The notes below the pieces were generated by a model, which saw only the letters and a program-made list of their open reading frames with translations, was not told the origin of the DNA and did not search any database. A stretch of DNA of 64,000 nt. Origin: Mesaphorura yosii (lineage: Eukaryota > Arthropoda > Collembola > Poduromorpha > Tullbergiidae). Shown piece by piece: positions 1 to 64,000 of the stretch (the first letter of the stretch is position 1; each line of letters starts with the position of its first letter). The stretch lies in NCBI GenBank assembly GCA_009869945.1, contig WIXG01000327.1, positions 24,161-88,160 on the forward strand, read 5' to 3'. Made by a program: the position numbers and the translations under genes.

Positions 1-154
1 TGCGGTGGCGGCAGGCTCTTCCACTGCGACTGCTGCAGCAGCGAATAGAAGAGAGAAAAGAATCTGTGCACAAGAAAAGAGAATTGAGAAGCCAAAGTCA
101 AAGGGCTCAAGTGTAAGTTGGACTCACCAAACTCGTCTTGTTGGAGGACTTCAT
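1..154 (-). CDS. Secreted protein, 5' end only (partial)
   Basis: Exon 1 is 154-128 (9 codons) and ends at a GTGAGT donor. A 64-nt intron (127-64) follows, and exon 2 (63-1) runs off the left edge in frame. The 30 visible residues form a signal peptide: a short polar start, then a hydrophobic stretch ending AAAAVAV, then EEPAATA. The intron cuts the signal peptide, as in the four minus-strand low-complexity genes at 13-20 kb, and a TATA box lies about 75 nt upstream of the ATG. By this architecture it is probably another cuticle-type or extracellular low-complexity protein. The mature part is outside the window, so the family cannot be confirmed. Confidence 0.7.
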
Positions 155-227
155 CTTGGTAGAGGTGACCAGTCACTGGCGGGCTTCTGAGCTGAGACTG
201 CAACAGCCGCATTTCTCACCGCAGTCG

Positions 228-235
228 TTTATATA
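228..235 (-). promoter_or_regulatory. TATA box of the partial secreted gene
   Basis: TATATAAA on the minus strand, 74 nt upstream of the start codon at 154. Confidence 0.65.
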
Positions 236-876
236 AGGCGACCCGAACTCGACCACGTGCTTTTTAGGGTGCACACGTGCAACAGAGCAATCGTACAAAC
301 ACCCTCGTCGTAGTTTGCACAATATTTGTGTGTAAGCAATAATTGAGCATTGAGAGTGCAATCACACAAATACACTGCATTCGGAAGTCGACCTCAGAAA
401 TTTGGCACGGCGGAGCTGCGCAGTTACGTAACTCATACTTACTCGCGATTGTTACGTGCCCAACTCTGAGCACTGGGTCCGTCGCCGTCACGGGTTCGTG
501 GCGACCAAACTCTTGCGCCAAAAATTATACATGCACACAGCAGTGCTTCTTAATTGAGAATACAGGTCAGTGAGCTGTGGCCACCACAATGCACTCGATG
601 GTTGCTGAAATCCCTCGTAAAATGTGCAATTGTGTACAACATGCAATACTTGTACACCAGAAGGAAGTGATCTAGATTCCTTTAACGTGTGCTTGCGCGG
701 TGGTCCTTCCGCTTCGTCGAGCCACCACAACAGAAATCTGTTTAATAAATCTCTTTTTTGATTGTCAAGTTGCTCTGTAGCTGTTTTTCATGAGCACGTG
801 GGTTGCGTAATCCGTTAATTATGTTGCAAACTGCACGTAGAATTTTCGTGAAGATTAAAAAGAAAATCGCAAGCGT
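236..876. other. Intergenic, no gene seen
   Basis: Short open frames are present on both strands but none has a recognisable product or splice structure. An AATAAA at about 741-746 could end a plus-strand transcript, but I see no coding exon before it. Confidence 0.5.
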
Positions 877-2631
877 TCACGCACTGAATCCCACCACGTT
901 TGTGGACTTTGGTCCCAATTTCTTACACTCGGAGAGGAGCGCGTGAAGCAGGGCGGCCGATTGCTGGGCTGCCCGCATGGGCTCGGAAGATTTCTTGGCT
1001 GCCTTGCAGGATTTTGGAAAATCACAACCACTTTTATTCGAAACACAATTCGGAATACAGCAATCAAACACTCACCCTAACAGTATTATTACTGAAACTC
1101 CTCAGACTCCTACCCTTCGATACTCCCGATCTACAACAGAGCTTCTCCACAGCAACTAACCTAAACTGCTCGCTGTACCCACAGTAAATTAGGAAATTAA
1201 CACTTGAGTTGAAATTAATTAAAAAGCAGCGTGTAGACTCCAATACTGGACCGGAGCCGTTCCCAGTTTTTAATACGAACAGTCCTTCTAGTACTGCTAT
1301 GCTGTTGCAGAGAAGGTAGATGGTCACGAGGAGGGAGAGCATCCGGCCGAGTTGCGCCTGCTGCTGCTGGGGGTCGGTTGGGGGGTCATTGCCCATCTCT
1401 GCCCGGGTAGTGGTGGCCTCCTTCACCTATGAGTTTTTGGTGGTGGTGTCGTGAGCAAGTCGAGGGGTGCGAACCCACAAGGGGGATCGCACCTCTCGAC
1501 TCGCTCCGCGGTAGCGATGTGGCCCGCCGCTATTATAAACCGCCTGTGGCGGAGAAAACTACCGACGCTTGCGGGGGACTCGAGGCACTAGGTCTCCGTT
1601 ACGGAGCCCCAAAGTTGAAACACCCCGAAAAAAATCGCCAAACACCCGAAAACGGTAGAATTTTACAAATTATGAAAATTTCAAAGTCCCGGGAAACCCA
1701 AAATTTTTCAGCCCCAAAAAAACGCCAAACACCCGAAAAGAAGAAATGCGCCAATGCAAAAAGACAGAGTTCCCAAATTCGTGAAATTTTTCGAAGTTCC
1801 CGGAAACTTTTTTTAAAAATAAAAAATTTCAAAAAATCTCACCCCTCTATAAATGAGTAAATTCAGGACGACCATCGTACTCATCGGAATAAAATAAATA
1901 AACAAGAAGAACCCTTGTTGCACATACACCTTGTCAAACGCATAACTCCTCCTGAATCCCGTCGTCAGGGGCATGTACATCCAGTCTTCTGTCGAGTTGC
2001 TTCCGGTCGCCCAATCACTAACCTTCACTCCATTATAACTGTACTCGTTCCACCTTGGTCCATTATAAATAATAGACAATAACACAATCCAAAAACACAC
2101 CCACCTCGTCCTCCGCTTCGTGAAATAGGCCCTAGCCCTTATAGGGTGCGCCACTACCAAATACCTCTGCACTGTTATAGCAACAATTAAATAACTACTA
2201 ATACAATAGCTAGTCATCGCTAAGGGGAATACGAAGGGGACGCTCATGAAGCTGTAGAACTGTTTAAAGTCCACACCGCTATAGTTACAAAGTACTGGGA
2301 CTGCTATTAGAAACAACATGCTCAATACCAGTATGGTGTCTGACACTGCTAAACACTGTAGTAAATTATTAATCGAGTTGTGGAGCCTACTATTCCTTAA
2401 TACTGCTATAGTTAATGTATTTCCAATGAAACCAAATACAGTTGTCAAGACGATTCCTAACCCTGCAAGACTGAACTGGTATAACTCTTCGAATTTAGTG
2501 TTTGAACCCTGGTTTATAGTGTAGTGGTTATAAAATATGCTGTACTGCTTCTCTCTTAGTAATTCAGAGTGGGTGATGTTCTTGTAAATAGTGTAGTGTC
2601 CGGTTGTTATGGTTTGGAGGAGGTTTTCCAT
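877..2631 (-). CDS. FMRFamide-receptor-like rhodopsin-class GPCR
   Basis: Exons 2631-1843, 1426-1076 and 1002-877; the junctions are in phase 0 and the protein is about 421 aa. Exon 1 has an N-terminus with an N-glycosylation site (NIT), then TM1 (GFIGNTL), TM2 (LAVSDTILVLS), TM3 ending in QRYLVVAHPIRARAY, TM4 (WIVLLSIIYNGPRW) and TM5. The TM3-TM4 segment closely resembles Drosophila FMRFaR. Exon 2 carries TM6 and TM7; the usual NPxxY is replaced by NSSVNFLIY, as in other peptide receptors of this group. Exon 3 is a cytoplasmic tail. The ligand is inferred to be an FMRFamide-type peptide, with a Gq-coupled plasma-membrane role. I chose the Met at 2631; an in-frame Met at 2799 would add 56 residues. 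Intron 1 (1842-1427) holds a hairpin element; intron 2 is 73 nt. The last short exon is the least certain part. Confidence 0.82.
1445..1610 (+). repeat. Dispersed multi-hairpin element, copy A
   Basis: The copy lies in intron 1 of the GPCR, antisense to it. It starts with the family's GTCGTGAGC-AAGTCGAG head. Hairpin 1 pairs 1459-1472 with 1487-1500 (14 bp, one G-U pair). The core CTCGCTCCGCGGTAGCG follows, then the CCGCC-TGT-GGCGG hairpin and a GACGCTTGCG segment also seen in the 47-kb copy. Confidence 0.75.
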
Positions 2632-4743
2632 CTTGATTTTGTTGAGTGTGGAAATTGGTGGGGCTGGTAGAGTGTACAATTTCGAATTTGCACAGGAGTC
2701 TTTAAATTGCAGCTCCGGAGATGACGGAGATCGTGAGCTAAGAGGAAGAAATCCTCGAAGATGATGGTCGTAATAATGGAGAAACAGGTTTTTGATCATA
2801 TTTTTTCATCAGATTCATGAGTGTGAAAGACGTCATTTATGCGGATGAGCCGCTTTGTTCGCCAAAATCGCGAAAACTGCTTCATCACGACCCCATTGGA
2901 GGGCGCTGCGAAGAATACATTAAAATACGCTGCCGCTGCTGACCGAGTGAGACTCTGCGAATCATCCTCGTGGCGGACCTCCGATGGCATGTGGGATTCA
3001 GTGCGCAAAAAACACCAGCCATGGTCCATTCTCCAAACCGCGATCGTCCCCAACAAGAACGACGATTGGACTCCCAGCCCTCCAAGCCCATCTCGACAAT
3101 CTCTCATCTTTGCGAGCAACGCGCATTTTCCACGTTTGGATCGACTCGCTCCTCTAAAGAGTCCTGGCCAGAGGACGACGTGGCGGCCCTAGGCCCAGAC
3201 TCCCCCAGAATGATGGAGATGAGCCCTTGGACGAGGATCTTTTGGCGGCACGTCTGAAGAGCCAGCACTTCCGCACAAGTGCAAAAAACTGGCGACTGAC
3301 TAGCCCTGTCGCTTTTTTACATTGCACATGACTCATCTCGCCTTTCGCCATTTTTTTGCTCGATCTTTTTTTTGCCCTTTCTCTCTATCTCTGCACTCTA
3401 CCTGCCACATTTAAGATTTATTCGCTCTCCTGATTACGCAATGCCGTTGACCCCACGACACTCGACCCGAACTGCACATTTTAAACTTTTGCTACAGTTT
3501 CATCATCGTCGTCAACCGTCATTCGAACACCAGACTTTGATTGAGCCGTATTAGCGAGTCGTACTTTCGCGTGTAATTTGGGCAAGGTCGATTTGTGAAT
3601 TTCGCGATCATGACATACACGACTCGACTCGCCTCCGTGCCTTGCACGCACGGTGAAGGCCATCCTTATTTCGTTCCAAATTTACGCCGAGTCACGGCAC
3701 GCCAGCAAAACTCAAGTGAGCGAGCCGTGTAGAATTGGGGACAAAAGAGCTCGCGAAAATACGTGGCTCAACCCAAATTCAGTATTCACAGCTCGCAGCG
3801 TTTCCTTGAACGTGTGCGAATTTTATTTGTAAATAGTAAATACAGCGATGGAGGCAGCGTGATCGTGCAGAAAATCCACGCAATTGCAACAGTCAAGAGA
3901 CAAAAGAGCCCCACTTCCTTTTTAATTACCACAGCACCATTAATGAGCACCGCGCTAATTACTTGTAACTTGCTAATTTACTGCCAAGCACTCTGCAATT
4001 TTTGCTTTTAAATGGACGTTGGCAGCCCGCTGAGCCAACAGCAGCGGCGCTAATCGGCCAACGGCCATTATCAACGTCAAAAATGGATTATGACATTTTA
4101 GCGGCGGACATGCACAAACTTTTTTTTCTGCAACCGTCACGTTTCCCACATTTGACTTTGCTTTTCGCGTGCAGAGGCTGCAGACATGACGGATAAGATG
4201 TTGAGACAAGTCCACATTTTATATTATGCATGTTGCATTATAAAAAAAATAAAAATGAGTTTGGGAAAAAAACACTTCTCTTTTCAGAGCGATTGTGTTA
4301 TGTAAAGTGAAAGTAATTACTCGCGCTTGCCCCAGAGTCAAATTGCATTGCGCTCGCGCCGAGTTTCCCATGATTAAACCCACCAACAATAATGTAATGC
4401 AATTCAATGCAATCATACTGCTAAAATGCAGAGCACGATCAGAAAACTATAACACGACAACAAAGTTACGAGAGTAGGGGCAGAAAAAAATGGGAAACAA
4501 GACAAAATGTGCGTACAACATGTGCTTGGTCTGATGAAGAGAGACTGCTTACTCTTTACGAGAGTGCCCACGCTCGAGACGAAAAGAGGGCAAAAGACGC
4601 CAGAAAGCCAAGACAAAAAGAATCTCATTCATTCGCAAAGTCTCTCGTTTCCGATCAGTCATCTCAATAGTCTCGGTTGTGGTTTTCTAAGAGACGCTGC
4701 CGTCTCGAGAGTCTCGCCTTCAGAAATTCCTTCACTCTGTGCC
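2632..4743. other. Intergenic, no gene seen
   Basis: Several 60-117 codon frames overlap each other on both strands at 2800-3660. None has a domain, signal peptide or splice signals. The GPCR and the hemocyanin-type gene are divergent, so this 2.1 kb probably contains both promoters. I see no clear TATA box. Confidence 0.5.
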
Positions 4744-7700
4744 ATGGCGAATCGGCCGCCTTTTGCGCTGGCCTCGTCTCGCTCGGTTCAGCGCTCCTCA
4801 TCGCCTCTGCTGCGGCTCACCATACTCGTCGTGAACTTGACACTGCTCTTCCTTGCTACCTTCGTCAAATCCCAGCTAAACAGCCTCTCCCTCGAAGACG
4901 AGTCAGACCTACCTGTGAGCTGGTACTGGAACAGCATGATCCATGAGAAGGGGGCGCCAGTGCTGGCTGCTAGTTATGAGGACTATCAGCAGCCACCAAA
5001 CAGTTTAGAGTTGATAGACCAACCAGCCACCAGATCGGAATTGCAAAACTACTTGAATCTAGTACTGGATTTCAGATGGCAGATGACCAATGAAGAGTGG
5101 AACTACTACTGTAGAGATAAAATGCCCGACATGGAGAAGCTGACATCATCAATGGACAGAAACGAGTTCTTCTATGGGATGAACCCAAACCACATGAAGC
5201 TAGTGCAAGGAGTGATGGGAGAGTTGCTCCAAGGTGAGTACAATTTTCTAGAGTTTGATTAGCAACTGGCGACTGCGCTTTCTCGCTGGTGTTTGCGTTT
5301 TTATTGCCCCCGTGAGAAGCACGCACGGGTTTCTCCAAGGTTCAAGTCGTGTATGACATCGTGTGCGTGCTTGTCAATCGTTTGTCCTCCGTGGGACCTT
5401 TGTAACTTTCACGTAAGCGGGGTCCTTAACCTAAATGCGATGTGTAAGCCTGCACCAGGTTTGTGACGGGGTTTCGGCAGACTACACCTAGGAAAGGAAC
5501 CCAAATCAGGGTCCTGTCCTCTCTCTTAGAGTTACACACAATTTAGTAGTGCTCCACTGATGATGTGTTAATAAAGGGACTCCGTACGCCAAATCCAACC
5601 CAATTCCCCCGGGGCCTAAAACGAAGGGGCGTCTCAAAATTTTGACCTTGCGGGAAAATCGCCCAAAACAAAAACAGCCAAAGCGCTAAACCTTGTTAAT
5701 GATTATTAAAATCAATCCACAGCCCGCCGCTCCCCCCTCTCAACCATCCGCCTCGCAGCGTGCATGCGTGATGATTCAACAATGAACCCCAACGCCTGGT
5801 ATCGGGGAATGATGATGGCCGTTGTTAACCATCCATTATTAAACTCTTTGAAACTCCCCCACCCGCTGGAAGTCATGCCCGGGATGTGGCTCTATGCTGA
5901 GGTTATGGCACAAGCCAAGAGAAGAAGTAGGAGGGCCATTGGACGGGCAGGGACGGGGCAGGTGAGTGCATATTTTGATGGAGGGCCGCACCCAAACTCC
6001 ACAGCTCAAATATAACATTTATGGCTAATCCAAAAACTCCTCGCGCAGTGCACCCGCTTCGATCACCGCACCACCTCCGACAACGGTCCCGAGTCAATCC
6101 TATCCTACTTCCGTGAAGATGTATTCTTGAATTCTTTCCACTGGTACTGGCACTTACAGTACCCTTTCATGGGCAATAATCTACCCCGAGCTGACCGTCG
6201 TGGAGAGTTATTATACTACTCTCATCACACCATCTGCGCCCGGTACCACTCGGAGCGGCTCTCTGTAGGACTACCAACTGTTGTTCCACTAGAATTGATA
6301 CCAGGGATTTCAATAGAACAGGGATACAACCCACATTTAGGAGATTCGAATTCAGGACTCCAGTGGACTCCACGACCTCCTGGTGCCCTACCTGCCGATA
6401 TCAATATAGAAGGGGATGGACAACAGGAGCCGATGATCGTTGACCTGAACGCTAGACTAGAAAGACTTGGATTAATCCAGCTCGCAATAGAGGCTGGGGT
6501 TGTGGTGTCGGTGAGTTTGAAATTGTAGTACAACTTGTCTAAAACTAATTTCCAAACTCCCGACAGCAATCAAATCTGAAGATCCCACTCCGCACCGCAA
6601 CCGGAATAGACATACTAGGAGACATCATCGAAGCATCCGTCTACAGCCTAAATCCCGACCTATACGGCTATCCGGGGGTGCATAATGAGGCCCATCTAGG
6701 AATTGGACTATTAAGAGATCCAGATGGTCAGCAACAACTCCCACCCGGAGTCATGGCCGACCCCAGCGTAGCAATTCGGGACCCTGTCTTCTACCAGTAC
6801 CATACGAGGGTCGATCAAATCTTTGATAGCTATAAATCTACTCTAACTCCTTACCGACCTGAAGGAGGGGAGTGGAAGTTGGTTTATGATGGAGTGCAGG
6901 TTGTTGGATTGGCTGTATTAGAGGATGGTGGATCGATACAGAACAGATTAGAAACCTTTATGAGGGAGCAGGAGTACGACCTAGCTCGCGGACTGGATTT
7001 CAATAGGTCCATAGAGCAGGGCCCCGTCTGTGTACGTATCAAGCACTTGGACTACAGGAGGTTCAGCTACGAGATGATGATTGTGAGTCCAGACTGCTTC
7101 TTGCAATCGTGTACGGGTTCACCCTCTACATTCTTGTGTTTTAGAAACGGGACCCCGCCCTCGCCCCCTCAGCACTCGCCACAATCCGGCTCTTCTTAGC
7201 ACCCCGCTACGATGAGCACGGTAGAAAATACAGCCTGGATGAACAGCGTACACTCTACTTTGCACTGGATCGGTTCCCAGTGATGCGTGAGTAGTAAACT
7301 CAATCTTACAGTATTCTCTTAACAGTAACTCTGTTTTGAATTCGCAGTCGCTCCCGGTCTCAACAAAATCATCCGGCGCTCTTCCGAAAGCACCCTGACA
7401 GTGCCAACACTCCAATCTTATAATACACTGCAAACAGATTTAGCTAATCAGCGCCCGCACTGCGGCTGCGGGTGGCCGGAGCACTTGTTACTTCCAAGGG
7501 GGCATACACAAGGACTGGCCTTTGATTTGTTTTTGATGGTAACTGATGGGGAGTTGGATGCTGTTCCCCGGAGTGGTACAGGACAGCAGGAAGGATGCAC
7601 CCCCGCCCCGATAATGTGCGGCATCCCATTTGAGAATTATCCAGACGCACGGCCGATGGGCTACCCCTTCGATAGGAGGCCTTATACTTTGATAGATCCA

Positions 7701-7922
7701 GCTTTGGGGTTGAAGAGAGTAGTATCAAGTATTGAGGAGTACGTGCTCGGTATTCCTAATATGGGAACCGTTCCGGTGAGGATCTATCATGCGGGGCAGC
7801 CGGGTTCCTACGAGGATGGACTATATGATGGTGGACCTGAACTGCAACCCCTAGGCTCGGATCTGAACTGCGTTCCCTACAAGTACAGGTATATTTGTTT
7901 GGTTAATGCATTAAAGAGGTGA
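4744..7922 (+). CDS. Hemocyanin/prophenoloxidase-family secreted copper protein
   Basis: Six exons: 4744-5233, 5759-5961, 6049-6510, 6567-7082, 7145-7286, 7348-7922; about 795 aa. All three hemocyanin domains are present. The CuA site has FHWYWH in exon 3 (ligand His at positions 2 and 6) and the third His in [14 protein letters not shown]. The CuB site has HNEAH plus the His of FYQYHTRVD in exon 4, so all six ligands remain. The C-terminal domain includes [10 protein letters not shown] and YPFDRRPY. The N-terminus has a long basic lead and a hydrophobic segment ending FLATFVKS, which looks like a cleaved signal peptide. That fits hemocyanins; insect prophenoloxidases lack one. Oxygen transport or phenoloxidase-like oxidation are both possible. 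The residue between the CuA Trp pair is Tyr, not the common His, and about 35 residues extend the usual C-terminus. The open frame continues upstream to 4507; 4744 is chosen because it leads into the signal peptide. Confidence 0.88.
5234..5758 (+). other. Intron 1 of the hemocyanin-type gene
   Basis: This 525-nt intron begins GTGAGT and ends GCAG. It is much longer than the other introns of the gene (56-87 nt). No repeat element or ORF of note was seen in it. Confidence 0.7.
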
Positions 7923-7966
7923 TTATCCGGCCATATTTTTCTTGCTGTTTGTACTGTTTTCTACGC

Positions 7967-7972
7967 AATAAA
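7967..7972 (+). terminator. Polyadenylation signal, hemocyanin-type gene
   Basis: AATAAA 45 nt after the stop codon. Confidence 0.7.
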
Positions 7973-8369
7973 TACGTACTTGTTCACCACAAAACCCCAT
8001 TCATGGAGTCATGGATTCGTGTGGATTCAGCTCTCGGGAGCACTCGAGAGCTCTGAGTTCTGTGTTCTCTTTGTTCGACTGCGTTCTCTTCACGGCTGCC
8101 CAGCAACATCTCAACTTACACCAGAGTGCAGTGCGATTCATTCTCGAGTCTCTCCGCTGTGTGCTTCTGTGCTGCTCTTCTCTGCTCGACCGAGTACACG
8201 GTACAGTAACGGGATCCTGTCTGTCTTTGTAGTACTTCCTCCTCTTGCTGCATCTCCTGCTCGTTACTTCAGCTGTTTCTCCACCATCATCCACCTTCCA
8301 TCGGAGTTGTCCACCGCCGTCGTTAATTCTGCCACCGCCAGCAACCACCCCAATCCCCCCAGCGCAAGG
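7973..8369. other. Intergenic gap and midnolin 5' region
   Basis: About 400 nt between the hemocyanin-type polyadenylation signal and the midnolin start codon. It is Ser/Cys-codon-like and pyrimidine rich near the ATG. No separate gene is supported. Confidence 0.5.
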
Positions 8370-9459
8370 ATGGAACACCTCCAACAAATCAACCTCACAA
8401 TAGAACCCACAACGGGCAACCCCTTCCAGCTCCCCGTCCGCGTCTCGGACAGCATTAATGACCTGAAGCAGGCGATCGCTACGAAATTCCGGTTGACGAA
8501 AGAGCAGATTGTTTTATTGTGGAGGGAGAGGTGAGTAGTCTTACTAGAGTTGAAATTCTTTGACAAGACAGCCCGATGACTCTACGATTTACTCCCCACA
8601 CAGCAAACTCGACTCGGGCACGATCGCCTCCAATTCGATAGAGGACGGCTCTAAAATCCGTCTCGTCCCCTGTATAGAGACCGGGTTGGTGGTGAGTTTG
8701 CACAATTGGCGTACTTTCTATTTCGTGCCCTAAAACCCCGGTAATTCGCAGGCCCACCGCCCCGACGAGTCCGCCGTCCTCACCGCTCTGAACACATTAA
8801 ACAGTGAGCAGGTTGCGGAGTTTTTATCAGGGAAGAGCCCCCTTAACTTAACAATGAGGTTGGGGGAGCACGTCATGCTCATTCAGCTGCAGTTATCGAG
8901 GGTTGGGCAGGAGTCAGCTTCCGTCGCCCAGGCACCATCCCCATCGTCAAGCAGCGTGACCCCCATCTCAACAACAACAACGACAACAAGTCTCTCCACC
9001 GCCTCCCGCACTTTAACACGAACCCTTAAAAAACTAAGCTCCACTGTTGGCAAATCACAACCGCCTCACTTGAAGAAGCAGTCGAGGGGGGTTTACAGTG
9101 GGACCTTTTCTGGGACTTTAAACCCTACACTGCAGGATACGGAGGGGAGACCGCACGAGCACGTTAGTACTATTGTTCATATACTCAACGATCTGTTGGG
9201 GACGATGGAGGAGGAGGGTTCTTCTGGAGGATTCAAGAAGAGTGGAGCTGTTGCGGGGGGGAAGAAGAGGAAGAGTCCCAGTCCACCTGTGGCGGAAGGT
9301 GCAGAGTCCCCTCCTCGGAAGCAGCCTACCCCAACAACCCCTGCTACTACGGAGGAGCCCACCACCTCCCCCGATGAAGATCGTCAGCGTCTCACTGAAA
9401 AGTTGAATCTGTTGAGGGAGAAGTTGAGGGGGAGAAGGAGGGGTGCGGCGGGGAAGTGA
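8370..9459 (+). CDS. MIDN: Midnolin (Drosophila stuxnet orthologue)
   Basis: Exons 8370-8530, 8604-8691 and 8752-9459; about 318 aa. Residues about 6-75 are a ubiquitin-like domain. It is followed by the segment typical of midnolin: ETGLV, an ALNTLN-type helix, [20 protein letters not shown] and MLIQLQL, which aligns by eye with vertebrate midnolin. A second conserved block, [14 protein letters not shown], lies near residue 230. A basic helix ([15 protein letters not shown]) ends the protein. Known family role: midnolin brings nuclear proteins, including immediate-early transcription factors, to the proteasome without ubiquitination; Drosophila stuxnet promotes Polycomb turnover. The terminal helix may be the proteasome-binding element (inference). 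The protein is shorter than human midnolin and much shorter than stuxnet. Introns are 73 and 60 nt. Confidence 0.9.
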
Positions 9460-9481
9460 CCAACGTTGTAGATAAGAGCTG

Positions 9482-9487
9482 AATAAA
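9482..9487 (+). terminator. Polyadenylation signal, midnolin
   Basis: AATAAA 22 nt after the stop codon. Confidence 0.75.
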
Positions 9488-9672
9488 ATAATGTACTTTC
9501 GATTAAATGGAGATGTCGTGTGATTATGTTTTAATTTATGCACGGCAGCTGGCTTGCACACTAATTAATTCGTCCGCCGGAGTCGCGTCATACAGTCGCA
9601 GCGCAGTCAGAGTCTCTGCCAACAGCCTGTTCCCTCAACTTTGTCCTCCGCCAGCAGAGTCCACCGTCCGTC

Positions 9673-10305
9673 ATGGAATTACGGATCCTCTTGATCATCC
9701 TCTTCTGCAGCTGCTACAGCGGGGCGCCGCCTAGAGCGAGCCAACGGCAGCTCCCAGCAGGGGAGCCCGTTCCATTAACGGAGGCGACAACTTCAACCAC
9801 AACTGAATTGGAATTGCCCACCACCATCCTCCCTCCGACCAACACCACGTCAAACACCTCCCTCCCCCTCAACTCGACCCGCACTGCGGACGGAGGCTCC
9901 GACCCGGACTCCACCTCAACAGAACCCTGCCCCTACAGCGAAAACATCGACAAGTACACTACATCAATTTCTAAACAAGGCTTCAACCTAACCCGCTCCG
10001 CCGCCCTCTTAGAAGCCAACCAACTCTTCGGCCCCCTACAACTATTAAATATTATCAATCAGCACTACGACGAGTGTTTCGAGCTGTTTATCAAGTCTTA
10101 TAAGCAAGAGCTTTTAAAGAAGAATTATACGAATGATGAGATTGATAGTTGGATTGCCAAGTGGAGGAGAGCTGAACGGCCTGACCCTGAAGTTGAGGAA
10201 TCAGAGGAGGAAGAGGAAGATAATGAAGAGGATGAGCAGGATGAAGAGGATGATGATGATTTTTACAGCGTGTGGGAGGAGGGGAGCTACAAGAATTTGG
10301 TTTAA
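9673..10305 (+). CDS. Orphan secreted acidic protein
   Basis: A single exon encodes 210 aa. Residues 1-17 form a signal peptide (LRILLIILFCSCYSG). Residues about 35-80 are Thr/Ser/Pro-rich with several N-glycosylation sites (NTTS, NTSL, NSTR). A compact central part (about 85-165) has two cysteines about 47 residues apart, probably one disulphide, and several predicted helices (LLEANQLFGPLQLLNIINQ). The C-terminus is a run of Glu/Asp (about 170-195). I do not recognise the family. The acidic tail suggests cation binding or interaction with a basic extracellular matrix; this is inference. No introns were found, unlike its neighbours. Confidence 0.72.
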   Translation: MELRILLIILFCSCYSGAPPRASQRQLPAGEPVPLTEATTSTTTELELPTTILPPTNTTSNTSLPLNSTRTADGGSDPDSTSTEPCPYSENIDKYTTSISKQGFNLTRSAALLEANQLFGPLQLLNIINQHYDECFELFIKSYKQELLKKNYTNDEIDSWIAKWRRAERPDPEVEESEEEEEDNEEDEQDEEDDDDFYSVWEEGSYKNLV

Positions 10306-10485
10306 GTATAATTCGCCGTTGTGAACGCGGTTTTTATTCTCCGATTTTCTGTTTGTGCATAGAGAGTAAAAGGGTGCACGATTAAAGACTCGTTTGTAAC
10401 AGATCTAAGAATTTTTTGATACTTCTCGAGCTAAATACTGAACACACTTTGAGGCGCATCCCTTCAGCAGTCGAAATTGGTACGC

Positions 10486-11144
10486 CTAAGCCTGCCCCTG
10501 GCTATCCCCCTTCCCCTGCTGCGGCTGCTCCCCTGCCCTCCATGATATGTACTTGAGATAAGAGTCGAATCCATACACAATCATAGTGCTGTACCCGAAG
10601 AAGGCAGCCGCCGCCATCGCTGGGTCGTAGCCCCCTTGAGTAGCGGCTGCTGTAGCCGCCGTGAAGTTGAAAAAGGCCCAGAGGGCGCAGTAGACCCATT
10701 CCTAGAGTTCAGAATTAGAGAGGTAGGATTGGAGGTCCTGAAAAACTGACTAGCAGGCAAACCTTAAATTACTCACCACGACCAGCCAGGGAACAGATCC
10801 GAACTTCCCAATCACATGGTAGAGGAAGAATAACAATAGTATTAGAGTGATGAAGAATCCGCCCATACTAACCAGGCTGAACCAGATGACTGGAGAGGAT
10901 GAAGGCCTCCTGGCCACAGAGACGCAGATGAAGGAGATGAGGGAGAGGACCTGGAGTGTAAACATGACTGATTTTTACTCGATTACAACCAGGACATGGC
11001 AGCTAGTTTAAATTCGCTTACGAGTTGCGCACACTTCAGCGTCCCTGGCAGGGACTGAACGTACGAGGGGTCGAAGCGGATCCCGCTCGAAGGAGGTCCA
11101 GTGGCGGTTGTGGTAGTGTGGCTGGTGGGGAAGTTGGAGTCCAT
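10486..11144 (-). CDS. MARVEL-domain four-TM protein (CMTM/MAL-like)
   Basis: Exons 11144-11022, 10950-10777 and 10701-10486; all junctions phase 0; about 170 aa. The first 30 residues are a Thr/Pro-rich cytoplasmic start. Four hydrophobic segments follow: LVLSLISFICVSV, FSLVSMGGFFITLILLLFFLYH, VYCALWAFFNFTAATAAA, and MAAAAFFGYSTMIVYGFDSYLKY. The last segment, ending in the YGxDxxLKYxSW pattern, is typical of CMTM-type MARVEL proteins. These proteins act in membrane apposition and vesicle traffic. The C-terminal tail is Gln/Gly-rich. The gene is tightly packed between two secreted acidic protein genes. The exact subfamily (CMTM, plasmolipin or singles bar) is not resolved. Confidence 0.83.
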
Positions 11145-11249
11145 TTTGGGCTGGTGTGCTAGAAACCGCGACGGGCTAATTGCTCGATTCAGTCATCAGC
11201 GGACCCCCCGTCCAAACTGGGTCGCCGTTGGCCAAACTCACGGTCTGTC

Positions 11250-11257
11250 TATAAATA
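11250..11257 (-). promoter_or_regulatory. Candidate TATA box, MARVEL gene
   Basis: TATTTATA on the minus strand, 106 nt upstream of the ATG at 11144. Confidence 0.45.
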
Positions 11258-11756
11258 GAATTTCGCAATCCGAAATAGTAGAAGAATGACAGGAATGGAC
11301 TCGACAAAAGAGTAGACAGAATTTCAAGTACGAAAGTGGAGCAGTGCACACAAAAATTGGTACGTAGTGTAGAATAGAAAGGAAGAAGGAGGATGCTGCA
11401 TAATATGAGATCCATCATCTGTGCGAAACACACAGAACATCAGCGAGCAGTGGCGGAGAATTACGAGAGACGAGCACGAGAGGAGCCTCTCCTTTGGTGA
11501 GACTCACCTCTCTGCACTTTGGTGAGCACTGATCGTGAGCATCTCTTGAATACACGCGTCCCGATGCGGCTCCTGTCTCAGCAGCGTCCGTCCCATGAAA
11601 CAACGCAATGAGTTGAACTTGACCGTTTGATGACGACGGCTGGCTGGCCGGGCCGGTTTACATCTTCAGCTTCCGCATTTCAGCGCGCCCGTGCCGTAGT
11701 CTGCACTTTGTCGCCCGTGTAGCAGCAGTTGTGATTATCTCCGAGTGCCATCCGTC
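11258..11756. other. Divergent promoter region, no gene seen
   Basis: About 500 nt between the minus-strand MARVEL gene and the plus-strand acidic secreted gene. Only overlapping short frames occur. No TATA box was recognised for the plus-strand gene. Confidence 0.5.
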
Positions 11757-12580
11757 ATGGGTCGACTGCTCCTCTCCACTTCGCTCCTTCTGGTAAGTCG
11801 GTGGCTGGAGGAATTCCATTTGTCGTTGACTCTGTAAGTGGTGTTCGTATGCAGGTCCTCGCCGCCTTCGCACGGCTACCGGGCTCTGAGGGGGCCCCTC
11901 TGCACCCGTACTCTGAAGAGGATGGACTCGTCCTCGTCCAACTCCAGCCAGAGCAGCCAGGATTTCGTCTTCCGAGAAGGGAGAACGAGCTGGACTCTGC
12001 AGTGGTAGAAGAGGAGGATGATGATGATGATAAGAGCGATGAAGACGATGATGAGAAGAGTGAAGAGGAGAAAGAAGTGGACGATGAAGACAAAGAGGAG
12101 GAGGAGGATGACGATAAGAGCGAAGAGGATGACGATGAAGACAAGAGCGATGAAGATGACGAGGACAAAGACGATGAGGACTCTAGCCCCGTTGAGGTCT
12201 CCGTTCCGGCCTCCCCTGCACCCGCTCCCATCCAAGTCCCCGTCCTCCCTGGAGATGATGAAGTCGCCCTCGCAGGCTCCGTTGGTGTGCTAACGCCAGA
12301 GGAGGCGGAGATAGCAGCAGCCGTCCCTTCATCCCCACCATTGTTGAGGAGGATGGTCGTGCTGCAAGATGATGATGATGAGGAGGAGGAAGAATACGAT
12401 GAGGAAGATGATGACGAAGAAGACGACCGCCGCCGCTTCCTCTTTATAGGCCCAAACACTAGTTATGGCTGGCATGGCTCCTGGTCAAGGCCCTACTCTA
12501 AATACAATTACCATCATAAACGCGAACATGATAAGAAGGCTATAACGTATCATCATGGGTTCTACACGGGGCTTTACTAA
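11757..12580 (+). CDS. Asp/Glu-rich secreted protein
   Basis: Exon 1 (11757-11792) gives MGRLLLSTSLLL. A 62-nt intron (11793-11854) splits the signal peptide, and exon 2 (11855-12580) completes it (VLAAFARLPGSEG). The protein is about 253 aa. Residues about 55-135 are a nearly continuous acidic block of DDDDK, DEDDDEK and similar units. A Pro/Val-rich spacer follows, then a second acidic block (about 200-218). The C-terminal about 35 residues are Tyr/His/Trp-rich and basic (NTSYGWHGSWS, YNYHHKREHDKK). Such long acidic runs are known from calcium-binding and biomineral matrix proteins; a role in cuticle calcification or matrix assembly is inference. The signal-peptide-splitting intron matches the neighbouring cuticle-type genes on the other strand. 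Confidence 0.8.
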
Positions 12581-12643
12581 GTGTAGGGGCGTGTAGAGTT
12601 TGGAAGACAGGGAACTTGTGTGAATTGTTGATTCGTGATCGGG

Positions 12644-12649
12644 AATAAA
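12644..12649 (+). terminator. Polyadenylation signal, Asp/Glu-rich gene
   Basis: AATAAA 63 nt after the stop codon. Confidence 0.7.
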
Positions 12650-12892
12650 AGAGTGCTGGAATTCTGTTTGTACTGATTTCTTCGGAAACAAAGGAGTAGG
12701 AATCGACCAGTTGGAATCGTGGGATTCATTGACCCTGTCCGTCGTCGTCATCGGTGGCCAGGCGAGGACGTCGCCCCGTCCTGGCCCGAGAGAACGAGTT
12801 TCGCGAGACCACTTTTTTAATGCGACAGGGTGCGAAAAGAGTTTCAACAAGACTTTCAGTTGGGCTTTTCAGAGCATGCATTGACAAGAGTT

Positions 12893-12898
12893 TTATTT
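12893..12898 (-). terminator. Polyadenylation signal, Gly-rich gene 1
   Basis: AATAAA on the minus strand, about 120 nt beyond the stop codon at 13020. It converges on the plus-strand gene's signal. Confidence 0.65.
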
Positions 12899-13019
12899 TG
12901 GACCCCCATTCTTTTACACAGTGTGTGGTACTCGTGATAATTGAGAAAATTTTGAACAGAAATGCTGAGCTGAGATCTCGCCGTCTCCGCCGCCGTTGAA
13001 TTCCGAATTATTGCCTGGT

Positions 13020-13820
13020 TTACCATCCCCACCCAACATAGATAGGTTTATGCTGTTTAATGACCGGGCCGGGGGCGTGGATCACTGGGGGAGGAGAGTA
13101 GGGAATATTAGGTGCTGGGTGGTGAATATGTTTCTGGGGGACGGGATTCTTCCAGCCCCAGCCGTGGCCGCCACCGCCACCGCCGCCGCCTCCTCCTCCT
13201 CCGCCACCATAACCTCCTCCATAACCTCCACCGCCTCCTCCTCCATAACCACCTCCTCCACCACCATGCTGGACGATTAAAGGAGGGCCTTGGCTATGGC
13301 CACCTCCACCATATCCACCACCTCCTCCTCCTCCCCTTCCCCCACCACCACCACCGCCTCCATGTCCTCCCTTCTGGTGGTGTTCTGGACCCCAGTAGTA
13401 CCAGAACCCTCCTTTGCCGTCTTGGTGGCCGAAATTATTACCACCGTGGCCTCCTGAGTTGCCGCCCCAGCCTCCTCCTCCTCCGCTGCCTCCACCGCCA
13501 CCGCCATAGCCTCCACCGCCACCACCATAGCCACCACCCTTCTTCCTGCTCTGGCGGAAGGTGTAGACCGGTTCATAAACAGGGTAGATTGGTGAATCGT
13601 CATAGTCGTAGTAGTCATCCAGATAGTACGAGGCGTAGCGGGGCTCTACATCGGGCCAGTAGTACTGGGCCACTGTTAAGGGCACGATGGCTCCGAGGAG
13701 GAGCAGGGCCTGTGGACAGGAGAAATAGGTGGATTAATGCACTTGGACTGGAACTGCACTTGAAGTTCGAAGGGACCGGTGTGAAATGAAAGAGAGATGG
13801 CTTACCAGGTACGAGTTCAT
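13020..13820 (-). CDS. Glycine-rich secreted (cuticle-type) protein 1
   Basis: Exon 1 (13820-13806) encodes MNSYL. An intron (13805-13710) splits the signal peptide, and exon 2 (13709-13020) encodes the rest; about 234 aa. The signal peptide is MNSYL plus ALLLLGAIVPLTVA. A Tyr/Asp-rich segment (DDYYDYDDSPIYPVYEPVY) follows, then a long Gly-rich region with GGGYGGG repeats broken by a WYYWGPEHHQ island. The end (about 45 aa) is His/Pro/Ile-rich (HIHHPAPNIPY, VIKQHKPIYVGWGW). The layout is shared with the gene at 15068-15643, including basic KK before the Gly block and a PVIxxxxP tail, so the two look like diverged tandem duplicates. A structural cuticle or extracellular matrix role is inferred from composition. 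The antisense His-rich frame is a shadow. Confidence 0.85.
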
Positions 13821-13934
13821 GGCCGCTGCTGGCTTACGATAACTGACTTCTTTTGAATTCGCTCACGATTTGCACTAAACTACTCTCCGCCGATCGCGAC
13901 TGGACTGTAGGAGCTCGAGAGAGACCGGGCCCGT

Positions 13935-13941
13935 TTTTATA
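13935..13941 (-). promoter_or_regulatory. TATA box, Gly-rich gene 1
   Basis: TATAAAA on the minus strand, about 115 nt upstream of the ATG. Confidence 0.7.
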
Positions 13942-14998
13942 ACCTCTGCGGACAGCGATTGTTTGATCGGCTGTTGAATGAGTGGAGTGTCTGTGTATGA
14001 CTTGTCCAGCTCTGGTTTGCTGGTGAAAACACGTTTTTTTTCATGTAAACTCCTTTGCTCGGAGCAGCAACGACCGATTAAAAGATGACGGAGAGATGCG
14101 CTTCTTTTCTCCACCGTACTCTTGCAGCACACGGACCTTCGCATAAGACCGGCTTTTTTTTACATCGGCTCTTTAATTACATGTGATCGTTGAACTCTGC
14201 TCATGAGCATCAGCAGCAACAACTCTACCGAAGGTAAACAAGTCGGGGTTGGGTAATGAACTTGAGGACGGAGGAATTTTTGAGCCGGCTTGAGTGTGAT
14301 TAATTACTCGTGAGAGATCAGCGAACCCCCTCTCTTTTCATCCGTGATTCTCGACTTTTCTCGGCTGTTTAACGGCGCGGCTCCAGCAACACCCTCGGCA
14401 CCCTACCCCAAATTGGGGTGTGCATGAGAGCCTCTGCCATGAGTCAAAGGGCACAACTCTCGGCTACTCGTCCTTCTAACGGACTTTTGTTGCCTGCCCC
14501 GGGAGAAAATGCTCGAATGTTCACGGTAGATGCCGAGTGTCATATTCGAGGGCTCAGGCCCCGTAATGTCAGGCCGGTTCACGCTGAAGACGGTCAAGAG
14601 TGCACGAATCCGCAGAATGTTGCGGGCTACTGCAATTTCAGGATGACTACGTCGGATTTGCTCGACACACCGCTTTCAAAAGCGCACGCTCCATGGTCGG
14701 CCACCGCGACCCCGAAGCCCTGGAAATAGCACTGTTGCACTGATCCAGGACCCTGGGCAAAGGGATTTGGATTTCATTTGCGTGGTGGGGCCAGCAATCT
14801 CCCAGCATCGACTACCAAAAATGGCGACCGGACCACTTTGCAAACTCGCGCCCAGAAAAGTCCCACCGCCCGATCCTGCCCACATTTTCTGTTCACGCAA
14901 GCAGGCAGACCGAAATTCGGACTCATGATAATCTCTTAAACCTAAAGATTCCATCAGAGTGCAGGAAAAACGAAAGAAAGTGGACTTGCAAAATTCTC
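13942..14998. other. Intergenic, no gene seen
   Basis: Upstream region of Gly-rich gene 1. Two overlapping frames of about 100 codons at 14418-14954 lie on opposite strands and have no recognisable features. Confidence 0.5.
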
Positions 14999-15004
14999 TT
15001 TATT
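14999..15004 (-). terminator. Polyadenylation signal, Gly-rich gene 2
   Basis: AATAAA on the minus strand, 64 nt beyond the stop codon. Confidence 0.7.
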
Positions 15005-15067
15005 ACCGCTCTCGTGTTTAATACCACTCACAAAATAAGTGCACTGTGATTCAGGAGGCCGCACTTT

Positions 15068-15643
15068 TTAGTGCCACCCACCCCACCCTTTGTGCTGGGG
15101 CTGGGGCTTTTTAACATAGTAGTAGTCAGTTACGTAAGTCGGCTTCCCCGTTATTATCTGGGGTGGTCCAGTCAAATGAAACACTGGCTTCTCATAGGTA
15201 TGGATTACTTGGGGGAGGACATGGTGGCCCCATCCGTGTCCGCCGCCACCACCACCTCCACCGCCACCGCCACCGCCACCTCCGTAGCCACCCTTGTTCT
15301 TTTTACGGGGAGTTCTTGTTGGGAGGACGTAGACTGGTTCATCATCGTACTCATCGGAGGATCCGTAGTAGTAATTTGGGGCGTATGACCAGGGGTTGAA
15401 GGAGCTCCTTGCTAGGCGTTGCTGCAAATAGGGCCATGGTTGGACGGCTACAGGTTCGTCCTGAACTACTTCATCGGGGTCTTCTAGTCCATAGTAAGAT
15501 GGGGGGTAGGGGCTCCAGAAGAGCTGGGCAGAGGCCACCGTAGTGAAAAGGAGGAGCGCCTGCGCACAGAGTTCCGATTAGGATTGGTCACAAGAATTGA
15601 CAAGACAGGTCAAGAGTGTGGGACTTACCAGGTAAGACTGCAT
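15068..15643 (-). CDS. Glycine-rich secreted (cuticle-type) protein 2
   Basis: Exon 1 (15643-15629) encodes MQSYL, followed by an intron (15628-15560), then exon 2 (15559-15068); about 168 aa. The signal peptide is MQSYL plus ALLLFTTVASA. The mature protein starts QLFWSPYPPSYYG, has an acidic Pro/Val segment, a Tyr-rich stretch (YYYGSSDEYDDEPVYVLP), a basic TPRKKNKGG link, about 18 Gly in a row with one Tyr, then HGWGHH and a tail with PVFHLTGPPQIITGKP and YYYVKKP. It resembles protein 1 in order and spacing, with a shorter Gly block. A role in cuticle or matrix is inferred. The start is set by the TATA box and by the shared 5-codon first exon. Confidence 0.85.
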
Positions 15644-15720
15644 CTTCGCTGCTGCAAGGCGAGTATCCGGTCCGAGTATGAAAGTGAGAGTGAAACTGGT
15701 GTCGAGTCTCGCTCCGCTGT

Positions 15721-15727
15721 TTTTATA
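15721..15727 (-). promoter_or_regulatory. TATA box, Gly-rich gene 2
   Basis: TATAAAA on the minus strand, 78 nt upstream of the ATG. Confidence 0.7.
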
Positions 15728-16359
15728 TCCGAGACGAGGGTTGGATGGCTGCTGCTGCGGTGGCTGGACGACCGTGTGCGTGTGAGATTCGTTGCGAATA
15801 CTTTTCTTTGCAGTCTCTTCGATGCTTTCCCTTGCGTGTGGATGGATTTACAGCCGTAGCGAGCCTCCTGTTCTGTTATGTGCGCCGAGTGGCTCGCTGG
15901 AGCTCCAGGACCGCTTCCATCGAGGGCTCGGGGGCCGGCTTCAGCTGGCGGGACTGCTCCGCTCGATACAAAACTTGCTTAACGAAACATTAACTGGCAT
16001 AAGGGAGACGCATGTAAGGAGCTATTGGCCACCCTTGCCCTCGGATTGCCTGGCTCCGCGACGAATCCGCCTCGGTGGATCCGTTCTCGAAAAGAGGCTC
16101 TCAATTCAAGCATTCGCATTCACCCGGTCGCAAATCTCTCGAAATCAAGGTCCATCAGGGCATATTAAGGCTGATGGATGATCTTGTGTCTTTTATGCAG
16201 GGAAACTGGTTTCCCCATTATAAAGGAAACTCGTTCTCTCGAGAACAAGACAACGAACTCGCTCCTCTGCTGTTAATCACGACTCGTCTACTGACTTCTT
16301 ACAACTTTAAATTTTCAAGTTTTCCTGCGTATTGTTTTGGGTCAACGCACGATGGTAGC
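15728..16359. other. Intergenic, no gene seen
   Basis: Upstream of Gly-rich gene 2. Overlapping short frames only. Confidence 0.45.
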
Positions 16360-16572
16360 TTTGGCCGAGCGCCTCGAGCCCCTGCCTGGCGGTGGAGGGC
16401 TCGGCCCTTTGAATCCTTCGCTCCGTGGTAGCGGCGTGACCCGCTGCTAAAGCAGACCGCCACCGGCGGAGAAAACCATCCAGGAAAGGGGATTTCCGCC
16501 ACCGAATTTGTGAGCGAGGCGCGGAGTCGCAAGACGACAGCCGAATCCTCAACAGACGTGCGATTTATTGGG
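16360..16572 (+). repeat. Dispersed multi-hairpin element, copy B (long form)
   Basis: Hairpin 1 has arms GGCCGAGC (16363-16370) and GCTCGGCC (16399-16406). The conserved core TGAATCCTTCGCTCCGTGG follows, then a TAGCGG/CTGCTA stem and CCGCC-ACC-GGCGG. Unlike the short copies it continues with a tail from GAATTTGTGAGCGAGGCGCGGAG to CAACAGACGTGCGATTTA. That tail is shared with the 47-kb copy. This is the only copy outside an intron. Confidence 0.75.
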
Positions 16573-16837
16573 ACTCACCCGGAAAATTCAAGGTCCTCCT
16601 CAAACCAAACACTCAAAACAGAACAAAACTCGCCAATGATCACAACTTTTCAAACTCTCAGAACCCCAGGAAAAATCCAAATCTCGAATGATCCCAAATC
16701 AAAGGAATTTGCTAATGATCAGAATTTCAAAGTCCGGGAAAGCATGAAAAGGCCCTCTGGACCGCATTCGTCGTCTAACACTCAAATTGTACACAGTTTT
16801 TTTTTTTTATAAAAAACACTCCAACACACTCGCATAA
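16573..16837. other. Intergenic
   Basis: Contains a poly-T run at about 16795-16808. Nothing else recognised. Confidence 0.45.
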
Positions 16838-16843
16838 TTTATT
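16838..16843 (-). terminator. Polyadenylation signal, Lys-rich gene
   Basis: AATAAA on the minus strand, 150 nt beyond the stop codon. Confidence 0.6.
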
Positions 16844-16992
16844 AAACCTCCAACAACAACAAAAACAAATCATAAGTTAGACATGGCGCAGATGACTGAA
16901 TGAGTAATCAGGGAGTCAAGATCATCGTCTCTCGATGGCGGGCCGAGCGGGGTGGAAAATCGGCCTGCTGGTGTAAAGTAGAGACTTTGGGT

Positions 16993-18382
16993 TTACTCCT
17001 CATAGCCACCATACCCACCATATCCGCCGTAGCCTCCGTATCCTGCAGGAAAATCGGGTAAAACACGTTAGCTTAGATCAATAGAAAAGGATAAAATCAA
17101 AAGAGGAGTCTAACCTCCATACCCACCTCCACCACCGCCCTGTCCACCTCCTTGTCCTCCCCATCCCCATCCACCGCCTCCCCCACCACCCTTCTTGTGA
17201 GCCTTCTTCTGGGCCTTTTGCTTCTTCTTCTGGGCCTTCTGCTTCTTCTTGGCTGCCTTCTTTTTAGCCTTTTGTGACTTCTTATCCCCTGCGCCGTGGT
17301 GGTAGGAGCCCCAACCGTAGCCGTAGGGTTGCCATCCGTGGCCACCGGATTGGACGCCGTGGCCACCTGACTGCTGCTGGCCCTTCCATCCGTAACTATT
17401 GTGGGGGTGATAGCCGTATCTGACATTAGCACAATTATGTATGAGGAGGGGATTTATTTACAGTGGGGGATTGACTGTTGAGGGGTTAATTACCTGATGT
17501 ACACGGGCCGGAAGAGGAACTCAGACTGCTCGAGGTCCTCGGAGCTGGACTCCTCCGCGTGGGAGAGGGCGAGGGCGAGGAGCAGTGCTCCTGCGATGGG
17601 GATCTGCCGAATTAAGAGAAGTGAGAAATTAGTCAAATCTCGAGTAAATCAAAAGGTGAAACTCGGAAAGGAGTCCCAAGTCAAAAGATTTCGAATGCGA
17701 AATGCGAAAATTCTCGTGGTGTGCTCTCCTTGCAGCAGTGAAACCAGTTCAGCCCCGTTTGAATGAACTTGAACTTGACTCGTTATGGGTGATTGTTTCG
17801 AGCTAATGCTGCTGTTGTGCTCTCGTCGAACCGGTTCTGCGAGTCGCTCTCGACCCCAACTACGTTAAAGAGTAAAGTTAAAGAGTCGAGTTTGCGAACG
17901 CGACTGGCTTTAAAGAGTTCATCGACTCTGCTCTCTGCAGGCTCTTTGAGAGTTTCCTGATCTCCTGTGTGATTTACTTGACCGTATTGCACGCACGGAG
18001 TTCAAGGAACGGGGAAATCCGATTGCGGGACTAAAAATCACCGAATTCTGGAGCTGCGGCTCAATAAGTTCGGTTGGCCTGACTCTGAGCAGTCTGTACA
18101 AGACTCGGAGCCCAACTCTCTAATCCGATCGTTCAGCTGTGCTGCGAAGGGGGGGCTCGACTGCTCAAAACTCGGGAGGGACTTTGTGCGAGCACGGAGA
18201 GCGTAAACTTTCACCGCACTCGGCACGCGTGAGCGGTGTCCAGCCGGGATTCCGCCACTGTCCAGTGGCGGCGGCAGCACAGCAGCACAGCACTTTTGCC
18301 CAGACAGAATTTCACCGTACGGAGAGAAGCTGACTTTGAAAAGTTGAGGAAACTCGAGAAAACTTACCAGATACTTGATCAT
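16993..18382 (-). CDS. Lys/Gln/Ala- and Gly-rich secreted protein
   Basis: Exons 18382-18368, 17603-17494, 17419-17115 and 17042-16993; about 159 aa. Exon 1 is MIKYL; exon 2 completes the signal peptide (IPIAGALLLALALSHA) and adds an acidic stretch (EESSSEDLEQSE). Exon 3 begins with His/Gly/Gln/Tyr-rich sequence (HPHNSYGWKGQQQSGGHG), then about 32 residues made of Lys with Gln and Ala (KKKQKAQ units), then GGGGWGWGGQGGGQ. Exon 4 is a GGY repeat ending YEE. Splice phases agree at each junction. Intron 1 is 764 nt, the others 72-74 nt. An acidic head, basic centre and Gly/Tyr tail suggest a matrix protein able to cross-link through Lys or Tyr; this is inference. I do not recognise a named family. 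Confidence 0.8.
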
Positions 18383-18444
18383 GGTGGTGCACTCGCAGAA
18401 TTCAAACACGAGATTAAAAGCCCACCGAGAAGGGGCACGGTGCT

Positions 18445-18451
18445 TTTTATA
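18445..18451 (-). promoter_or_regulatory. TATA box, Lys-rich gene
   Basis: TATAAAA on the minus strand, 63 nt upstream of the ATG. Confidence 0.7.
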
Positions 18452-19490
18452 CGGCGAGTGGAATGGCAAAGAAGATGCACACACAAAGAAGCGGTGCAAA
18501 AGAGACGGACGGGTAGAGAAGTAAAGCCACAGGAGTCTGGCAGCTTACAAGTTTTCGCGAAGAGGTCAAGTTCTTTCACCCCCAATTCGAAGACGAGCGA
18601 GTAGCAAGGCAGAGGACGGCAGAGGAGAAGAAGTTTTGGGGTGCAAGATTTCGTACGTGGCAGGGTAGCAGAGGCAAAACACTGCGGCAGCCTAAGAGGC
18701 AGACATTGAGAAAACAAGAACACGACATCGCACTGCAAGGAATCGGCCAAAACGGATTTCGAGAAACTCGTATTTTTTTAGTGCAATCACCCTTTCGCAA
18801 CCATCGTAGCAGGATTCCCTTCCCATTATTACAGCAGCAGCAATGTAGAGAAAACCAGTTCAAGCAGCAGTACACAATGTTTATGATCGGCTGACAGCGA
18901 ACGACGAGAAGAAGAAGAAGCAGGGCAGATGCAAGAAGACAGAAGTTCTCAACTCCTCAACTCTTTTGGGAAAGTCTTCAGTACGCGAAGCTCCACTTTC
19001 TTCCTTGTCCGCCACAGCCTGAACTCGGCCATTGACGAGGGCGACTGAGCATCAGCACTCGTTGACCTACAGTTCCACATTCCCCAAAACCCAAACGATG
19101 ATTATGACTGTTAACACCCAAAAGCTGAAGCTCGAATGCGAGATGAGTGCGAGACTGATGTCAGAGCTCCAGCGTCGGAATGAGGCGGCGGCTGGCAACA
19201 TGGCGTCTTAGACTGCTGGCTCTGCCAGACAGCCGCAATGCCTCTGACCGGGCACAGGTAGCACACCGCTTTCATCGCACTCTGGTGGCGGTCACGGCAG
19301 AGAGACACCGTTAGAAAGCTCACTCGAACCCAATCTCGAAATGGAGCCCAAGCCAGAGTTCAGCGGGCCACGCCGAGACCGGGGCGAGTGGCCGGTCCCC
19401 CGGCACTTTCCATCTATCCCACCTCGACCATCGCTTCAGGCACTGGAGTAAATTAGGAAGTCTGAATCGTGTAGAGGGAGTTTATTTCCG
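18452..19490. other. Intergenic, no gene seen
   Basis: About 1 kb between two cuticle-type genes. Overlapping frames of 60-120 codons on both strands lack any domain. Confidence 0.5.
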
Positions 19491-19496
19491 GTTCGA
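19491..19496 (-). terminator. Polyadenylation signal, Tyr/Asn/Gln-rich gene
   Basis: AATAAA on the minus strand, 61 nt beyond the stop codon. Confidence 0.7.
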
Positions 19497-19556
19497 CAAA
19501 ATTCCGAGACAAAGAGAGCAAGAGTAACATTAAGTTCGTGGTGGTAGTCTAATTGA

Positions 19557-20398
19557 TTAGTGGCCGCCTCCATACCCGTACCCCGACCCATAACCCCCTC
19601 CATAAGTCGGGAGCTGCTGCTGCTGCTGGTTATTGTAGTACTGGTTATTGTAGTACTGATTATTATTGTAGTAGTCTTTCTGGTCCTGCTGTTGCTGATT
19701 ATTATAATAGTTTTGATTATTGTAGTAGTAGTCTTTCTGGTCCTGTTGCTGCTGATTATTGTAATAGTTTTGATTATTGTAGTACTCCTGGTTGTAGTTT
19801 TGGTTGTTGTAGTAGTCTTGTTGCTGCTGCTGATTGTTATAGTAAGAATTGTATTTCTGCGCTTGGTAGTTGGAGTACCGTGAACCGAAATTGTAGACGG
19901 GTGAGTAGTTGTTGCTGTATTGGGGGCGCTGATATTGCTGGTAGCCTCCGTATCCTCCGGCGTACCCCTGCCCATACCCTCCATACTGCTGCTGGGGGTA
20001 GTAGTAAACAGGGTAGTAGATGGTTGTTGTAGACCCACCGTACCCGTACCCGTAGTCTCCTCCACCGTACCTTTGAGTTAGAATTAGGAATGGTCGTTAG
20101 AAGTGAGTCCCTTTGTTTGCCCCCGCAAAAAAAAAATTCATAAAACACTCACTTTCCGCCCTTGTTCTTGAAGAAGCTGCGTTTCGAACGAGTGGGGGCT
20201 GGCTTCGTGTCCACCGCCGGCGCTGGAGCCATTGTTGTGGTGGTGGTTGTAGTTGGCTCCTCCGCTGCCATCACAACGGCGGCGGCGAGGAGGACCTGTA
20301 AAGTGGCGACTTTGTTAGAAAAACTGCAAACTGAAAGATCAAAATTCAGAGACGAACGAGAATTCACTCACCATCGAGAAGATTGTTGTGGAATGCAT
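19557..20398 (-). CDS. Tyr/Asn/Gln-rich prion-like secreted protein
   Basis: Exons 20398-20372, 20295-20153 and 20070-19557; about 227 aa. The signal peptide is split by intron 1: MHSTTIFSM plus VLLAAAVVMAAEE. Exon 2 continues with a Thr/Pro/Ala segment and a furin-like site, RSKR, followed by SFFKNKGGK. Exon 3 starts GGGDYGYGYGG, then QQQYGGYGQGY units. From about residue 125 to the end it is a repeat of YYNNQQQQQD and NQNYYNNQ units with two DQKDYY inserts. It closes with GGGYGSGYGYGGGH. Nearly half of the mature residues are Tyr, Asn or Gln. Such composition is typical of prion-like, self-assembling domains and of some silk, adhesive or cuticle proteins; the function is inference. Introns are 76 and 82 nt. 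Confidence 0.83.
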
Positions 20399-20485
20399 CT
20401 TGCGGTGCTTGTGGCTAGGATTTCACTTTTGATCGTGTTCACGGTGTCCGAGAGAATTGCGTGGCCAGGACAGTGGTCGGTCCCC

Positions 20486-20492
20486 TTTTATA
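20486..20492 (-). promoter_or_regulatory. TATA box, Tyr/Asn/Gln-rich gene
   Basis: TATAAAA on the minus strand, 88 nt upstream of the ATG. Confidence 0.7.
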
Positions 20493-22502
20493 CGCCCGTG
20501 CACGAGCAGTAGTACAGTGGTTATTCTTAACCCTTAATTGGAAACGGATGAAGGACCTTAATTGAAAGTGCACACTGCCAGGCTCAAGGCTCACGACCGG
20601 AAAACAACCGAGAAGGCCAGCAGTCGATCATCAGCGGACAGGCTCACTGTACGGTGAAGCAATTACGGGTTATATTTAACCACCCCTCAAAGAGCTTGGC
20701 CTCCATTTGCACAAGGTCGAGGCGCAGGAAGACGGAGACTTACAGAAGTGCAGGAGACACTTTGACATTGCCATTGAGGAAATTGAGAATCTTTTTGTTT
20801 GTACACTGCTGGCTGATACTCGGAGGAGCCTCGAAAGTGAGCCGGGCTATTTTTAGTGTTCGGGCCCTTGGAAGAGTCTCTTGCTGACCTAGAGAGTAAA
20901 TATGATGGAGACTTTCCGCCGTGCACCACGCGATCTCTGTGCGGGATGAAGGGAGTGCTATTTTTAGCACGCTGGCCTTTTCTGAGACGGTAAGAAGTGC
21001 ACCACTCCGCAGGAGCTTCCTCTAGTGAGACTCGCTGGCAGACCCTTATCCATGATGCGAGTTCGAGCACAGAATTACTAACCAAGAATTCTCATTTAGT
21101 AATTCTGTAAGTTCGAGCGAATGAACCAATCAACTACATTTCTTTCGCTAAAACCACCACCAACGACTTTTATTTTCAAATACTCAAGTGTGTGTATCAA
21201 AAAAGAGGAACCAAGTGACAAGACAGTCCTGCATGTAAAAGTACCATACGCCTAGTAAATATTAAGTTAGTAAATTGTTTAGGAAACCGCTTCGCGCGCG
21301 CGAATTAGGAACTGCTCGTTTACGCATCAGAATTCAGTTGTGTGAAGGAACTGCTTAGAATTCTTAATTCTTAGGACAATTACTTGTTTGAGATTACTCC
21401 CTTTTTTTGTAGGAACCCACGATTGACCCTTAATTAGTGTTAATAAATACGAATTACGATTTACGAATTACAAGATTGCGATTTCTTGATGGAATGACGT
21501 CACCAAAGGAATTCTCACCAACCACCACCTCGATGATGTTGTTCGACTCCTTGGGGTTTGAGCACTGGGCGACGGTTGGTTGAGTGGTTTCTTTGGTGAG
21601 GGTTGTATGCTAATTTTAATTCATAAAAATGTCACTACACGTAATCCTAAATTCCTATCTTATTTTTTAAGAAGTCTTGGATGCGAGGTTGATGATTGCT
21701 CTTTGGGTAAAGCCAAAAGATTGGATTTTTTTGAGAAGCTCTGCTGCTGCCACTGCCCCCACTCAATCAAGGGGGATTATTGCGTAGAAAAATTTGTTTG
21801 CACTCCTCCGTGGAAATTCGACCCCCTCCGCCTGAAAAGGAAATTAAGTAGGCTACTCAGACTCGAATCTGAAAGTGATGGCCGGAATACAATTTGAAAA
21901 CAAAATTTAGCATGATAAAAAACGAGCGTTTTTATTTCAAACGAAAAAACAGTACAAACACATAACAAAAAAAAACATAAATAAATTTAAAAAATGGTGA
22001 TGCTAAAAAAAGAACCATACGAGCATGGGTTCGTGTGTTAGGAATCAGGGTACCGGACTTAAATCATAAAATTATAAACTAAAATGGTAATAATTAGAGA
22101 GAGCGTTATCACAACGACGACGACGGCGGTAAAATACCATAAAATCATAAATTAGTAAAAAAAAAATTAAAACAGAGAGAGGTTATACTTGTTAGAGAGA
22201 GAAGCTCAAATCCTTACCTCATTTCTTTTTAAATACGTGTACGCTAAGAGAGTTCCTTTCTACTAATTAAAAATTCCTAAGTAGAGTAGTTGCGAGGTTT
22301 TCTTTTGCTTGAATCTTGTGTTTTGGTCGTGGATGTAGAGTTTTTTTTCGCGGTGAGAATAGGGAGAGTCGCCCGACGCTTTCTCCTTCTGTACGGTCGC
22401 CGGGAAAATACTTTTCAAAAAATACTCGATAATCGGGAACACCCCTTTGGTAAAATTCGTGGTGTGCTCGTGTCATAGTCTTGGTAGCCTAGTCATAATC
22501 TT
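20493..22502. other. Intergenic and probable zfh2 3' UTR
   Basis: AT-rich from about 21.1 kb onward. Minus-strand AATAAA signals at 21931-21936 and 21169-21174 are candidate ends for zfh2, giving a 3' UTR of about 0.6 or 1.3 kb. No coding exon is supported. Confidence 0.5.
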
Positions 22503-25500
22503 CTAAAGGGAGTCATCCTCCTCATCATCGTCGCAGCAGTCCGAGTCATCGATTGGGCGTTGGCCACCTGCAATACAAAATTCACAAAAGAATAAGGGCA
22601 CTGCACAGACTCCCAGCACCCGAAATCTATTAAATAGCTTACCCATCATCGCCCCTCCATAGCTCCTCTTCCCACTCAAATCCAGCACCCCTCCCCCACC
22701 GCAGTCCATCTCCTGCCCATTCCCCTCCAACTCCTCTATTCCATCCACATCCAGCCCGTCCTCCCCATGCTTCGTAACCAAGTGTGATTCAAGCGCTGAC
22801 TTGACTTTGAATATAGCCGAGCAGTACGGGCACTTTTTATTAATGACTTGAGAATGAGCCCTGTACTGTCCTTTTCTCTCCCTCGCCCTCGTATTCTGAA
22901 ACCAGACCTGAACAACTCTTTTCTTGAGATTGACCTCCCTCGCTATTTGTTCGAGCATCTTCCTACTAGGATTGGACTCTAACTGGTATTTCTGGTACAA
23001 ATAGTCTAGTTGCTCTGGTAATATAGTTGTACGTAATCTCTTATCCCGAGGGGGTTGTTGATTATGGTCTTCATCCTCAGTTAAGTCTTCGGTGCTGTAC
23101 TTGCGTTTTAGACTTGTCTCGTTTGAGGAGTTGGAGAGCTGGTCGAAGAGCTGTTGCTGCGGGGGTTGCTGATGGGGTTTGAAGAGGCCCGCTCCTACGG
23201 CTGTGGGGTTCGATTGTAAGTTGATTGGCTGCTGCTGAAAGAGTTGATAAGGGAGGTTAGGCTGCATCACTGGGAGGTCTATCTTAAAAGGGTGCTGCTG
23301 GTTTGACAGGTCCAATTTAAACTGCTGCGGATACTCAATTTTGGCCTCCTGCCTCTGCTCCGTTTTCTGCCCCAGATTCCCTGGCTGATCAAACCCCATC
23401 AAATGCTGGAGTTGGTGCTCCCTCCACTGCTCGAAATTATTGTAGTGTACACCACACTTTTCACACCCATACTCTTCTCTCTTCTCTTGAAGTTGAACCG
23501 GCTGCTGGGGGCTGTCATCACTCTGACTGGACTCCTCACTCCCCCCACTGTTATTCAGCTTACAAGCCACCTGAGCAGCCGCCGCCTGGGCCTGAGCCGA
23601 CCTCTTCGCATCCTCCTCTTTAAAACAGTGTGTTTTCTGGTGCCTGATTAATTCGTAATACCTTTGGAATACGAGCAAGCACTTTTTGCACTGGTAATTC
23701 AAGCCGGGGGTTCGCTGGAATCTGTTCTCCTCCCCTGTAGAAGCTGTAGATGATGGAGGAGTTGATGCAGCCGGCAACTCAACTGGTGGCTGATTCTCGT
23801 AAACCTTACGTGCCTTCTGCCTCGCGTTCTGGAACCAGACAACAATTACCCTTGGACTGAGCCCTAGCAATTTAGACAAGTATTCAAGATCGTCATCTTT
23901 AGGGTAGGCGTTGTTCTCGAAAAACTCCTGCAGCACTTTGATCTGGTAGTCGGTGAAGCGTGTGCGATTAGCTCTCTTTCCAGAGCTCAGCCCACTAATT
24001 GAATTACTTGAGCTTAGTGGTGGTGTTGTCAGACCACTACTCGTAGGAGATGGACTCGGACTCTGTAGTAGTGGGATTGGAGTGGTTGATGGGGGTGGGA
24101 GCATGTCGGGGACGTCCTGCTTCTTCCTTTTCTTCCCCTTCTTTGATACTGTACTGGGCTTCTCTGACTCCTCCGATTCAGAATCGTACCTCTGCTGCCC
24201 CTGGTGAGATTGTGATGAGTAGTAAGCGAGTAGATTGTTGCTGTTGAATTGTTGCAGGTTTTGGAGTGTTAACCCTAAATTTTGGGGTGCGGGTTGGTAG
24301 GCGGCCGCTAGCAGAGAGCCGTGCTGCTCTTTCCCGTTAAATCCTGTAGATGGTGTTGGTGGCTGCTGGATGATGGGTATTTTAACCTCCTCTTGAACCT
24401 GAACCTTCAACTCCTCCTTCCCACCGCCACCGATGGACTTCAACTCCTCCTTCTGCTGATACCCCTCCACACCAACACCTTCAATCACCCCAACCCTCGC
24501 CTCCCCCGTCTTCTCGTACTCTTCCAAATTCAAAGTAGTGCTCGGAGGATTACTAAAGTTATAAGGACTGTCCTTGTTCCTCTGACGCTCTTTAAAAAGA
24601 GTGTTCCTAAACCAGTGTTTAATCACTTTCGGCGGTAATCCTGACTGAAGGGCCATCGATTGGATCTGCTCTTCAGAAGGAGAATTATTAATGTCAAAGT
24701 GTGCTCGGAGTACTTTTAATTGGTCGTCGGTGATGCGGGTTCGGGCGCGTTTGGCGGGTTGCTGTACAGCGGGTGGTGGTTGCTGTGGAGCTGGAGTAGG
24801 CTGCTGCTGCTGCTGAGGTTTGTACTCCTTATTTAAGAGTTCTTGCAGCTTTGCATCCGAGCCAAAGCCGGGGATGAACGGTGGAGGGCCACCTGCATTT
24901 GCGCTTGGTTGCTGCTGAAACTGGCCAAACCCCATGCCCATGCTTAACAGTTGCTCCGTCGAGGGGTTTCCTTGCCCGTAGCCAGGTGGCATCATCATCA
25001 GACTCGCCGCTGCTGCTTGCGATTGGCCCATGGAAGATTGCTGCTGCTGGGCAGCAACCTGCGCTGCGACCGCCGCCAGAAACAATCCAGGATTCAGTAT
25101 GGAGCCGAACTGGGTCATTTGATTAAGTAGGTCTTGTAGTTGTAATTCTTGCTGTGATTGTTCCGGCTGCTGCTCCACATCACCACTCTCCACTGCAGCA
25201 GCAGTCGCTGGGGGCTCCACTTGCGCTTTTAGTCTTGTCTCCTCCCACTTCTTCCTAAACCCCTGCGCGTACTCCTCCACCATCCCAAAATCAATCTGGT
25301 CATTGTGGACTTCTTCTAAATGGGATTTCAGGATCCAAATGGAGCTAAAAACATGGCCACAATAAGTACATTCTGATTTGATGAGTTCGGGGTAGAGTTC
25401 TTGTAGGTCATCCTCATCAGATAAGAGTCTTGTGCTCGTGTTGTACTCGTTGTACTGCATGGCCACTTCAAAACCGTAAGATTGGAGGATGTGTTTGTAG

Positions 25501-28500
25501 AGTGAAGAGCGGTGATGGGGCTGTTGAAGGGCACGCTGATCGTCGTCGCTGCTGACCACCGTTGGTGGTTTCTCAGTTTGCTCCTCAGTTGTCTGCTGCT
25601 GCCCGGTTTCTCCCCCGACCACCGCCTGCCTCGTCACCAAATCAACCTGCTGTCCCTGAACCTCTTGTAACTTGCTAGCCCGAGTTTGATGCAAAACACT
25701 CCTCATGTGGATGTCTAATGTGCTTCCTTGGGTGTAAGCCACCCTGCAAATATTGCATTTGAATGGTTTTCTACTCGCATCCTCATCGGGTGGTGTGGCT
25801 GCCGTTGGTGAACTCGACTGCTGTCCACTCGTAGGGATCTGGATTTGTGGTGGCTGATCAAAGCTCTGCTGCTGAGCCGCTCCTGGAAGACTCGGCTCTA
25901 CAATACTCGCCCCCTCACTACTCGAAATAGTCGAGCTCCCCATCCCAGAACTTGAACTACTCGCATTCTTCAACTTGTGCAGATGGCTCACACTATTAAA
26001 GTGAACGAGTAGTATGTTCTTCTGTGTGAAAGACTCCTTACACACCTCACACTTGTAAGGTCTGTTGGGGTCTAAATACTTTTCAAGGGGGTAGTTTAGT
26101 TTCTCTCCCTTTCTATGTAATAGTGTCTTATTATGAGAGGTCAAGTAGGACTGACGAGTGAACGCGAGTTTACAGCGATGACACTTGTACTTCCTGCTTG
26201 GATCGTTGTAGTTGTCCTCAGCTAGAGGGGGGCTGTTCAAATAGTCTTCTAGCTGGTGTTGGCCTCCATTTGAATTATTTGAGTCTGAGTCTGAATCTTC
26301 TAAAGCAGCCACTGCACTGCACTCATGCCTCTCCAATCCTTGAATGGATCTGAATGATTTACCACATTTGGAACACTTGCTAGCATCCCTTATCAAATGA
26401 TACTGGGAATGGAGCTGGAGCTTGTCTAGTGTTTTAAAAGCTAACGAGCACTGATTACACCTGTACTTGTAGACGTGGCGTTCACTTATTAGTACTTGCT
26501 GTTGTTGGTGGTCTACGATGGGTGCTCCTCCGATGCGGGCGTGCTGTGCTGCGTAGTGCTCCTGGACCTGTACTCCACTCTGGAATTGGGCCCCGCAGCC
26601 CCAGCAGCTGTAGAACAACTGCCCCTGGAGTGTTTTAATGGTAAAGTGGTTGAATTGTAGCTGGTGCTTGAATAGCAATTCATAGCTATTAAATCCAGTG
26701 TTGCAGATGGTGCAATGTGGCGATGGTTGACTCTCCTGATGGTCGTCTTCACTATCTTCATCCTCCTCCGACTCTTCCCTCTGCTGCTGCTGAATTATGC
26801 GTGTAGGTTTAGACTTGCACCTCTTCCTCCTACTCACTTCGGGCTCCTCTTCTAATTGAACTAACTGTAGTAGTCTGTTTAGACCTTCTCTGCTGACCTG
26901 GTGTGTGTTTATGACGTGATGCTCCAGGCCCGATTTGGTGCTGTGTGGGAGCTGGCAGAGTGGGCAGAGATGGTCTTTACCTGTGCTCGTAGTTGGGGTG
27001 GATGTTATCAGCTGCCTTGCTGCTGTGAAATCGGAGGAGGAAGCTGATGATGAACCAGAGTGCTGAGTGAGCAAGTGGTTCTGTAACAATGACTCCTGCT
27101 CTGTTGAATACTCGCAGTAGGGGCAGTTGAAACTCGTTAGTGCGGATTTGAGGACGCTGAGGCGGTGCTGTGGAGGAGCCGGTTTCTCTCCTGCGCGCGG
27201 AAATAATGAGGGTTACTCTCCACTTACAGAATTGAATTTACTTGAGCTTACCGAATGCTGGGGCCCTCCCCGGGCTCGATGCGGAGCGGACGCTCGACCC
27301 TGACGAGCTTCCCGGTCTCGTTAATTCCTCGTTAGAGTGCTCTTGGTCTATTAGGCGGAATGGGTGGGTCAGTCCACCGGGGTGGAGCTGCTCGAGTTGA
27401 GAGTGCTTCGGGGACCTGGAAACGATAGATGGGTGTGAACGAGTCGAGCGGAAGAGAACCGGCCCAGAATTTCAGGCTCCCAGAACCGGGGAAAAAGTCG
27501 GATTCGACAAAAAAATACTCCAGGAAAATTTTCAGAGTCGGATTCGACAAAATTACTCGCCCAGGAAAATTTTCAAAGTCGGTTTCAACAAAAAACTGCC
27601 GGGAAAATTCAAATACTCACCTCCCATGCTGCAACACCGCACCTCGTCCCCTCCCACTCCACCCACACCACTGGCAGTAATAGCTCCTCCACTCTACACC
27701 CCCATCCATCTCCAACAAGAATTGAAGTAGTCCAGCCATCCCCTCATGCCCCCTCGCACCAGCATGAACCTGCATCTTGTGCATCGAATTGGTGTAGTAG
27801 TCGCAGGTGTTACACCTCAACTGCACGGGATTCGCATTATTATTGTTCCTCCACTCTCTCCCCCCTTCTCTAAGGTGGTTAACATGTTGTAAACGTTGCA
27901 GGTGCTTATCAGTCTTGCAGTGGAGCTGGAAGTTGGCTTTCAAATTCGTTTTATAACTGCAGAGTTTGCAGGTGTAGTTGTTGTTTAGTATAATTAATTC
28001 ATTGTCGTTCTTTGTCCTATCCTGATTGAGATGGTTATTCAGTTGTTCTAGAGTGTCGGCGCCATACGAGTTGCAGATGCAGCACTGGAAAACATTCGTG
28101 GGGTTTGGGTGAGGTGGGTCGGGAGGAGGGTCCATCTCGGAGGGGGTTAACCCGTCTTCCTGTAGTTGTTGTGGTTGACCTGAGAGCATCTGTATTAAGA
28201 GTGCTTGATTGTAAGCGATATCAGCCAACTCAGACTCGGATGGTCCCTGCCCCTGAACTTGTACTTGGCCCTGCTGGATCATCTGCTGCTGGAGCTGTTG
28301 TAGGAATCCTGCAGCTGCAATACTCGCCTCCACGTTTGGAGAGGCTGACTGCTGCTGCGCGATAAGTTGAAGGGCCTGCAGATGCTGCATGTGCTTAACG
28401 TTCTGCTGCAGTACGCACATGTTATGAGTGTGCTTCTCCGAGGTCATGTGGATCCTTAGATTTCTCGCAACGTTAGTTTCATAGTTGCAGACGTCGCAGC

Positions 28501-30196
28501 GGAAACTCGGCCTCGGTTTGTTTGGTGTAGGAGTTCTTACAGGTGCTGGACTTGGAGGAGGTTGCTGTACGGGGCTCGGCTGTGGCTGCTGTTGAGGAGG
28601 TGCCACAACAACAGGAGACTTGGCCCCCGGACTAAATAAACCCTCACTACTGCAAACCCCCGCCTGCAACTCCTGCATATTGTTCAGGTGCTTATCTGAC
28701 TGCATATGTATGCTCAGATTTCCTTTAGTAGTTGTAGAGTAATTACATACTTCACACCTATAAGGCTTATAACCGCAGGTGTACGTCTCCCCACGAGCTA
28801 GACGGGGGTGGGGTTGAGATGCTATGCAGTACACACACTGGGTCTCTGATTCCGGGTGCTTCTCCTTCATGTGGATTTCTAGAGTTTCCTGGTACTTGTA
28901 GTGCCAGTTGCATTTTGGGCACTTTAACGTTTTGCAGCTGTTGCGGGTGTGTTGGTTTAGTCCCAGTCTTGAACTGTTTAGGATTAGTTCACATTTGGTG
29001 CATTCTAGTCCACTCGGTCTCCCAGAAGTGTGCTCGGGGCAGACTCCTATTGTGGTGCCGGTGATGTAGTTGTGTTGTTGCTGCTGCTGTACAGGAGGAG
29101 TTGGGCTGGAGTCTGGACTTGAACTTGAGTTGGAGTGGGGCCCGGCTGCAGAAGGTGATTTACGCAGGTCCATCCCCTGCCCGGGACTTGGAAGGGGTTT
29201 GAGATCGATCGTTGGAGGTGCAGTCCTCGAGTGCTGCTGCAGCAATTCTTCAAGTCCCTGTCCCCTATCAGCCCTCCTCTGCACCGGCTCCAGAAAATGA
29301 ATCATCACCTCCTTCCTCCCCACCAGCTGGAGTATAGCTGACTGATTCTCTTCCACCAAACTGATCTCTACGTCGTTCAGCTCGAACCCGTGCTCCTGGG
29401 AAGAATGGGTTAAAAAGGACTTTCCGTACCCAAAACTGAGTTTACAGATGAAGCACATGAGGATTGGTTTAGCTGTGGATCCTGCGGCGCTATTCAAAGG
29501 CCTTCCCCCTTCTCTAACGCTGTAGACCCTATACGAGTGCATCTCCGGGTTGGACTTGGCTAAATAGTGAGCTGAAGCTAAACGAGGTAAGTCTTGAAGG
29601 TCTGTGCACCCGAATTGTTCAGTACTTGAATTTGAATCTTCTATGATGTAGGCGGATCCGTCCGGGTTGTAGACTATCTTGCCGGGGAAAGGGGAGACGT
29701 CTGGGCTGGAGGTGCAGGAGGGGGTTGAGGGCCGGCGGTGGGCCCCAGTGCTCTTATAATTACTTAGACTATTTGCTGCTGCTGTCGAGTTGCTAGGAAC
29801 TTGGAGTTGAAGTTGATTGGCGGAGGCGGCGGCGAGATGTGCCTGATTCGCTGCGGCGAAGAAGGCGGCCAGGTCGAGTGGGGGTTGCTGCGAAGGAGGA
29901 GGCCCCGGTGGAGGAGTCGAGTTTGGTTGAGAGGGGCTCACAGAAGATGGGGTTGAGGTCCGAGAGCAGTTCTGATCCTGCCTCGTGTCTTGTAAGAGCT
30001 GTCTCGACTGCCCCTCAATTAACCCCGTCTTTCCTCCTCCATTCTCCTGCCCCCCTCCCCCCGAAGTGTGGACCCCCTTCCCCGCCATTGTAATGACCCC
30101 TCCCGTCGCGGAGTCATCTTGTAGTACTTTGTGATTCGTAATCATCTTTGTGGTCGTGGTCGTGGTGTGGTCGTCCTGCTGCTGGTCGGGGATCAT
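22503..30196 (-). CDS. zfh2: Zinc finger homeobox protein (zfh2/ZFHX family)
   Basis: Exons 30196-27621, 27415-27252, 27190-22643 and 22567-22503; about 2450 aa. The N-terminal block (IVYNPDGSAYIIED, then ILMCFICKLSFGYGKSF) matches the ZFHX family. About 20 C2H2 fingers follow, most before the first homeodomain, several as paired C2H2 motifs in CNYxTxxxxNLxIHM form. Three homeodomains lie near residues 1726-1785 (KHWFRN), 1984-2043 (VWFQNARQ) and 2295-2354 (VWFQNTRA), then a last finger. Three homeodomains are as in Drosophila Zfh2; vertebrate ZFHX3/4 have four. Near the end, VLDLS is a possible CtBP-binding motif. Long Gln, Ser and Pro tracts separate the domains. The family are DNA-binding transcription factors of neurons and appendages. 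The last intron is 75 nt, has no stop in frame and could be retained. The ATG at 30196 is the first in this frame after an upstream ORF. Confidence 0.93.
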
Positions 30197-30199
30197 CTC

Positions 30200-30295
30200 T
30201 CATACGATTAAGTCTCCGCCAGTGAGGACTGTGAATTCGAGTGGTTGATTGGCTTCCGAGCTGGCTTCTCTATCCTTATTCTGCTGCTGCTGCAT
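30200..30295 (-). CDS. Upstream ORF of zfh2 (31 aa)
   Basis: ATG at 30295, stop at 30202-30200, then three bases and the main ATG at 30196. The peptide starts with Met and four Gln, is mixed polar, and ends FTVLTGGDLIV. It sits in a different frame from the main protein. Such tight spacing favours control of translation through termination and reinitiation (inference). Alternatively the segment could be coding in an isoform that joins by splicing elsewhere. Confidence 0.45.
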   Translation of the reverse strand: MQQQQNKDREASSEANQPLEFTVLTGGDLIV

Positions 30296-33200
30296 TGCGT
30301 CTTGCATTTACAATTACCCTAGCTGGATTTCGCTTAAACTTTACCCTTAATTTTCTTATAAGTAGTACTTTGGAGTTTTGCTTTTGCTTGCGGTAGTTTA
30401 GGAACTTTGAGTTTTGAAGTAGAAGTTTGTGTGTGATTCAGGGCATCTTGGCGGAGGCTGTCTCCAGAACGGGTATCATATCGTCCGGTTCTCGGGAACG
30501 TTGCCGGTGCCCTTAACGAATGAGGAGTTGGAGGCCATCATCTTCAGCGGCGAGCTCCAGCCCACGGATGCGAGACCTGCGTAGAGAAAAGAATTCCATG
30601 CGTCACATCATCTGTCAATTCCCAAAGTGGGCAATTTTAAGGGCACGGCCAGGCATTTTATCAATTCCCATCATTCGATTTGAGTAACCGCTTGGCTAAT
30701 GCGGGCGGGCTACGCACATCTTCCCGGAATCCGAGCGGGAGGGGGGGGGGGCGAAGTGCGACTGGGCTAATTAAGGGTATCCTGTCGCGAATTATGGGCC
30801 CACATATTTAGCTTAATTGATGCGCAATTAGCGGGGATGATGTGTTGCATATTTTCTGATTACGCTCAATTCCCAAAGCAAGTGTTCACCTCTCGTAAGG
30901 ATGTTTCCTACTTTAGAGATAATTTGGGCCTGAATTAACTAAATTAACGTTAACTGGGTCTCGTGTACAGTTAGGTAGTTTGCTACCCCCGTTGTTTAGC
31001 AACCTGCTGGAAGACCCAAGTAACCCCGTATGATTTGTATAGGATTCTCGACACGTTCCCCTCTGACTAAAAAAAAATCATGATTTTCGCATGGGCACTG
31101 GTGGCATTCGAAAGACCTAAGTTTTAATTTGAATACCGAGTCTCACGGGATTAGCCGGCCAAAGTTGGCTAAAATCCTCTTTGAAATCGCTCCCCATGTA
31201 AAGTGAGACTTTTTCACAAACCCACAATCATACCTATTTGAAGGGACACAATTTTTGTCGTTCAGGGATTTAGGTAGTAATAACTTGGAACTATGAGTTC
31301 CGAAATTTCTAGCCCAATCGGCCCAAGTCGCTAAGAATTGAAGCCCAAATTACCCGCAAAGTAGAAAATAACCTTCCTGTGCTCGAAATTCTCTGCTGTC
31401 ATCCTCCGTCACAGTCGAGCTGTTCTCGGCTATTCTTAGCATCAAAGTCTGTGTGCATCTTTTTTTATTATTATTAGCGCTGCATTTTCACAGCCATTGA
31501 ACTCTGGCGAAGAGAGAGGTACGGTCTCACGCTTGCCTCCACCGTCTTTCATTCTGCGATGAAAATTGTGCACGACGATGAAAAAAACGCGTAATTACTG
31601 CAGCAGTCGTTCGAGAAAAAATGCTGGCTCCAAGAGACCAATTACAGTGCAGACGCATAATCGTCTCGGCCAACACCTTAATTACGAGTGGAGTAGACAG
31701 CGCATCGCACAGAGTCTCTGTGCTCGCTCTTTTTTGTGCAGGACAGACGGACGGAGTGCGTGCACGGTGTTTTTTGTAAGCAAGCTAATTACTCCGAGTG
31801 TGTATGCGACCAGAGCTCCGGGATGGTGGCGCCACCTTCCCTGTTTAATAATCACGAGTGTACAATGAAAAACAGAGAGAATGAATAAAAAAGAAGAGAC
31901 AAACATGAAGGGGACGGTTATGCATGTCTAATCACTAATTACAGCAGCAGTCTGCTTTTATACGAAATCTTTTTGTCCTCAAAAGCAGTTCTCTCATTTT
32001 TAGTATAAATTTTTAAAGAAAATGAAGAAAGAAAAGAAGTCCACGGTTCAGTGAGTGCACAAAGCCGCTGCTCCTCTCTGCCGTCTTTTTCGAACGAGAT
32101 TCCCTGAACAATTCTCTTTGGCTGTTGCTGTGAAGAACGGGGCAATTATCCGCTTCTTCTGTTCTCTCTGTTCTATTCTATTCTATTATTCTACCCCCTT
32201 CTTTTTTCATTCTCGTGTTTTTTTTTTAGCGGCGGTCGATTTCAGCAGCGACGACGGCGAGACAAATTAATTGTGTCTTGACGATTGTGTACGAGCAGAT
32301 GACAATGGACTGACACCTTAATTACGAGACTTCCTCCTGCCATGAAATCCTCTACAAGCTAAAAAACCTCCATCAAATCCTCTGATGCAGATTATTCGCG
32401 AGCGGTGCTCGATTAACCCTCCATAATTTCCGGGGAGGATTTCGGGCACATCGCTGCTGCTGAGCGAGTTGGCGGGGTGGCGAGCACGGAAAGCGGCATT
32501 TGTTTGCAATAACAGTAGAGACTTGTTAAAACTGGACTCAATTAGAGCTCAACGCGCCTAAATTGCCTCGAATTGAGCACAATTAAATCAGTGGAGATTA
32601 GAGTCACTTTAGTCTCTCTCAGTAATGGAGACTAAAGACTCAGCAAACCGGAGACACATTCTCAAGTTTTACAGTCGCCATGGTTAAATCACACAGTCGC
32701 ATTCACAATGAGGGAAAAAAAATATACCACTGGGCAAACTCAGCATAAATTAGGCTTTAAATAGGATTTCGAGTGGAGCCCCCAATTAGATGACACTAAA
32801 TTAGAGGGCTCGAGACTTCTTTAAAGGATGGACGGGAAGACTTGGCTCCAGTTTCGCACAAGTCGCGAATCACTTTAGCCTGGACGACGGACTTCTAACG
32901 TTAATACGAATTATTTGAACCATTCGTCTAATTTTTTTTCACAATTTCCAAATGAGAGAGTGGTTCAACTCCGCATAAATTATGCCCAATTTATATATTC
33001 CTTTCTTTAAATTGGATTGGAGACAGTCTGTACTTGCTTCTTTGGTTGGGGTAAATTGGGCTCAATTAAGGGGGTAGGAATTAGCGGAAAAGTGGCCCGG
33101 TTCTCGCCATCAACAGGACTCGAGCGCACACACGAGTCTAATCCTCTAAATGCACCCCGCATTCAGCTCGCAGAAGAGTTGAAGATGTAGGAATTATAAA

Positions 33201-34955
33201 AGTCCCATTCATTAACTCCTGAGGCGGCCAAACGTTTGAGAAACTGGACCCCCATTTCGAATTCCCACACTACCCTTAATTAATGATGGTGGTACATGGC
33301 CGGCTACGATAACCCGTAGTACTTAATTAAAGGAGATTGCGAAATCTCCCATTACTACTAACAAAGTGAATTAAATTCATTAGCTCTCTAAAACGCTCGT
33401 GTTGCGCCATTTCCTTCCCGGCGAAGCTTTTGCTACCGCGAAAATGAGCTCCTTAATGACTCTCAGCGTACTTAATAAGTCCAATTAGCGAGAAGCATTA
33501 AAAATATGCTCGGCCGCCCCCTTAATGACCCGCGTGTGTGTGATTGCGGCCGCGAATAAAGCAGGAATCTGCCGACGATCAGCCCATGGAAAATGGACCA
33601 ACAAAACCTTCCCGGAAACGGCCCGTACGCAGTCTTGACACTCTGATCACTCTCTCTCTCGTAATTAGCATCTCATACGCGTACATACGTCTGCTCCATT
33701 CTAAGCACGAGCAGATGTTTTAATTAATCCCGTGCATGAGAGTCATTAGCATTTCCTCATTAGACGGGAGCAGATCAGAGCAGCATCTGCTCAATCCAGA
33801 GACTAATTAAATGCAGCATGTATGGACTGATTACCGTATCCTCATTATGGTGAGTGTTCGGGAACGCTGCACAACTCTTCACCCACTAGTGAACGTGTCC
33901 TGAGAATGTGTGATGCTGGAGCGGGCTAATCAGGTCGAACGCGAGTGCCCACTTATGCGAGCCGGTGAACGTGCACCGTCCACTTAATTACTATAGTAGC
34001 AGTGATAGGAACTCTGTTGACTTTTAAATTAGGAACTTGAGCACACTATGATTTACACGAAGATAGGAACTTTTTGATTTTTGCACGTGATTTCTTCGTC
34101 ACTTGACTCTTTTAAAGTATTATTCGCACTCCATCTCGGCGGCCCTGCACTCTGAGCTGGCCGGAGTGTGAGCGGAGACTGCCGAGAGACTTTCGCGACT
34201 CGTTGCGCGCATGTAAAAATAGGAATCCCTTTCATTAGCCGGTCGGAACGGGGAAGAAGAAATGCAAAGCACCGTCCGCTCCGCAGTTTGTGATAATGAA
34301 AATCGATTAAAAAACGGGAAGGGGATAGTTATTAGAATTTATGTACGCTGTGCTGTGCGCTGGAATTAATTCCACTTTTTTTCTCATCATTTTATGTGTT
34401 CTCCCCTTCCCCATTTCATATACGATGCACACGGAGTATAATGAGAGCAGACCCCAGCGCTCCTCTCCGTCCTCTTGTGTGTGTGTGAGTCTAGCTCATT
34501 CCAGGATTTCCCAGGCCCTCCGCGTAATCAATTCCCCCGGTGGCGGAGAGCAAAATGGTAATGAGTAATTCCATCCGCGGCGCACGGAGGAGAGAATTCA
34601 GCGCATTTACATACGTGCACACAAAAATAGGATGCGGAGGGAAAAAAACACCCCGAATAGCGCGCATATAATTATAATCGTGTATAATGAAGGATTTTTT
34701 TCCTCTGCGAAGGAAAAAAAATGCAATCGCAAGCTGCTGCTCAAAGGGACCTGGCAACGGCCAACAGCAACTCTAGCAACAGAGAGCCCTTGCATACATT
34801 AGTGTTACAAAAGAAGTCTCTGCAGCCGAGCACGGATAATTCATGCTCAGGTAAGGGTATGCAGCGGTCGAGCTCTGCCTTAAATGAGTAATCTCTGGGC
34901 CCGGGCCCGCAAGAAGGGGATAATGAATTCCGGAGCTCAGAGCTTAATGAATGCG
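30296..34955. other. Gene desert upstream of zfh2, part 1
   Basis: No supported gene. The sequence is dense in TAATTA/TTAATTAA homeodomain-type sites and contains copies of TAGGAAC (about 30398, 34007, 34030 and 34064). It probably holds the zfh2 promoter and enhancers. Confidence 0.55.
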
Positions 34956-37900
34956 TCAGGTAAGAGAGAGAGAGAAAATGCAGGACAAAAAAGGTCTCTG
35001 AAAAGGAGAGAGGAAAAAAGGTCGCGACCAGTGCAGCTGCGGCCGCATTTTTTTCCTTCTCTCCATTTGTGTTTGTCTTTTGTGGACACGACGGTCGGAG
35101 ATGACTGCTGAGAAGGGGAACGGTCGGTCCAGCAGCAAGCAGTGATAAACGCAGTGAGTGAGCGTACAGGTAAAGGAATGACACGGACGAATGCAAGACG
35201 TGAGTGCTGGAGCACCTTTTGTCTGTCCATCTCTTGAGCGATGGAATTCGAATGCCTTCAGGGCTCCCTGCCACTGCTCTATTCTACGGTTGACCCTTGC
35301 CCGACTATGCACACTGCTGGGATGATATTTTTATGAATGGTGCAGACTAAAAATAATCTTACCTTCTCAACCCCGTCCACCCTGTCTTTTGATTGATTGA
35401 CCCGGGCTCGGTGCAGTCCTGAACACATGCACACTAACTGTGTACTTGAAGGTGTACTCTGCCGCTTAAAGGTTGAAAGGGTACTCTGATGACTTTAGCG
35501 GTGGCCGGAGAGAAATACTGAGCCTGGAACACAACCAGAGTTGCCTTTAATTAGGAACTGGAATTTCACACGAAAGAATGTTGCGCTGTAGCGAGAGTTA
35601 ATGAGTCCGAGAAAGTAGAAAAGCGAAAAAAAGTGGGCAGACGTATTGGGCTCGCACGCAGACTCGCACTGAGGGGAGAGGCAGTGCGCTAATTGCGAGC
35701 GTGTGGAGAAGAAAGTGGCTTCCCCGAATGAGCAGAAGGCAGAGAGAGTAATTAGCGTGTGCAGCGCACTGCTCTGCTCTTTTTCGCGAATGCCGTGCCG
35801 TGCTCGTTCATGGGCGGAGCTCCTCCTCCGTCTTAAGACACTGGCTCCCCATCCGCTGATTGGCCGGAGGAGAAAGTTGTCGCCAACTCCCTTGCACCAC
35901 ACTCTCTAATTACCGTGCTTTTTAATTACGCGACTCTTTCCCCGTCCCTTTGCTCTCCCACCTTTCTTCTTACCCCGGCGACGGAACCCGAAATTCAGTC
36001 GGCACTCACCCCGCTCAAGGAATCCTCCAAGACTAATTAAGAGACACACGAAAACACAGACACGGAGAAACGCAGAGTTTTTTCTTTCACGACGACGGAT
36101 GCGATAGGAACTTTCGTTTCAGAGTTTAGGAACTTTGGTTGCGGTCAGAGTTTTAATTATGCAGAGAGTCGTACCAGCACTCTTACCGTCTTGCCCGTGC
36201 GAGTGACTGTCGTCAACTAACTACCGAGTCTAAATACGGTGAAGGAGTACTGCTCATCATCACCCTTTCTACTTTCGGAGCTGCGTCTCTCCTTTTTTTC
36301 TCTCTTTCTTAAACAAGCCGCGGCTCGCTCTTCCCTCTTTACTGCTATTATTATTATAAAAAACGGAGAGAGAATTTCTCCTGTTTCGTATGCAATAATA
36401 ATAATTTCTCCGCTCTCCGTCTTCCATTTTCTCTCTTCTCTACTCCTATTTTTTAAGGAGCGCACATTTCTCCATGTAGAGAGACGGAGAGGGAGAGAGA
36501 AGGGAGTGGAGAAAATTGTAAAGACGTTCCCGGCTCTCCCTCACCGTCTCTCCTTCCCTCATTTCATATGTGTATGTACTGAGCTCGCATTTAAATTGGA
36601 AGCCGAGAGAGAGGGAGAGAAAGTAAATGAGCGAACGGGAGAGAAGGATTTTTTTTCCGCCTGTACCGCGCGAACGGCCGAAAACGGGGGGATAAAAAAA
36701 AAGAGAGTACACTGCTCGTGAAGGGAACTTTTTCTCCTCTGTCTCTCTCTTCCTCTCGTATGATTATTATTAGGAGCCCGGAGAATGTGTACACATAATT
36801 TCAAACTCTCCCGAGAACCTCTGCTCATTCCTTAACTTTTCCGCAATAATTAAGCGGAGCTGGACCACTGCGGACAATTAGAGCAGTGTGTTCAGGGGCA
36901 TTTTCTTTTTAAGGAGGGGGACCCCAAAGAGTGGGGAGCACATTAATCCGAGACTTTTGCATTTCCAGGCCGGCTGAACGTGCGTTTCATTAATCCGAGA
37001 CTGTGCAGACTCTGCATCATCTCCTGGAGAGAAGACGGAGGTGGAGGAGAGTCTCTGAGAAATTTCTCCATCATAACGAATCCCGAGGAGAGACGGTGAG
37101 GGAGAGAACATACACAATTTTCCATTAACTTTAAAAAAGGGAGAAAAAAGTAGATGGAATGCATACACGGGCGGAATGAGAAGAGGGAAAAAAGTCAATA
37201 CACAAGAAAAAAGCGAGGAGAAAGAAGTATGGAATGAAGGAGAGGGGAACAGAGTGAAAAAAAGTGCTCCGTCTCTTTGCATAAATTCCCGGGCCCAGCA
37301 CTCTGGAGCTCATTCTCACTGCCTGCATTGCCACGGGATTTTTTAGCTGTATTGATTTTTCTCCGTGCAGCTCGACGCGAGTGTCTCTCCTTTATTATTA
37401 TGATTGCCGTCGTACTACTGAAGGCGAGCATGGGGAAATTTTTTAATGGCAATCTCTCTCTCTCCGTCGCTTTATTCCGCTTGTATCGTAATCAGAGAGA
37501 AGGAGAGAGAAGTAGAGAAGCCCACATTAAAAAAAAAGTGCTGGAGACAGAGAAAGGAGTACAGTTCCGAGAGAACCTCCGCCGTTGATTTGTGATTCGG
37601 GTGGAGGGAGGAGGAGGAGCTAAAAGGAAGAGAAAGTTCGTGTAAAGAGAAAAGGCTGCCGCTAATAAGCAGCCGGGAAGGTGAAAGCGGGTTCCGTTCT
37701 TCTCCTTCTCTCCTTCCCGGCTCTCTGTGTGTAAATGAGAGCGGGCAACGTCTTTGCAGTAAGGCGAGGAGGTACAGCAGGCTCTCTCTTTTAATGTCCC
37801 CTCTCTGCTGTTCTCTCCGAGCTTGCATAATAAGCGACCCTCCACTCCTACTCTCTTCTCTTTCCCGGGATTTTTTTTCTCTTCTTTTTTTCTCCTAAAT

Positions 37901-38050
37901 TTTTTTAGCGGAGATGAGAGAAAATTGGATTTCTCTGCTCCGCTGCTCTCCCTCACCGTCTCTCATCTCGGATCTCATCTCTCCGAATATCCCCTTGTCT
38001 GCATTTCTCTTCTCTCTGCATTCCTTATCCCGGAATTCCATAAAAAGAGA
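34956..38050. promoter_or_regulatory. GA/CT-rich tract block
   Basis: About 3 kb in which GAGAGAG and CTCTCTC runs alternate on the two strands, especially 36240-38000. Open frames here are low-complexity (Arg/Glu/Lys or Ser/Phe/Leu) and read as shadows of the tracts. GAGA-type tracts bind GAGA factor in insects and mark promoters and Polycomb response elements. A regulatory role for zfh2 is inference. Confidence 0.4.
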
Positions 38051-41000
38051 CTCACTCTCCGGGCGCGAGAATTAATGAGGAGCCCATGCAGATTGCAATC
38101 TTGTAATTACAGTCGCAATTACTCTCGGACTCCACTGGCACAACTACTAACGCATGCAAACCCCCGTAATTAAATCTGGTAATTGCAAGCAGTGCCCCCT
38201 CCGCTGTCTTTGCAAAAGTACTCTGCGGAGACGGCCGGAACGGAAACGGCGAGACATGATGCGGGGCAATGACTGAAGGCACGGGGATGCACAATCATTG
38301 AAGGCAAATCAAGGAAGGCAATCATTGCACAATCGGAAAATGTCGGGCAAACTGCGCACACCGAAAACTGAGCAGATGGAAGGCAACCGCCACTCATGGC
38401 GGTCTCAATTCGCGGAGCAGTTTGGGAGTCCGCGCTAATGGAGCACAAAAGAGCGATCGAGACACTGAGACTTGAGGTCTCAGTGTCTTGTATCACTTGA
38501 GACCGAGGTTGCTGAAAACCGGCCAGTGCTCAGCCCCCCGCCCGAAAACAATGAACGACTGAGGAAGCTCCGTTCCAAGCGTCTAAATCATAAACGTACC
38601 CCCGTCTGTCGAAAGCGGCGATTCGGTGGCGAGGTTTCCGTGAGTTTTTTTTTGAGAAAGCACTGCTCTTCTCCTAGAGCGTGAGCACTTTTGGCACGGG
38701 TCAAACACTGCGGTGAACTGCACGGTGGAGCCTTTCGGTAAAAGAGACTCTGGACACGTGACCACCGTCCGTCTCTGTTTACAAACACTGTTCAAAAGTC
38801 AAAGGAGTACAGCGGAGGTTGCTAGGGGGAAGCCGGTCTCAGTGGTCCGGTCAAGAGTCGGCGAGTCACTGCTGAGACCACGGAGCTGGACAGCCGAGAA
38901 CACGAGCAAGAGAAAAAAAAGCAGTATGCGGGTGGAATTAATTACTCCAAAACCCCCTCCACCACCAGAAATACAGCTCTTAAAATTAAACGCAAAGGGG
39001 ATCGGAATTAAAAAAAGGAGAGGAGCGTTAATTTATATTGCACTCCCTCCACCACTCTCTTCTCTTGGGGGAAACGTGCGGGGCAATTAACCAAGGAGAC
39101 TCTGTGCTCTCTTGAGTGAGAGACGATGTTGAAAAAACAAGCGTAGTCCCCCCGCACTTTTGCGCTTAAGCCTTGTGCTCTCTTGCTTCATTTTCGTGTG
39201 GAGGTGTTCTACACTCGGGAAATTAGAGCCCATAGTTAAAAAAAGAAGGTATGCACATCGGTCGTGTTTAATTAATGGAGAAAAAAGGAGAGGACGAGCA
39301 GTGTGCTCTGCTCTGAGCAGTGAGCATTAAACTCTCTTCTGCTTACACAGCGGAGATAAGATAAAAAACGATTGGTCGCTTTCGTCCGCTTTGCCTCCAC
39401 CTTTTTTCTCTACTCTGCATTGTCCTCATGTATTCCGCTCCAGGCCAGTGCTGCTCTTGTACGCTTCTTTCTTAATACAATTATCGCTAATGATAATTTT
39501 TTCTCTCCTGTGCCAGAGCAACAGCCACACTGCAGACGATTCTCCTTCGCTCATTACAATATTAGGGAAAAAAATGATGATTGTGTCTTGTATTTCGATG
39601 ATAATGATAATCACTCTGCGTTTATTTTGGATGGTTGTTCCTACGGAATTCCTTTCCCCCCACCGTCCGTGCTCACCTGGGCCACGTTTTGCAGTGCACT
39701 ATTCTCGCTGCTGTTAAAATTCCCAAACGCTCGAGCAGAGTCGTGATCTCGAAAACTCGCAACTAAAATGAAGTGTCTGATAGAGATTTGTGTTTGAGAT
39801 GACAAAGAAGTTGAGAGTGCAACGCACTCGATTTATAAAACTCAACGACAATTAACACGAGTGTGCATGCAAAGTTCTCCGATTGCGTTCGGTTGATGAG
39901 GAGTTGAACCCAGAAATCCTGTACACAGTCGGGCGCAATTAACAAAGTACATTAAAATTCTTATGTATGCAGAGTTTTATTTTGAGAGTGCGCACTTTGA
40001 CTGGATGAGTAGCGATGCTAATGGACGATAATATACAATTTCGTCAACGAACTTGGATCATTGCTTTTGCGGTTACAAAACCCATCGCCCTGGCAGCAGT
40101 AGCAGTCCGGACAAAACTGCAGACAATTGCGGCTTCAGAATGGCGGCTCGAACGGGGTCAGGGGAGGGCTTCCACCGAGGGCTCTTTTACCTTTGCCAGA
40201 ATTCAGAGAATCTCAAAAGTTTTATTAACACTCGACCCTCCGGGGCGAAATTCCATTGCTCAACGCTAATTTGCATATAATCATAGAGATCGATCGAGTA
40301 TGAACCAATAAATCACCGATACTCAAGACTTGTATAATTTCCCCATGCACGACTCTCGAATTGGATCGGAGCAGATTCTCTCACATCATCCACCGGTCTC
40401 CGCTCTCTTTACTACACTCCGTCCTCCGCTCCCCGACAAAGAGTGGATCGGTCGCCATCTGCCAACTTCTCTCGCTCTGATCTCTCGCTTTCTCTCCCTC
40501 GTATTTCATCCCGGCTCCATCCTCTATGAACAGCCAGCGCCACCTCCCGTGGCTCTTACTCGTTCAAAGGTTCTGTACGTGTGTGAAAAAAATGACTCGC
40601 AGTGTCTACAAAAACTCGCTCACACTCTCCTCCGACTCTGTTTTTTTGCAACCGAGCCAACTTGAACGAATTAGAGAGAAGCAATTAAAAAAACTCGGGC
40701 TAAAAATAGCCACAGCGCCCCCGAATTAATTAATCGCAAGCACTGAAGAGATAATTTCGTGCAGCAGCAACCATTCGTGGGGGTTTCACCGTGCGGAGTT
40801 TCGGAGATTTTGGAGTGTTGGAGCAGCAGTGCTCTCGGGAATTGCACACCTTGCGAATTACGAATCGGCCGATGTGGCAGTTTCTTGCATGTATGCTGCG
40901 GAAATCGGCTCAGCAGTTTCAGCTGGAGATGAAAAGTCACTTTGCCCGTCGTTGCTCTCGCATGTCGGGAGTGTCCGATGGGAGCCAAGAGGATTTTACG

Positions 41001-42860
41001 GGGTACTCCAAACTCGGTGGATTCCAGCGTACTTAATAAAAACCGGATTCGGGAAGCCGCAACCTGGGTCAAACGCGAGCGCAGCGTATTCCGCGGAATT
41101 TTGCGGCGAATTTCATGCATACTCCACTCCATTCAGCCCGGAGGTCCCCAGCCTTAATTTAGTCACGGGGCCGAGTCGTCGCGGCCCGAGCGATTGAAAA
41201 GGTGAGAATTTGGGTAATTTGCATGGACACTTTGGAATTGGTCGCTAGATTCTGAAATAGTCGCGGAACCAGAAAAAGTGGCACGCCCTCGCCCATAAAT
41301 TTCCCAAAATTTAGAAAATTTTCCGTAGCTCCATCGGCAGCCATTCACAATTCACTGGCAATCAACCCCCCATCGTCACATGGAGACGGCCCGCAACCCC
41401 ACTCTCGCCAAAGTCGCCAGAGTTACCAAGACAGAAATTCCCCAATTTTTTCGCAACCAAAACAAAAAAATCAATCACCCCACTCTTACTGCATCGTGCA
41501 CACACTCGTTTTCGTGCACGGAGCACACTCTTATTCTGCTGTAGGCTGCTGCGCACACGCAAGAACATAATTAAAAGAGTAAATCCCCGGGATGTGTGCT
41601 GATGCGGGAGCGGTGGAAGAAATTGTGCTGTACTCGAAATTAACGCTTGTCAATTTCGCGCAGCCTATTCAGGGTCTCCCCATACCGAGAAGACCCCCAG
41701 GCCAAGGAACTTTGTGAGTGAGTCTCCTGGCCGCTATCCCCACCAACTGGCGCTGCGAAAAATCTGCGAGGGCTTACCCGAATTCTTCCCCAGTTTTCAG
41801 GGGGGCAAACTCCACAAGTCCCCAGCGGGTTCTGCACCGACACGGAAACAAACACAAAAAAATCAGCTCCGTCCGACTCCTTCGACTCCTGCGCAGCGAC
41901 TAATGAATGAGCCCCGGCCAGCCACAGAAAAAAAAACGGGGAAGCGAAAGGAAAAAAAACTAATCGCGTGCCGTGCTTTAATTTCTCTCCACTTCGTGAG
42001 TCATGCATTTTTTCTTCTCCTCTCCTCGCTTGCAGAGCTCTTGCATATAATCCAGAAACCAACAACCAGAGTAGTAGGAGAGACTAATTAATAAAAGAGA
42101 CGGTGGAGGGGGAATTTTTTTTCCACTCTTTTTCTGCTGCTGCACGGAGCGCGCAAACTCCGGGCTCTTTAATTAGACGGGAGAGAGAGTGAGGGAGAAC
42201 ACTTTTTTTCTCTCTGCACACTTGCAGTTCTTGGCTCGGTTTTTTCGCTGCACGCTTTCGTGTGTGAGTACGTGTGCGGGTTCGAAATTCCCCGACGAGA
42301 ACTCTGGAGGTAGTGTCATTTGGAAGTGGTGGCGCAATTTTGTCGTGGAGAACGCGAGTGGAGGCTCGTCGACACTGCAAAGAATCTAGACTTTCAAATC
42401 TCGACGCTGAAGGGTTCTCTGCTGGTGGTGGTGGAAGCACGTAAGCCATGCAGACGTAACTGTCAGCGTAACTCCATTCGCAGGTTGACGAGGAGGAGCG
42501 CCACTCTTTGATTGCAACCACACTCTTCTTGCAGGGGGGTGACCGCCGTGGAAGAGTCGCAGTGGAGTGTGATGATCCACGCTGCAGCATTGTCACGAAT
42601 AGTGCTCGGGTGCGGAGATCCGCCTCCAGACTTTTCTATTCTGGGAATAAGGACTGCGGTTAAAACCCCCCTTTGACCCCTTTGGAGTCTTGTTAAAAGA
42701 GTGTCTTGGACGTCGCCGAACCTGGGGGAGGCTCTGGGACACGTCACAAAACTCCCGCCACCGCCCTCTTCTCGAGGACTCAAAAAATTTCTCTGCAGAA
42801 AAGTCTCTCCGCCGAGTCACTCGCAAGTTGTGTGATTTTCGGAAGGGCCTCCCGACTCAA
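38051..42860. other. Gene desert, part 2
   Basis: No convincing gene; only overlapping frames under about 170 codons without domains. Contains a perfect hairpin at 38460-38488. GC content is higher than in part 1. Confidence 0.5.
38460..38488. repeat. Perfect 12-bp inverted repeat, 5-nt loop
   Basis: AGACACTGAGAC, loop TTGAG, then GTCTCAGTGTCT. All 12 pairs are Watson-Crick. Confidence 0.7.
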
Positions 42861-43049
42861 ATGAACCTGCGACCCGCAACCATGGTGAGTGGGGGAGTCG
42901 GAGTAAACAGTCGTAAAGCTCACTCACTACTCTACTTTCAGGTCCCACTTTGCAAATCGCCCCGGCACTCTTCCCCGGACTATCCCGGTTTGTTCCACCA
43001 AAGTCCCCCACTCCCAGTGGTGACCATTCTCGCCAAATATCACTTTTAA
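42861..43049 (+). CDS. Candidate small spliced gene (43 aa)
   Basis: Exon 42861-42884 ends ATG|GTGAGT. The 57-nt intron (42885-42941) ends TACTTTCAG, and exon 42942-43049 ends in TAA. An AATAAA follows at 43174-43179. The peptide would start MNLRPATM and end KYHF, with a Pro/Ser/His-rich middle. The intron length is a multiple of three, so the unspliced frame is also open and reaches back to 42690. Splice signals and a polyadenylation signal make transcription likely, but the coding potential is weak. It might be a 5' exon of the GPR158-like gene downstream. Confidence 0.3.
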   Translation: MNLRPATMVSGGVGVNSRKAHSLLYFQVPLCKSPRHSSPDYPGLFHQSPPLPVVTILAKYHF

Positions 43050-43497
43050 AAGTGGATCTAAAGTCCCACTGAGATTGGATGGCCAAAGCTCTCCGCAAAT
43101 CTCCCTGAAAAGACTGCGGATTACCGTCCCCCCGCTGGAGTTTTCCAAAGTCTTTGCTCGTACGCAGCGCTCTAATAAAAGACAATCCCGTCGCTAATTC
43201 TTATTTGCATATCGTCACTCTACTAATCATGAAACTATGGCGATATGATCATGTCGTAGGATTTTTCATGGTCTCCCCGCAGCAGGTTGCAGTTGAGCAG
43301 TGAAAAGTGAGAAAGTAGGGGATGAAAGTCAGGGTTGGAGAAAGTCGCGCCACCTACCGGTCTGTTACTCTACAGAGAGGAGAGGAGAAACAGCGCATCC
43401 TCAGTAGTAGAATTATCGATCGTGAGTTTCTCTCACACATTTCAATCATTCCCTGTCCAGTGGCATAAATCCCCACCAGCAGCAGGATCCGCCAGAG
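43050..43497. other. Gap before the GPR158-like gene
   Basis: Contains a possible donor (GTGAGT at about 43420) and acceptor (CCAG at about 43458) 39 nt apart. The joined frame does not lead cleanly into the receptor, so this is probably 5' UTR. Confidence 0.4.
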
Positions 43498-44948
43498 ATG
43501 AACTCGACACTCTGCTCTCTACTTTCCCACCACCCCCGTTTATTAAACTGTGAGGGTGACTTGCAACTCGAGAAGAGTTATAGTGAAGATGGTGTATTGT
43601 ACAAGGGGGAGTCCATTGAAATTGTGATGGCGGAAGAGTGCGAAGGAGACTGCTCCCGAGGTAGTCCACCACTTGAGTTGAGGATCACTTCCCTGACGGG
43701 GAGCATACTACTCTTATTAGTGAATGCAGTGCTATTAGTACTAATCCACAAGTACAGGAAGTGTAAGGTGAGTCCCGCGATCATCTTTGGCGGTCATGAG
43801 CAGTCTTGAATCCTCTTGATTTCCGACAGGCCCTCTCACTATGGAGACTCCACATTTTACTAGTTGTAGGGAGCAGCCTCCTAGCAGTAAGCCCCACAAC
43901 CAAATTGTACAGCTGTCCAGCCGGAGCTTGGTTAAGAGAATTAGGCTACATCTGTTGCTATGGTGGTGTGTTACTCATCCACTACAAGTAAGATAATTGT
44001 AACGACAGAATGTGTTGCCCCCGTATAGCTAACCACTTCTCTTCCCCACCTGCAGATCCCTCGTCGAGTGGAGGACACGCAAAGCACACAGGTGGATCGT
44101 TCGTGAAAAAGACCTACTGCGCTACCTATTCTTAATGCTTATTATAGTCACGGCTTATCTATCCAGCCACTCGCCATCTCCCTGTAGCAACTCGTACTTT
44201 CTAATAGTAACACTAGTCTCAGAATTACTATTGGCAACAGTAGCATTATACGAGTGCTGGGTCATCAGAAGTGGGGGTTTAGATAAAAACTACTTGCTAC
44301 TACTCATAACTGATCTAGCATCAGGTCTCGTCTATTTAGTCTGCTGGTGTATGGTCCCTTATTTATTAATGTGGGTAGAGCTTGTGAGAGTATTGCTGGG
44401 GGGACTCTGCATCTTCATTTTATATGGATGCAAGTTAAATGCTGCTACTGAGGAGTTGAAGACACGCCCTGGGACTATACAACAACGCAAGATTTATAAT
44501 AATGAGCTGATTGAGAATATAAACCTGGATGAGATGGAGGCGGGGGAGATTCGGGTGAGGACTCGCGAATGTTGTTTTCTTGTTTAAACTGATTTTGAAA
44601 TTTGGCGCCTGAATTTCTTACCGCAGTCCGAGTTGAAACGCGTCTACACCCAGCTGGAATTGCTAAGATCGAAAACGATGAGGCTAGACAATCCCCACAT
44701 TAGTAGGAGGAGGGGTGGGAGAAAACTAACTGCCAGTGGGGGAGGTGCAGGCATTGGGAGGCGGTTCTCGCTTCAGGTGAGGTTATAAATGGGAATTTTT
44801 GTGAAGCCGTTCCCATGGCTCCATACTCATGATTGCACTAAAATTGCAGCGCAAATCCGCCCACTCACAACAGAAGAAGAAACGCGTCCCCCCACCCGAA
44901 ATAACAGACTACATTGAGGACTCGATCTGCTCGAGGGAGGCGGAGTGA
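43498..44948 (+). CDS. GPR158/GPR179-like class C orphan GPCR, short ectodomain
   Basis: Exons 43498-43767, 43830-43987, 44056-44554, 44627-44776 and 44850-44948; about 391 aa. Seven hydrophobic segments are visible: GSILLLLVNAVLLVLIHKY, LHILLVVGSSLLAV, LGYICCYGGVLLI, LRYLFLMLIIVTAYL, YFLIVTLVSELLLATVAL, LLLLITDLASGLVYLVC and LVRVLLGGLCIFILYGC. After TM7 the ELKRVYTQLELL...NPHISRRR segment aligns with the conserved helix of GPR158 (ELKKLYAQLE...NPHLQKK). Human GPR158 binds RGS7-Gbeta5 and senses glycine through an extracellular Cache domain. Here only about 65 residues precede TM1, with four cysteines and no Cache domain. Either 5' exons are missing from my model or the receptor lost its ectodomain. 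A GTGAGT overlaps the final stop codon, so a longer tail is possible. Confidence 0.8.
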
Positions 44949-45982
44949 GTTGCCGTAGAGATTCTTTCTATCTGCATAGAGATTCCCCGCAGAAGTCTCC
45001 ATGGAGATACTCCAAAAAAAACCAAGCAAAAAAAAAGACAACGCTTTTTGGTACTATAAAAACGTGTATTTAGGAAAAATTCCGCTGCCAATGAGAGGAG
45101 TAACTGGCGAGATTTGTATTTGTGCTTTCAGCTATTATAGTTAGTGTGTAAAGGCCTGGGGACCATTGTTAGCATCGTACAGCTAGCTTGTCATCGTTAT
45201 GTGCTTTCTTTTTCCCTCTCGTTGCCATGCTCCCGAGTCAGGACCTCGAGCGCGTGCTCTGTACAAACAATGCAATTGGCGATGCCATACAAACCGAAAA
45301 GGGCAGAGTAGCGGCCCTAATTGTTTCAATTTTTTTTTGCTGTCGCTGTGGTAACAATAAATAACTTGAGAGATTGGGAGTGTTTGTCAGCCGTGAGTTT
45401 TTTGCGGGTCGCCGTGCCAGCCACCGTTCCACGGTAATTACGGGAGGAATCGCGTGCACGGGAGAAACCATCATACGCACTCCTGTGCGATAAGCCTATT
45501 TGAGAAGCCCACACTGTGTTATTTACTCGCATTTCGCGAAATCTCCACTCGCACTTGCACATATTCGCAGACTTCGATCAATAAAGCGGGAGTTCGCCAC
45601 ACGCATGTGCGGTGCGCCAGATTACACGCGAGAGTCGTGGAGCAGCAATAACGATGGGAGCGAGGCTCTATTCTGCAGCAGCAACTTTGCTACAATGACG
45701 GCAGTGCACGAGAAGTGTGCCAAGTAGAGCAACTGAGCTAGTGGCTTTCGCATTTCTAGAACTCGGACGCAGGACTCTCGCATGGCATACACGCTGCTGA
45801 CTGGCTGCACTGCAAAACTCATTTCGCTAGAGTCTCTATAGTTTGTAGCGGAGCGTTCAGCGAATTTCTTAACGAAAGAATCTTCGACGAGAATTCGACG
45901 CTGTTGCCATGGACGAGGAGTTGAGTAGGACGACTCGAACGTGAGATTCACGGCCTCCACTCTTGAGGTCCCTGGCTAGGGG
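44949..45982. other. Intergenic, Shab 5' region
   Basis: No coding exon recognised. GTTGCCATG-type X-box-like half-palindromes occur at about 45222 and 45903. The region probably includes the Shab promoter and 5' UTR. Confidence 0.5.
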
Positions 45983-48900
45983 ATGGCGGATGGAGGCGCC
46001 GCAGCAGCAGCGGAGGACGACGGAGGGCTCGACGAGCTGTTTGTCACAACCACGGCGGCGCCAGTGCCGTCCGCTTCACAGGCGCAGCAATACCAGGTTC
46101 AATAGCAAGATCCTAAACTGGCGCCACGCCAACAAGCACTAAACCATTGCTCTCTTTATCATTCCCAGTACCCTCACCCCTCCCCCTTCACCATCCTCCG
46201 CTGCAAGCAGACACACAATCGAGTAATATTGAATGTTGGGGGTGTGAAGCACGAAGTACTTTGGACAACTCTGGATAGGCTGCCCCATACAAGGCTGGGA
46301 CAACTGCACTACGAGTGCGGAACGCACGAACAACTTCTAGAAATCTGCGATGACTACTCGATAATGGAGAACGAGTACTTTTTCGATAGACACCCAAAGT
46401 CTTTTTCCAGTATTCTTAATTTCTACCGGACGGGGAAGTTGCATCTTGTGGACGAGATGTGCGTGTTGGCGTTCAGTGAGGATTTGCAGTACTGGTGAGT
46501 TTATTGGGAGGGACGCCCGTAGGTTACTGACCCTTCATGGACTCTCTAATGGACTCTGGAATCCGTACTTTTCCTGAGAGACTTGGAGCACATTGTGACT
46601 CCGGGACGAATGACTCTGGAGAAGTGCTGAAGCATTTCGATAAAGACCCTGGACACGCGTCCGGAACATTTTTTCGGTGTGGAGCACTCTGGAGGGACTC
46701 TCCCCGACTTTGAAAAAGCGTTCGGACGACTCTCTGACAGTGGGACCAAATCCTGACCCCGTCTAAATTAAATGTCGGCGTGACGGAAGGACGATACTAA
46801 TAGGACGGCCCCGACATTTCTCCAGAGGAGAGACTCCCGAATTTGAGGAGTGTACGGGAGTGACCTTCCTCACTTTCTCTGACTGCAAACGACTTGGAGA
46901 CGGCTGGAACGAGAGTGGCCTCGAGAACAAACTCGAAAGGAGTTGGCCGTACCCTGCAACCAAACTGAGACTCTGACTTTTTGACCATTTAGACTCGCGT
47001 GAACTGGACTGATGTGGCCCTGACAACGTCCATCTCCAGCTCGATAATAACCAAAGAATCTCTCTTCTCCGGTAGCAAAGTAGCCTCTTAGCAAGTAGTG
47101 TCTTCTTTGCAGGGGCATCGACGAACTCTATTTGGAAACCTGCTGCCAGCACAAGTACCACCAGCGGAAAGAGCACGTCTGGGAGGAGATGCGGAAGGAG
47201 GCGGAGTCTTTAAAGCAGAATGAGGAGGACGAGATGTTTGGGGATGGAAGGATAGAAAAATGGAAAAAGTACATTTGGGATTTGCTAGAGAAGCCTACCA
47301 GTTCGTTTCCGGCGAGGGTAAGAAGATATGAAGGGGGAGGACAAGTCGAGCGGCAGAGGCCGCTCGAATCCTTCACTCCGCGGTAACGCCGCCTTTGGCG
47401 GTAAGACACTACCGGCGCTTGCGCCGGACCATACCGTTACACGCGAGGGTAAGGCAAAGTCGCCCTCTGTCTGATAGTGTCTCCCAACGAATTTGTGGGT
47501 GAGGCGCGGAGGGAGGCGACCGACAACCGAGTCCTCAACAGACGTGTGATTTAATAGGATTTGGAGGGGAAAAACCGCCAAATTTCAGATCAGGGTTGCG
47601 CCCGAACCTTGTCGAAAGACCTAGAAAAAATAACCCCCTGCCAAAATTCAAATTTCAGAAACAAAACAAAATGTCCCAAAACACAATTTTTTTCAAAGTC
47701 CCGCCAAACAGCCCAAATCGGAAACTTCCAACCAGAATTTCCCATAACCGCGACAAAATTTTCAAAGTCGTAAAAAAAATCGCCGCCAATTTTCAAAATT
47801 CCAATTTTTCCTCCTCGCAGGTCGTCGCCGTCATCTCCATCTTCTTTATCGTCCTCTCTACTATCGCCCTTACTTTGAACACAATGCCCGGTTACCAAGA
47901 CTGCTCCGAGCCCAACACTACAATCTGCCTGATGCACCCAAATCGAGGGTGGCGGATCCCCGAGAACGAGTCAGCTAATATAACTAATTTACAAGATGAA
48001 CTCTGGGTTGAGAACAAGTACTTAGCTCTCGTTGAGGAGGTCTGCATCACGTGGTTCACACTCGAGTACGTTTTGAGGTTATTAGCCAGTCCGGACAAGT
48101 GCAAGTTCCTTCAGGGAGGGCTGAATAACATTGATTTACTCGCTATCCTACCTTACTTTGTGAGTCTGTTCTTGAGTCAGACGAAGAAGCATACCGGGGG
48201 AGCGTCTGAGCATATAGCGGATGTGCGGAGGATTATTCAGGTGAGACAATTTTTAAAAAAATTCAAATCTCCCGGGAAACAACGAGAGGAAACTAAAAAA
48301 TTCTTTCAAAGAAAATGCCCTTCAAGAATAGCGCAATTTAAAATAAAAATTCCAAAAAAGAATTCCGCAATTTAAAAAATTTGGGAAAAAACCTCCCCGC
48401 CGAAAAGCCCACCATCTGGCATGGAAACGTAACTCCAAAATAATACTCCACAGGTCTTCCGTATAATGCGAATCCTTCGTGTCTTCAAACTTGCAAGGCA
48501 CTCCACCGGTCTCCAATCATTAGGATTCACGTTACGAAACAGCTACAAAGAACTCGGATTGCTAATGTTGTTTCTCGCGATGGGAGTGTTAATCTTCAGC
48601 TCGCTCGCATTCTTCGCCGAGCGGGAAACGAATGCAGATTTCAGCTCCATCCCGAGCACATTCTGGTGGGCGGTGATTACCATGACGACAGTGGGGTACG
48701 GGGATGTGTTTCCGGTTACTCTCGTTGGGAAGATGATTGGTGAGGCCCCAGACTCGATTCGAGATTTGAATTTGAATTTATCCCGCCAATTCCTTGTTGT
48801 CTAGGTTCCCTCTGCTGCGTCTGTGGCGTCCTCGTCGTTGCCCTCCCCATCCCCATCATCGTGAACAATTTCGCAGAGTTCTACAAGAACCAGATGAGGA

Positions 48901-50590
48901 GGGAAAAAGCTTTGAAGAGGAGGGAAGCGTTAGAAAGAGCAAAGAGAGAGGGGAGTATTGTTAGTTTTGGCGGGGATGTGCCCTCAGCGGCAGGTGCTGG
49001 TGGGGGGGATAAGAATAAATCTTTGAGGGACGCCTTTGCGAAATCGATGGATATTATCGATGTGATTGTCGATACGGGTGAGTTTTTCTTTCACAGTGCC
49101 AGGGCGAGCCTTTTCCAGAATTTGTAAAAATCAGCGGAAGAATCCTTTTTTTCAAAGTCGCCATTCTTTTTCAAAGTCGCGAGCGATTTTTTTTTAAACT
49201 CCTACAAAAATATCGAGATTCTTAAAAGAACCGGGAAATTGTTTCCCCAGGCCACAACATGTCGGACGCCAACTCGCTCCGCGGTGGAGATGAAGGAGGA
49301 GAAGATTCACGGCCCAAATCCACCTCAACAGGAACGGGTTGCTACCGCAACTACGACAGCGGAAAGTCGAAGCAATACTTACAGATAGAAGGGGTTCTGG
49401 AGGCGGTGGATGGGAGTTTGAAGGTAATATAAAAAATTGTCAAGGTTGCCATTGCGGAGATTTTCGAAAAATTCGAGTTTCCTAATCATTCTCGTATCTT
49501 GTAGGAGGCACCCTCTTCCCGTTCCCACCAGCAAAAACCTCCCACATATAACGACTATGACAACGACTGCTGTTTCTGCTCATCGGCCGCCCCGTGGCCT
49601 GATTATAACCACAAACGTGAACCGGATTTCCACGGGAGCGTCGAGTCATCAGATACTTACGTCAGCTGTCAGTTGTTTAATTCGGAGGAGTTGCTCGAGT
49701 GGCAGAGGAGCCCCGCAAAAGAGGCTCCTGCAGGTGTCAGGAAATCGACGAGTATTGAGGAGGGGTTGAGGGCGGTGGAGAGCCCTAAATTAGGATCAAC
49801 AAAGATGGGTGCGGGTGGATTATTAAAGAGGGCCAGGTTTGGCGGTGGAGGGGGGCAGGTGAGTTCTAAATTCTGAGTACAAAAAAAGGATATTTAAACA
49901 AAAAAAAAGGATCTTTAAAAATGTGTTTTCCCCGTAGAAACCCTCCGCCGCAGCCTCCTCCCAGCGGGGCTCCAGTATAGAGTCCATCCCGATGAGGAGG
50001 CAGCAGTACAACTCTGTGAAAGAAAAGTCAAAGGCTTCCATCCTCAAGAAATTCGACCCGGAGCAGGAGAGGTTGCTGGTGGGAAGTCCTCCTGCAGGGG
50101 GTGCAGGGGCGGTTGCGTGTAATCGGGGTGAGTTTGACACATGAAGGAGGCCGGGGTCTCATGGTCCTTTTCCAAGGGCTTTTCCAAGACCTCAAGGCAG
50201 GGATTGGGATGTTTCCATGGGGTCTTATTCTCCAATTTCTTTCGTCGGGTTTGCGTAGTCTGCAGGTTACGAGGCTTTCCCAATGGGGGCCTTATCCTCG
50301 AGATTTTCTCGAGCAAAGTTTTCGTATGGAATGATTTCTCTGGAGAGTTGCAAGTTTTTCTCAAATTCCCTATTCTCAAAATTTGGACCCTCAAAGAGAA
50401 GTTTTTGTGGGTGGGAGAGCCCTAAAAAGTACTAACAACCCAAATTTAATTTTCAGACCACCTCCACCACCCCGGCGCCCACCACCATCACCATCCGCAC
50501 TCCGGCAGCACTGGGGCGTACTCCTCAGACAGCTCCTCCGTGTCGCAGTCCTCAAGCTCCACTTTAAAGCCGGCCGGGTCGACGAGTTGA
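45983..50590 (+). CDS. Shab: Voltage-gated K+ channel, Kv2/Shab
   Basis: Ten exons: 45983-46096, 46169-46494, 47113-47317, 47821-48240, 48454-48739, 48805-49077, 49251-49423, 49505-49858, 49938-50127, 50457-50590; about 824 aa. The T1 tetramerisation domain ([15 protein letters not shown] to [12 protein letters not shown]) spans about residues 57-160. S1 starts at [14 protein letters not shown], with an S1-S2 loop carrying two N-glycosylation sites. S4 is [19 protein letters not shown]. The pore holds TTVGYGD and S6 ends [13 protein letters not shown]. The cytoplasmic start matches Shab ([48 protein letters not shown]), and a [19 protein letters not shown] block lies further on. It conducts delayed-rectifier current in neurons and muscle. 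Exon 1 uses a weak donor (GTTCAA) and is less certain. AATAAA at 50916-50921. Confidence 0.93.
46495..47112 (+). other. Shab intron 2
   Basis: This 618-nt intron has repeated GGACTCT/ACTCTGGA-like motifs in its first half. No exon or known repeat is recognised. Confidence 0.5.
47343..47560 (+). repeat. Dispersed multi-hairpin element, copy C (long form)
   Basis: In Shab intron 3. Hairpin 1 arms are CGAGCGGC (47347-47354) and GCCGCTCG (47359-47366), with a 4-nt loop. The core CGAATCCTTCACTCCGCGG follows, then CCGCC-TTT-GGCGG, then CCGGCGC-TT-GCGCCGG. The tail GAATTTGTGGGTGAGGCGCGGAG to CAACAGACGTGTGATTTA matches copy B. Confidence 0.78.
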
Positions 50591-51398
50591 CAACGGAGGC
50601 GTGGAAGTGGGCAGGGGGCGGCCGTCACAGAGTTCTGATGACAGGCGAATGGACGGCCGCAGCGGGGTGCTCAACAAAAATAACTTTTAATTGCTACAGT
50701 GACGACCGGGTGCTTCAAATTCACATTCTCTCCACATACAATTTGCTCCATGAGAAACATTTCCACTAAGATAAGCTATTTTCTAAAGAGATACTAGGCG
50801 GCTGTGTGCGTGGCTTCCTCCTCGCTTTCTCTCTCAATCCTTCCCCTACTTTAAGTCGATGATGATTGTGTCTCTCTTTTCTCTTCTGGGTGTGGCTGCT
50901 ATGAGAATGAATGTGAATAAAAGACCGGGGTGATGATTTTTTTCGATGAAATTTATTGGGTCCAGGCGCGAGTTGAACGCCCTCAATTTGAACCGCGAGT
51001 TGAAAATGAGCTCTCATCTCAACTTTCTCCCCAAAGTGCATTGTGGAAAAAGATATTCTGGGAAACACGGAGCAAAGCACGTGGCTTCAGTACGCATGCG
51101 CCAGCGACGGCAGAGAAAGTACGATCGCGAAATTCGCGAACGGGTTTTCGAAAATGTGGAGCAGCAGCAGAATTCGCAAACTTTCATAGACCATGGTTCC
51201 AATTTCAGTCCCAAGTGCTTCACGAGTGGCTCCACCAGAAGCCTTAATGGCGACCATTCCAATCGTGACCACGGCAACGAGCAACTACACTCGGACACCA
51301 CCAGAGTTGGGGTCGTGAATTACAAACTCGAGATTCAACTGGGAGTGATGAGCAGGCGGGCGGCTGACTTTCCAGTGCTGTTTTAAACTTTTGACGAG
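50591..51398. other. Shab 3' UTR and KCC 5' region
   Basis: Shab's AATAAA is at 50916-50921. A 146-codon frame at 50946-51386 has no recognisable domain and abuts the KCC start; I treat it as non-coding. Confidence 0.5.
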
Positions 51399-54300
51399 AT
51401 GAGCTCCATTTCCTCCATCAAATTCCTCACGCCAGCCAGTCATTCTTCAGAGGGGTTCTGGGACTGCTCTGACCTCAACACTTTGATATCTGAATCTCTC
51501 CCTAACAGTGCCAATACCCATGGTTACTTGAGTGGCGCCAGTGGGAGAACCAATCAAGGTATAGCTAGTCTAGCCAGTGGTGAGTGCAGTTATCTGAGTG
51601 GGGGGAGTGATGTTTGCGAGGAGGTTGGAGGGGATGACGTGACGCTGAGGGGGGAAGATGATGATGACCAACCAACGCCAGCCACGATGAAGACTGCAGA
51701 GGCAAAGACTGACGAAGGCGACCACCCACGAAGACAGCGCGGGAGGGTGAAGGGTGAGTAAGTCGCAGTTGCCGGGTTGCCACTATAAAGTCAAAGTTGA
51801 GAACAGCGCCCCCGCGCAGCAAAATATACGGGCGGCACGCGATACCGTTTCGATGGCCCCCCTCCAGTTTGTTCCACACTGATGGTCCCAGCAAAAACGG
51901 ACCCCATCGCCAGCATACAGAAGTGAGAATAGGGCCCCATTGCTCGGCCGGCTCGCTTCAGGAGCGATGGCGGGGGGCGTGCGGTTTTGCCCCCCCCCTA
52001 AGCCCAAATGTAAACGAGGCGGGGCTTGTTCTCGTTTGAGAATGGGGCGTGAGCATAGGAAGCGTTTTTCAGCGGCCCAGCTACGGCTACCGTAATACTT
52101 GGCAAAGTCCGCCACCGTCGCCCCACGTTGCCATGGTCGTGTGATAAGCAGGAGGATTACCAGAGCATATTCCAGCCGGAGAGAGGCGAGGACAGAGCCG
52201 TGGTTGTCATAGGTGTCTCAAAAATTCTTTGGCTGTAACCACGAGCAGCCGATGAGGAGCAGCGCGGTGAAAGTTTGCTCTGCAGCTGTTTGATGTGTGA
52301 TGCACGGTGGCAGCTCGGCTCTACGAGTACAACGACGTGGTGGAGAGAGCATTTCTCGGTGCGCTGTGCTTGGTGCACTAGAGCTCCTCCGTGCAAATGT
52401 CTTTGAACTACTGAACTCTAGCTTCCGGAGTACGCCTGCGTCGTGGCCCAGTTCCACTCCTCTCTACTCGGGTTCTAGCAGGAGTGCTGTAGAATGCATG
52501 ATGCATGTGAGACCAGTCTGAACTGGTTTCCCCCGTCTACCGTTTTTTTTTGGCAGAGTCGCAAAATTTCTCTCTTCAAGAGTGCAGACGCCCTTCTCGT
52601 CGGGCGCCCGAAACTGCACTTCCTAACCTGACAGAAACGATACTCTCGCTATTATCGGGCTCTCGATTTCCCCGTTCTCGGTCCCTGATTGACAATGCCC
52701 CAAAGTGAGCCTAAAAGTGCGTGTGAAACCTGTGTGAGCCATTGAGATGTCAACCGAAGCGCTCCGCCGCTCTGGCGGTGGGTCGACCCATTCTTTACCC
52801 GGGTCGGTTACGGGGAGTGGGGGGCGTGGTCTGGAGGACAAGTCAGGTAAAAAGATTGGGCGAGGGCGCTATTCTCAAGAGAGCATGAGGGGCACGCTGA
52901 CCGTCTCTGACCTTCGGGAGGTTTTTCTAATTCAAACTTTTTCCCAATTCACAGATGCCACCCACGGGTCCCTCTCCGACAGCAAACTCATACTACAACC
53001 CCCCTCTACAAATTTATCCAAGACTGGGTCGTACAGCCATAACCTTTACCTATTTAGTGAAGAGGAAGCGGAACAACAACAACAACAACAATCAACCCAA
53101 CTACTACCAAACATAATCCACTCTTTGGCTAATTACGCCTCCAGCATTCAACCCACACCCGGAGCAAATGGAGGAGTTGAGGCCCCCAAATCTGCAAATA
53201 TGGGGACTTTTATTGGGGTTTATCTGCCATGTATTCAAAATATATTTGGGGTGATTCTTTTTATAAGGTGAGTAGGGTCATGGTAACGGCAGTTTCGTTA
53301 GCGGGGCGCTTTTAGCGGGTTGCTCGCCGAATTGAAATTTTAGTTTCGTTTTAGTGGGTTGGCAGATATTTAGCAGGACCATTTTAGCGGGGTGCGCTCG
53401 TAAATGCCCAACACGGTAGACATGGTGATAGGGAAATTAACACAGGTGGACTCCGTCGCCGCTGACCTAACTGCGCACCCCGCAATGGGAACCTAACCTA
53501 ACTTCTAATGTATCTACACGCAGACTCACCTGGGTCGTCGGGACAGCCGGTGTCCTCCTCGGCTTCACAATCGTACTAATGTGCTGCTGCGTCACGATGC
53601 TCACGGCCATCTCCATGTCTGCCATAGCGACGAATGGGGTGGTGCCGGGGGGAGGGAGTTACTTTATGATATCGAGAAGTCTGGGACCGGAGTTTGGAGG
53701 GGCGGTGGGGATCCTGTTTTATATCGGGACTACGCTGGCGGCGGCCATGTACATCGTGGGAGCGGTGGAGATATTGATTGTAAGTTGCCATGGCGGGGGA
53801 CTTTTGAAATTCCTTTAATATATTTTTGGGCGGGTATTTTTGAGAATTTCTCCTCTTTAATTGTTTGGCGGGCTTTCTTTAAAAAAAATCAATTGCCAGG
53901 GAAATTACAACTTTTTGCGGGGGTTGGAAATTTTTCTAAATTCAGTTGCTCGGGGAACTGCTCTCTTTGAAAAATGATTTGATTGGGAGAATTTGAAATT
54001 TCTCATTCCCCCAAAATCCTCCACTAACCCCGATTTCTCTCTTAAAACAATTCCAGACCTACATGGCCCCCTTCATCTCCATCTTTGGGGATACGAACGT
54101 CCCGGAGAACATGTACAACAACTACCGGGTTTATGGAACGGGGCTGCTAATCTGCATCGGGTTCATCGTCTACATCGGGGTGCAGTTTGTTAATAAGTTT
54201 GCGAGCGTCGCATTAGCCTGTGTCATCCTGAGCATTTTGGCGGTTTACATTGGGATCTTTGTGAATGTGGGTGGGAACGATAAGTTGCAGTGAGTTGTTT

Positions 54301-57300
54301 TTTTTATTTATTACGGGGCGCGGCTGGAAGGGGGTTTTCGAGGTATTCTCTCAGGCAGGCCTCTGTAAAATGGTTTTTTCACCATTTTAACAGCGGTTTT
54401 TCTGAATTGGACGGCCACCACCCGTTACTTGCCTGAGAAAGCCTCCCAGGGCCTCCCAAGCGCCCAAACCCACCCAGCTACCGTAACCTAACCTCACCTA
54501 TCTGTCAATTATCTTCTAGGATGTGCGTCCTCGGCCAACGCCTCCTTCTGCAAGTCGCAAACTGCACGAAAGAACCACGTGGAGAGTTATGGAGGGAGTT
54601 CTGCACCGGAGACGAGATTCACACGTGCGACCCGTACTTTCAGGCTAACGATCCGTCTGTCGTCAAAGGAATAAAAGGGATTAGCTCGGGGGTGCTTTAC
54701 GAGAATTTGCTGCCAAGCTTCAGATCGAAAGGGGACTTGCTGACGGGGCCGGATGAGGAGGAGAATTCGAATGAGGACGGGCAGACGTACAATCAGGTTG
54801 TGATTGACATTACAACGAGTTTTACGATTCTGGTGGGGATCTTCTTTCCAAGTGTGACGGGTGAGTGGGGGCGGTTTTTTGTGGTTTCTTTTTACTTTTT
54901 TTTTGGGGGGGGGCGACTTTGTTTAAGTTTGTTAGGTCAGGTTTTTTTGAGCTTGAACTATTTTTAGGGCCCAGTTTTTTCTTGGACTTTTTGGGAACCG
55001 AGGCCTGATTGACCTTCTTTTTCTTAGCCAGAGGTCCAACTCTTTTTTTTGCGAAGGCCCGACTTTTTCCTTTGATGAGGGGGGGGTTCAGGGGTTTGCC
55101 CCCCGAGTCAAGAAGGAACAATCACTCGACCGTCCGAATTTCTTTTTAAGGGTCAACTGGTTTTTCTCCTGTTTTTCAAGATTATTTTTTTAACTCAGCG
55201 CCAATTTTTTTTACAATTTTTCCGTCTTCTTTTCTAATATTTCCGCCAACCTCTTTTCTAAAACACAGGAATCATGGCCGGCTCGAACCGCTCAGGGGAC
55301 CTCGCCGACGCCCAGAAATCCATTCCGATCGGGACGATTGGCGCGATTTTGACGACTTCCACTGTGTATCTGTCGAGTGTCGTTCTGTTTGGGGGGACTG
55401 TCGATAATTATCTACTGAGGGATAAGTAAGTGGTGGTCCCAGTGGCCGGTTTTTCTTGTTTGTCTTCAGTTTCGCCTATTTTTTTTTCATTTTCGACCAG
55501 TTCTTCCCACTCCCGCCCATTTTTTCCACCATCTTTGATCATCATTCTGACCGTTTTCTTTCCCCACAAATCGCAGGTTCGGCCAGTCAATCGGAGGCCG
55601 CCTCGTCGTCGCGAACATTGCGTGGCCCAACGAGTGGGTCATTCTAATAGGCTCCTTTCTATCAACAATCGGGGCAGGGCTGCAGTCACTGACGGGGGCT
55701 CCGCGATTACTGCAAGCCATTGCCAGGGACAACATCATCCCTTTCTTGCAGCCATTTCAAGTCTCGAGCGCAAAGGGCGAGCCGACGAGGGCGTTGCTGC
55801 TGACGCTGTGTGAGTGGATATCTCTGGTGGCGTCGTCCCACTTTGGGGGTCCTCGAGGCGCTCGAATCCTTCGCTTCGCGGTAGCGGGCCGCCCCCTGCT
55901 TTATTAGGGGGATTTAGACCCCTCCCCCGCGGGTTACGGAATGTGGGCGGCGGGACACGTCGCTACCGCGGAGCGAAAGGTTTCGAGCCCCACAGCCCTT
56001 GGCGACGTGGGCTCTGGTGCTCGACTCGCTCACGACGCCCCCTTTATAAACTTGACAGGCATCTGCGAGTGCGGAGTCCTTCTCGGAAACGTCGACTACC
56101 TGGCCCCCCTCCTCTCCATGTTCTTTCTGATGTGCTATGGGTTCGTGAACCTCGCCTGCGCCCTCCAAACACTGTTAAAGACGCCAAATTGGAGACCCCG
56201 CTTCCGGTTCTACCACTGGATCGGGTCGAGCATCGGACTGGGGCTCTGTGTTACAGTAATGTTCATGACGAGCTGGTACTACGCTTTATTGGCAATGGGC
56301 ATAGCGGGGGTGATTTACAAGTACATCGAGTACAGGGGGTGAGTCGAGTTTTTTTCCCGTCCTTTTTGTCTGGTGTTCGGCATGTGGGTGGGGTGGGTTT
56401 GGATCGTTGCGATGGAAAGAACGGAGTGAAGTTTAATTTTTTTGTCAGAAACGAAATTGCGGATTCCAAATTTTACCATGGAAAAAGTCGTTTTCTTCAT
56501 TATCTTTACGCCGTTGTCATGGAAATGAGTTACCGAATTTACCCGTTTTCATAGAAGCATCTGTCGCCTGGCCGAAATGCACAATAAACGCTGTCATCGG
56601 CAAAACCCCCCTTTAAAGCATGAAGACATAATAAAATCCCCCTTTATATTACCTACAGCGCCGAAAAGGAGTGGGGCGACGGAATCACAGGGCTCGCCCT
56701 CTCCGCCGCCCGCTACGCCCTCCTCCGCCTCGCCGAGTCCCCCCAGCACACGAAAAACTGGCGCCCACAAATCCTAATTCTCTCAAAACCAAACATGGAA
56801 GGACAGCCGTCGGAAAAGAAGCTCTTCACTTTCGCTGGGCAGTTAAAAGCTGGGAAAGGCCTAACGATGGCGGGTGCGGTGCTGGAAGGAAGCTGGAACA
56901 GAGAAGCGGGCAGGGCGGGGGCTGTGAAGCGAGTGCTTGGGAGGGTGTTGGAGGAGGAGAAGATTAAGGGGTTCGGGGAGTGTATTGTGGCGCCGGAGGT
57001 GGAGGTCGGGGTGGCATGTTTGTAAGTCGGCCTTAATTTAGTATGGAAGTTTTTTTTTCAAAATTGACTTTAACTTAAACTTATCTTAAATAACTTAGCT
57101 TGACTTAACCTTAACTTAACTTCAAAATTCACCTTAACCAAACTATACTCAACTTAACTTAACCTCAACTTAAACCTTAGCCAACTGTGAATCTTCCCCT
57201 TCTCGTAGAATCCAATCAGCAGGACTCGGAGGTCTCAAGCCAAACACCGTGCTAATAGGCTGGCCGAATTCGTGGAGGGAGAAGGGCACCTCCCCAACGT

Positions 57301-58935
57301 TCCTCCATTTTCTCCGCTCAATCGTGACGGCAAAAATGGCGCTGCTCGTGCCGAAGGGGCTCGTCTTCTACCCAGACTCGGGGGACCGGGTCGCGGGCTA
57401 CATTGATGTGTGGTGAGTGGGGGGATTTTTTTGAGGGGGCGAGGCGGTTCCACAGCAACGATGGGTGGGTCGTCCACGAGCGGATTTGATGACGGGCCTT
57501 TTTTTACCAGAGTTTGATTTTTTTTTTACAAGTTGGGAACTTTGAAATTCTGATCATTGAGAATTCCTCGCTATCTTCTCTACAGGTGGATCGTCCACGA
57601 TGGAGGCCTCCTGATGCTCCTCCCCTTCCTACTGAAACAACACCGCACCTGGAAATCCTGCAAGATGAGGATTTTTACTGTAGCGCAATTGGAGGACAAC
57701 TCGATACAGATGAAGAAGGACTTGAGGGCGTTTTTGTACGCGCTGAGGATCGATGCAGAGGTGGAGATTGTAGAGATGGTGAGACTATCTTGGATTCTAA
57801 ATCCCCCTATTTATGAACCGCTCTAGTAAAGGTTTATCCTTAAAAACCCCTTTAGGAATCCCCTCTTCTAAAATCCTCTCATTGAAAGCCCCCCTTAAGT
57901 CCCCCTCTAAACCCCCTTTTTAACTTTCTACAGCCCACCTCCGACATCACAGCCTACACGTACGAGCGAACGCTGTTAATGGAGCAGCGCTCTATGATAA
58001 TGAAGGAGCTCAACCTAACAAAAAAACGTCGGATGAGCCTCGTCGATGAAGTCGTCGCACCGAGCGTCGTCCCTCCCCCTGCAGGGTCGAGCTTGGATGG
58101 GGACATTGAGGACGATGAGCTCGAGTTGGAGATGGAGACTGGGGGTGGGGTGGAGAGGCAGCTGGGGAAGGTGGGTGATTTTTTAAGGCTGAGGCAATGG
58201 GGCGACGGTTTTCATGGTTGGCATGGAAACCGGGGTTTTAACGCTCTTTGAGGGTTTATAACCCTTGGGAATTTTAATGTTCGGTTGTCATGGCAGGTCC
58301 ACTTTGAAGAGAACGAGAAGCAAATGTTAGAAGCGGACCTTTCTGAGAACACCGGAAGCCAGCGAACCCCCGAGAAGAAGATGGAGGACGAGATGCGGGA
58401 GGCGATCGCAGCGGGGGAGAAGCAGAGGCCGTGAGTAGTCTTACATATTAATTATGGCCAGTTGCCATGGAGAGTAAACACATATCCCCCAATATTCTTG
58501 CGTATAGCGATGAGGACAACGTCCGCCGGATGCACACGGCCGTGAAGCTCAATGAAGTGATTCAAGCCAAGTCAGCGGACGCTAAACTTGTCATCATCAA
58601 CCTACCGGCGCCTCCGAGGGGGGAGCGGAAGGGGGAGTCGAACTGTAAGTACTTTTTTTTACAATTTTTAGCTGTGCCTTGAGAGCAAGTTTATTTTTCG
58701 TACAGAAAATTGCATACTATTGTTCAACTGATTAAATTACATACGAAGATTACAAAACACTGAAATTCAGCGAAATACCCCAATTTTTAGTGGGTTGTTG
58801 CCATGGTAACGCGTTTGCTAATCGTGGTTAATTTTCCTTGCAGACCTCGAATTCCTCGAAGTCCTCACCGAGGGCCTGGACCGGGTCCTGCTTGTCAGGG
58901 GGAGTGGGCGGGAGGTGATCACCATCTACTCATAA
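51399..58935 (+). CDS. kcc: K-Cl cotransporter (SLC12A4-7 family)
   Basis: First exon 51399-51753, then 52955-53267, 53524-53779, 54057-54289, 54520-54860, 55269-55425, 55577-55809, 56059-56338, 56659-57021, 57209-57412, 57586-57778, 57934-58170, 58297-58430, 58508-58644, 58844-58935; about 1175 aa, or about 1090 from the alternative first exon. Twelve-TM cation-chloride core: [17 protein letters not shown] in TM1, [41 protein letters not shown]. The large extracellular loop in exon 5 keeps four cysteines and an NCT glycosylation site. Cytoplasmic half: [41 protein letters not shown], and the C-terminal EVITIYS. Both WNK/SPAK-regulated threonines of vertebrate KCCs are present ([12 protein letters not shown] and [12 protein letters not shown]). 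It exports K+ and Cl- from cells and sets neuronal chloride. AATAAA at 59267-59272. Confidence 0.93.
51754..52746 (+). other. KCC intron between alternative first exons
   Basis: About 1 kb from the donor of exon 1a to exon 1b. It holds GTTGCCATGG at 52126-52135 and a poly-T run near 52544. It probably contains the promoter for the 1b form. No other exon was recognised. Confidence 0.5.
52747..52846 (+). CDS. kcc: KCC alternative first exon (1b)
   Basis: ATG at 52747, 33 codons plus one base, ending TCAG|GTAAAA. The phase is 1, identical to exon 1a (which ends AAGG|GTGAGT at 51753), so either exon splices in frame to 52955 and creates an Asp codon at the junction. The peptide is Ser/Gly-rich and ends EDKS. 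It would replace the longer acidic N-terminus of form 1a. Confidence 0.65.
54349..54438. repeat. Nested inverted repeat in KCC intron
   Basis: Outer arms TCTCAGGCA (54349-54357) and TGCCTGAGA (54430-54438). Inner arms AAAATGG (54367-54373) and CCATTTT (54382-54388). Not homologous to the multi-hairpin family. Confidence 0.6.
55827..55925 (+). repeat. Dispersed multi-hairpin element, copy D
   Basis: In the KCC intron 55810-56058. Has the GGCGTCGT head and the core CGAATCCTTCGCTTCGCGG, followed by a TAGCGG stem. Its hairpin 1 is poorly formed. It is arranged tail-to-tail with copy E. Confidence 0.7.
55926..56039 (-). repeat. Dispersed multi-hairpin element, copy E
   Basis: Same intron as copy D, opposite orientation. 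On the minus strand: GGCGTCGTGAGCGAGTCGAG head, hairpin 1 with arms around GAGCCCAC and GTGGGGCTC, then the core CGCTCCGCGGTAGCG. The two copies fill most of the 249-nt intron and make it a large imperfect palindrome. Confidence 0.75.
58797..58810. promoter_or_regulatory. X-box-like palindrome (RFX-type site)
   Basis: GTTGCCATGGTAAC, matching the RFX X-box consensus GTNRCC(N)RGYAAC, in the last KCC intron. It is one of many related sites between 45 and 63 kb. Confidence 0.45.
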
Positions 58936-59556
58936 TACACTGTAGCTCTTAGGGTTTACTTGTAGAGAGGTGGTTGCCATGTCTACGTATGTACAGCGAA
59001 CGGCTACGATGATGATGAAAAAAATGCTCATTCTCTCTCAAATAGGGTTAAGCTCTCGTAAACATTCCCCCTTTATTGTTGTTCCTCTTCTACTAATAAT
59101 TCCCTCTGATGCTCCTCCCCCTCTATTGACTCTCTCTATATGACTATATGTAATGACTATGTGTGGCTATAAGTAAACTATAAGTGAATCACTCAATTAC
59201 CGTGTAGGTCAAGTGTTGTTCTCCGTTCTGTTGACCGTTGCCTAGACTACGTGCTAATTGGTGCTGAATAAAAACTCTTAGGATAAATACTCACGGTTGA
59301 TATGGAAATGCACTTGTCTTTTTTCGTAGATTTTAAATCCATCTGTTGATATGGAAATAAACATTCTTTCTACGGGCTCTCATTTAAAATCCGTTTTTAT
59401 TCATCATTCGTAGTCATCGCGCGCGCGCACACATTTAAAATCATTAGAATCTGCTTCCTAGAAACGCGCTCTTAAAATTGTTATGTACTCGTGTTTAAAA
59501 TTACCGTAGCAACCTTGCCGGCCAAAACGGCCATTCTCTAGTATTTTAGTTATTCG
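58936..59556. other. Convergent 3' ends of KCC and the CTD phosphatase gene
   Basis: KCC AATAAA on the plus strand at 59267-59272 and a minus-strand AATAAA at 59396-59401 for the phosphatase gene. A (GC)n run lies at about 59420-59428. No gene. Confidence 0.6.
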
Positions 59557-61402
59557 CTAACTGCCACCACTCTGCTCCTGATTGTGGTTGTTGCATTGCT
59601 GCTGCTCCTCGTTGCCATGACCACTGCCCACTGCTGTTGAAGAGGCCTGACTGCTATTAAGAGCAGCCGCACTCGCCGCTTTTAACTCTCGATTAAAAGG
59701 GTGATTCGAGTTTCGCAGCACGGAGTAGACGTTCGGGACGGAGGCCAGCCGCTGGAAGAAGGGGATCAGGTAGAGGAGTTCTGTGTCAGAGGCGTCGTCG
59801 AACCACGAGCAGACTGGGACGGCGTTGTCCTGTGGAGGGATTAGAGGGGGGTTTTAGGGTTTTTTTCTTATTGGGGATTTGGGTTTGGGTGTTTGGAGAA
59901 TTTTTTGTTCGGGACTGTTTTACCGCCGAAGGCGGTCTTTATTAGCGGCGGGGCACGCCGCTACCGCGGAGCGAAGGATTAGAGCGCCCCAGGACCACCC
60001 TTGGGGTGGTCCTCGATTCGTTCACGACACCACCCCCGCTATCTTCTTACCGGGTGGAAGATGTAACTCGCCGGAGAGTTATCCACAATCACGACCCTTC
60101 CCAAATCCCTCCCCAACCTCGCCAAATCCTTCACGTAATTCCCCCGATGGAAGACGCACGACTCCCTGAAGAGACGGGATTTGAAGACGCCCCAGTGGTC
60201 GAGGAGGTCCGCGACGGGGTCGGCATACTTTGCGAGAGAGGCTGTACGGGAGAATAAGAGGGTTGTTTTTCATTAGACAATTTTTTGAGGGGGATCAAAC
60301 ATGTTGTGGGAAGCATTTTTCATTCTCAAACACTTGACTGATCGAGGTTTGCCAGTTGCCAAGGTTTCGGTTAAAATCCGGTTGCTGGGTTTAAGTGGGG
60401 GTTCCCAAAATGGTATGAGGTCCTTTTCCAAGGCCGCGGCTAACTTTCTGCTTTCTCTCATCAAACGGGTAACATCCTCAAAGCCCCCCTTAAAATGACC
60501 CACTTCCTATGGCAACGGCCCAAACCATCCAAAACCTTGGTTTTGTGCCTCAAAACCTTAAAAACTTTTTCAATGAAATAAAGTGTGGTGTTGTCGTTAA
60601 AAAAAAACTTAGAGAACACTCGGTCTCCACGGCAATAGCCTCCGGAACGACGTTCTCATTCAAAATCACGTTTAGACGTTCTGAAAAAGCCTCAACTGAC
60701 CGACTCCCATGGCAACAGCCCTCAAAATCCAGTGGAATTTACACCCAACCCCGATCCCATGGCAACCACCCATGAACCCCCCACAATTCCCCGGTTCACA
60801 TGGCAACAAACAACCACTCACGCAAAATCCGCCTCTAAAAAACCTAACTCACCCGTAAACAGCACACACTCGTACAACTCCCCCATCTTCTCCAGAAATT
60901 CATCAACATACGGTCTCTTAGCAACGTAGACCTGGTGCACCTGCCCATCAATCTCTACCGGGACGATGAAATCCGCATGGGGGATTGGCTTGAAACTCGA
61001 GTGGACGAGTGTTTCATCCAAGTCTATTACTAGGCAGATTGATGTGTCTGTACTTGGTTCTAGTAGGTATTGCCCTGGTGGTGGTGGGGAGGGGGACTTT
61101 TCTATAGCTTCTTGTAGGTCTTCTAGACTCGATCTGTCTACTTGGGGGGACGGGGGACGGCGGTAACAACACGAGCAGAGCCTCTTCCATGACGATTTCC
61201 AGGAGGAACGGCGGGGGCGTTTTTCTGAGTTGGAGGGAGAGCTGCTCGCTGGCGTTACTACAAAGATGAGAATTGCAATTTAATCGAAGGGGGTGCTGTT
61301 TAGCAATATTAGGAGCTTACCCTGCTGCTCCGCAGCCACCGCCGCCGAGTAGTCCCCTCCGGTGCCTGTGGGCCTCTCCACCTGTGTGATGACGTCGTCC
61401 AT
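59557..61402 (-). CDS. CTD small phosphatase (SCP/CTDSP family)
   Basis: Exons 61402-61321, 61257-60853, 60241-60051 and 59829-59557; phases agree; about 316 aa. The N-terminus starts MDDVITQVE, as in vertebrate CTDSP1 (VITQ). A basic, Cys-containing patch ([10 protein letters not shown]) resembles the family's palmitoylated membrane-targeting site. The HAD-type phosphatase domain has catalytic DLDET (Asp106, Asp108), then [59 protein letters not shown], and [17 protein letters not shown]. The family dephosphorylates Ser5 of the RNA polymerase II CTD and helps silence neuronal genes with REST-type repressors. After the domain a tail of about 50 residues is Ala/Ser then Gln/Asn-rich, longer than in vertebrate members. 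Intron 3 carries a hairpin element; intron 2 has several CCATGGCAAC sites. Confidence 0.92.
59921..60033 (-). repeat. Dispersed multi-hairpin element, copy F
   Basis: In phosphatase intron 60050-59830, same strand as the gene. In plus coordinates hairpin 1 arms are AGGACCACCC (59991-60000) and GGGTGGTCCT (60004-60013), 10 perfect pairs with a 3-nt loop. The core lies at 59962-59983, a TAGCGGCG/CGCCGCTA stem at 59943-59963, and CCGCC-GAA-GGCGG at 59923-59935. Confidence 0.8.
60242..60852 (-). other. CTD phosphatase intron 2
   Basis: This 611-nt intron has ATGGCAAC at about 60508, 60710, 60759 and 60800, a degenerate CACGGCAAT at about 60633, and GTTGCCAAGG at about 60353. No exon recognised. 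Confidence 0.5.
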
Positions 61403-61865
61403 TGGACTCGTACCAGTAGCAGTGCTGTGTTCGGGTGCGGGGCGCCAGAAAGACGGCCGTCCATTTAGTGGGGTGCGCCAACAGAGCCCCACTTCTACAC
61501 TCGAAAGTCTTCCACCCACTTTAGATTTTCGGAGGGCCCGATTCTGCTCGGCTGCTGTATTGCTATGGCAGAGACTTGTTGAACATTTCGCGAGTGAGTG
61601 TGGCTGTACTGGGAGCCTGCTGCTGCAGAGCGGAGCAGCTCTCTCATTCAGTGAGTAGGGCCAATCTCGAATGGTGGCGCCCTCTCCACACAGCGACCGA
61701 GAGAGAGAGAGAGCAGCTGCAGCTGTGCGCAGTAGGAGATTTGAGGAGAGTTTTGCAGAGAGAAATTGACGGCAAGTTCCTTGATTAGATTCCGCTGGCA
61801 ATCCGATGACACAGGTCAGCCAATCGTGAAATTCCCCAAAATCTCTCCCATCCTCCACTTCAAAA
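61403..61865. promoter_or_regulatory. Bidirectional promoter region
   Basis: 463 nt separate the divergent start codons of the CTD phosphatase (61402, minus) and the unnamed gene (61866, plus). It contains a GA repeat at about 61690-61710. The minus strand stays open through it, but without family similarity. Confidence 0.5.
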
Positions 61866-62671
61866 ATGTTCCTGGGGACGGGGAAAGCCCGAGCCGGCGC
61901 CGCCGCAGGTGGAAGCTCCGGCCCTCCTCCGTCCGGAGCTGTTGGGAGGCTCGCACCGGCTGCCAAATCGAGTGAGTGTGCGCTTTTGATTGCTTGCTCG
62001 TGTTCTCTAAAGAATCCCCCTTTTATTATGCAACTGCACAGGGCTCACCTCCCACGGGCAGCACGGGGTGGGTGCGATGTCGGCGGCGGCAGAGCTCGTC
62101 GGGGAGTCGATGGCGGGCAGGGGGAGGAGTGGAGCCAGCGGGCAACCATCATCGTAAGCCCCACTCTTATTCCCCCTCTTATAAATGGTCTGGAACAATA
62201 CTCTATATTTAAAGCCTATATTTCAACTCGCTGATCCCCTCCCTAATCATTCACACTCTCTGAAGTCTATGGAAATCTATCTAAATCCCCCTTTAATCAT
62301 TGCCGACCTTTATGGAAGTTCCCCCCTAAAACACTCCCTTTAATCCACCCTCTTTCCACAGCCCCTCCGAGCTCCTCGTCTTTGACACGACCGGTGGATC
62401 ATCCCAGTCAAGTTCTTCCCGCGCCGGACACTACAACAGAACCCTCCCAGAGGTCCCCAACATTGAGGAGATTATGGAGTTTATGCGGGAGAGTAAGTGC
62501 CTACACTTTTATTAGAGGCGGAATCATCCACTTTAATCGAATATGTGTTGAACTCTCCCAGACTGGAACGAGCGGATGGCCCGTGTCCGAGACCCCCGCA
62601 ATAAGCTGAACGTTCTTTGGTTGGGCGGGGAGCCGAAGGATGATGAAGACGAAGAGGCTGGAAGCGGATGA
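61866..62671 (+). CDS. Unrecognised conserved-looking 152-aa protein
   Basis: Exons 61866-61971, 62042-62153, 62362-62492 and 62562-62671; phases agree at all three junctions. Residues 1-75 are Gly/Ala/Ser-rich and look disordered. The rest looks folded or motif-bearing: SELLVFDTTGG, a Ser run, GHYNRTLPEVPNIEEIMEFMRE, then NWNERMARVRDPRNKLNVLWLGG and an acidic end (EPKDDEDEEAGSG). No signal peptide or TM segment. I do not recognise the family. The amphipathic helix IEEIMEFMRE and the basic helix after it may bind a partner protein. It shares a promoter region with the CTD phosphatase, which suggests broad expression. Confidence 0.68.
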
Positions 62672-63161
62672 GAGGAGCTGGCTGCCATGGCAACGCACGC
62701 GGGATCTCAAAACTCCTTTTCCCTCTGCAAAACTCAACCCTTCTAGAGAAGTAATCGCAGGTCCGAGAGTGGAACACCTTACACTATTTATTTAGTACAT
62801 TTTAAATTGAGGAAGAGGAGGAACATGTTTTGGTCGATTCTTGTACAGTAGTAATTGTATGTCTTTTATACGTTTGAGAGAGGTGTCTTTTTATGATGAG
62901 TTGAGGTTGTAGCATTTTAGTACCATGTATGATTGTATACGATCGAGTCCGATTTAGATTAAAAGTACAGTTACATTCGAAGAGGAGGGAGTAGGGAAAC
63001 TCGACTGGAATGCGTTAAATATTTGCGGGGGGATCCTAACAGCTAACATATTTGAGATATGGCGAAATCACAAGAGGGAGAGAATCTACTTATAAAGGGG
63101 GGAAATTGAGGGATGGTAATCTCCAGCTTTTCATCTGCAGCAAAACGTTGCCATCTCAACT
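62672..63161. other. Convergent 3' UTR region
   Basis: CCATGGCAAC at 62684-62693 just after the stop codon of the unnamed gene. A minus-strand AATAAA at 62787-62792 could serve the PDCD6 gene. No further coding exon. Confidence 0.5.
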
Positions 63162-63484
63162 TTAAATCTTCAACCCCATCACCATCTGCAGAAACTGCTC
63201 GTAGTGGATTGTTATCACTCCATCCTGGTCCGTGTCGTACTGGCGGAAGGCGGAGGTGAGGGTCTGCGGGGGGATTTTTTTAAAATTAATAAATGGGAGA
63301 TCCCTCTCTTATAAAACTTGAAAACTCACGTGAAGGACGACACAGCACTGGATGAAATCATCGAAAGCGACTGTTCCTCTCCCCAATCGGTCGAATTTCT
63401 TCAATAACATGCCCACCGTTGTCGGGGAGACGCGATAGCCGAAAGAAGTTAACGCTGTTTGGAGTTCCGAGTGGTCGATGGAGC
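63162..63484 (-). CDS. PDCD6: PDCD6/ALG-2 penta-EF-hand protein, 3' end (partial)
   Basis: Last two exons, 63484-63330 and 63263-63162, joined in phase 0 over a 66-nt intron; 84 residues plus the stop. They read SIDHSELQTALTSFGYRVS, KKFDRLGRGTVAFDDFIQCC, then FRQYDTDQDGVITIHYEQFL and MGLKI. This matches the last three EF-hands of PDCD6, including FDRxGRGxxAFDDFIQ and RxYDTDQDGxI. EF5 mediates dimerisation in this family. PDCD6 is a calcium-dependent adaptor that binds ALIX, TSG101 and Sec31 in ESCRT and ER-exit-site functions. The first exons lie beyond the right edge; the intron visible here holds a hairpin element. Confidence 0.88.
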
Positions 63485-63530
63485 CTGTGGGTTGAGAATT
63501 TAGGATGGGATGTATGTACAGTATGGGATG

Positions 63531-63649
63531 TCCGCCACGGGCGGTCTATAATAGCGGCGGGCGACGCCGCTACTGCGGAGCGAAGGATTCGAGCGGTCGA
63601 GGACCCCCCGGCAGGTGGGACCTCGACCGCTTGACTCGTTCACGACGCC
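63531..63649 (-). repeat. Dispersed multi-hairpin element, copy G
   Basis: In a PDCD6 intron, same strand as the gene. In plus coordinates hairpin 1 arms are GCGGTCGAGG (63593-63602) and CCTCGACCGC (63621-63630), 10 perfect pairs. The core is at 63573-63592, a TAGCGGCG/CGCCGCTA stem at 63552-63572, and CCGCC-ACG-GGCGG at 63532-63544. Confidence 0.8.
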
Positions 63650-64000
63650 TCACAGTGGGGTATTCACGAGAATTTGGGGCGCTGTGCATTTTAGCATACG
63701 AAAAAGTTCCAACTTTGGAAGCCAATAACTGGCTTCCGGATGGACATGGAAAGATGGTTTTTGCTGCATATGAAAGCCCAATCCTTGAAAATAATAATTA
63801 CTTATTATTACTTAATTAATTATAAATAATAAATAATAAAAAAAATATTAATAATAATTTCTGCTCTTTGACAGTTTTTTTCGGATTTTTATGCCGGGAT
63901 TATATGACAACTTTGGAACCTTCGTTCTCCCACGCCCCACAAAACCGCACCTTCGGACCTGTGCCATCGTGTAGTACTGAATTAGTACTATTTACGATAT
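63650..64000. other. PDCD6 intron, AT-rich low complexity
   Basis: 63785-63860 is made almost only of A and T (ATT/TAA repeats). No exon seen before the window ends. Confidence 0.5.

Follow-up and report, generated by a model that had tools for sequence, protein, structure and literature searches.

A dispersed hairpin repeat is present in introns of unrelated genes

The window that we analyzed, a 64,000-nt stretch of animal nuclear DNA from the collembolan Mesaphorura yosii, carries seven copies of a dispersed repeat, C1 to C4 on the plus strand and C5 to C7 on the minus strand; direct reading confirmed a copy at each of the seven places where an initial annotation had claimed one. The repeat is composed of a head, a variable stem (stem 1), a core, one to three G+C-rich hairpins and an A/C-rich tail. 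Blocks shared among the copies are 72–93% identical in a pairwise self-comparison of the window, and a profile made from C1 to C7 recovers all seven (E 6e-15 to 9e-36), as expected given that the copies are its source. The head and core that had been described as common to all copies are so only in part: C2 has no head, C3 has a shortened one and that of C4 breaks off after GGCGTCGT, and in the core of C1 ACT stands in place of AATCCTT. A repeat search for inverted repeats (at least 24, within 300 nt) found none.

Five modelled introns in five unrelated genes carry the repeat, in copies that are divergent and one of which is a weak fragment (C8). The hairpin domain of C1 (1445–1610, plus strand; stem arms 1453–1472 and 1487–1506) and its tail (1611–1842) lie antisense in a 416-nt intron of a 7TM-receptor gene (1427–1842, minus strand), which was modelled from frame continuity (NLLIYRG/VKEATTTRAE) and a 7tm_1 domain in the exon upstream. 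C3 lies in sense orientation in a 503-nt intron of a voltage-gated K+ channel gene (47318–47820, plus strand; frame continuity SSFPAR/VVAVIS and an Ion_trans domain), which we take to be Kv2-like; its hairpin domain, together with a 3' module that it has in common with C2, occupies 47339–47560 (arms 47346–47354 and 47359–47367), and its tail 47561–47820. A 249-nt intron (55810–56058, plus strand) of a presumably cation-chloride cotransporter-like gene, supported by frame continuity across the junction, consists almost wholly of C4 (55829–55925, plus strand), whose head is truncated and whose 5' stem arm is lost, and its inverted partner C5 (55926–56039, minus strand). C6 (hairpin domain 59922–60031, minus strand; arms 59991–60000 and 60004–60013) lies in sense orientation in a 221-nt intron of a CTD-phosphatase-like gene (59830–60050, minus strand), modelled from frame continuity across the junction with a NIF domain upstream; its 92-nt tail (59830–59921) is rich in A (0.46) and C (0.38).

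Two copies lie elsewhere. C2 (16360–16572, plus strand) is outside all gene models and has lost its head while keeping the core, the hairpins and the 3' module; its tail was set by hand at 16573–16850, the end being undefined. C7 (63531–63649, minus strand) has a full head, a stem (arms 63592–63602 and 63621–63631) and two later hairpins, and its short tail (63485–63530) stops at the acceptor of an exon, starting at 63484, of a gene that we presume to be penta-EF-hand-like; the 5' exon lies beyond the window, and there is no known donor nearby.

A possible eighth copy, C8, consists of a head fragment alone (27432–27456, plus strand) followed by a tail (27457–27620), antisense in a 205-nt intron of a zfh-type homeobox gene (27416–27620, minus strand; frame continuity GAVLQHG/RSPKHSQLE). 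Its sequence alone makes a weak case: the blastn E is 0.09–0.14, and although the profile ranks it first beyond the seven, it does so at E 0.75. Two other places, 32444–32469 and 49272–49292, which match the core of C1, score better by blastn (E 0.009 each). We accepted C8 as a possible copy from its position and tail, and it is therefore not independent evidence for position. The match at 49272–49292 falls within an apparent coding exon.

Outside the window, a core pattern had no match in viral_contigs and one in genome_contigs, where about two were expected by chance (a hand estimate from the size of the collection). The single match is in a bacterial contig with short core-like stretches (L001; best blastn E 9e-6 to the copies), which we read as coincidence. 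Looking by title and abstract opening, we found no published description of the repeat, which does not prove that there is none.

The head lies at a near-constant distance from one splice site

In all five introns the head lies 16–21 nt from a splice site, which is the donor where the repeat is in sense orientation (C6, 19 nt; C4, 19 nt; C3, 21 nt) and the acceptor where it is antisense (C5, 19 nt; C1, 18 nt; C8, 16 nt). Under random placement, heads within 21 nt in at least four of five introns have a probability of 5e-4 (C8 left out and C7 counted as a miss), and in at least five of six introns, with C8, of 7e-5, the 21-nt limit having been chosen after the data were seen. All three sense donors (C3, C4 and C6) have GATA at +8 to +11, while none of 19 other donors has it in the first 20 nt, a pattern that was noticed first and counted afterwards. 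The remaining 17 of the 22 modelled introns are free of the repeat; this set leaves out NK8 as unsure and uses the best-scoring splice choice where there were several alternatives, and the loci lacking an intron model are Kv5, NK9 (replaced by NK9b), NK12, HC1, HC2, HC4 and HC4b. The position at intron edges, like the tail, was absent from the initial annotation.

The intron of the cotransporter-like gene is the extreme case, since beyond the heads of its inverted pair it has no more than 19 + 19 nt, suggesting that little would remain for a pre-existing intron. Neither this intron nor the spacing of 16–21 nt in five introns of 205–503 nt is predicted by itself if the repeat is a non-autonomous transposable element of the ordinary sort, resembling a MITE or Helentron, that enters existing introns and intergenic DNA, makes no introns, and is biased in target or survival toward splice sites. 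Such an element is nonetheless a close rival to the reading we prefer and, in our judgment, quite possible, if doubtful. It would account for C2 being in no gene model and C7 being at no known donor, and the position of the K+ channel intron, which we assume may be ancient, speaks for it as well. The outer ends show no significant similarity: over their outermost 14 nt, the six intron ends are equalled or surpassed in score by 255 of 3000 random sets, and the three sense donors by 237 of 969. As outer-end similarity is without general support, we demoted GTAAGAAGATA, common to the donors of C3 and C6, from proof of an element-carried donor to a hint.

Target duplication bears on the same rival. 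With a crude test applied at six places (C1, C2, C3, C4/C5, C6 and C7; C8 was not included), C3 is flanked by an imperfect repeat (14 of 18 nt) whose score is reached by 0.048 of random pairs, a marginal value as the best of six; C7 gave 0.11 and the rest 0.54–0.99, all uncorrected. If real, the C3 repeat lies inside the intron, which speaks for an element that entered an intron already there. Inverted ends, with heads at both ends, occur only in C4/C5; among introners, terminal inverted repeats and target-site duplications are features of some families only. The hairpin-bearing element DINE-1, with hundreds of intron insertions as described in the part of the report drawn on here (PMC2374699), offers a precedent for an ordinary element.

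An A/C-rich tail extends to the opposite splice site

The A/C-rich sequence 3' of the hairpins reaches the splice site opposite to the head and, the head being near-constantly spaced from the other, the intron would in effect be the element. A motif of AATTTTCAAAGTC type is present on the element strand in four of six tails, at 1676 in C1, at 16645 and 16722 in C2, at 47688, 47757 and 47788 in C3, and at 27527 and 27568 in C8, and is absent from those of C6 and C7. Near-matches to AATTTTCAAAGTC number 19 in the window, eight of them in these four tails and all eight on the element strand, compared to 0–4 in each of ten shuffled windows; the six tails total 1,073 nt, and the motif was picked after they had been seen. 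Since C2 has a tail although no gene model covers this copy, the tail is apparently part of the element. Similarity from tail to tail in element sense is modest (z 0.6–5.5 over 10 pairs, exceeding the reversed comparison in 8 of 10) and is equalled by some element-free introns compared with tails (C3–NK4, 6.8; reversed, C2–NK9, 6.3, and C3–NK2, 6.2). In addition, the element-free Kv4 intron has two tail motifs, and the element-free Kv2 intron is equally A-rich.

The arms of stem 1 differ among copies and pair in cis

That the arms of stem 1 differ from copy to copy yet still pair, as the initial annotation had it, is borne out for six of the seven copies and fails for C4, which lacks the 5' arm. 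We combined each 5' arm with each 3' arm of the six stem-bearing copies, leaving C4 out. The true assignment came first of 720 both in total energy, which was lowest at −153.9 (mean −99.2), and in Watson–Crick runs, which were longest at 49 (compared with 32.0); with C2 removed it ranked first of 120, energy and run length alike. The far better pairing of stem 1 in cis than in trans is real in these six copies. Moreover, the window contains four G+C-rich perfect inverted repeats (arms of at least 9 bp, loops of 3–25 nt), three of which are stem 1 of C3, C6 and C7, while five shuffled windows contained 1, 0, 0, 0 and 0.

Most copies fold stably relative to mononucleotide shuffles (z −6.1 for C1, −4.1 for C7, −3.7 for C3, −2.6 for C5, −2.3 for C6, −1.4 for C2 and +0.5 for C4). 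Together with the near-constant distance from a splice site, this is what would be expected if the hairpins were structures that the host retains in its introns for splicing or RNA processing, rather than parts of a mobile element. We consider this improbable, as both orientations occur, C2 lies with its tail outside gene models, C4 and C5 form an inverted pair, and most modelled introns do without the repeat.

With the paired change real, the two alternatives first offered for it, selection on structure and a process that rewrites both arms together, are still the right ones. Stepwise compensatory substitution, under selection for an RNA or DNA hairpin in active source copies, would fit either reading of the element, and we regard it as possible, though with more doubt than confidence. 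Selection acting on a master copy could likewise yield paired arms, and since the loops look saturated, arm divergence alone does not speak against stepwise change. Some sequence detail favours rewriting of both arms. The arm differences come in blocks and in length rather than as single pairs. In C1, CTCGACTCGCTC stands in place of the CTCGAATCCTTCGCTC, or near form of it, found in the other six copies; it is the exact complement of GAGCGAGTCGAG in the head of C5 and is unobtainable by any single contiguous deletion, so that pairing in C1 would have been restored by at least two deletions or by one template switch. C4 has the 9-mer CTTTATTAG inverted relative to C6, which has the reverse complement, CTAATAAAG, at that site, and the 5' arm of C2, GAGCGCCTCGAG, is the exact complement of the 3' arm of C4, CTCGAGGCGCTC.

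The later hairpins and known RNA families

The third hairpin, described in the initial annotation as CCGCC-NNN-GGCGG, is present in five of the seven copies, which share an invariant stem and have five different 3-nt loops, as claimed. A constant stem with changing loops is consistent with stepwise selection, and sponge mitochondrial repeated hairpin elements (RHEs) likewise keep their stems and vary their loops (PMC2800124, in the part cited here). Against stepwise selection, the middle and third hairpins show no covariation beyond controls in six copies (C3 left out): 71 of 500 shuffles reach the observed score, and a version slid by +3 scores higher.

The suggestion that the repeat could be a tRNA-derived SINE found no support, and we consider it very improbable. 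It rested on the core, which contains TCGAATCC, a stretch that we take to resemble a B box motif; these bases are lost in C1, and the A-to-B spacing in C3 is about 20 nt by a count made by eye. ARAGORN predicted no tRNA, and no tRNA family came up in Rfam, whether the whole window was searched at curated cut-offs or C1 and C4 to C7 with permissive limits. The sole match in the window at curated score was K_chan_RES (48691–48869), outside the repeats, none of which matched a described Rfam family at that score. In the permissive search C1 matched mir-1304 (24 bits, E 0.022), far below the cut-off of 90 bits.

A candidate introner-like element

We tentatively prefer the reading in which the repeat is a short introner-like mobile element, presumably non-autonomous as it is non-coding, with stem arms that are rewritten as a pair, possibly through template switching. 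In such a model the element's own ends would supply the donor or the acceptor, the element would have created or replaced the few introns that now carry it, and template switching at the palindrome, rather than stepwise selected compensation, would rewrite both arms at once. Mobile elements may thus have made or taken over introns here. A more specific proposal, which we hold to be unlikely, is an animal introner family able to generate introns whichever way it inserts, with each terminus read as donor in one direction and as acceptor in the other and with the subterminal arms rewritten as a unit during copying or repair, so that each new intron would acquire a private paired stem.

Comparison with known systems

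Introners are a leading candidate for bursts of intron gain, and each part of the preferred reading has precedents, among introners, in DINE-1 and in sponge RHEs. The statement in the initial annotation that no described family shows paired change of a stem does not hold in that form. As given in the portions of the reports used here, the stem of the Drosophila DINE-1 stem-loop differs among species, which its authors read as compensatory change (PMC2374699), two sponge mitochondrial hairpin elements are a few complementary substitutions apart (PMC2800124), and Amoebophrya introners have complementary intron-end repeats that sort into hundreds of families (PMC7789003).

The introners of Gozashti et al. 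2022 (PMC9860276), as far as the cited part describes them, are similarly repeats that fill introns and either bring splice sites with them or recruit existing ones, with inverted ends in some families, and the search used there allows insertion in opposite orientation. Copepods are among the animals that have them; in that large survey, across animals and land plants, introners were reported from only two groups, both animals. Our case differs in involving five introns only, with highly diverged copies, outer ends that are little alike, target duplication that is at best marginal, and a hairpin domain whose arms vary yet pair. If our reading is true, a divergent animal introner family inserting in both orientations would widen the known range of introners. 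The Amoebophrya elements also have folding inverted repeats at intron ends, in hundreds of families of differing sequence; however, their host is a dinoflagellate, they occur chiefly among non-canonical introns, and in them the repeats bring the two ends of the intron together, while stem 1 folds locally close to one end (PMC7789003, portion cited).

DINE-1, an element of Helentron type, is like the repeat in having no significant open reading frame, many intron insertions, a 5' repeat that a second repeat partly complements, a central repeat unit and a stem-loop in which pairing persists although the stem varies; it also has subterminal inverted repeats and inserts at TT, and its stem differs among species rather than among copies in one genome as here (PMC2374699, portion cited). 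Sponge RHEs are likewise dispersed hairpins with complementary differences between types, but they are mitochondrial and intergenic, with stems conserved within a type (PMC2800124, portion cited). Finally, template switching within RNA hairpins is a mutation process through which a single event can create or mend both arms and, rarely, invert the loop; the cited part describes it for rRNA and microRNA genes, not a mobile element, and finds the distinction between template switching and a stepwise origin of compensatory change less clear for short stems (PMC8794818). If our reading is true, the private paired stems would constitute a natural data set on one-step template switching versus stepwise selection.

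Six repeat copies share a paired stem of variable sequence

All seven repeat copies claimed in the initial annotation (C1–C7) were recovered by a profile built from them (E 6e-15 to 9e-36), and self-comparison of the 64-kb window, whose copies are the sole basis for our characterisation of the element, found shared blocks 72–93% identical between copies. In sense order the element has the head first, then stem 1 and the core; a middle hairpin and a CCGCC-NNN-GGCGG hairpin come next, with sometimes one more hairpin. Not every copy has all parts intact: the head is missing or damaged in C2, C3 and C4, the core is altered in C1, and the CCGCC-NNN-GGCGG hairpin occurs in 5 of 7 copies. C2 and C3 have a 3' module in common (80% over 76 nt by self-comparison). 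Short matches to the C1 core lie at 32444–32469 and 49272–49292 (blastn E 0.009 each), the latter within an apparent coding exon. The bacterial contig L001 contains the exact 19-nt core pattern (7608–7626) and other core-like stretches, all of which we take as chance. Perfect inverted repeats at 21069–21108 and 38460–38488 (arms of 13 and 12 bp) are not of the family.

The arms of stem 1 had been described as differing in each copy yet pairing. When every 5' arm was combined with every 3' arm among the six copies having stem 1, the true assignment ranked first of 720, both by energy and by Watson-Crick run. Likeness of arms between copies was mostly at the level of shuffled letters (30 comparisons; the smallest fractions of shuffles scoring as high were 0.01, for the 3' arms of C6 and C7, and 0.04, for those of C3 and C6). 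The exception to pairing is C4, which has lost its 5' arm (fold z +0.5 against mononucleotide shuffles); the C2 fold is mildly better than shuffled (z -1.4). Covariation sought in the middle and third hairpins did not exceed controls.

Three features resemble the outcome of local reverse-complement copying. The C1 core has ACT in place of AATCCTT, and the 3' arm then ends in CTCGACTCGCTC, which is exactly complementary to the head in its unmutated form (GAGCGAGTCGAG in C5); no single contiguous deletion gives this end. C4 has CTTTATTAG at the place of CTAATAAAG in C6. Finally, GAGCGCCTCGAG within the C2 5' arm and CTCGAGGCGCTC within the C4 3' arm are exact complements, as if one half of an ancestral middle stem had survived in each copy. 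On these post hoc examples, the arms may be rewritten by such copying through template switching, one event of which can create or mend a stem, loop inversion being rare (PMC8794818). Stepwise selection could also produce paired arms, and rate arguments leave room for it because the loops look saturated.

Several copies lie near intron edges

The window is animal nuclear DNA, since it holds hemocyanin/phenoloxidase-type, homeobox/zinc-finger, ion-channel, 7TM-receptor and NIF-phosphatase domains and, in gene models, spliced reading frames. The names Kv2-like (potassium channel gene), cotransporter-like, PDCD6- or penta-EF-hand-like and CTDSP-like (phosphatase gene) are in part presumptive assignments to these families. 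The Rfam potassium channel RNA editing signal K_chan_RES (59.8 bits, 48691–48869) matches inside the channel gene.

Gene models place C1 in a receptor gene intron (antisense), C3 in a channel gene intron (sense), C4 and the inverted C5 together in one cotransporter gene intron, C6 in a phosphatase gene intron (sense), and C8, a possible eighth copy represented by a head fragment (27432–27456), in a zfh gene intron (antisense). C7 ends 46 nt ahead of an acceptor, its upstream exon lying beyond the window, and C2, in no gene model, lies upstream of a start that looks promoter-like and ATG-like (ATG at 15643), at a distance of ~700 nt. Head-to-splice-site distances at six ends are 19, 19, 21, 19, 18 and 16 nt. 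With copies placed randomly within their introns and a 21-nt threshold chosen after the data were seen, the probability of heads this close is ~5e-4 for four or more of five introns (without C8, and with C7 a miss) and ~7e-5 for five or more of six once C8, itself admitted partly on its position, is included. GATA stands at +8 in 3/3 sense donors; of the other 19 donors, none has it within its first 20 nt (the motif was noticed before it was counted). The acceptors of two element-free cotransporter-like introns (56636–56658, CCCCCTTTATA...ACAG; 57910–57933, CCCCCTTTTTAAC...ACAG) resemble that of C5 (56037–56058), a resemblance that could reflect either an acceptor style common to them or old ends of the element.

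The A/C-rich tail 3' of the hairpins has an A+C content of 0.61–0.84 in C1, C2, C3, C6, C7 and C8 (element sense; genes on both strands), against 0.33 to 0.66 in the 17 other modelled introns (gene sense); for antisense C1 and C8 composition by itself is no distinguishing mark, T/G-richness being usual for introns in this window. Searched across the window with up to two mismatches, the tail motif AATTTTCAAAGTC gave 19 matches versus 0–4 per shuffle (ten shuffles). Four tails (C1, C2, C3 and C8) account for eight of the 19, every one of them on the strand of the element; at this tolerance neither C6 nor C7 has a match in its tail. Because C2 has a motif-bearing tail with no gene model around it, the tail seems to be part of the element, and C1, C3, C6 and C8 therefore appear to span their introns from splice site to splice site. 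The C4/C5 intron has two heads, each with a 19-nt outer flank. Two motif copies (49147, 49166) in a potassium channel intron without hairpins (49078–49250) are possibly a headless remnant, and a 41-nt tandem array of 2.5 copies (27494–27595) lies within the C8 tail in the zfh intron.

We tentatively favor an introner, an element that makes up introns, at somewhat less than even odds; an ordinary mobile element inserting in existing introns with positional bias is a close rival, only slightly less likely. Our caution stems from contrary results. Likeness between the outermost 14 nt of the different ends was not significant, tails resemble some element-free introns no less than they resemble one another, C8 scores lower by blastn than two other chance-level places, and the channel intron may be ancient. 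A crude duplication test was marginal at C3 (14/18 nt, 0.048 uncorrected), where a real duplication would mean insertion into an already existing intron, and negative at five other places.

Comparison with known systems

Introners can carry or co-opt either splice site, some have inverted ends, and few animals possess them (PMC9860276); those of Amoebophrya comprise hundreds of families with intron-end repeats that fold (PMC7789003). In the hairpin elements of sponge mitochondria, loops vary but stems are kept (PMC2800124). Given these systems and DINE-1, whose stem varies among species with pairing kept (PMC2374699), a variable paired stem has precedents, and the initial statement that no described family is known to have one needs qualifying. 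Among titles and abstract openings searched, none describes this repeat. What appears to be new is the combination, in one genome, of a variable paired stem, a position at intron edges and both orientations.
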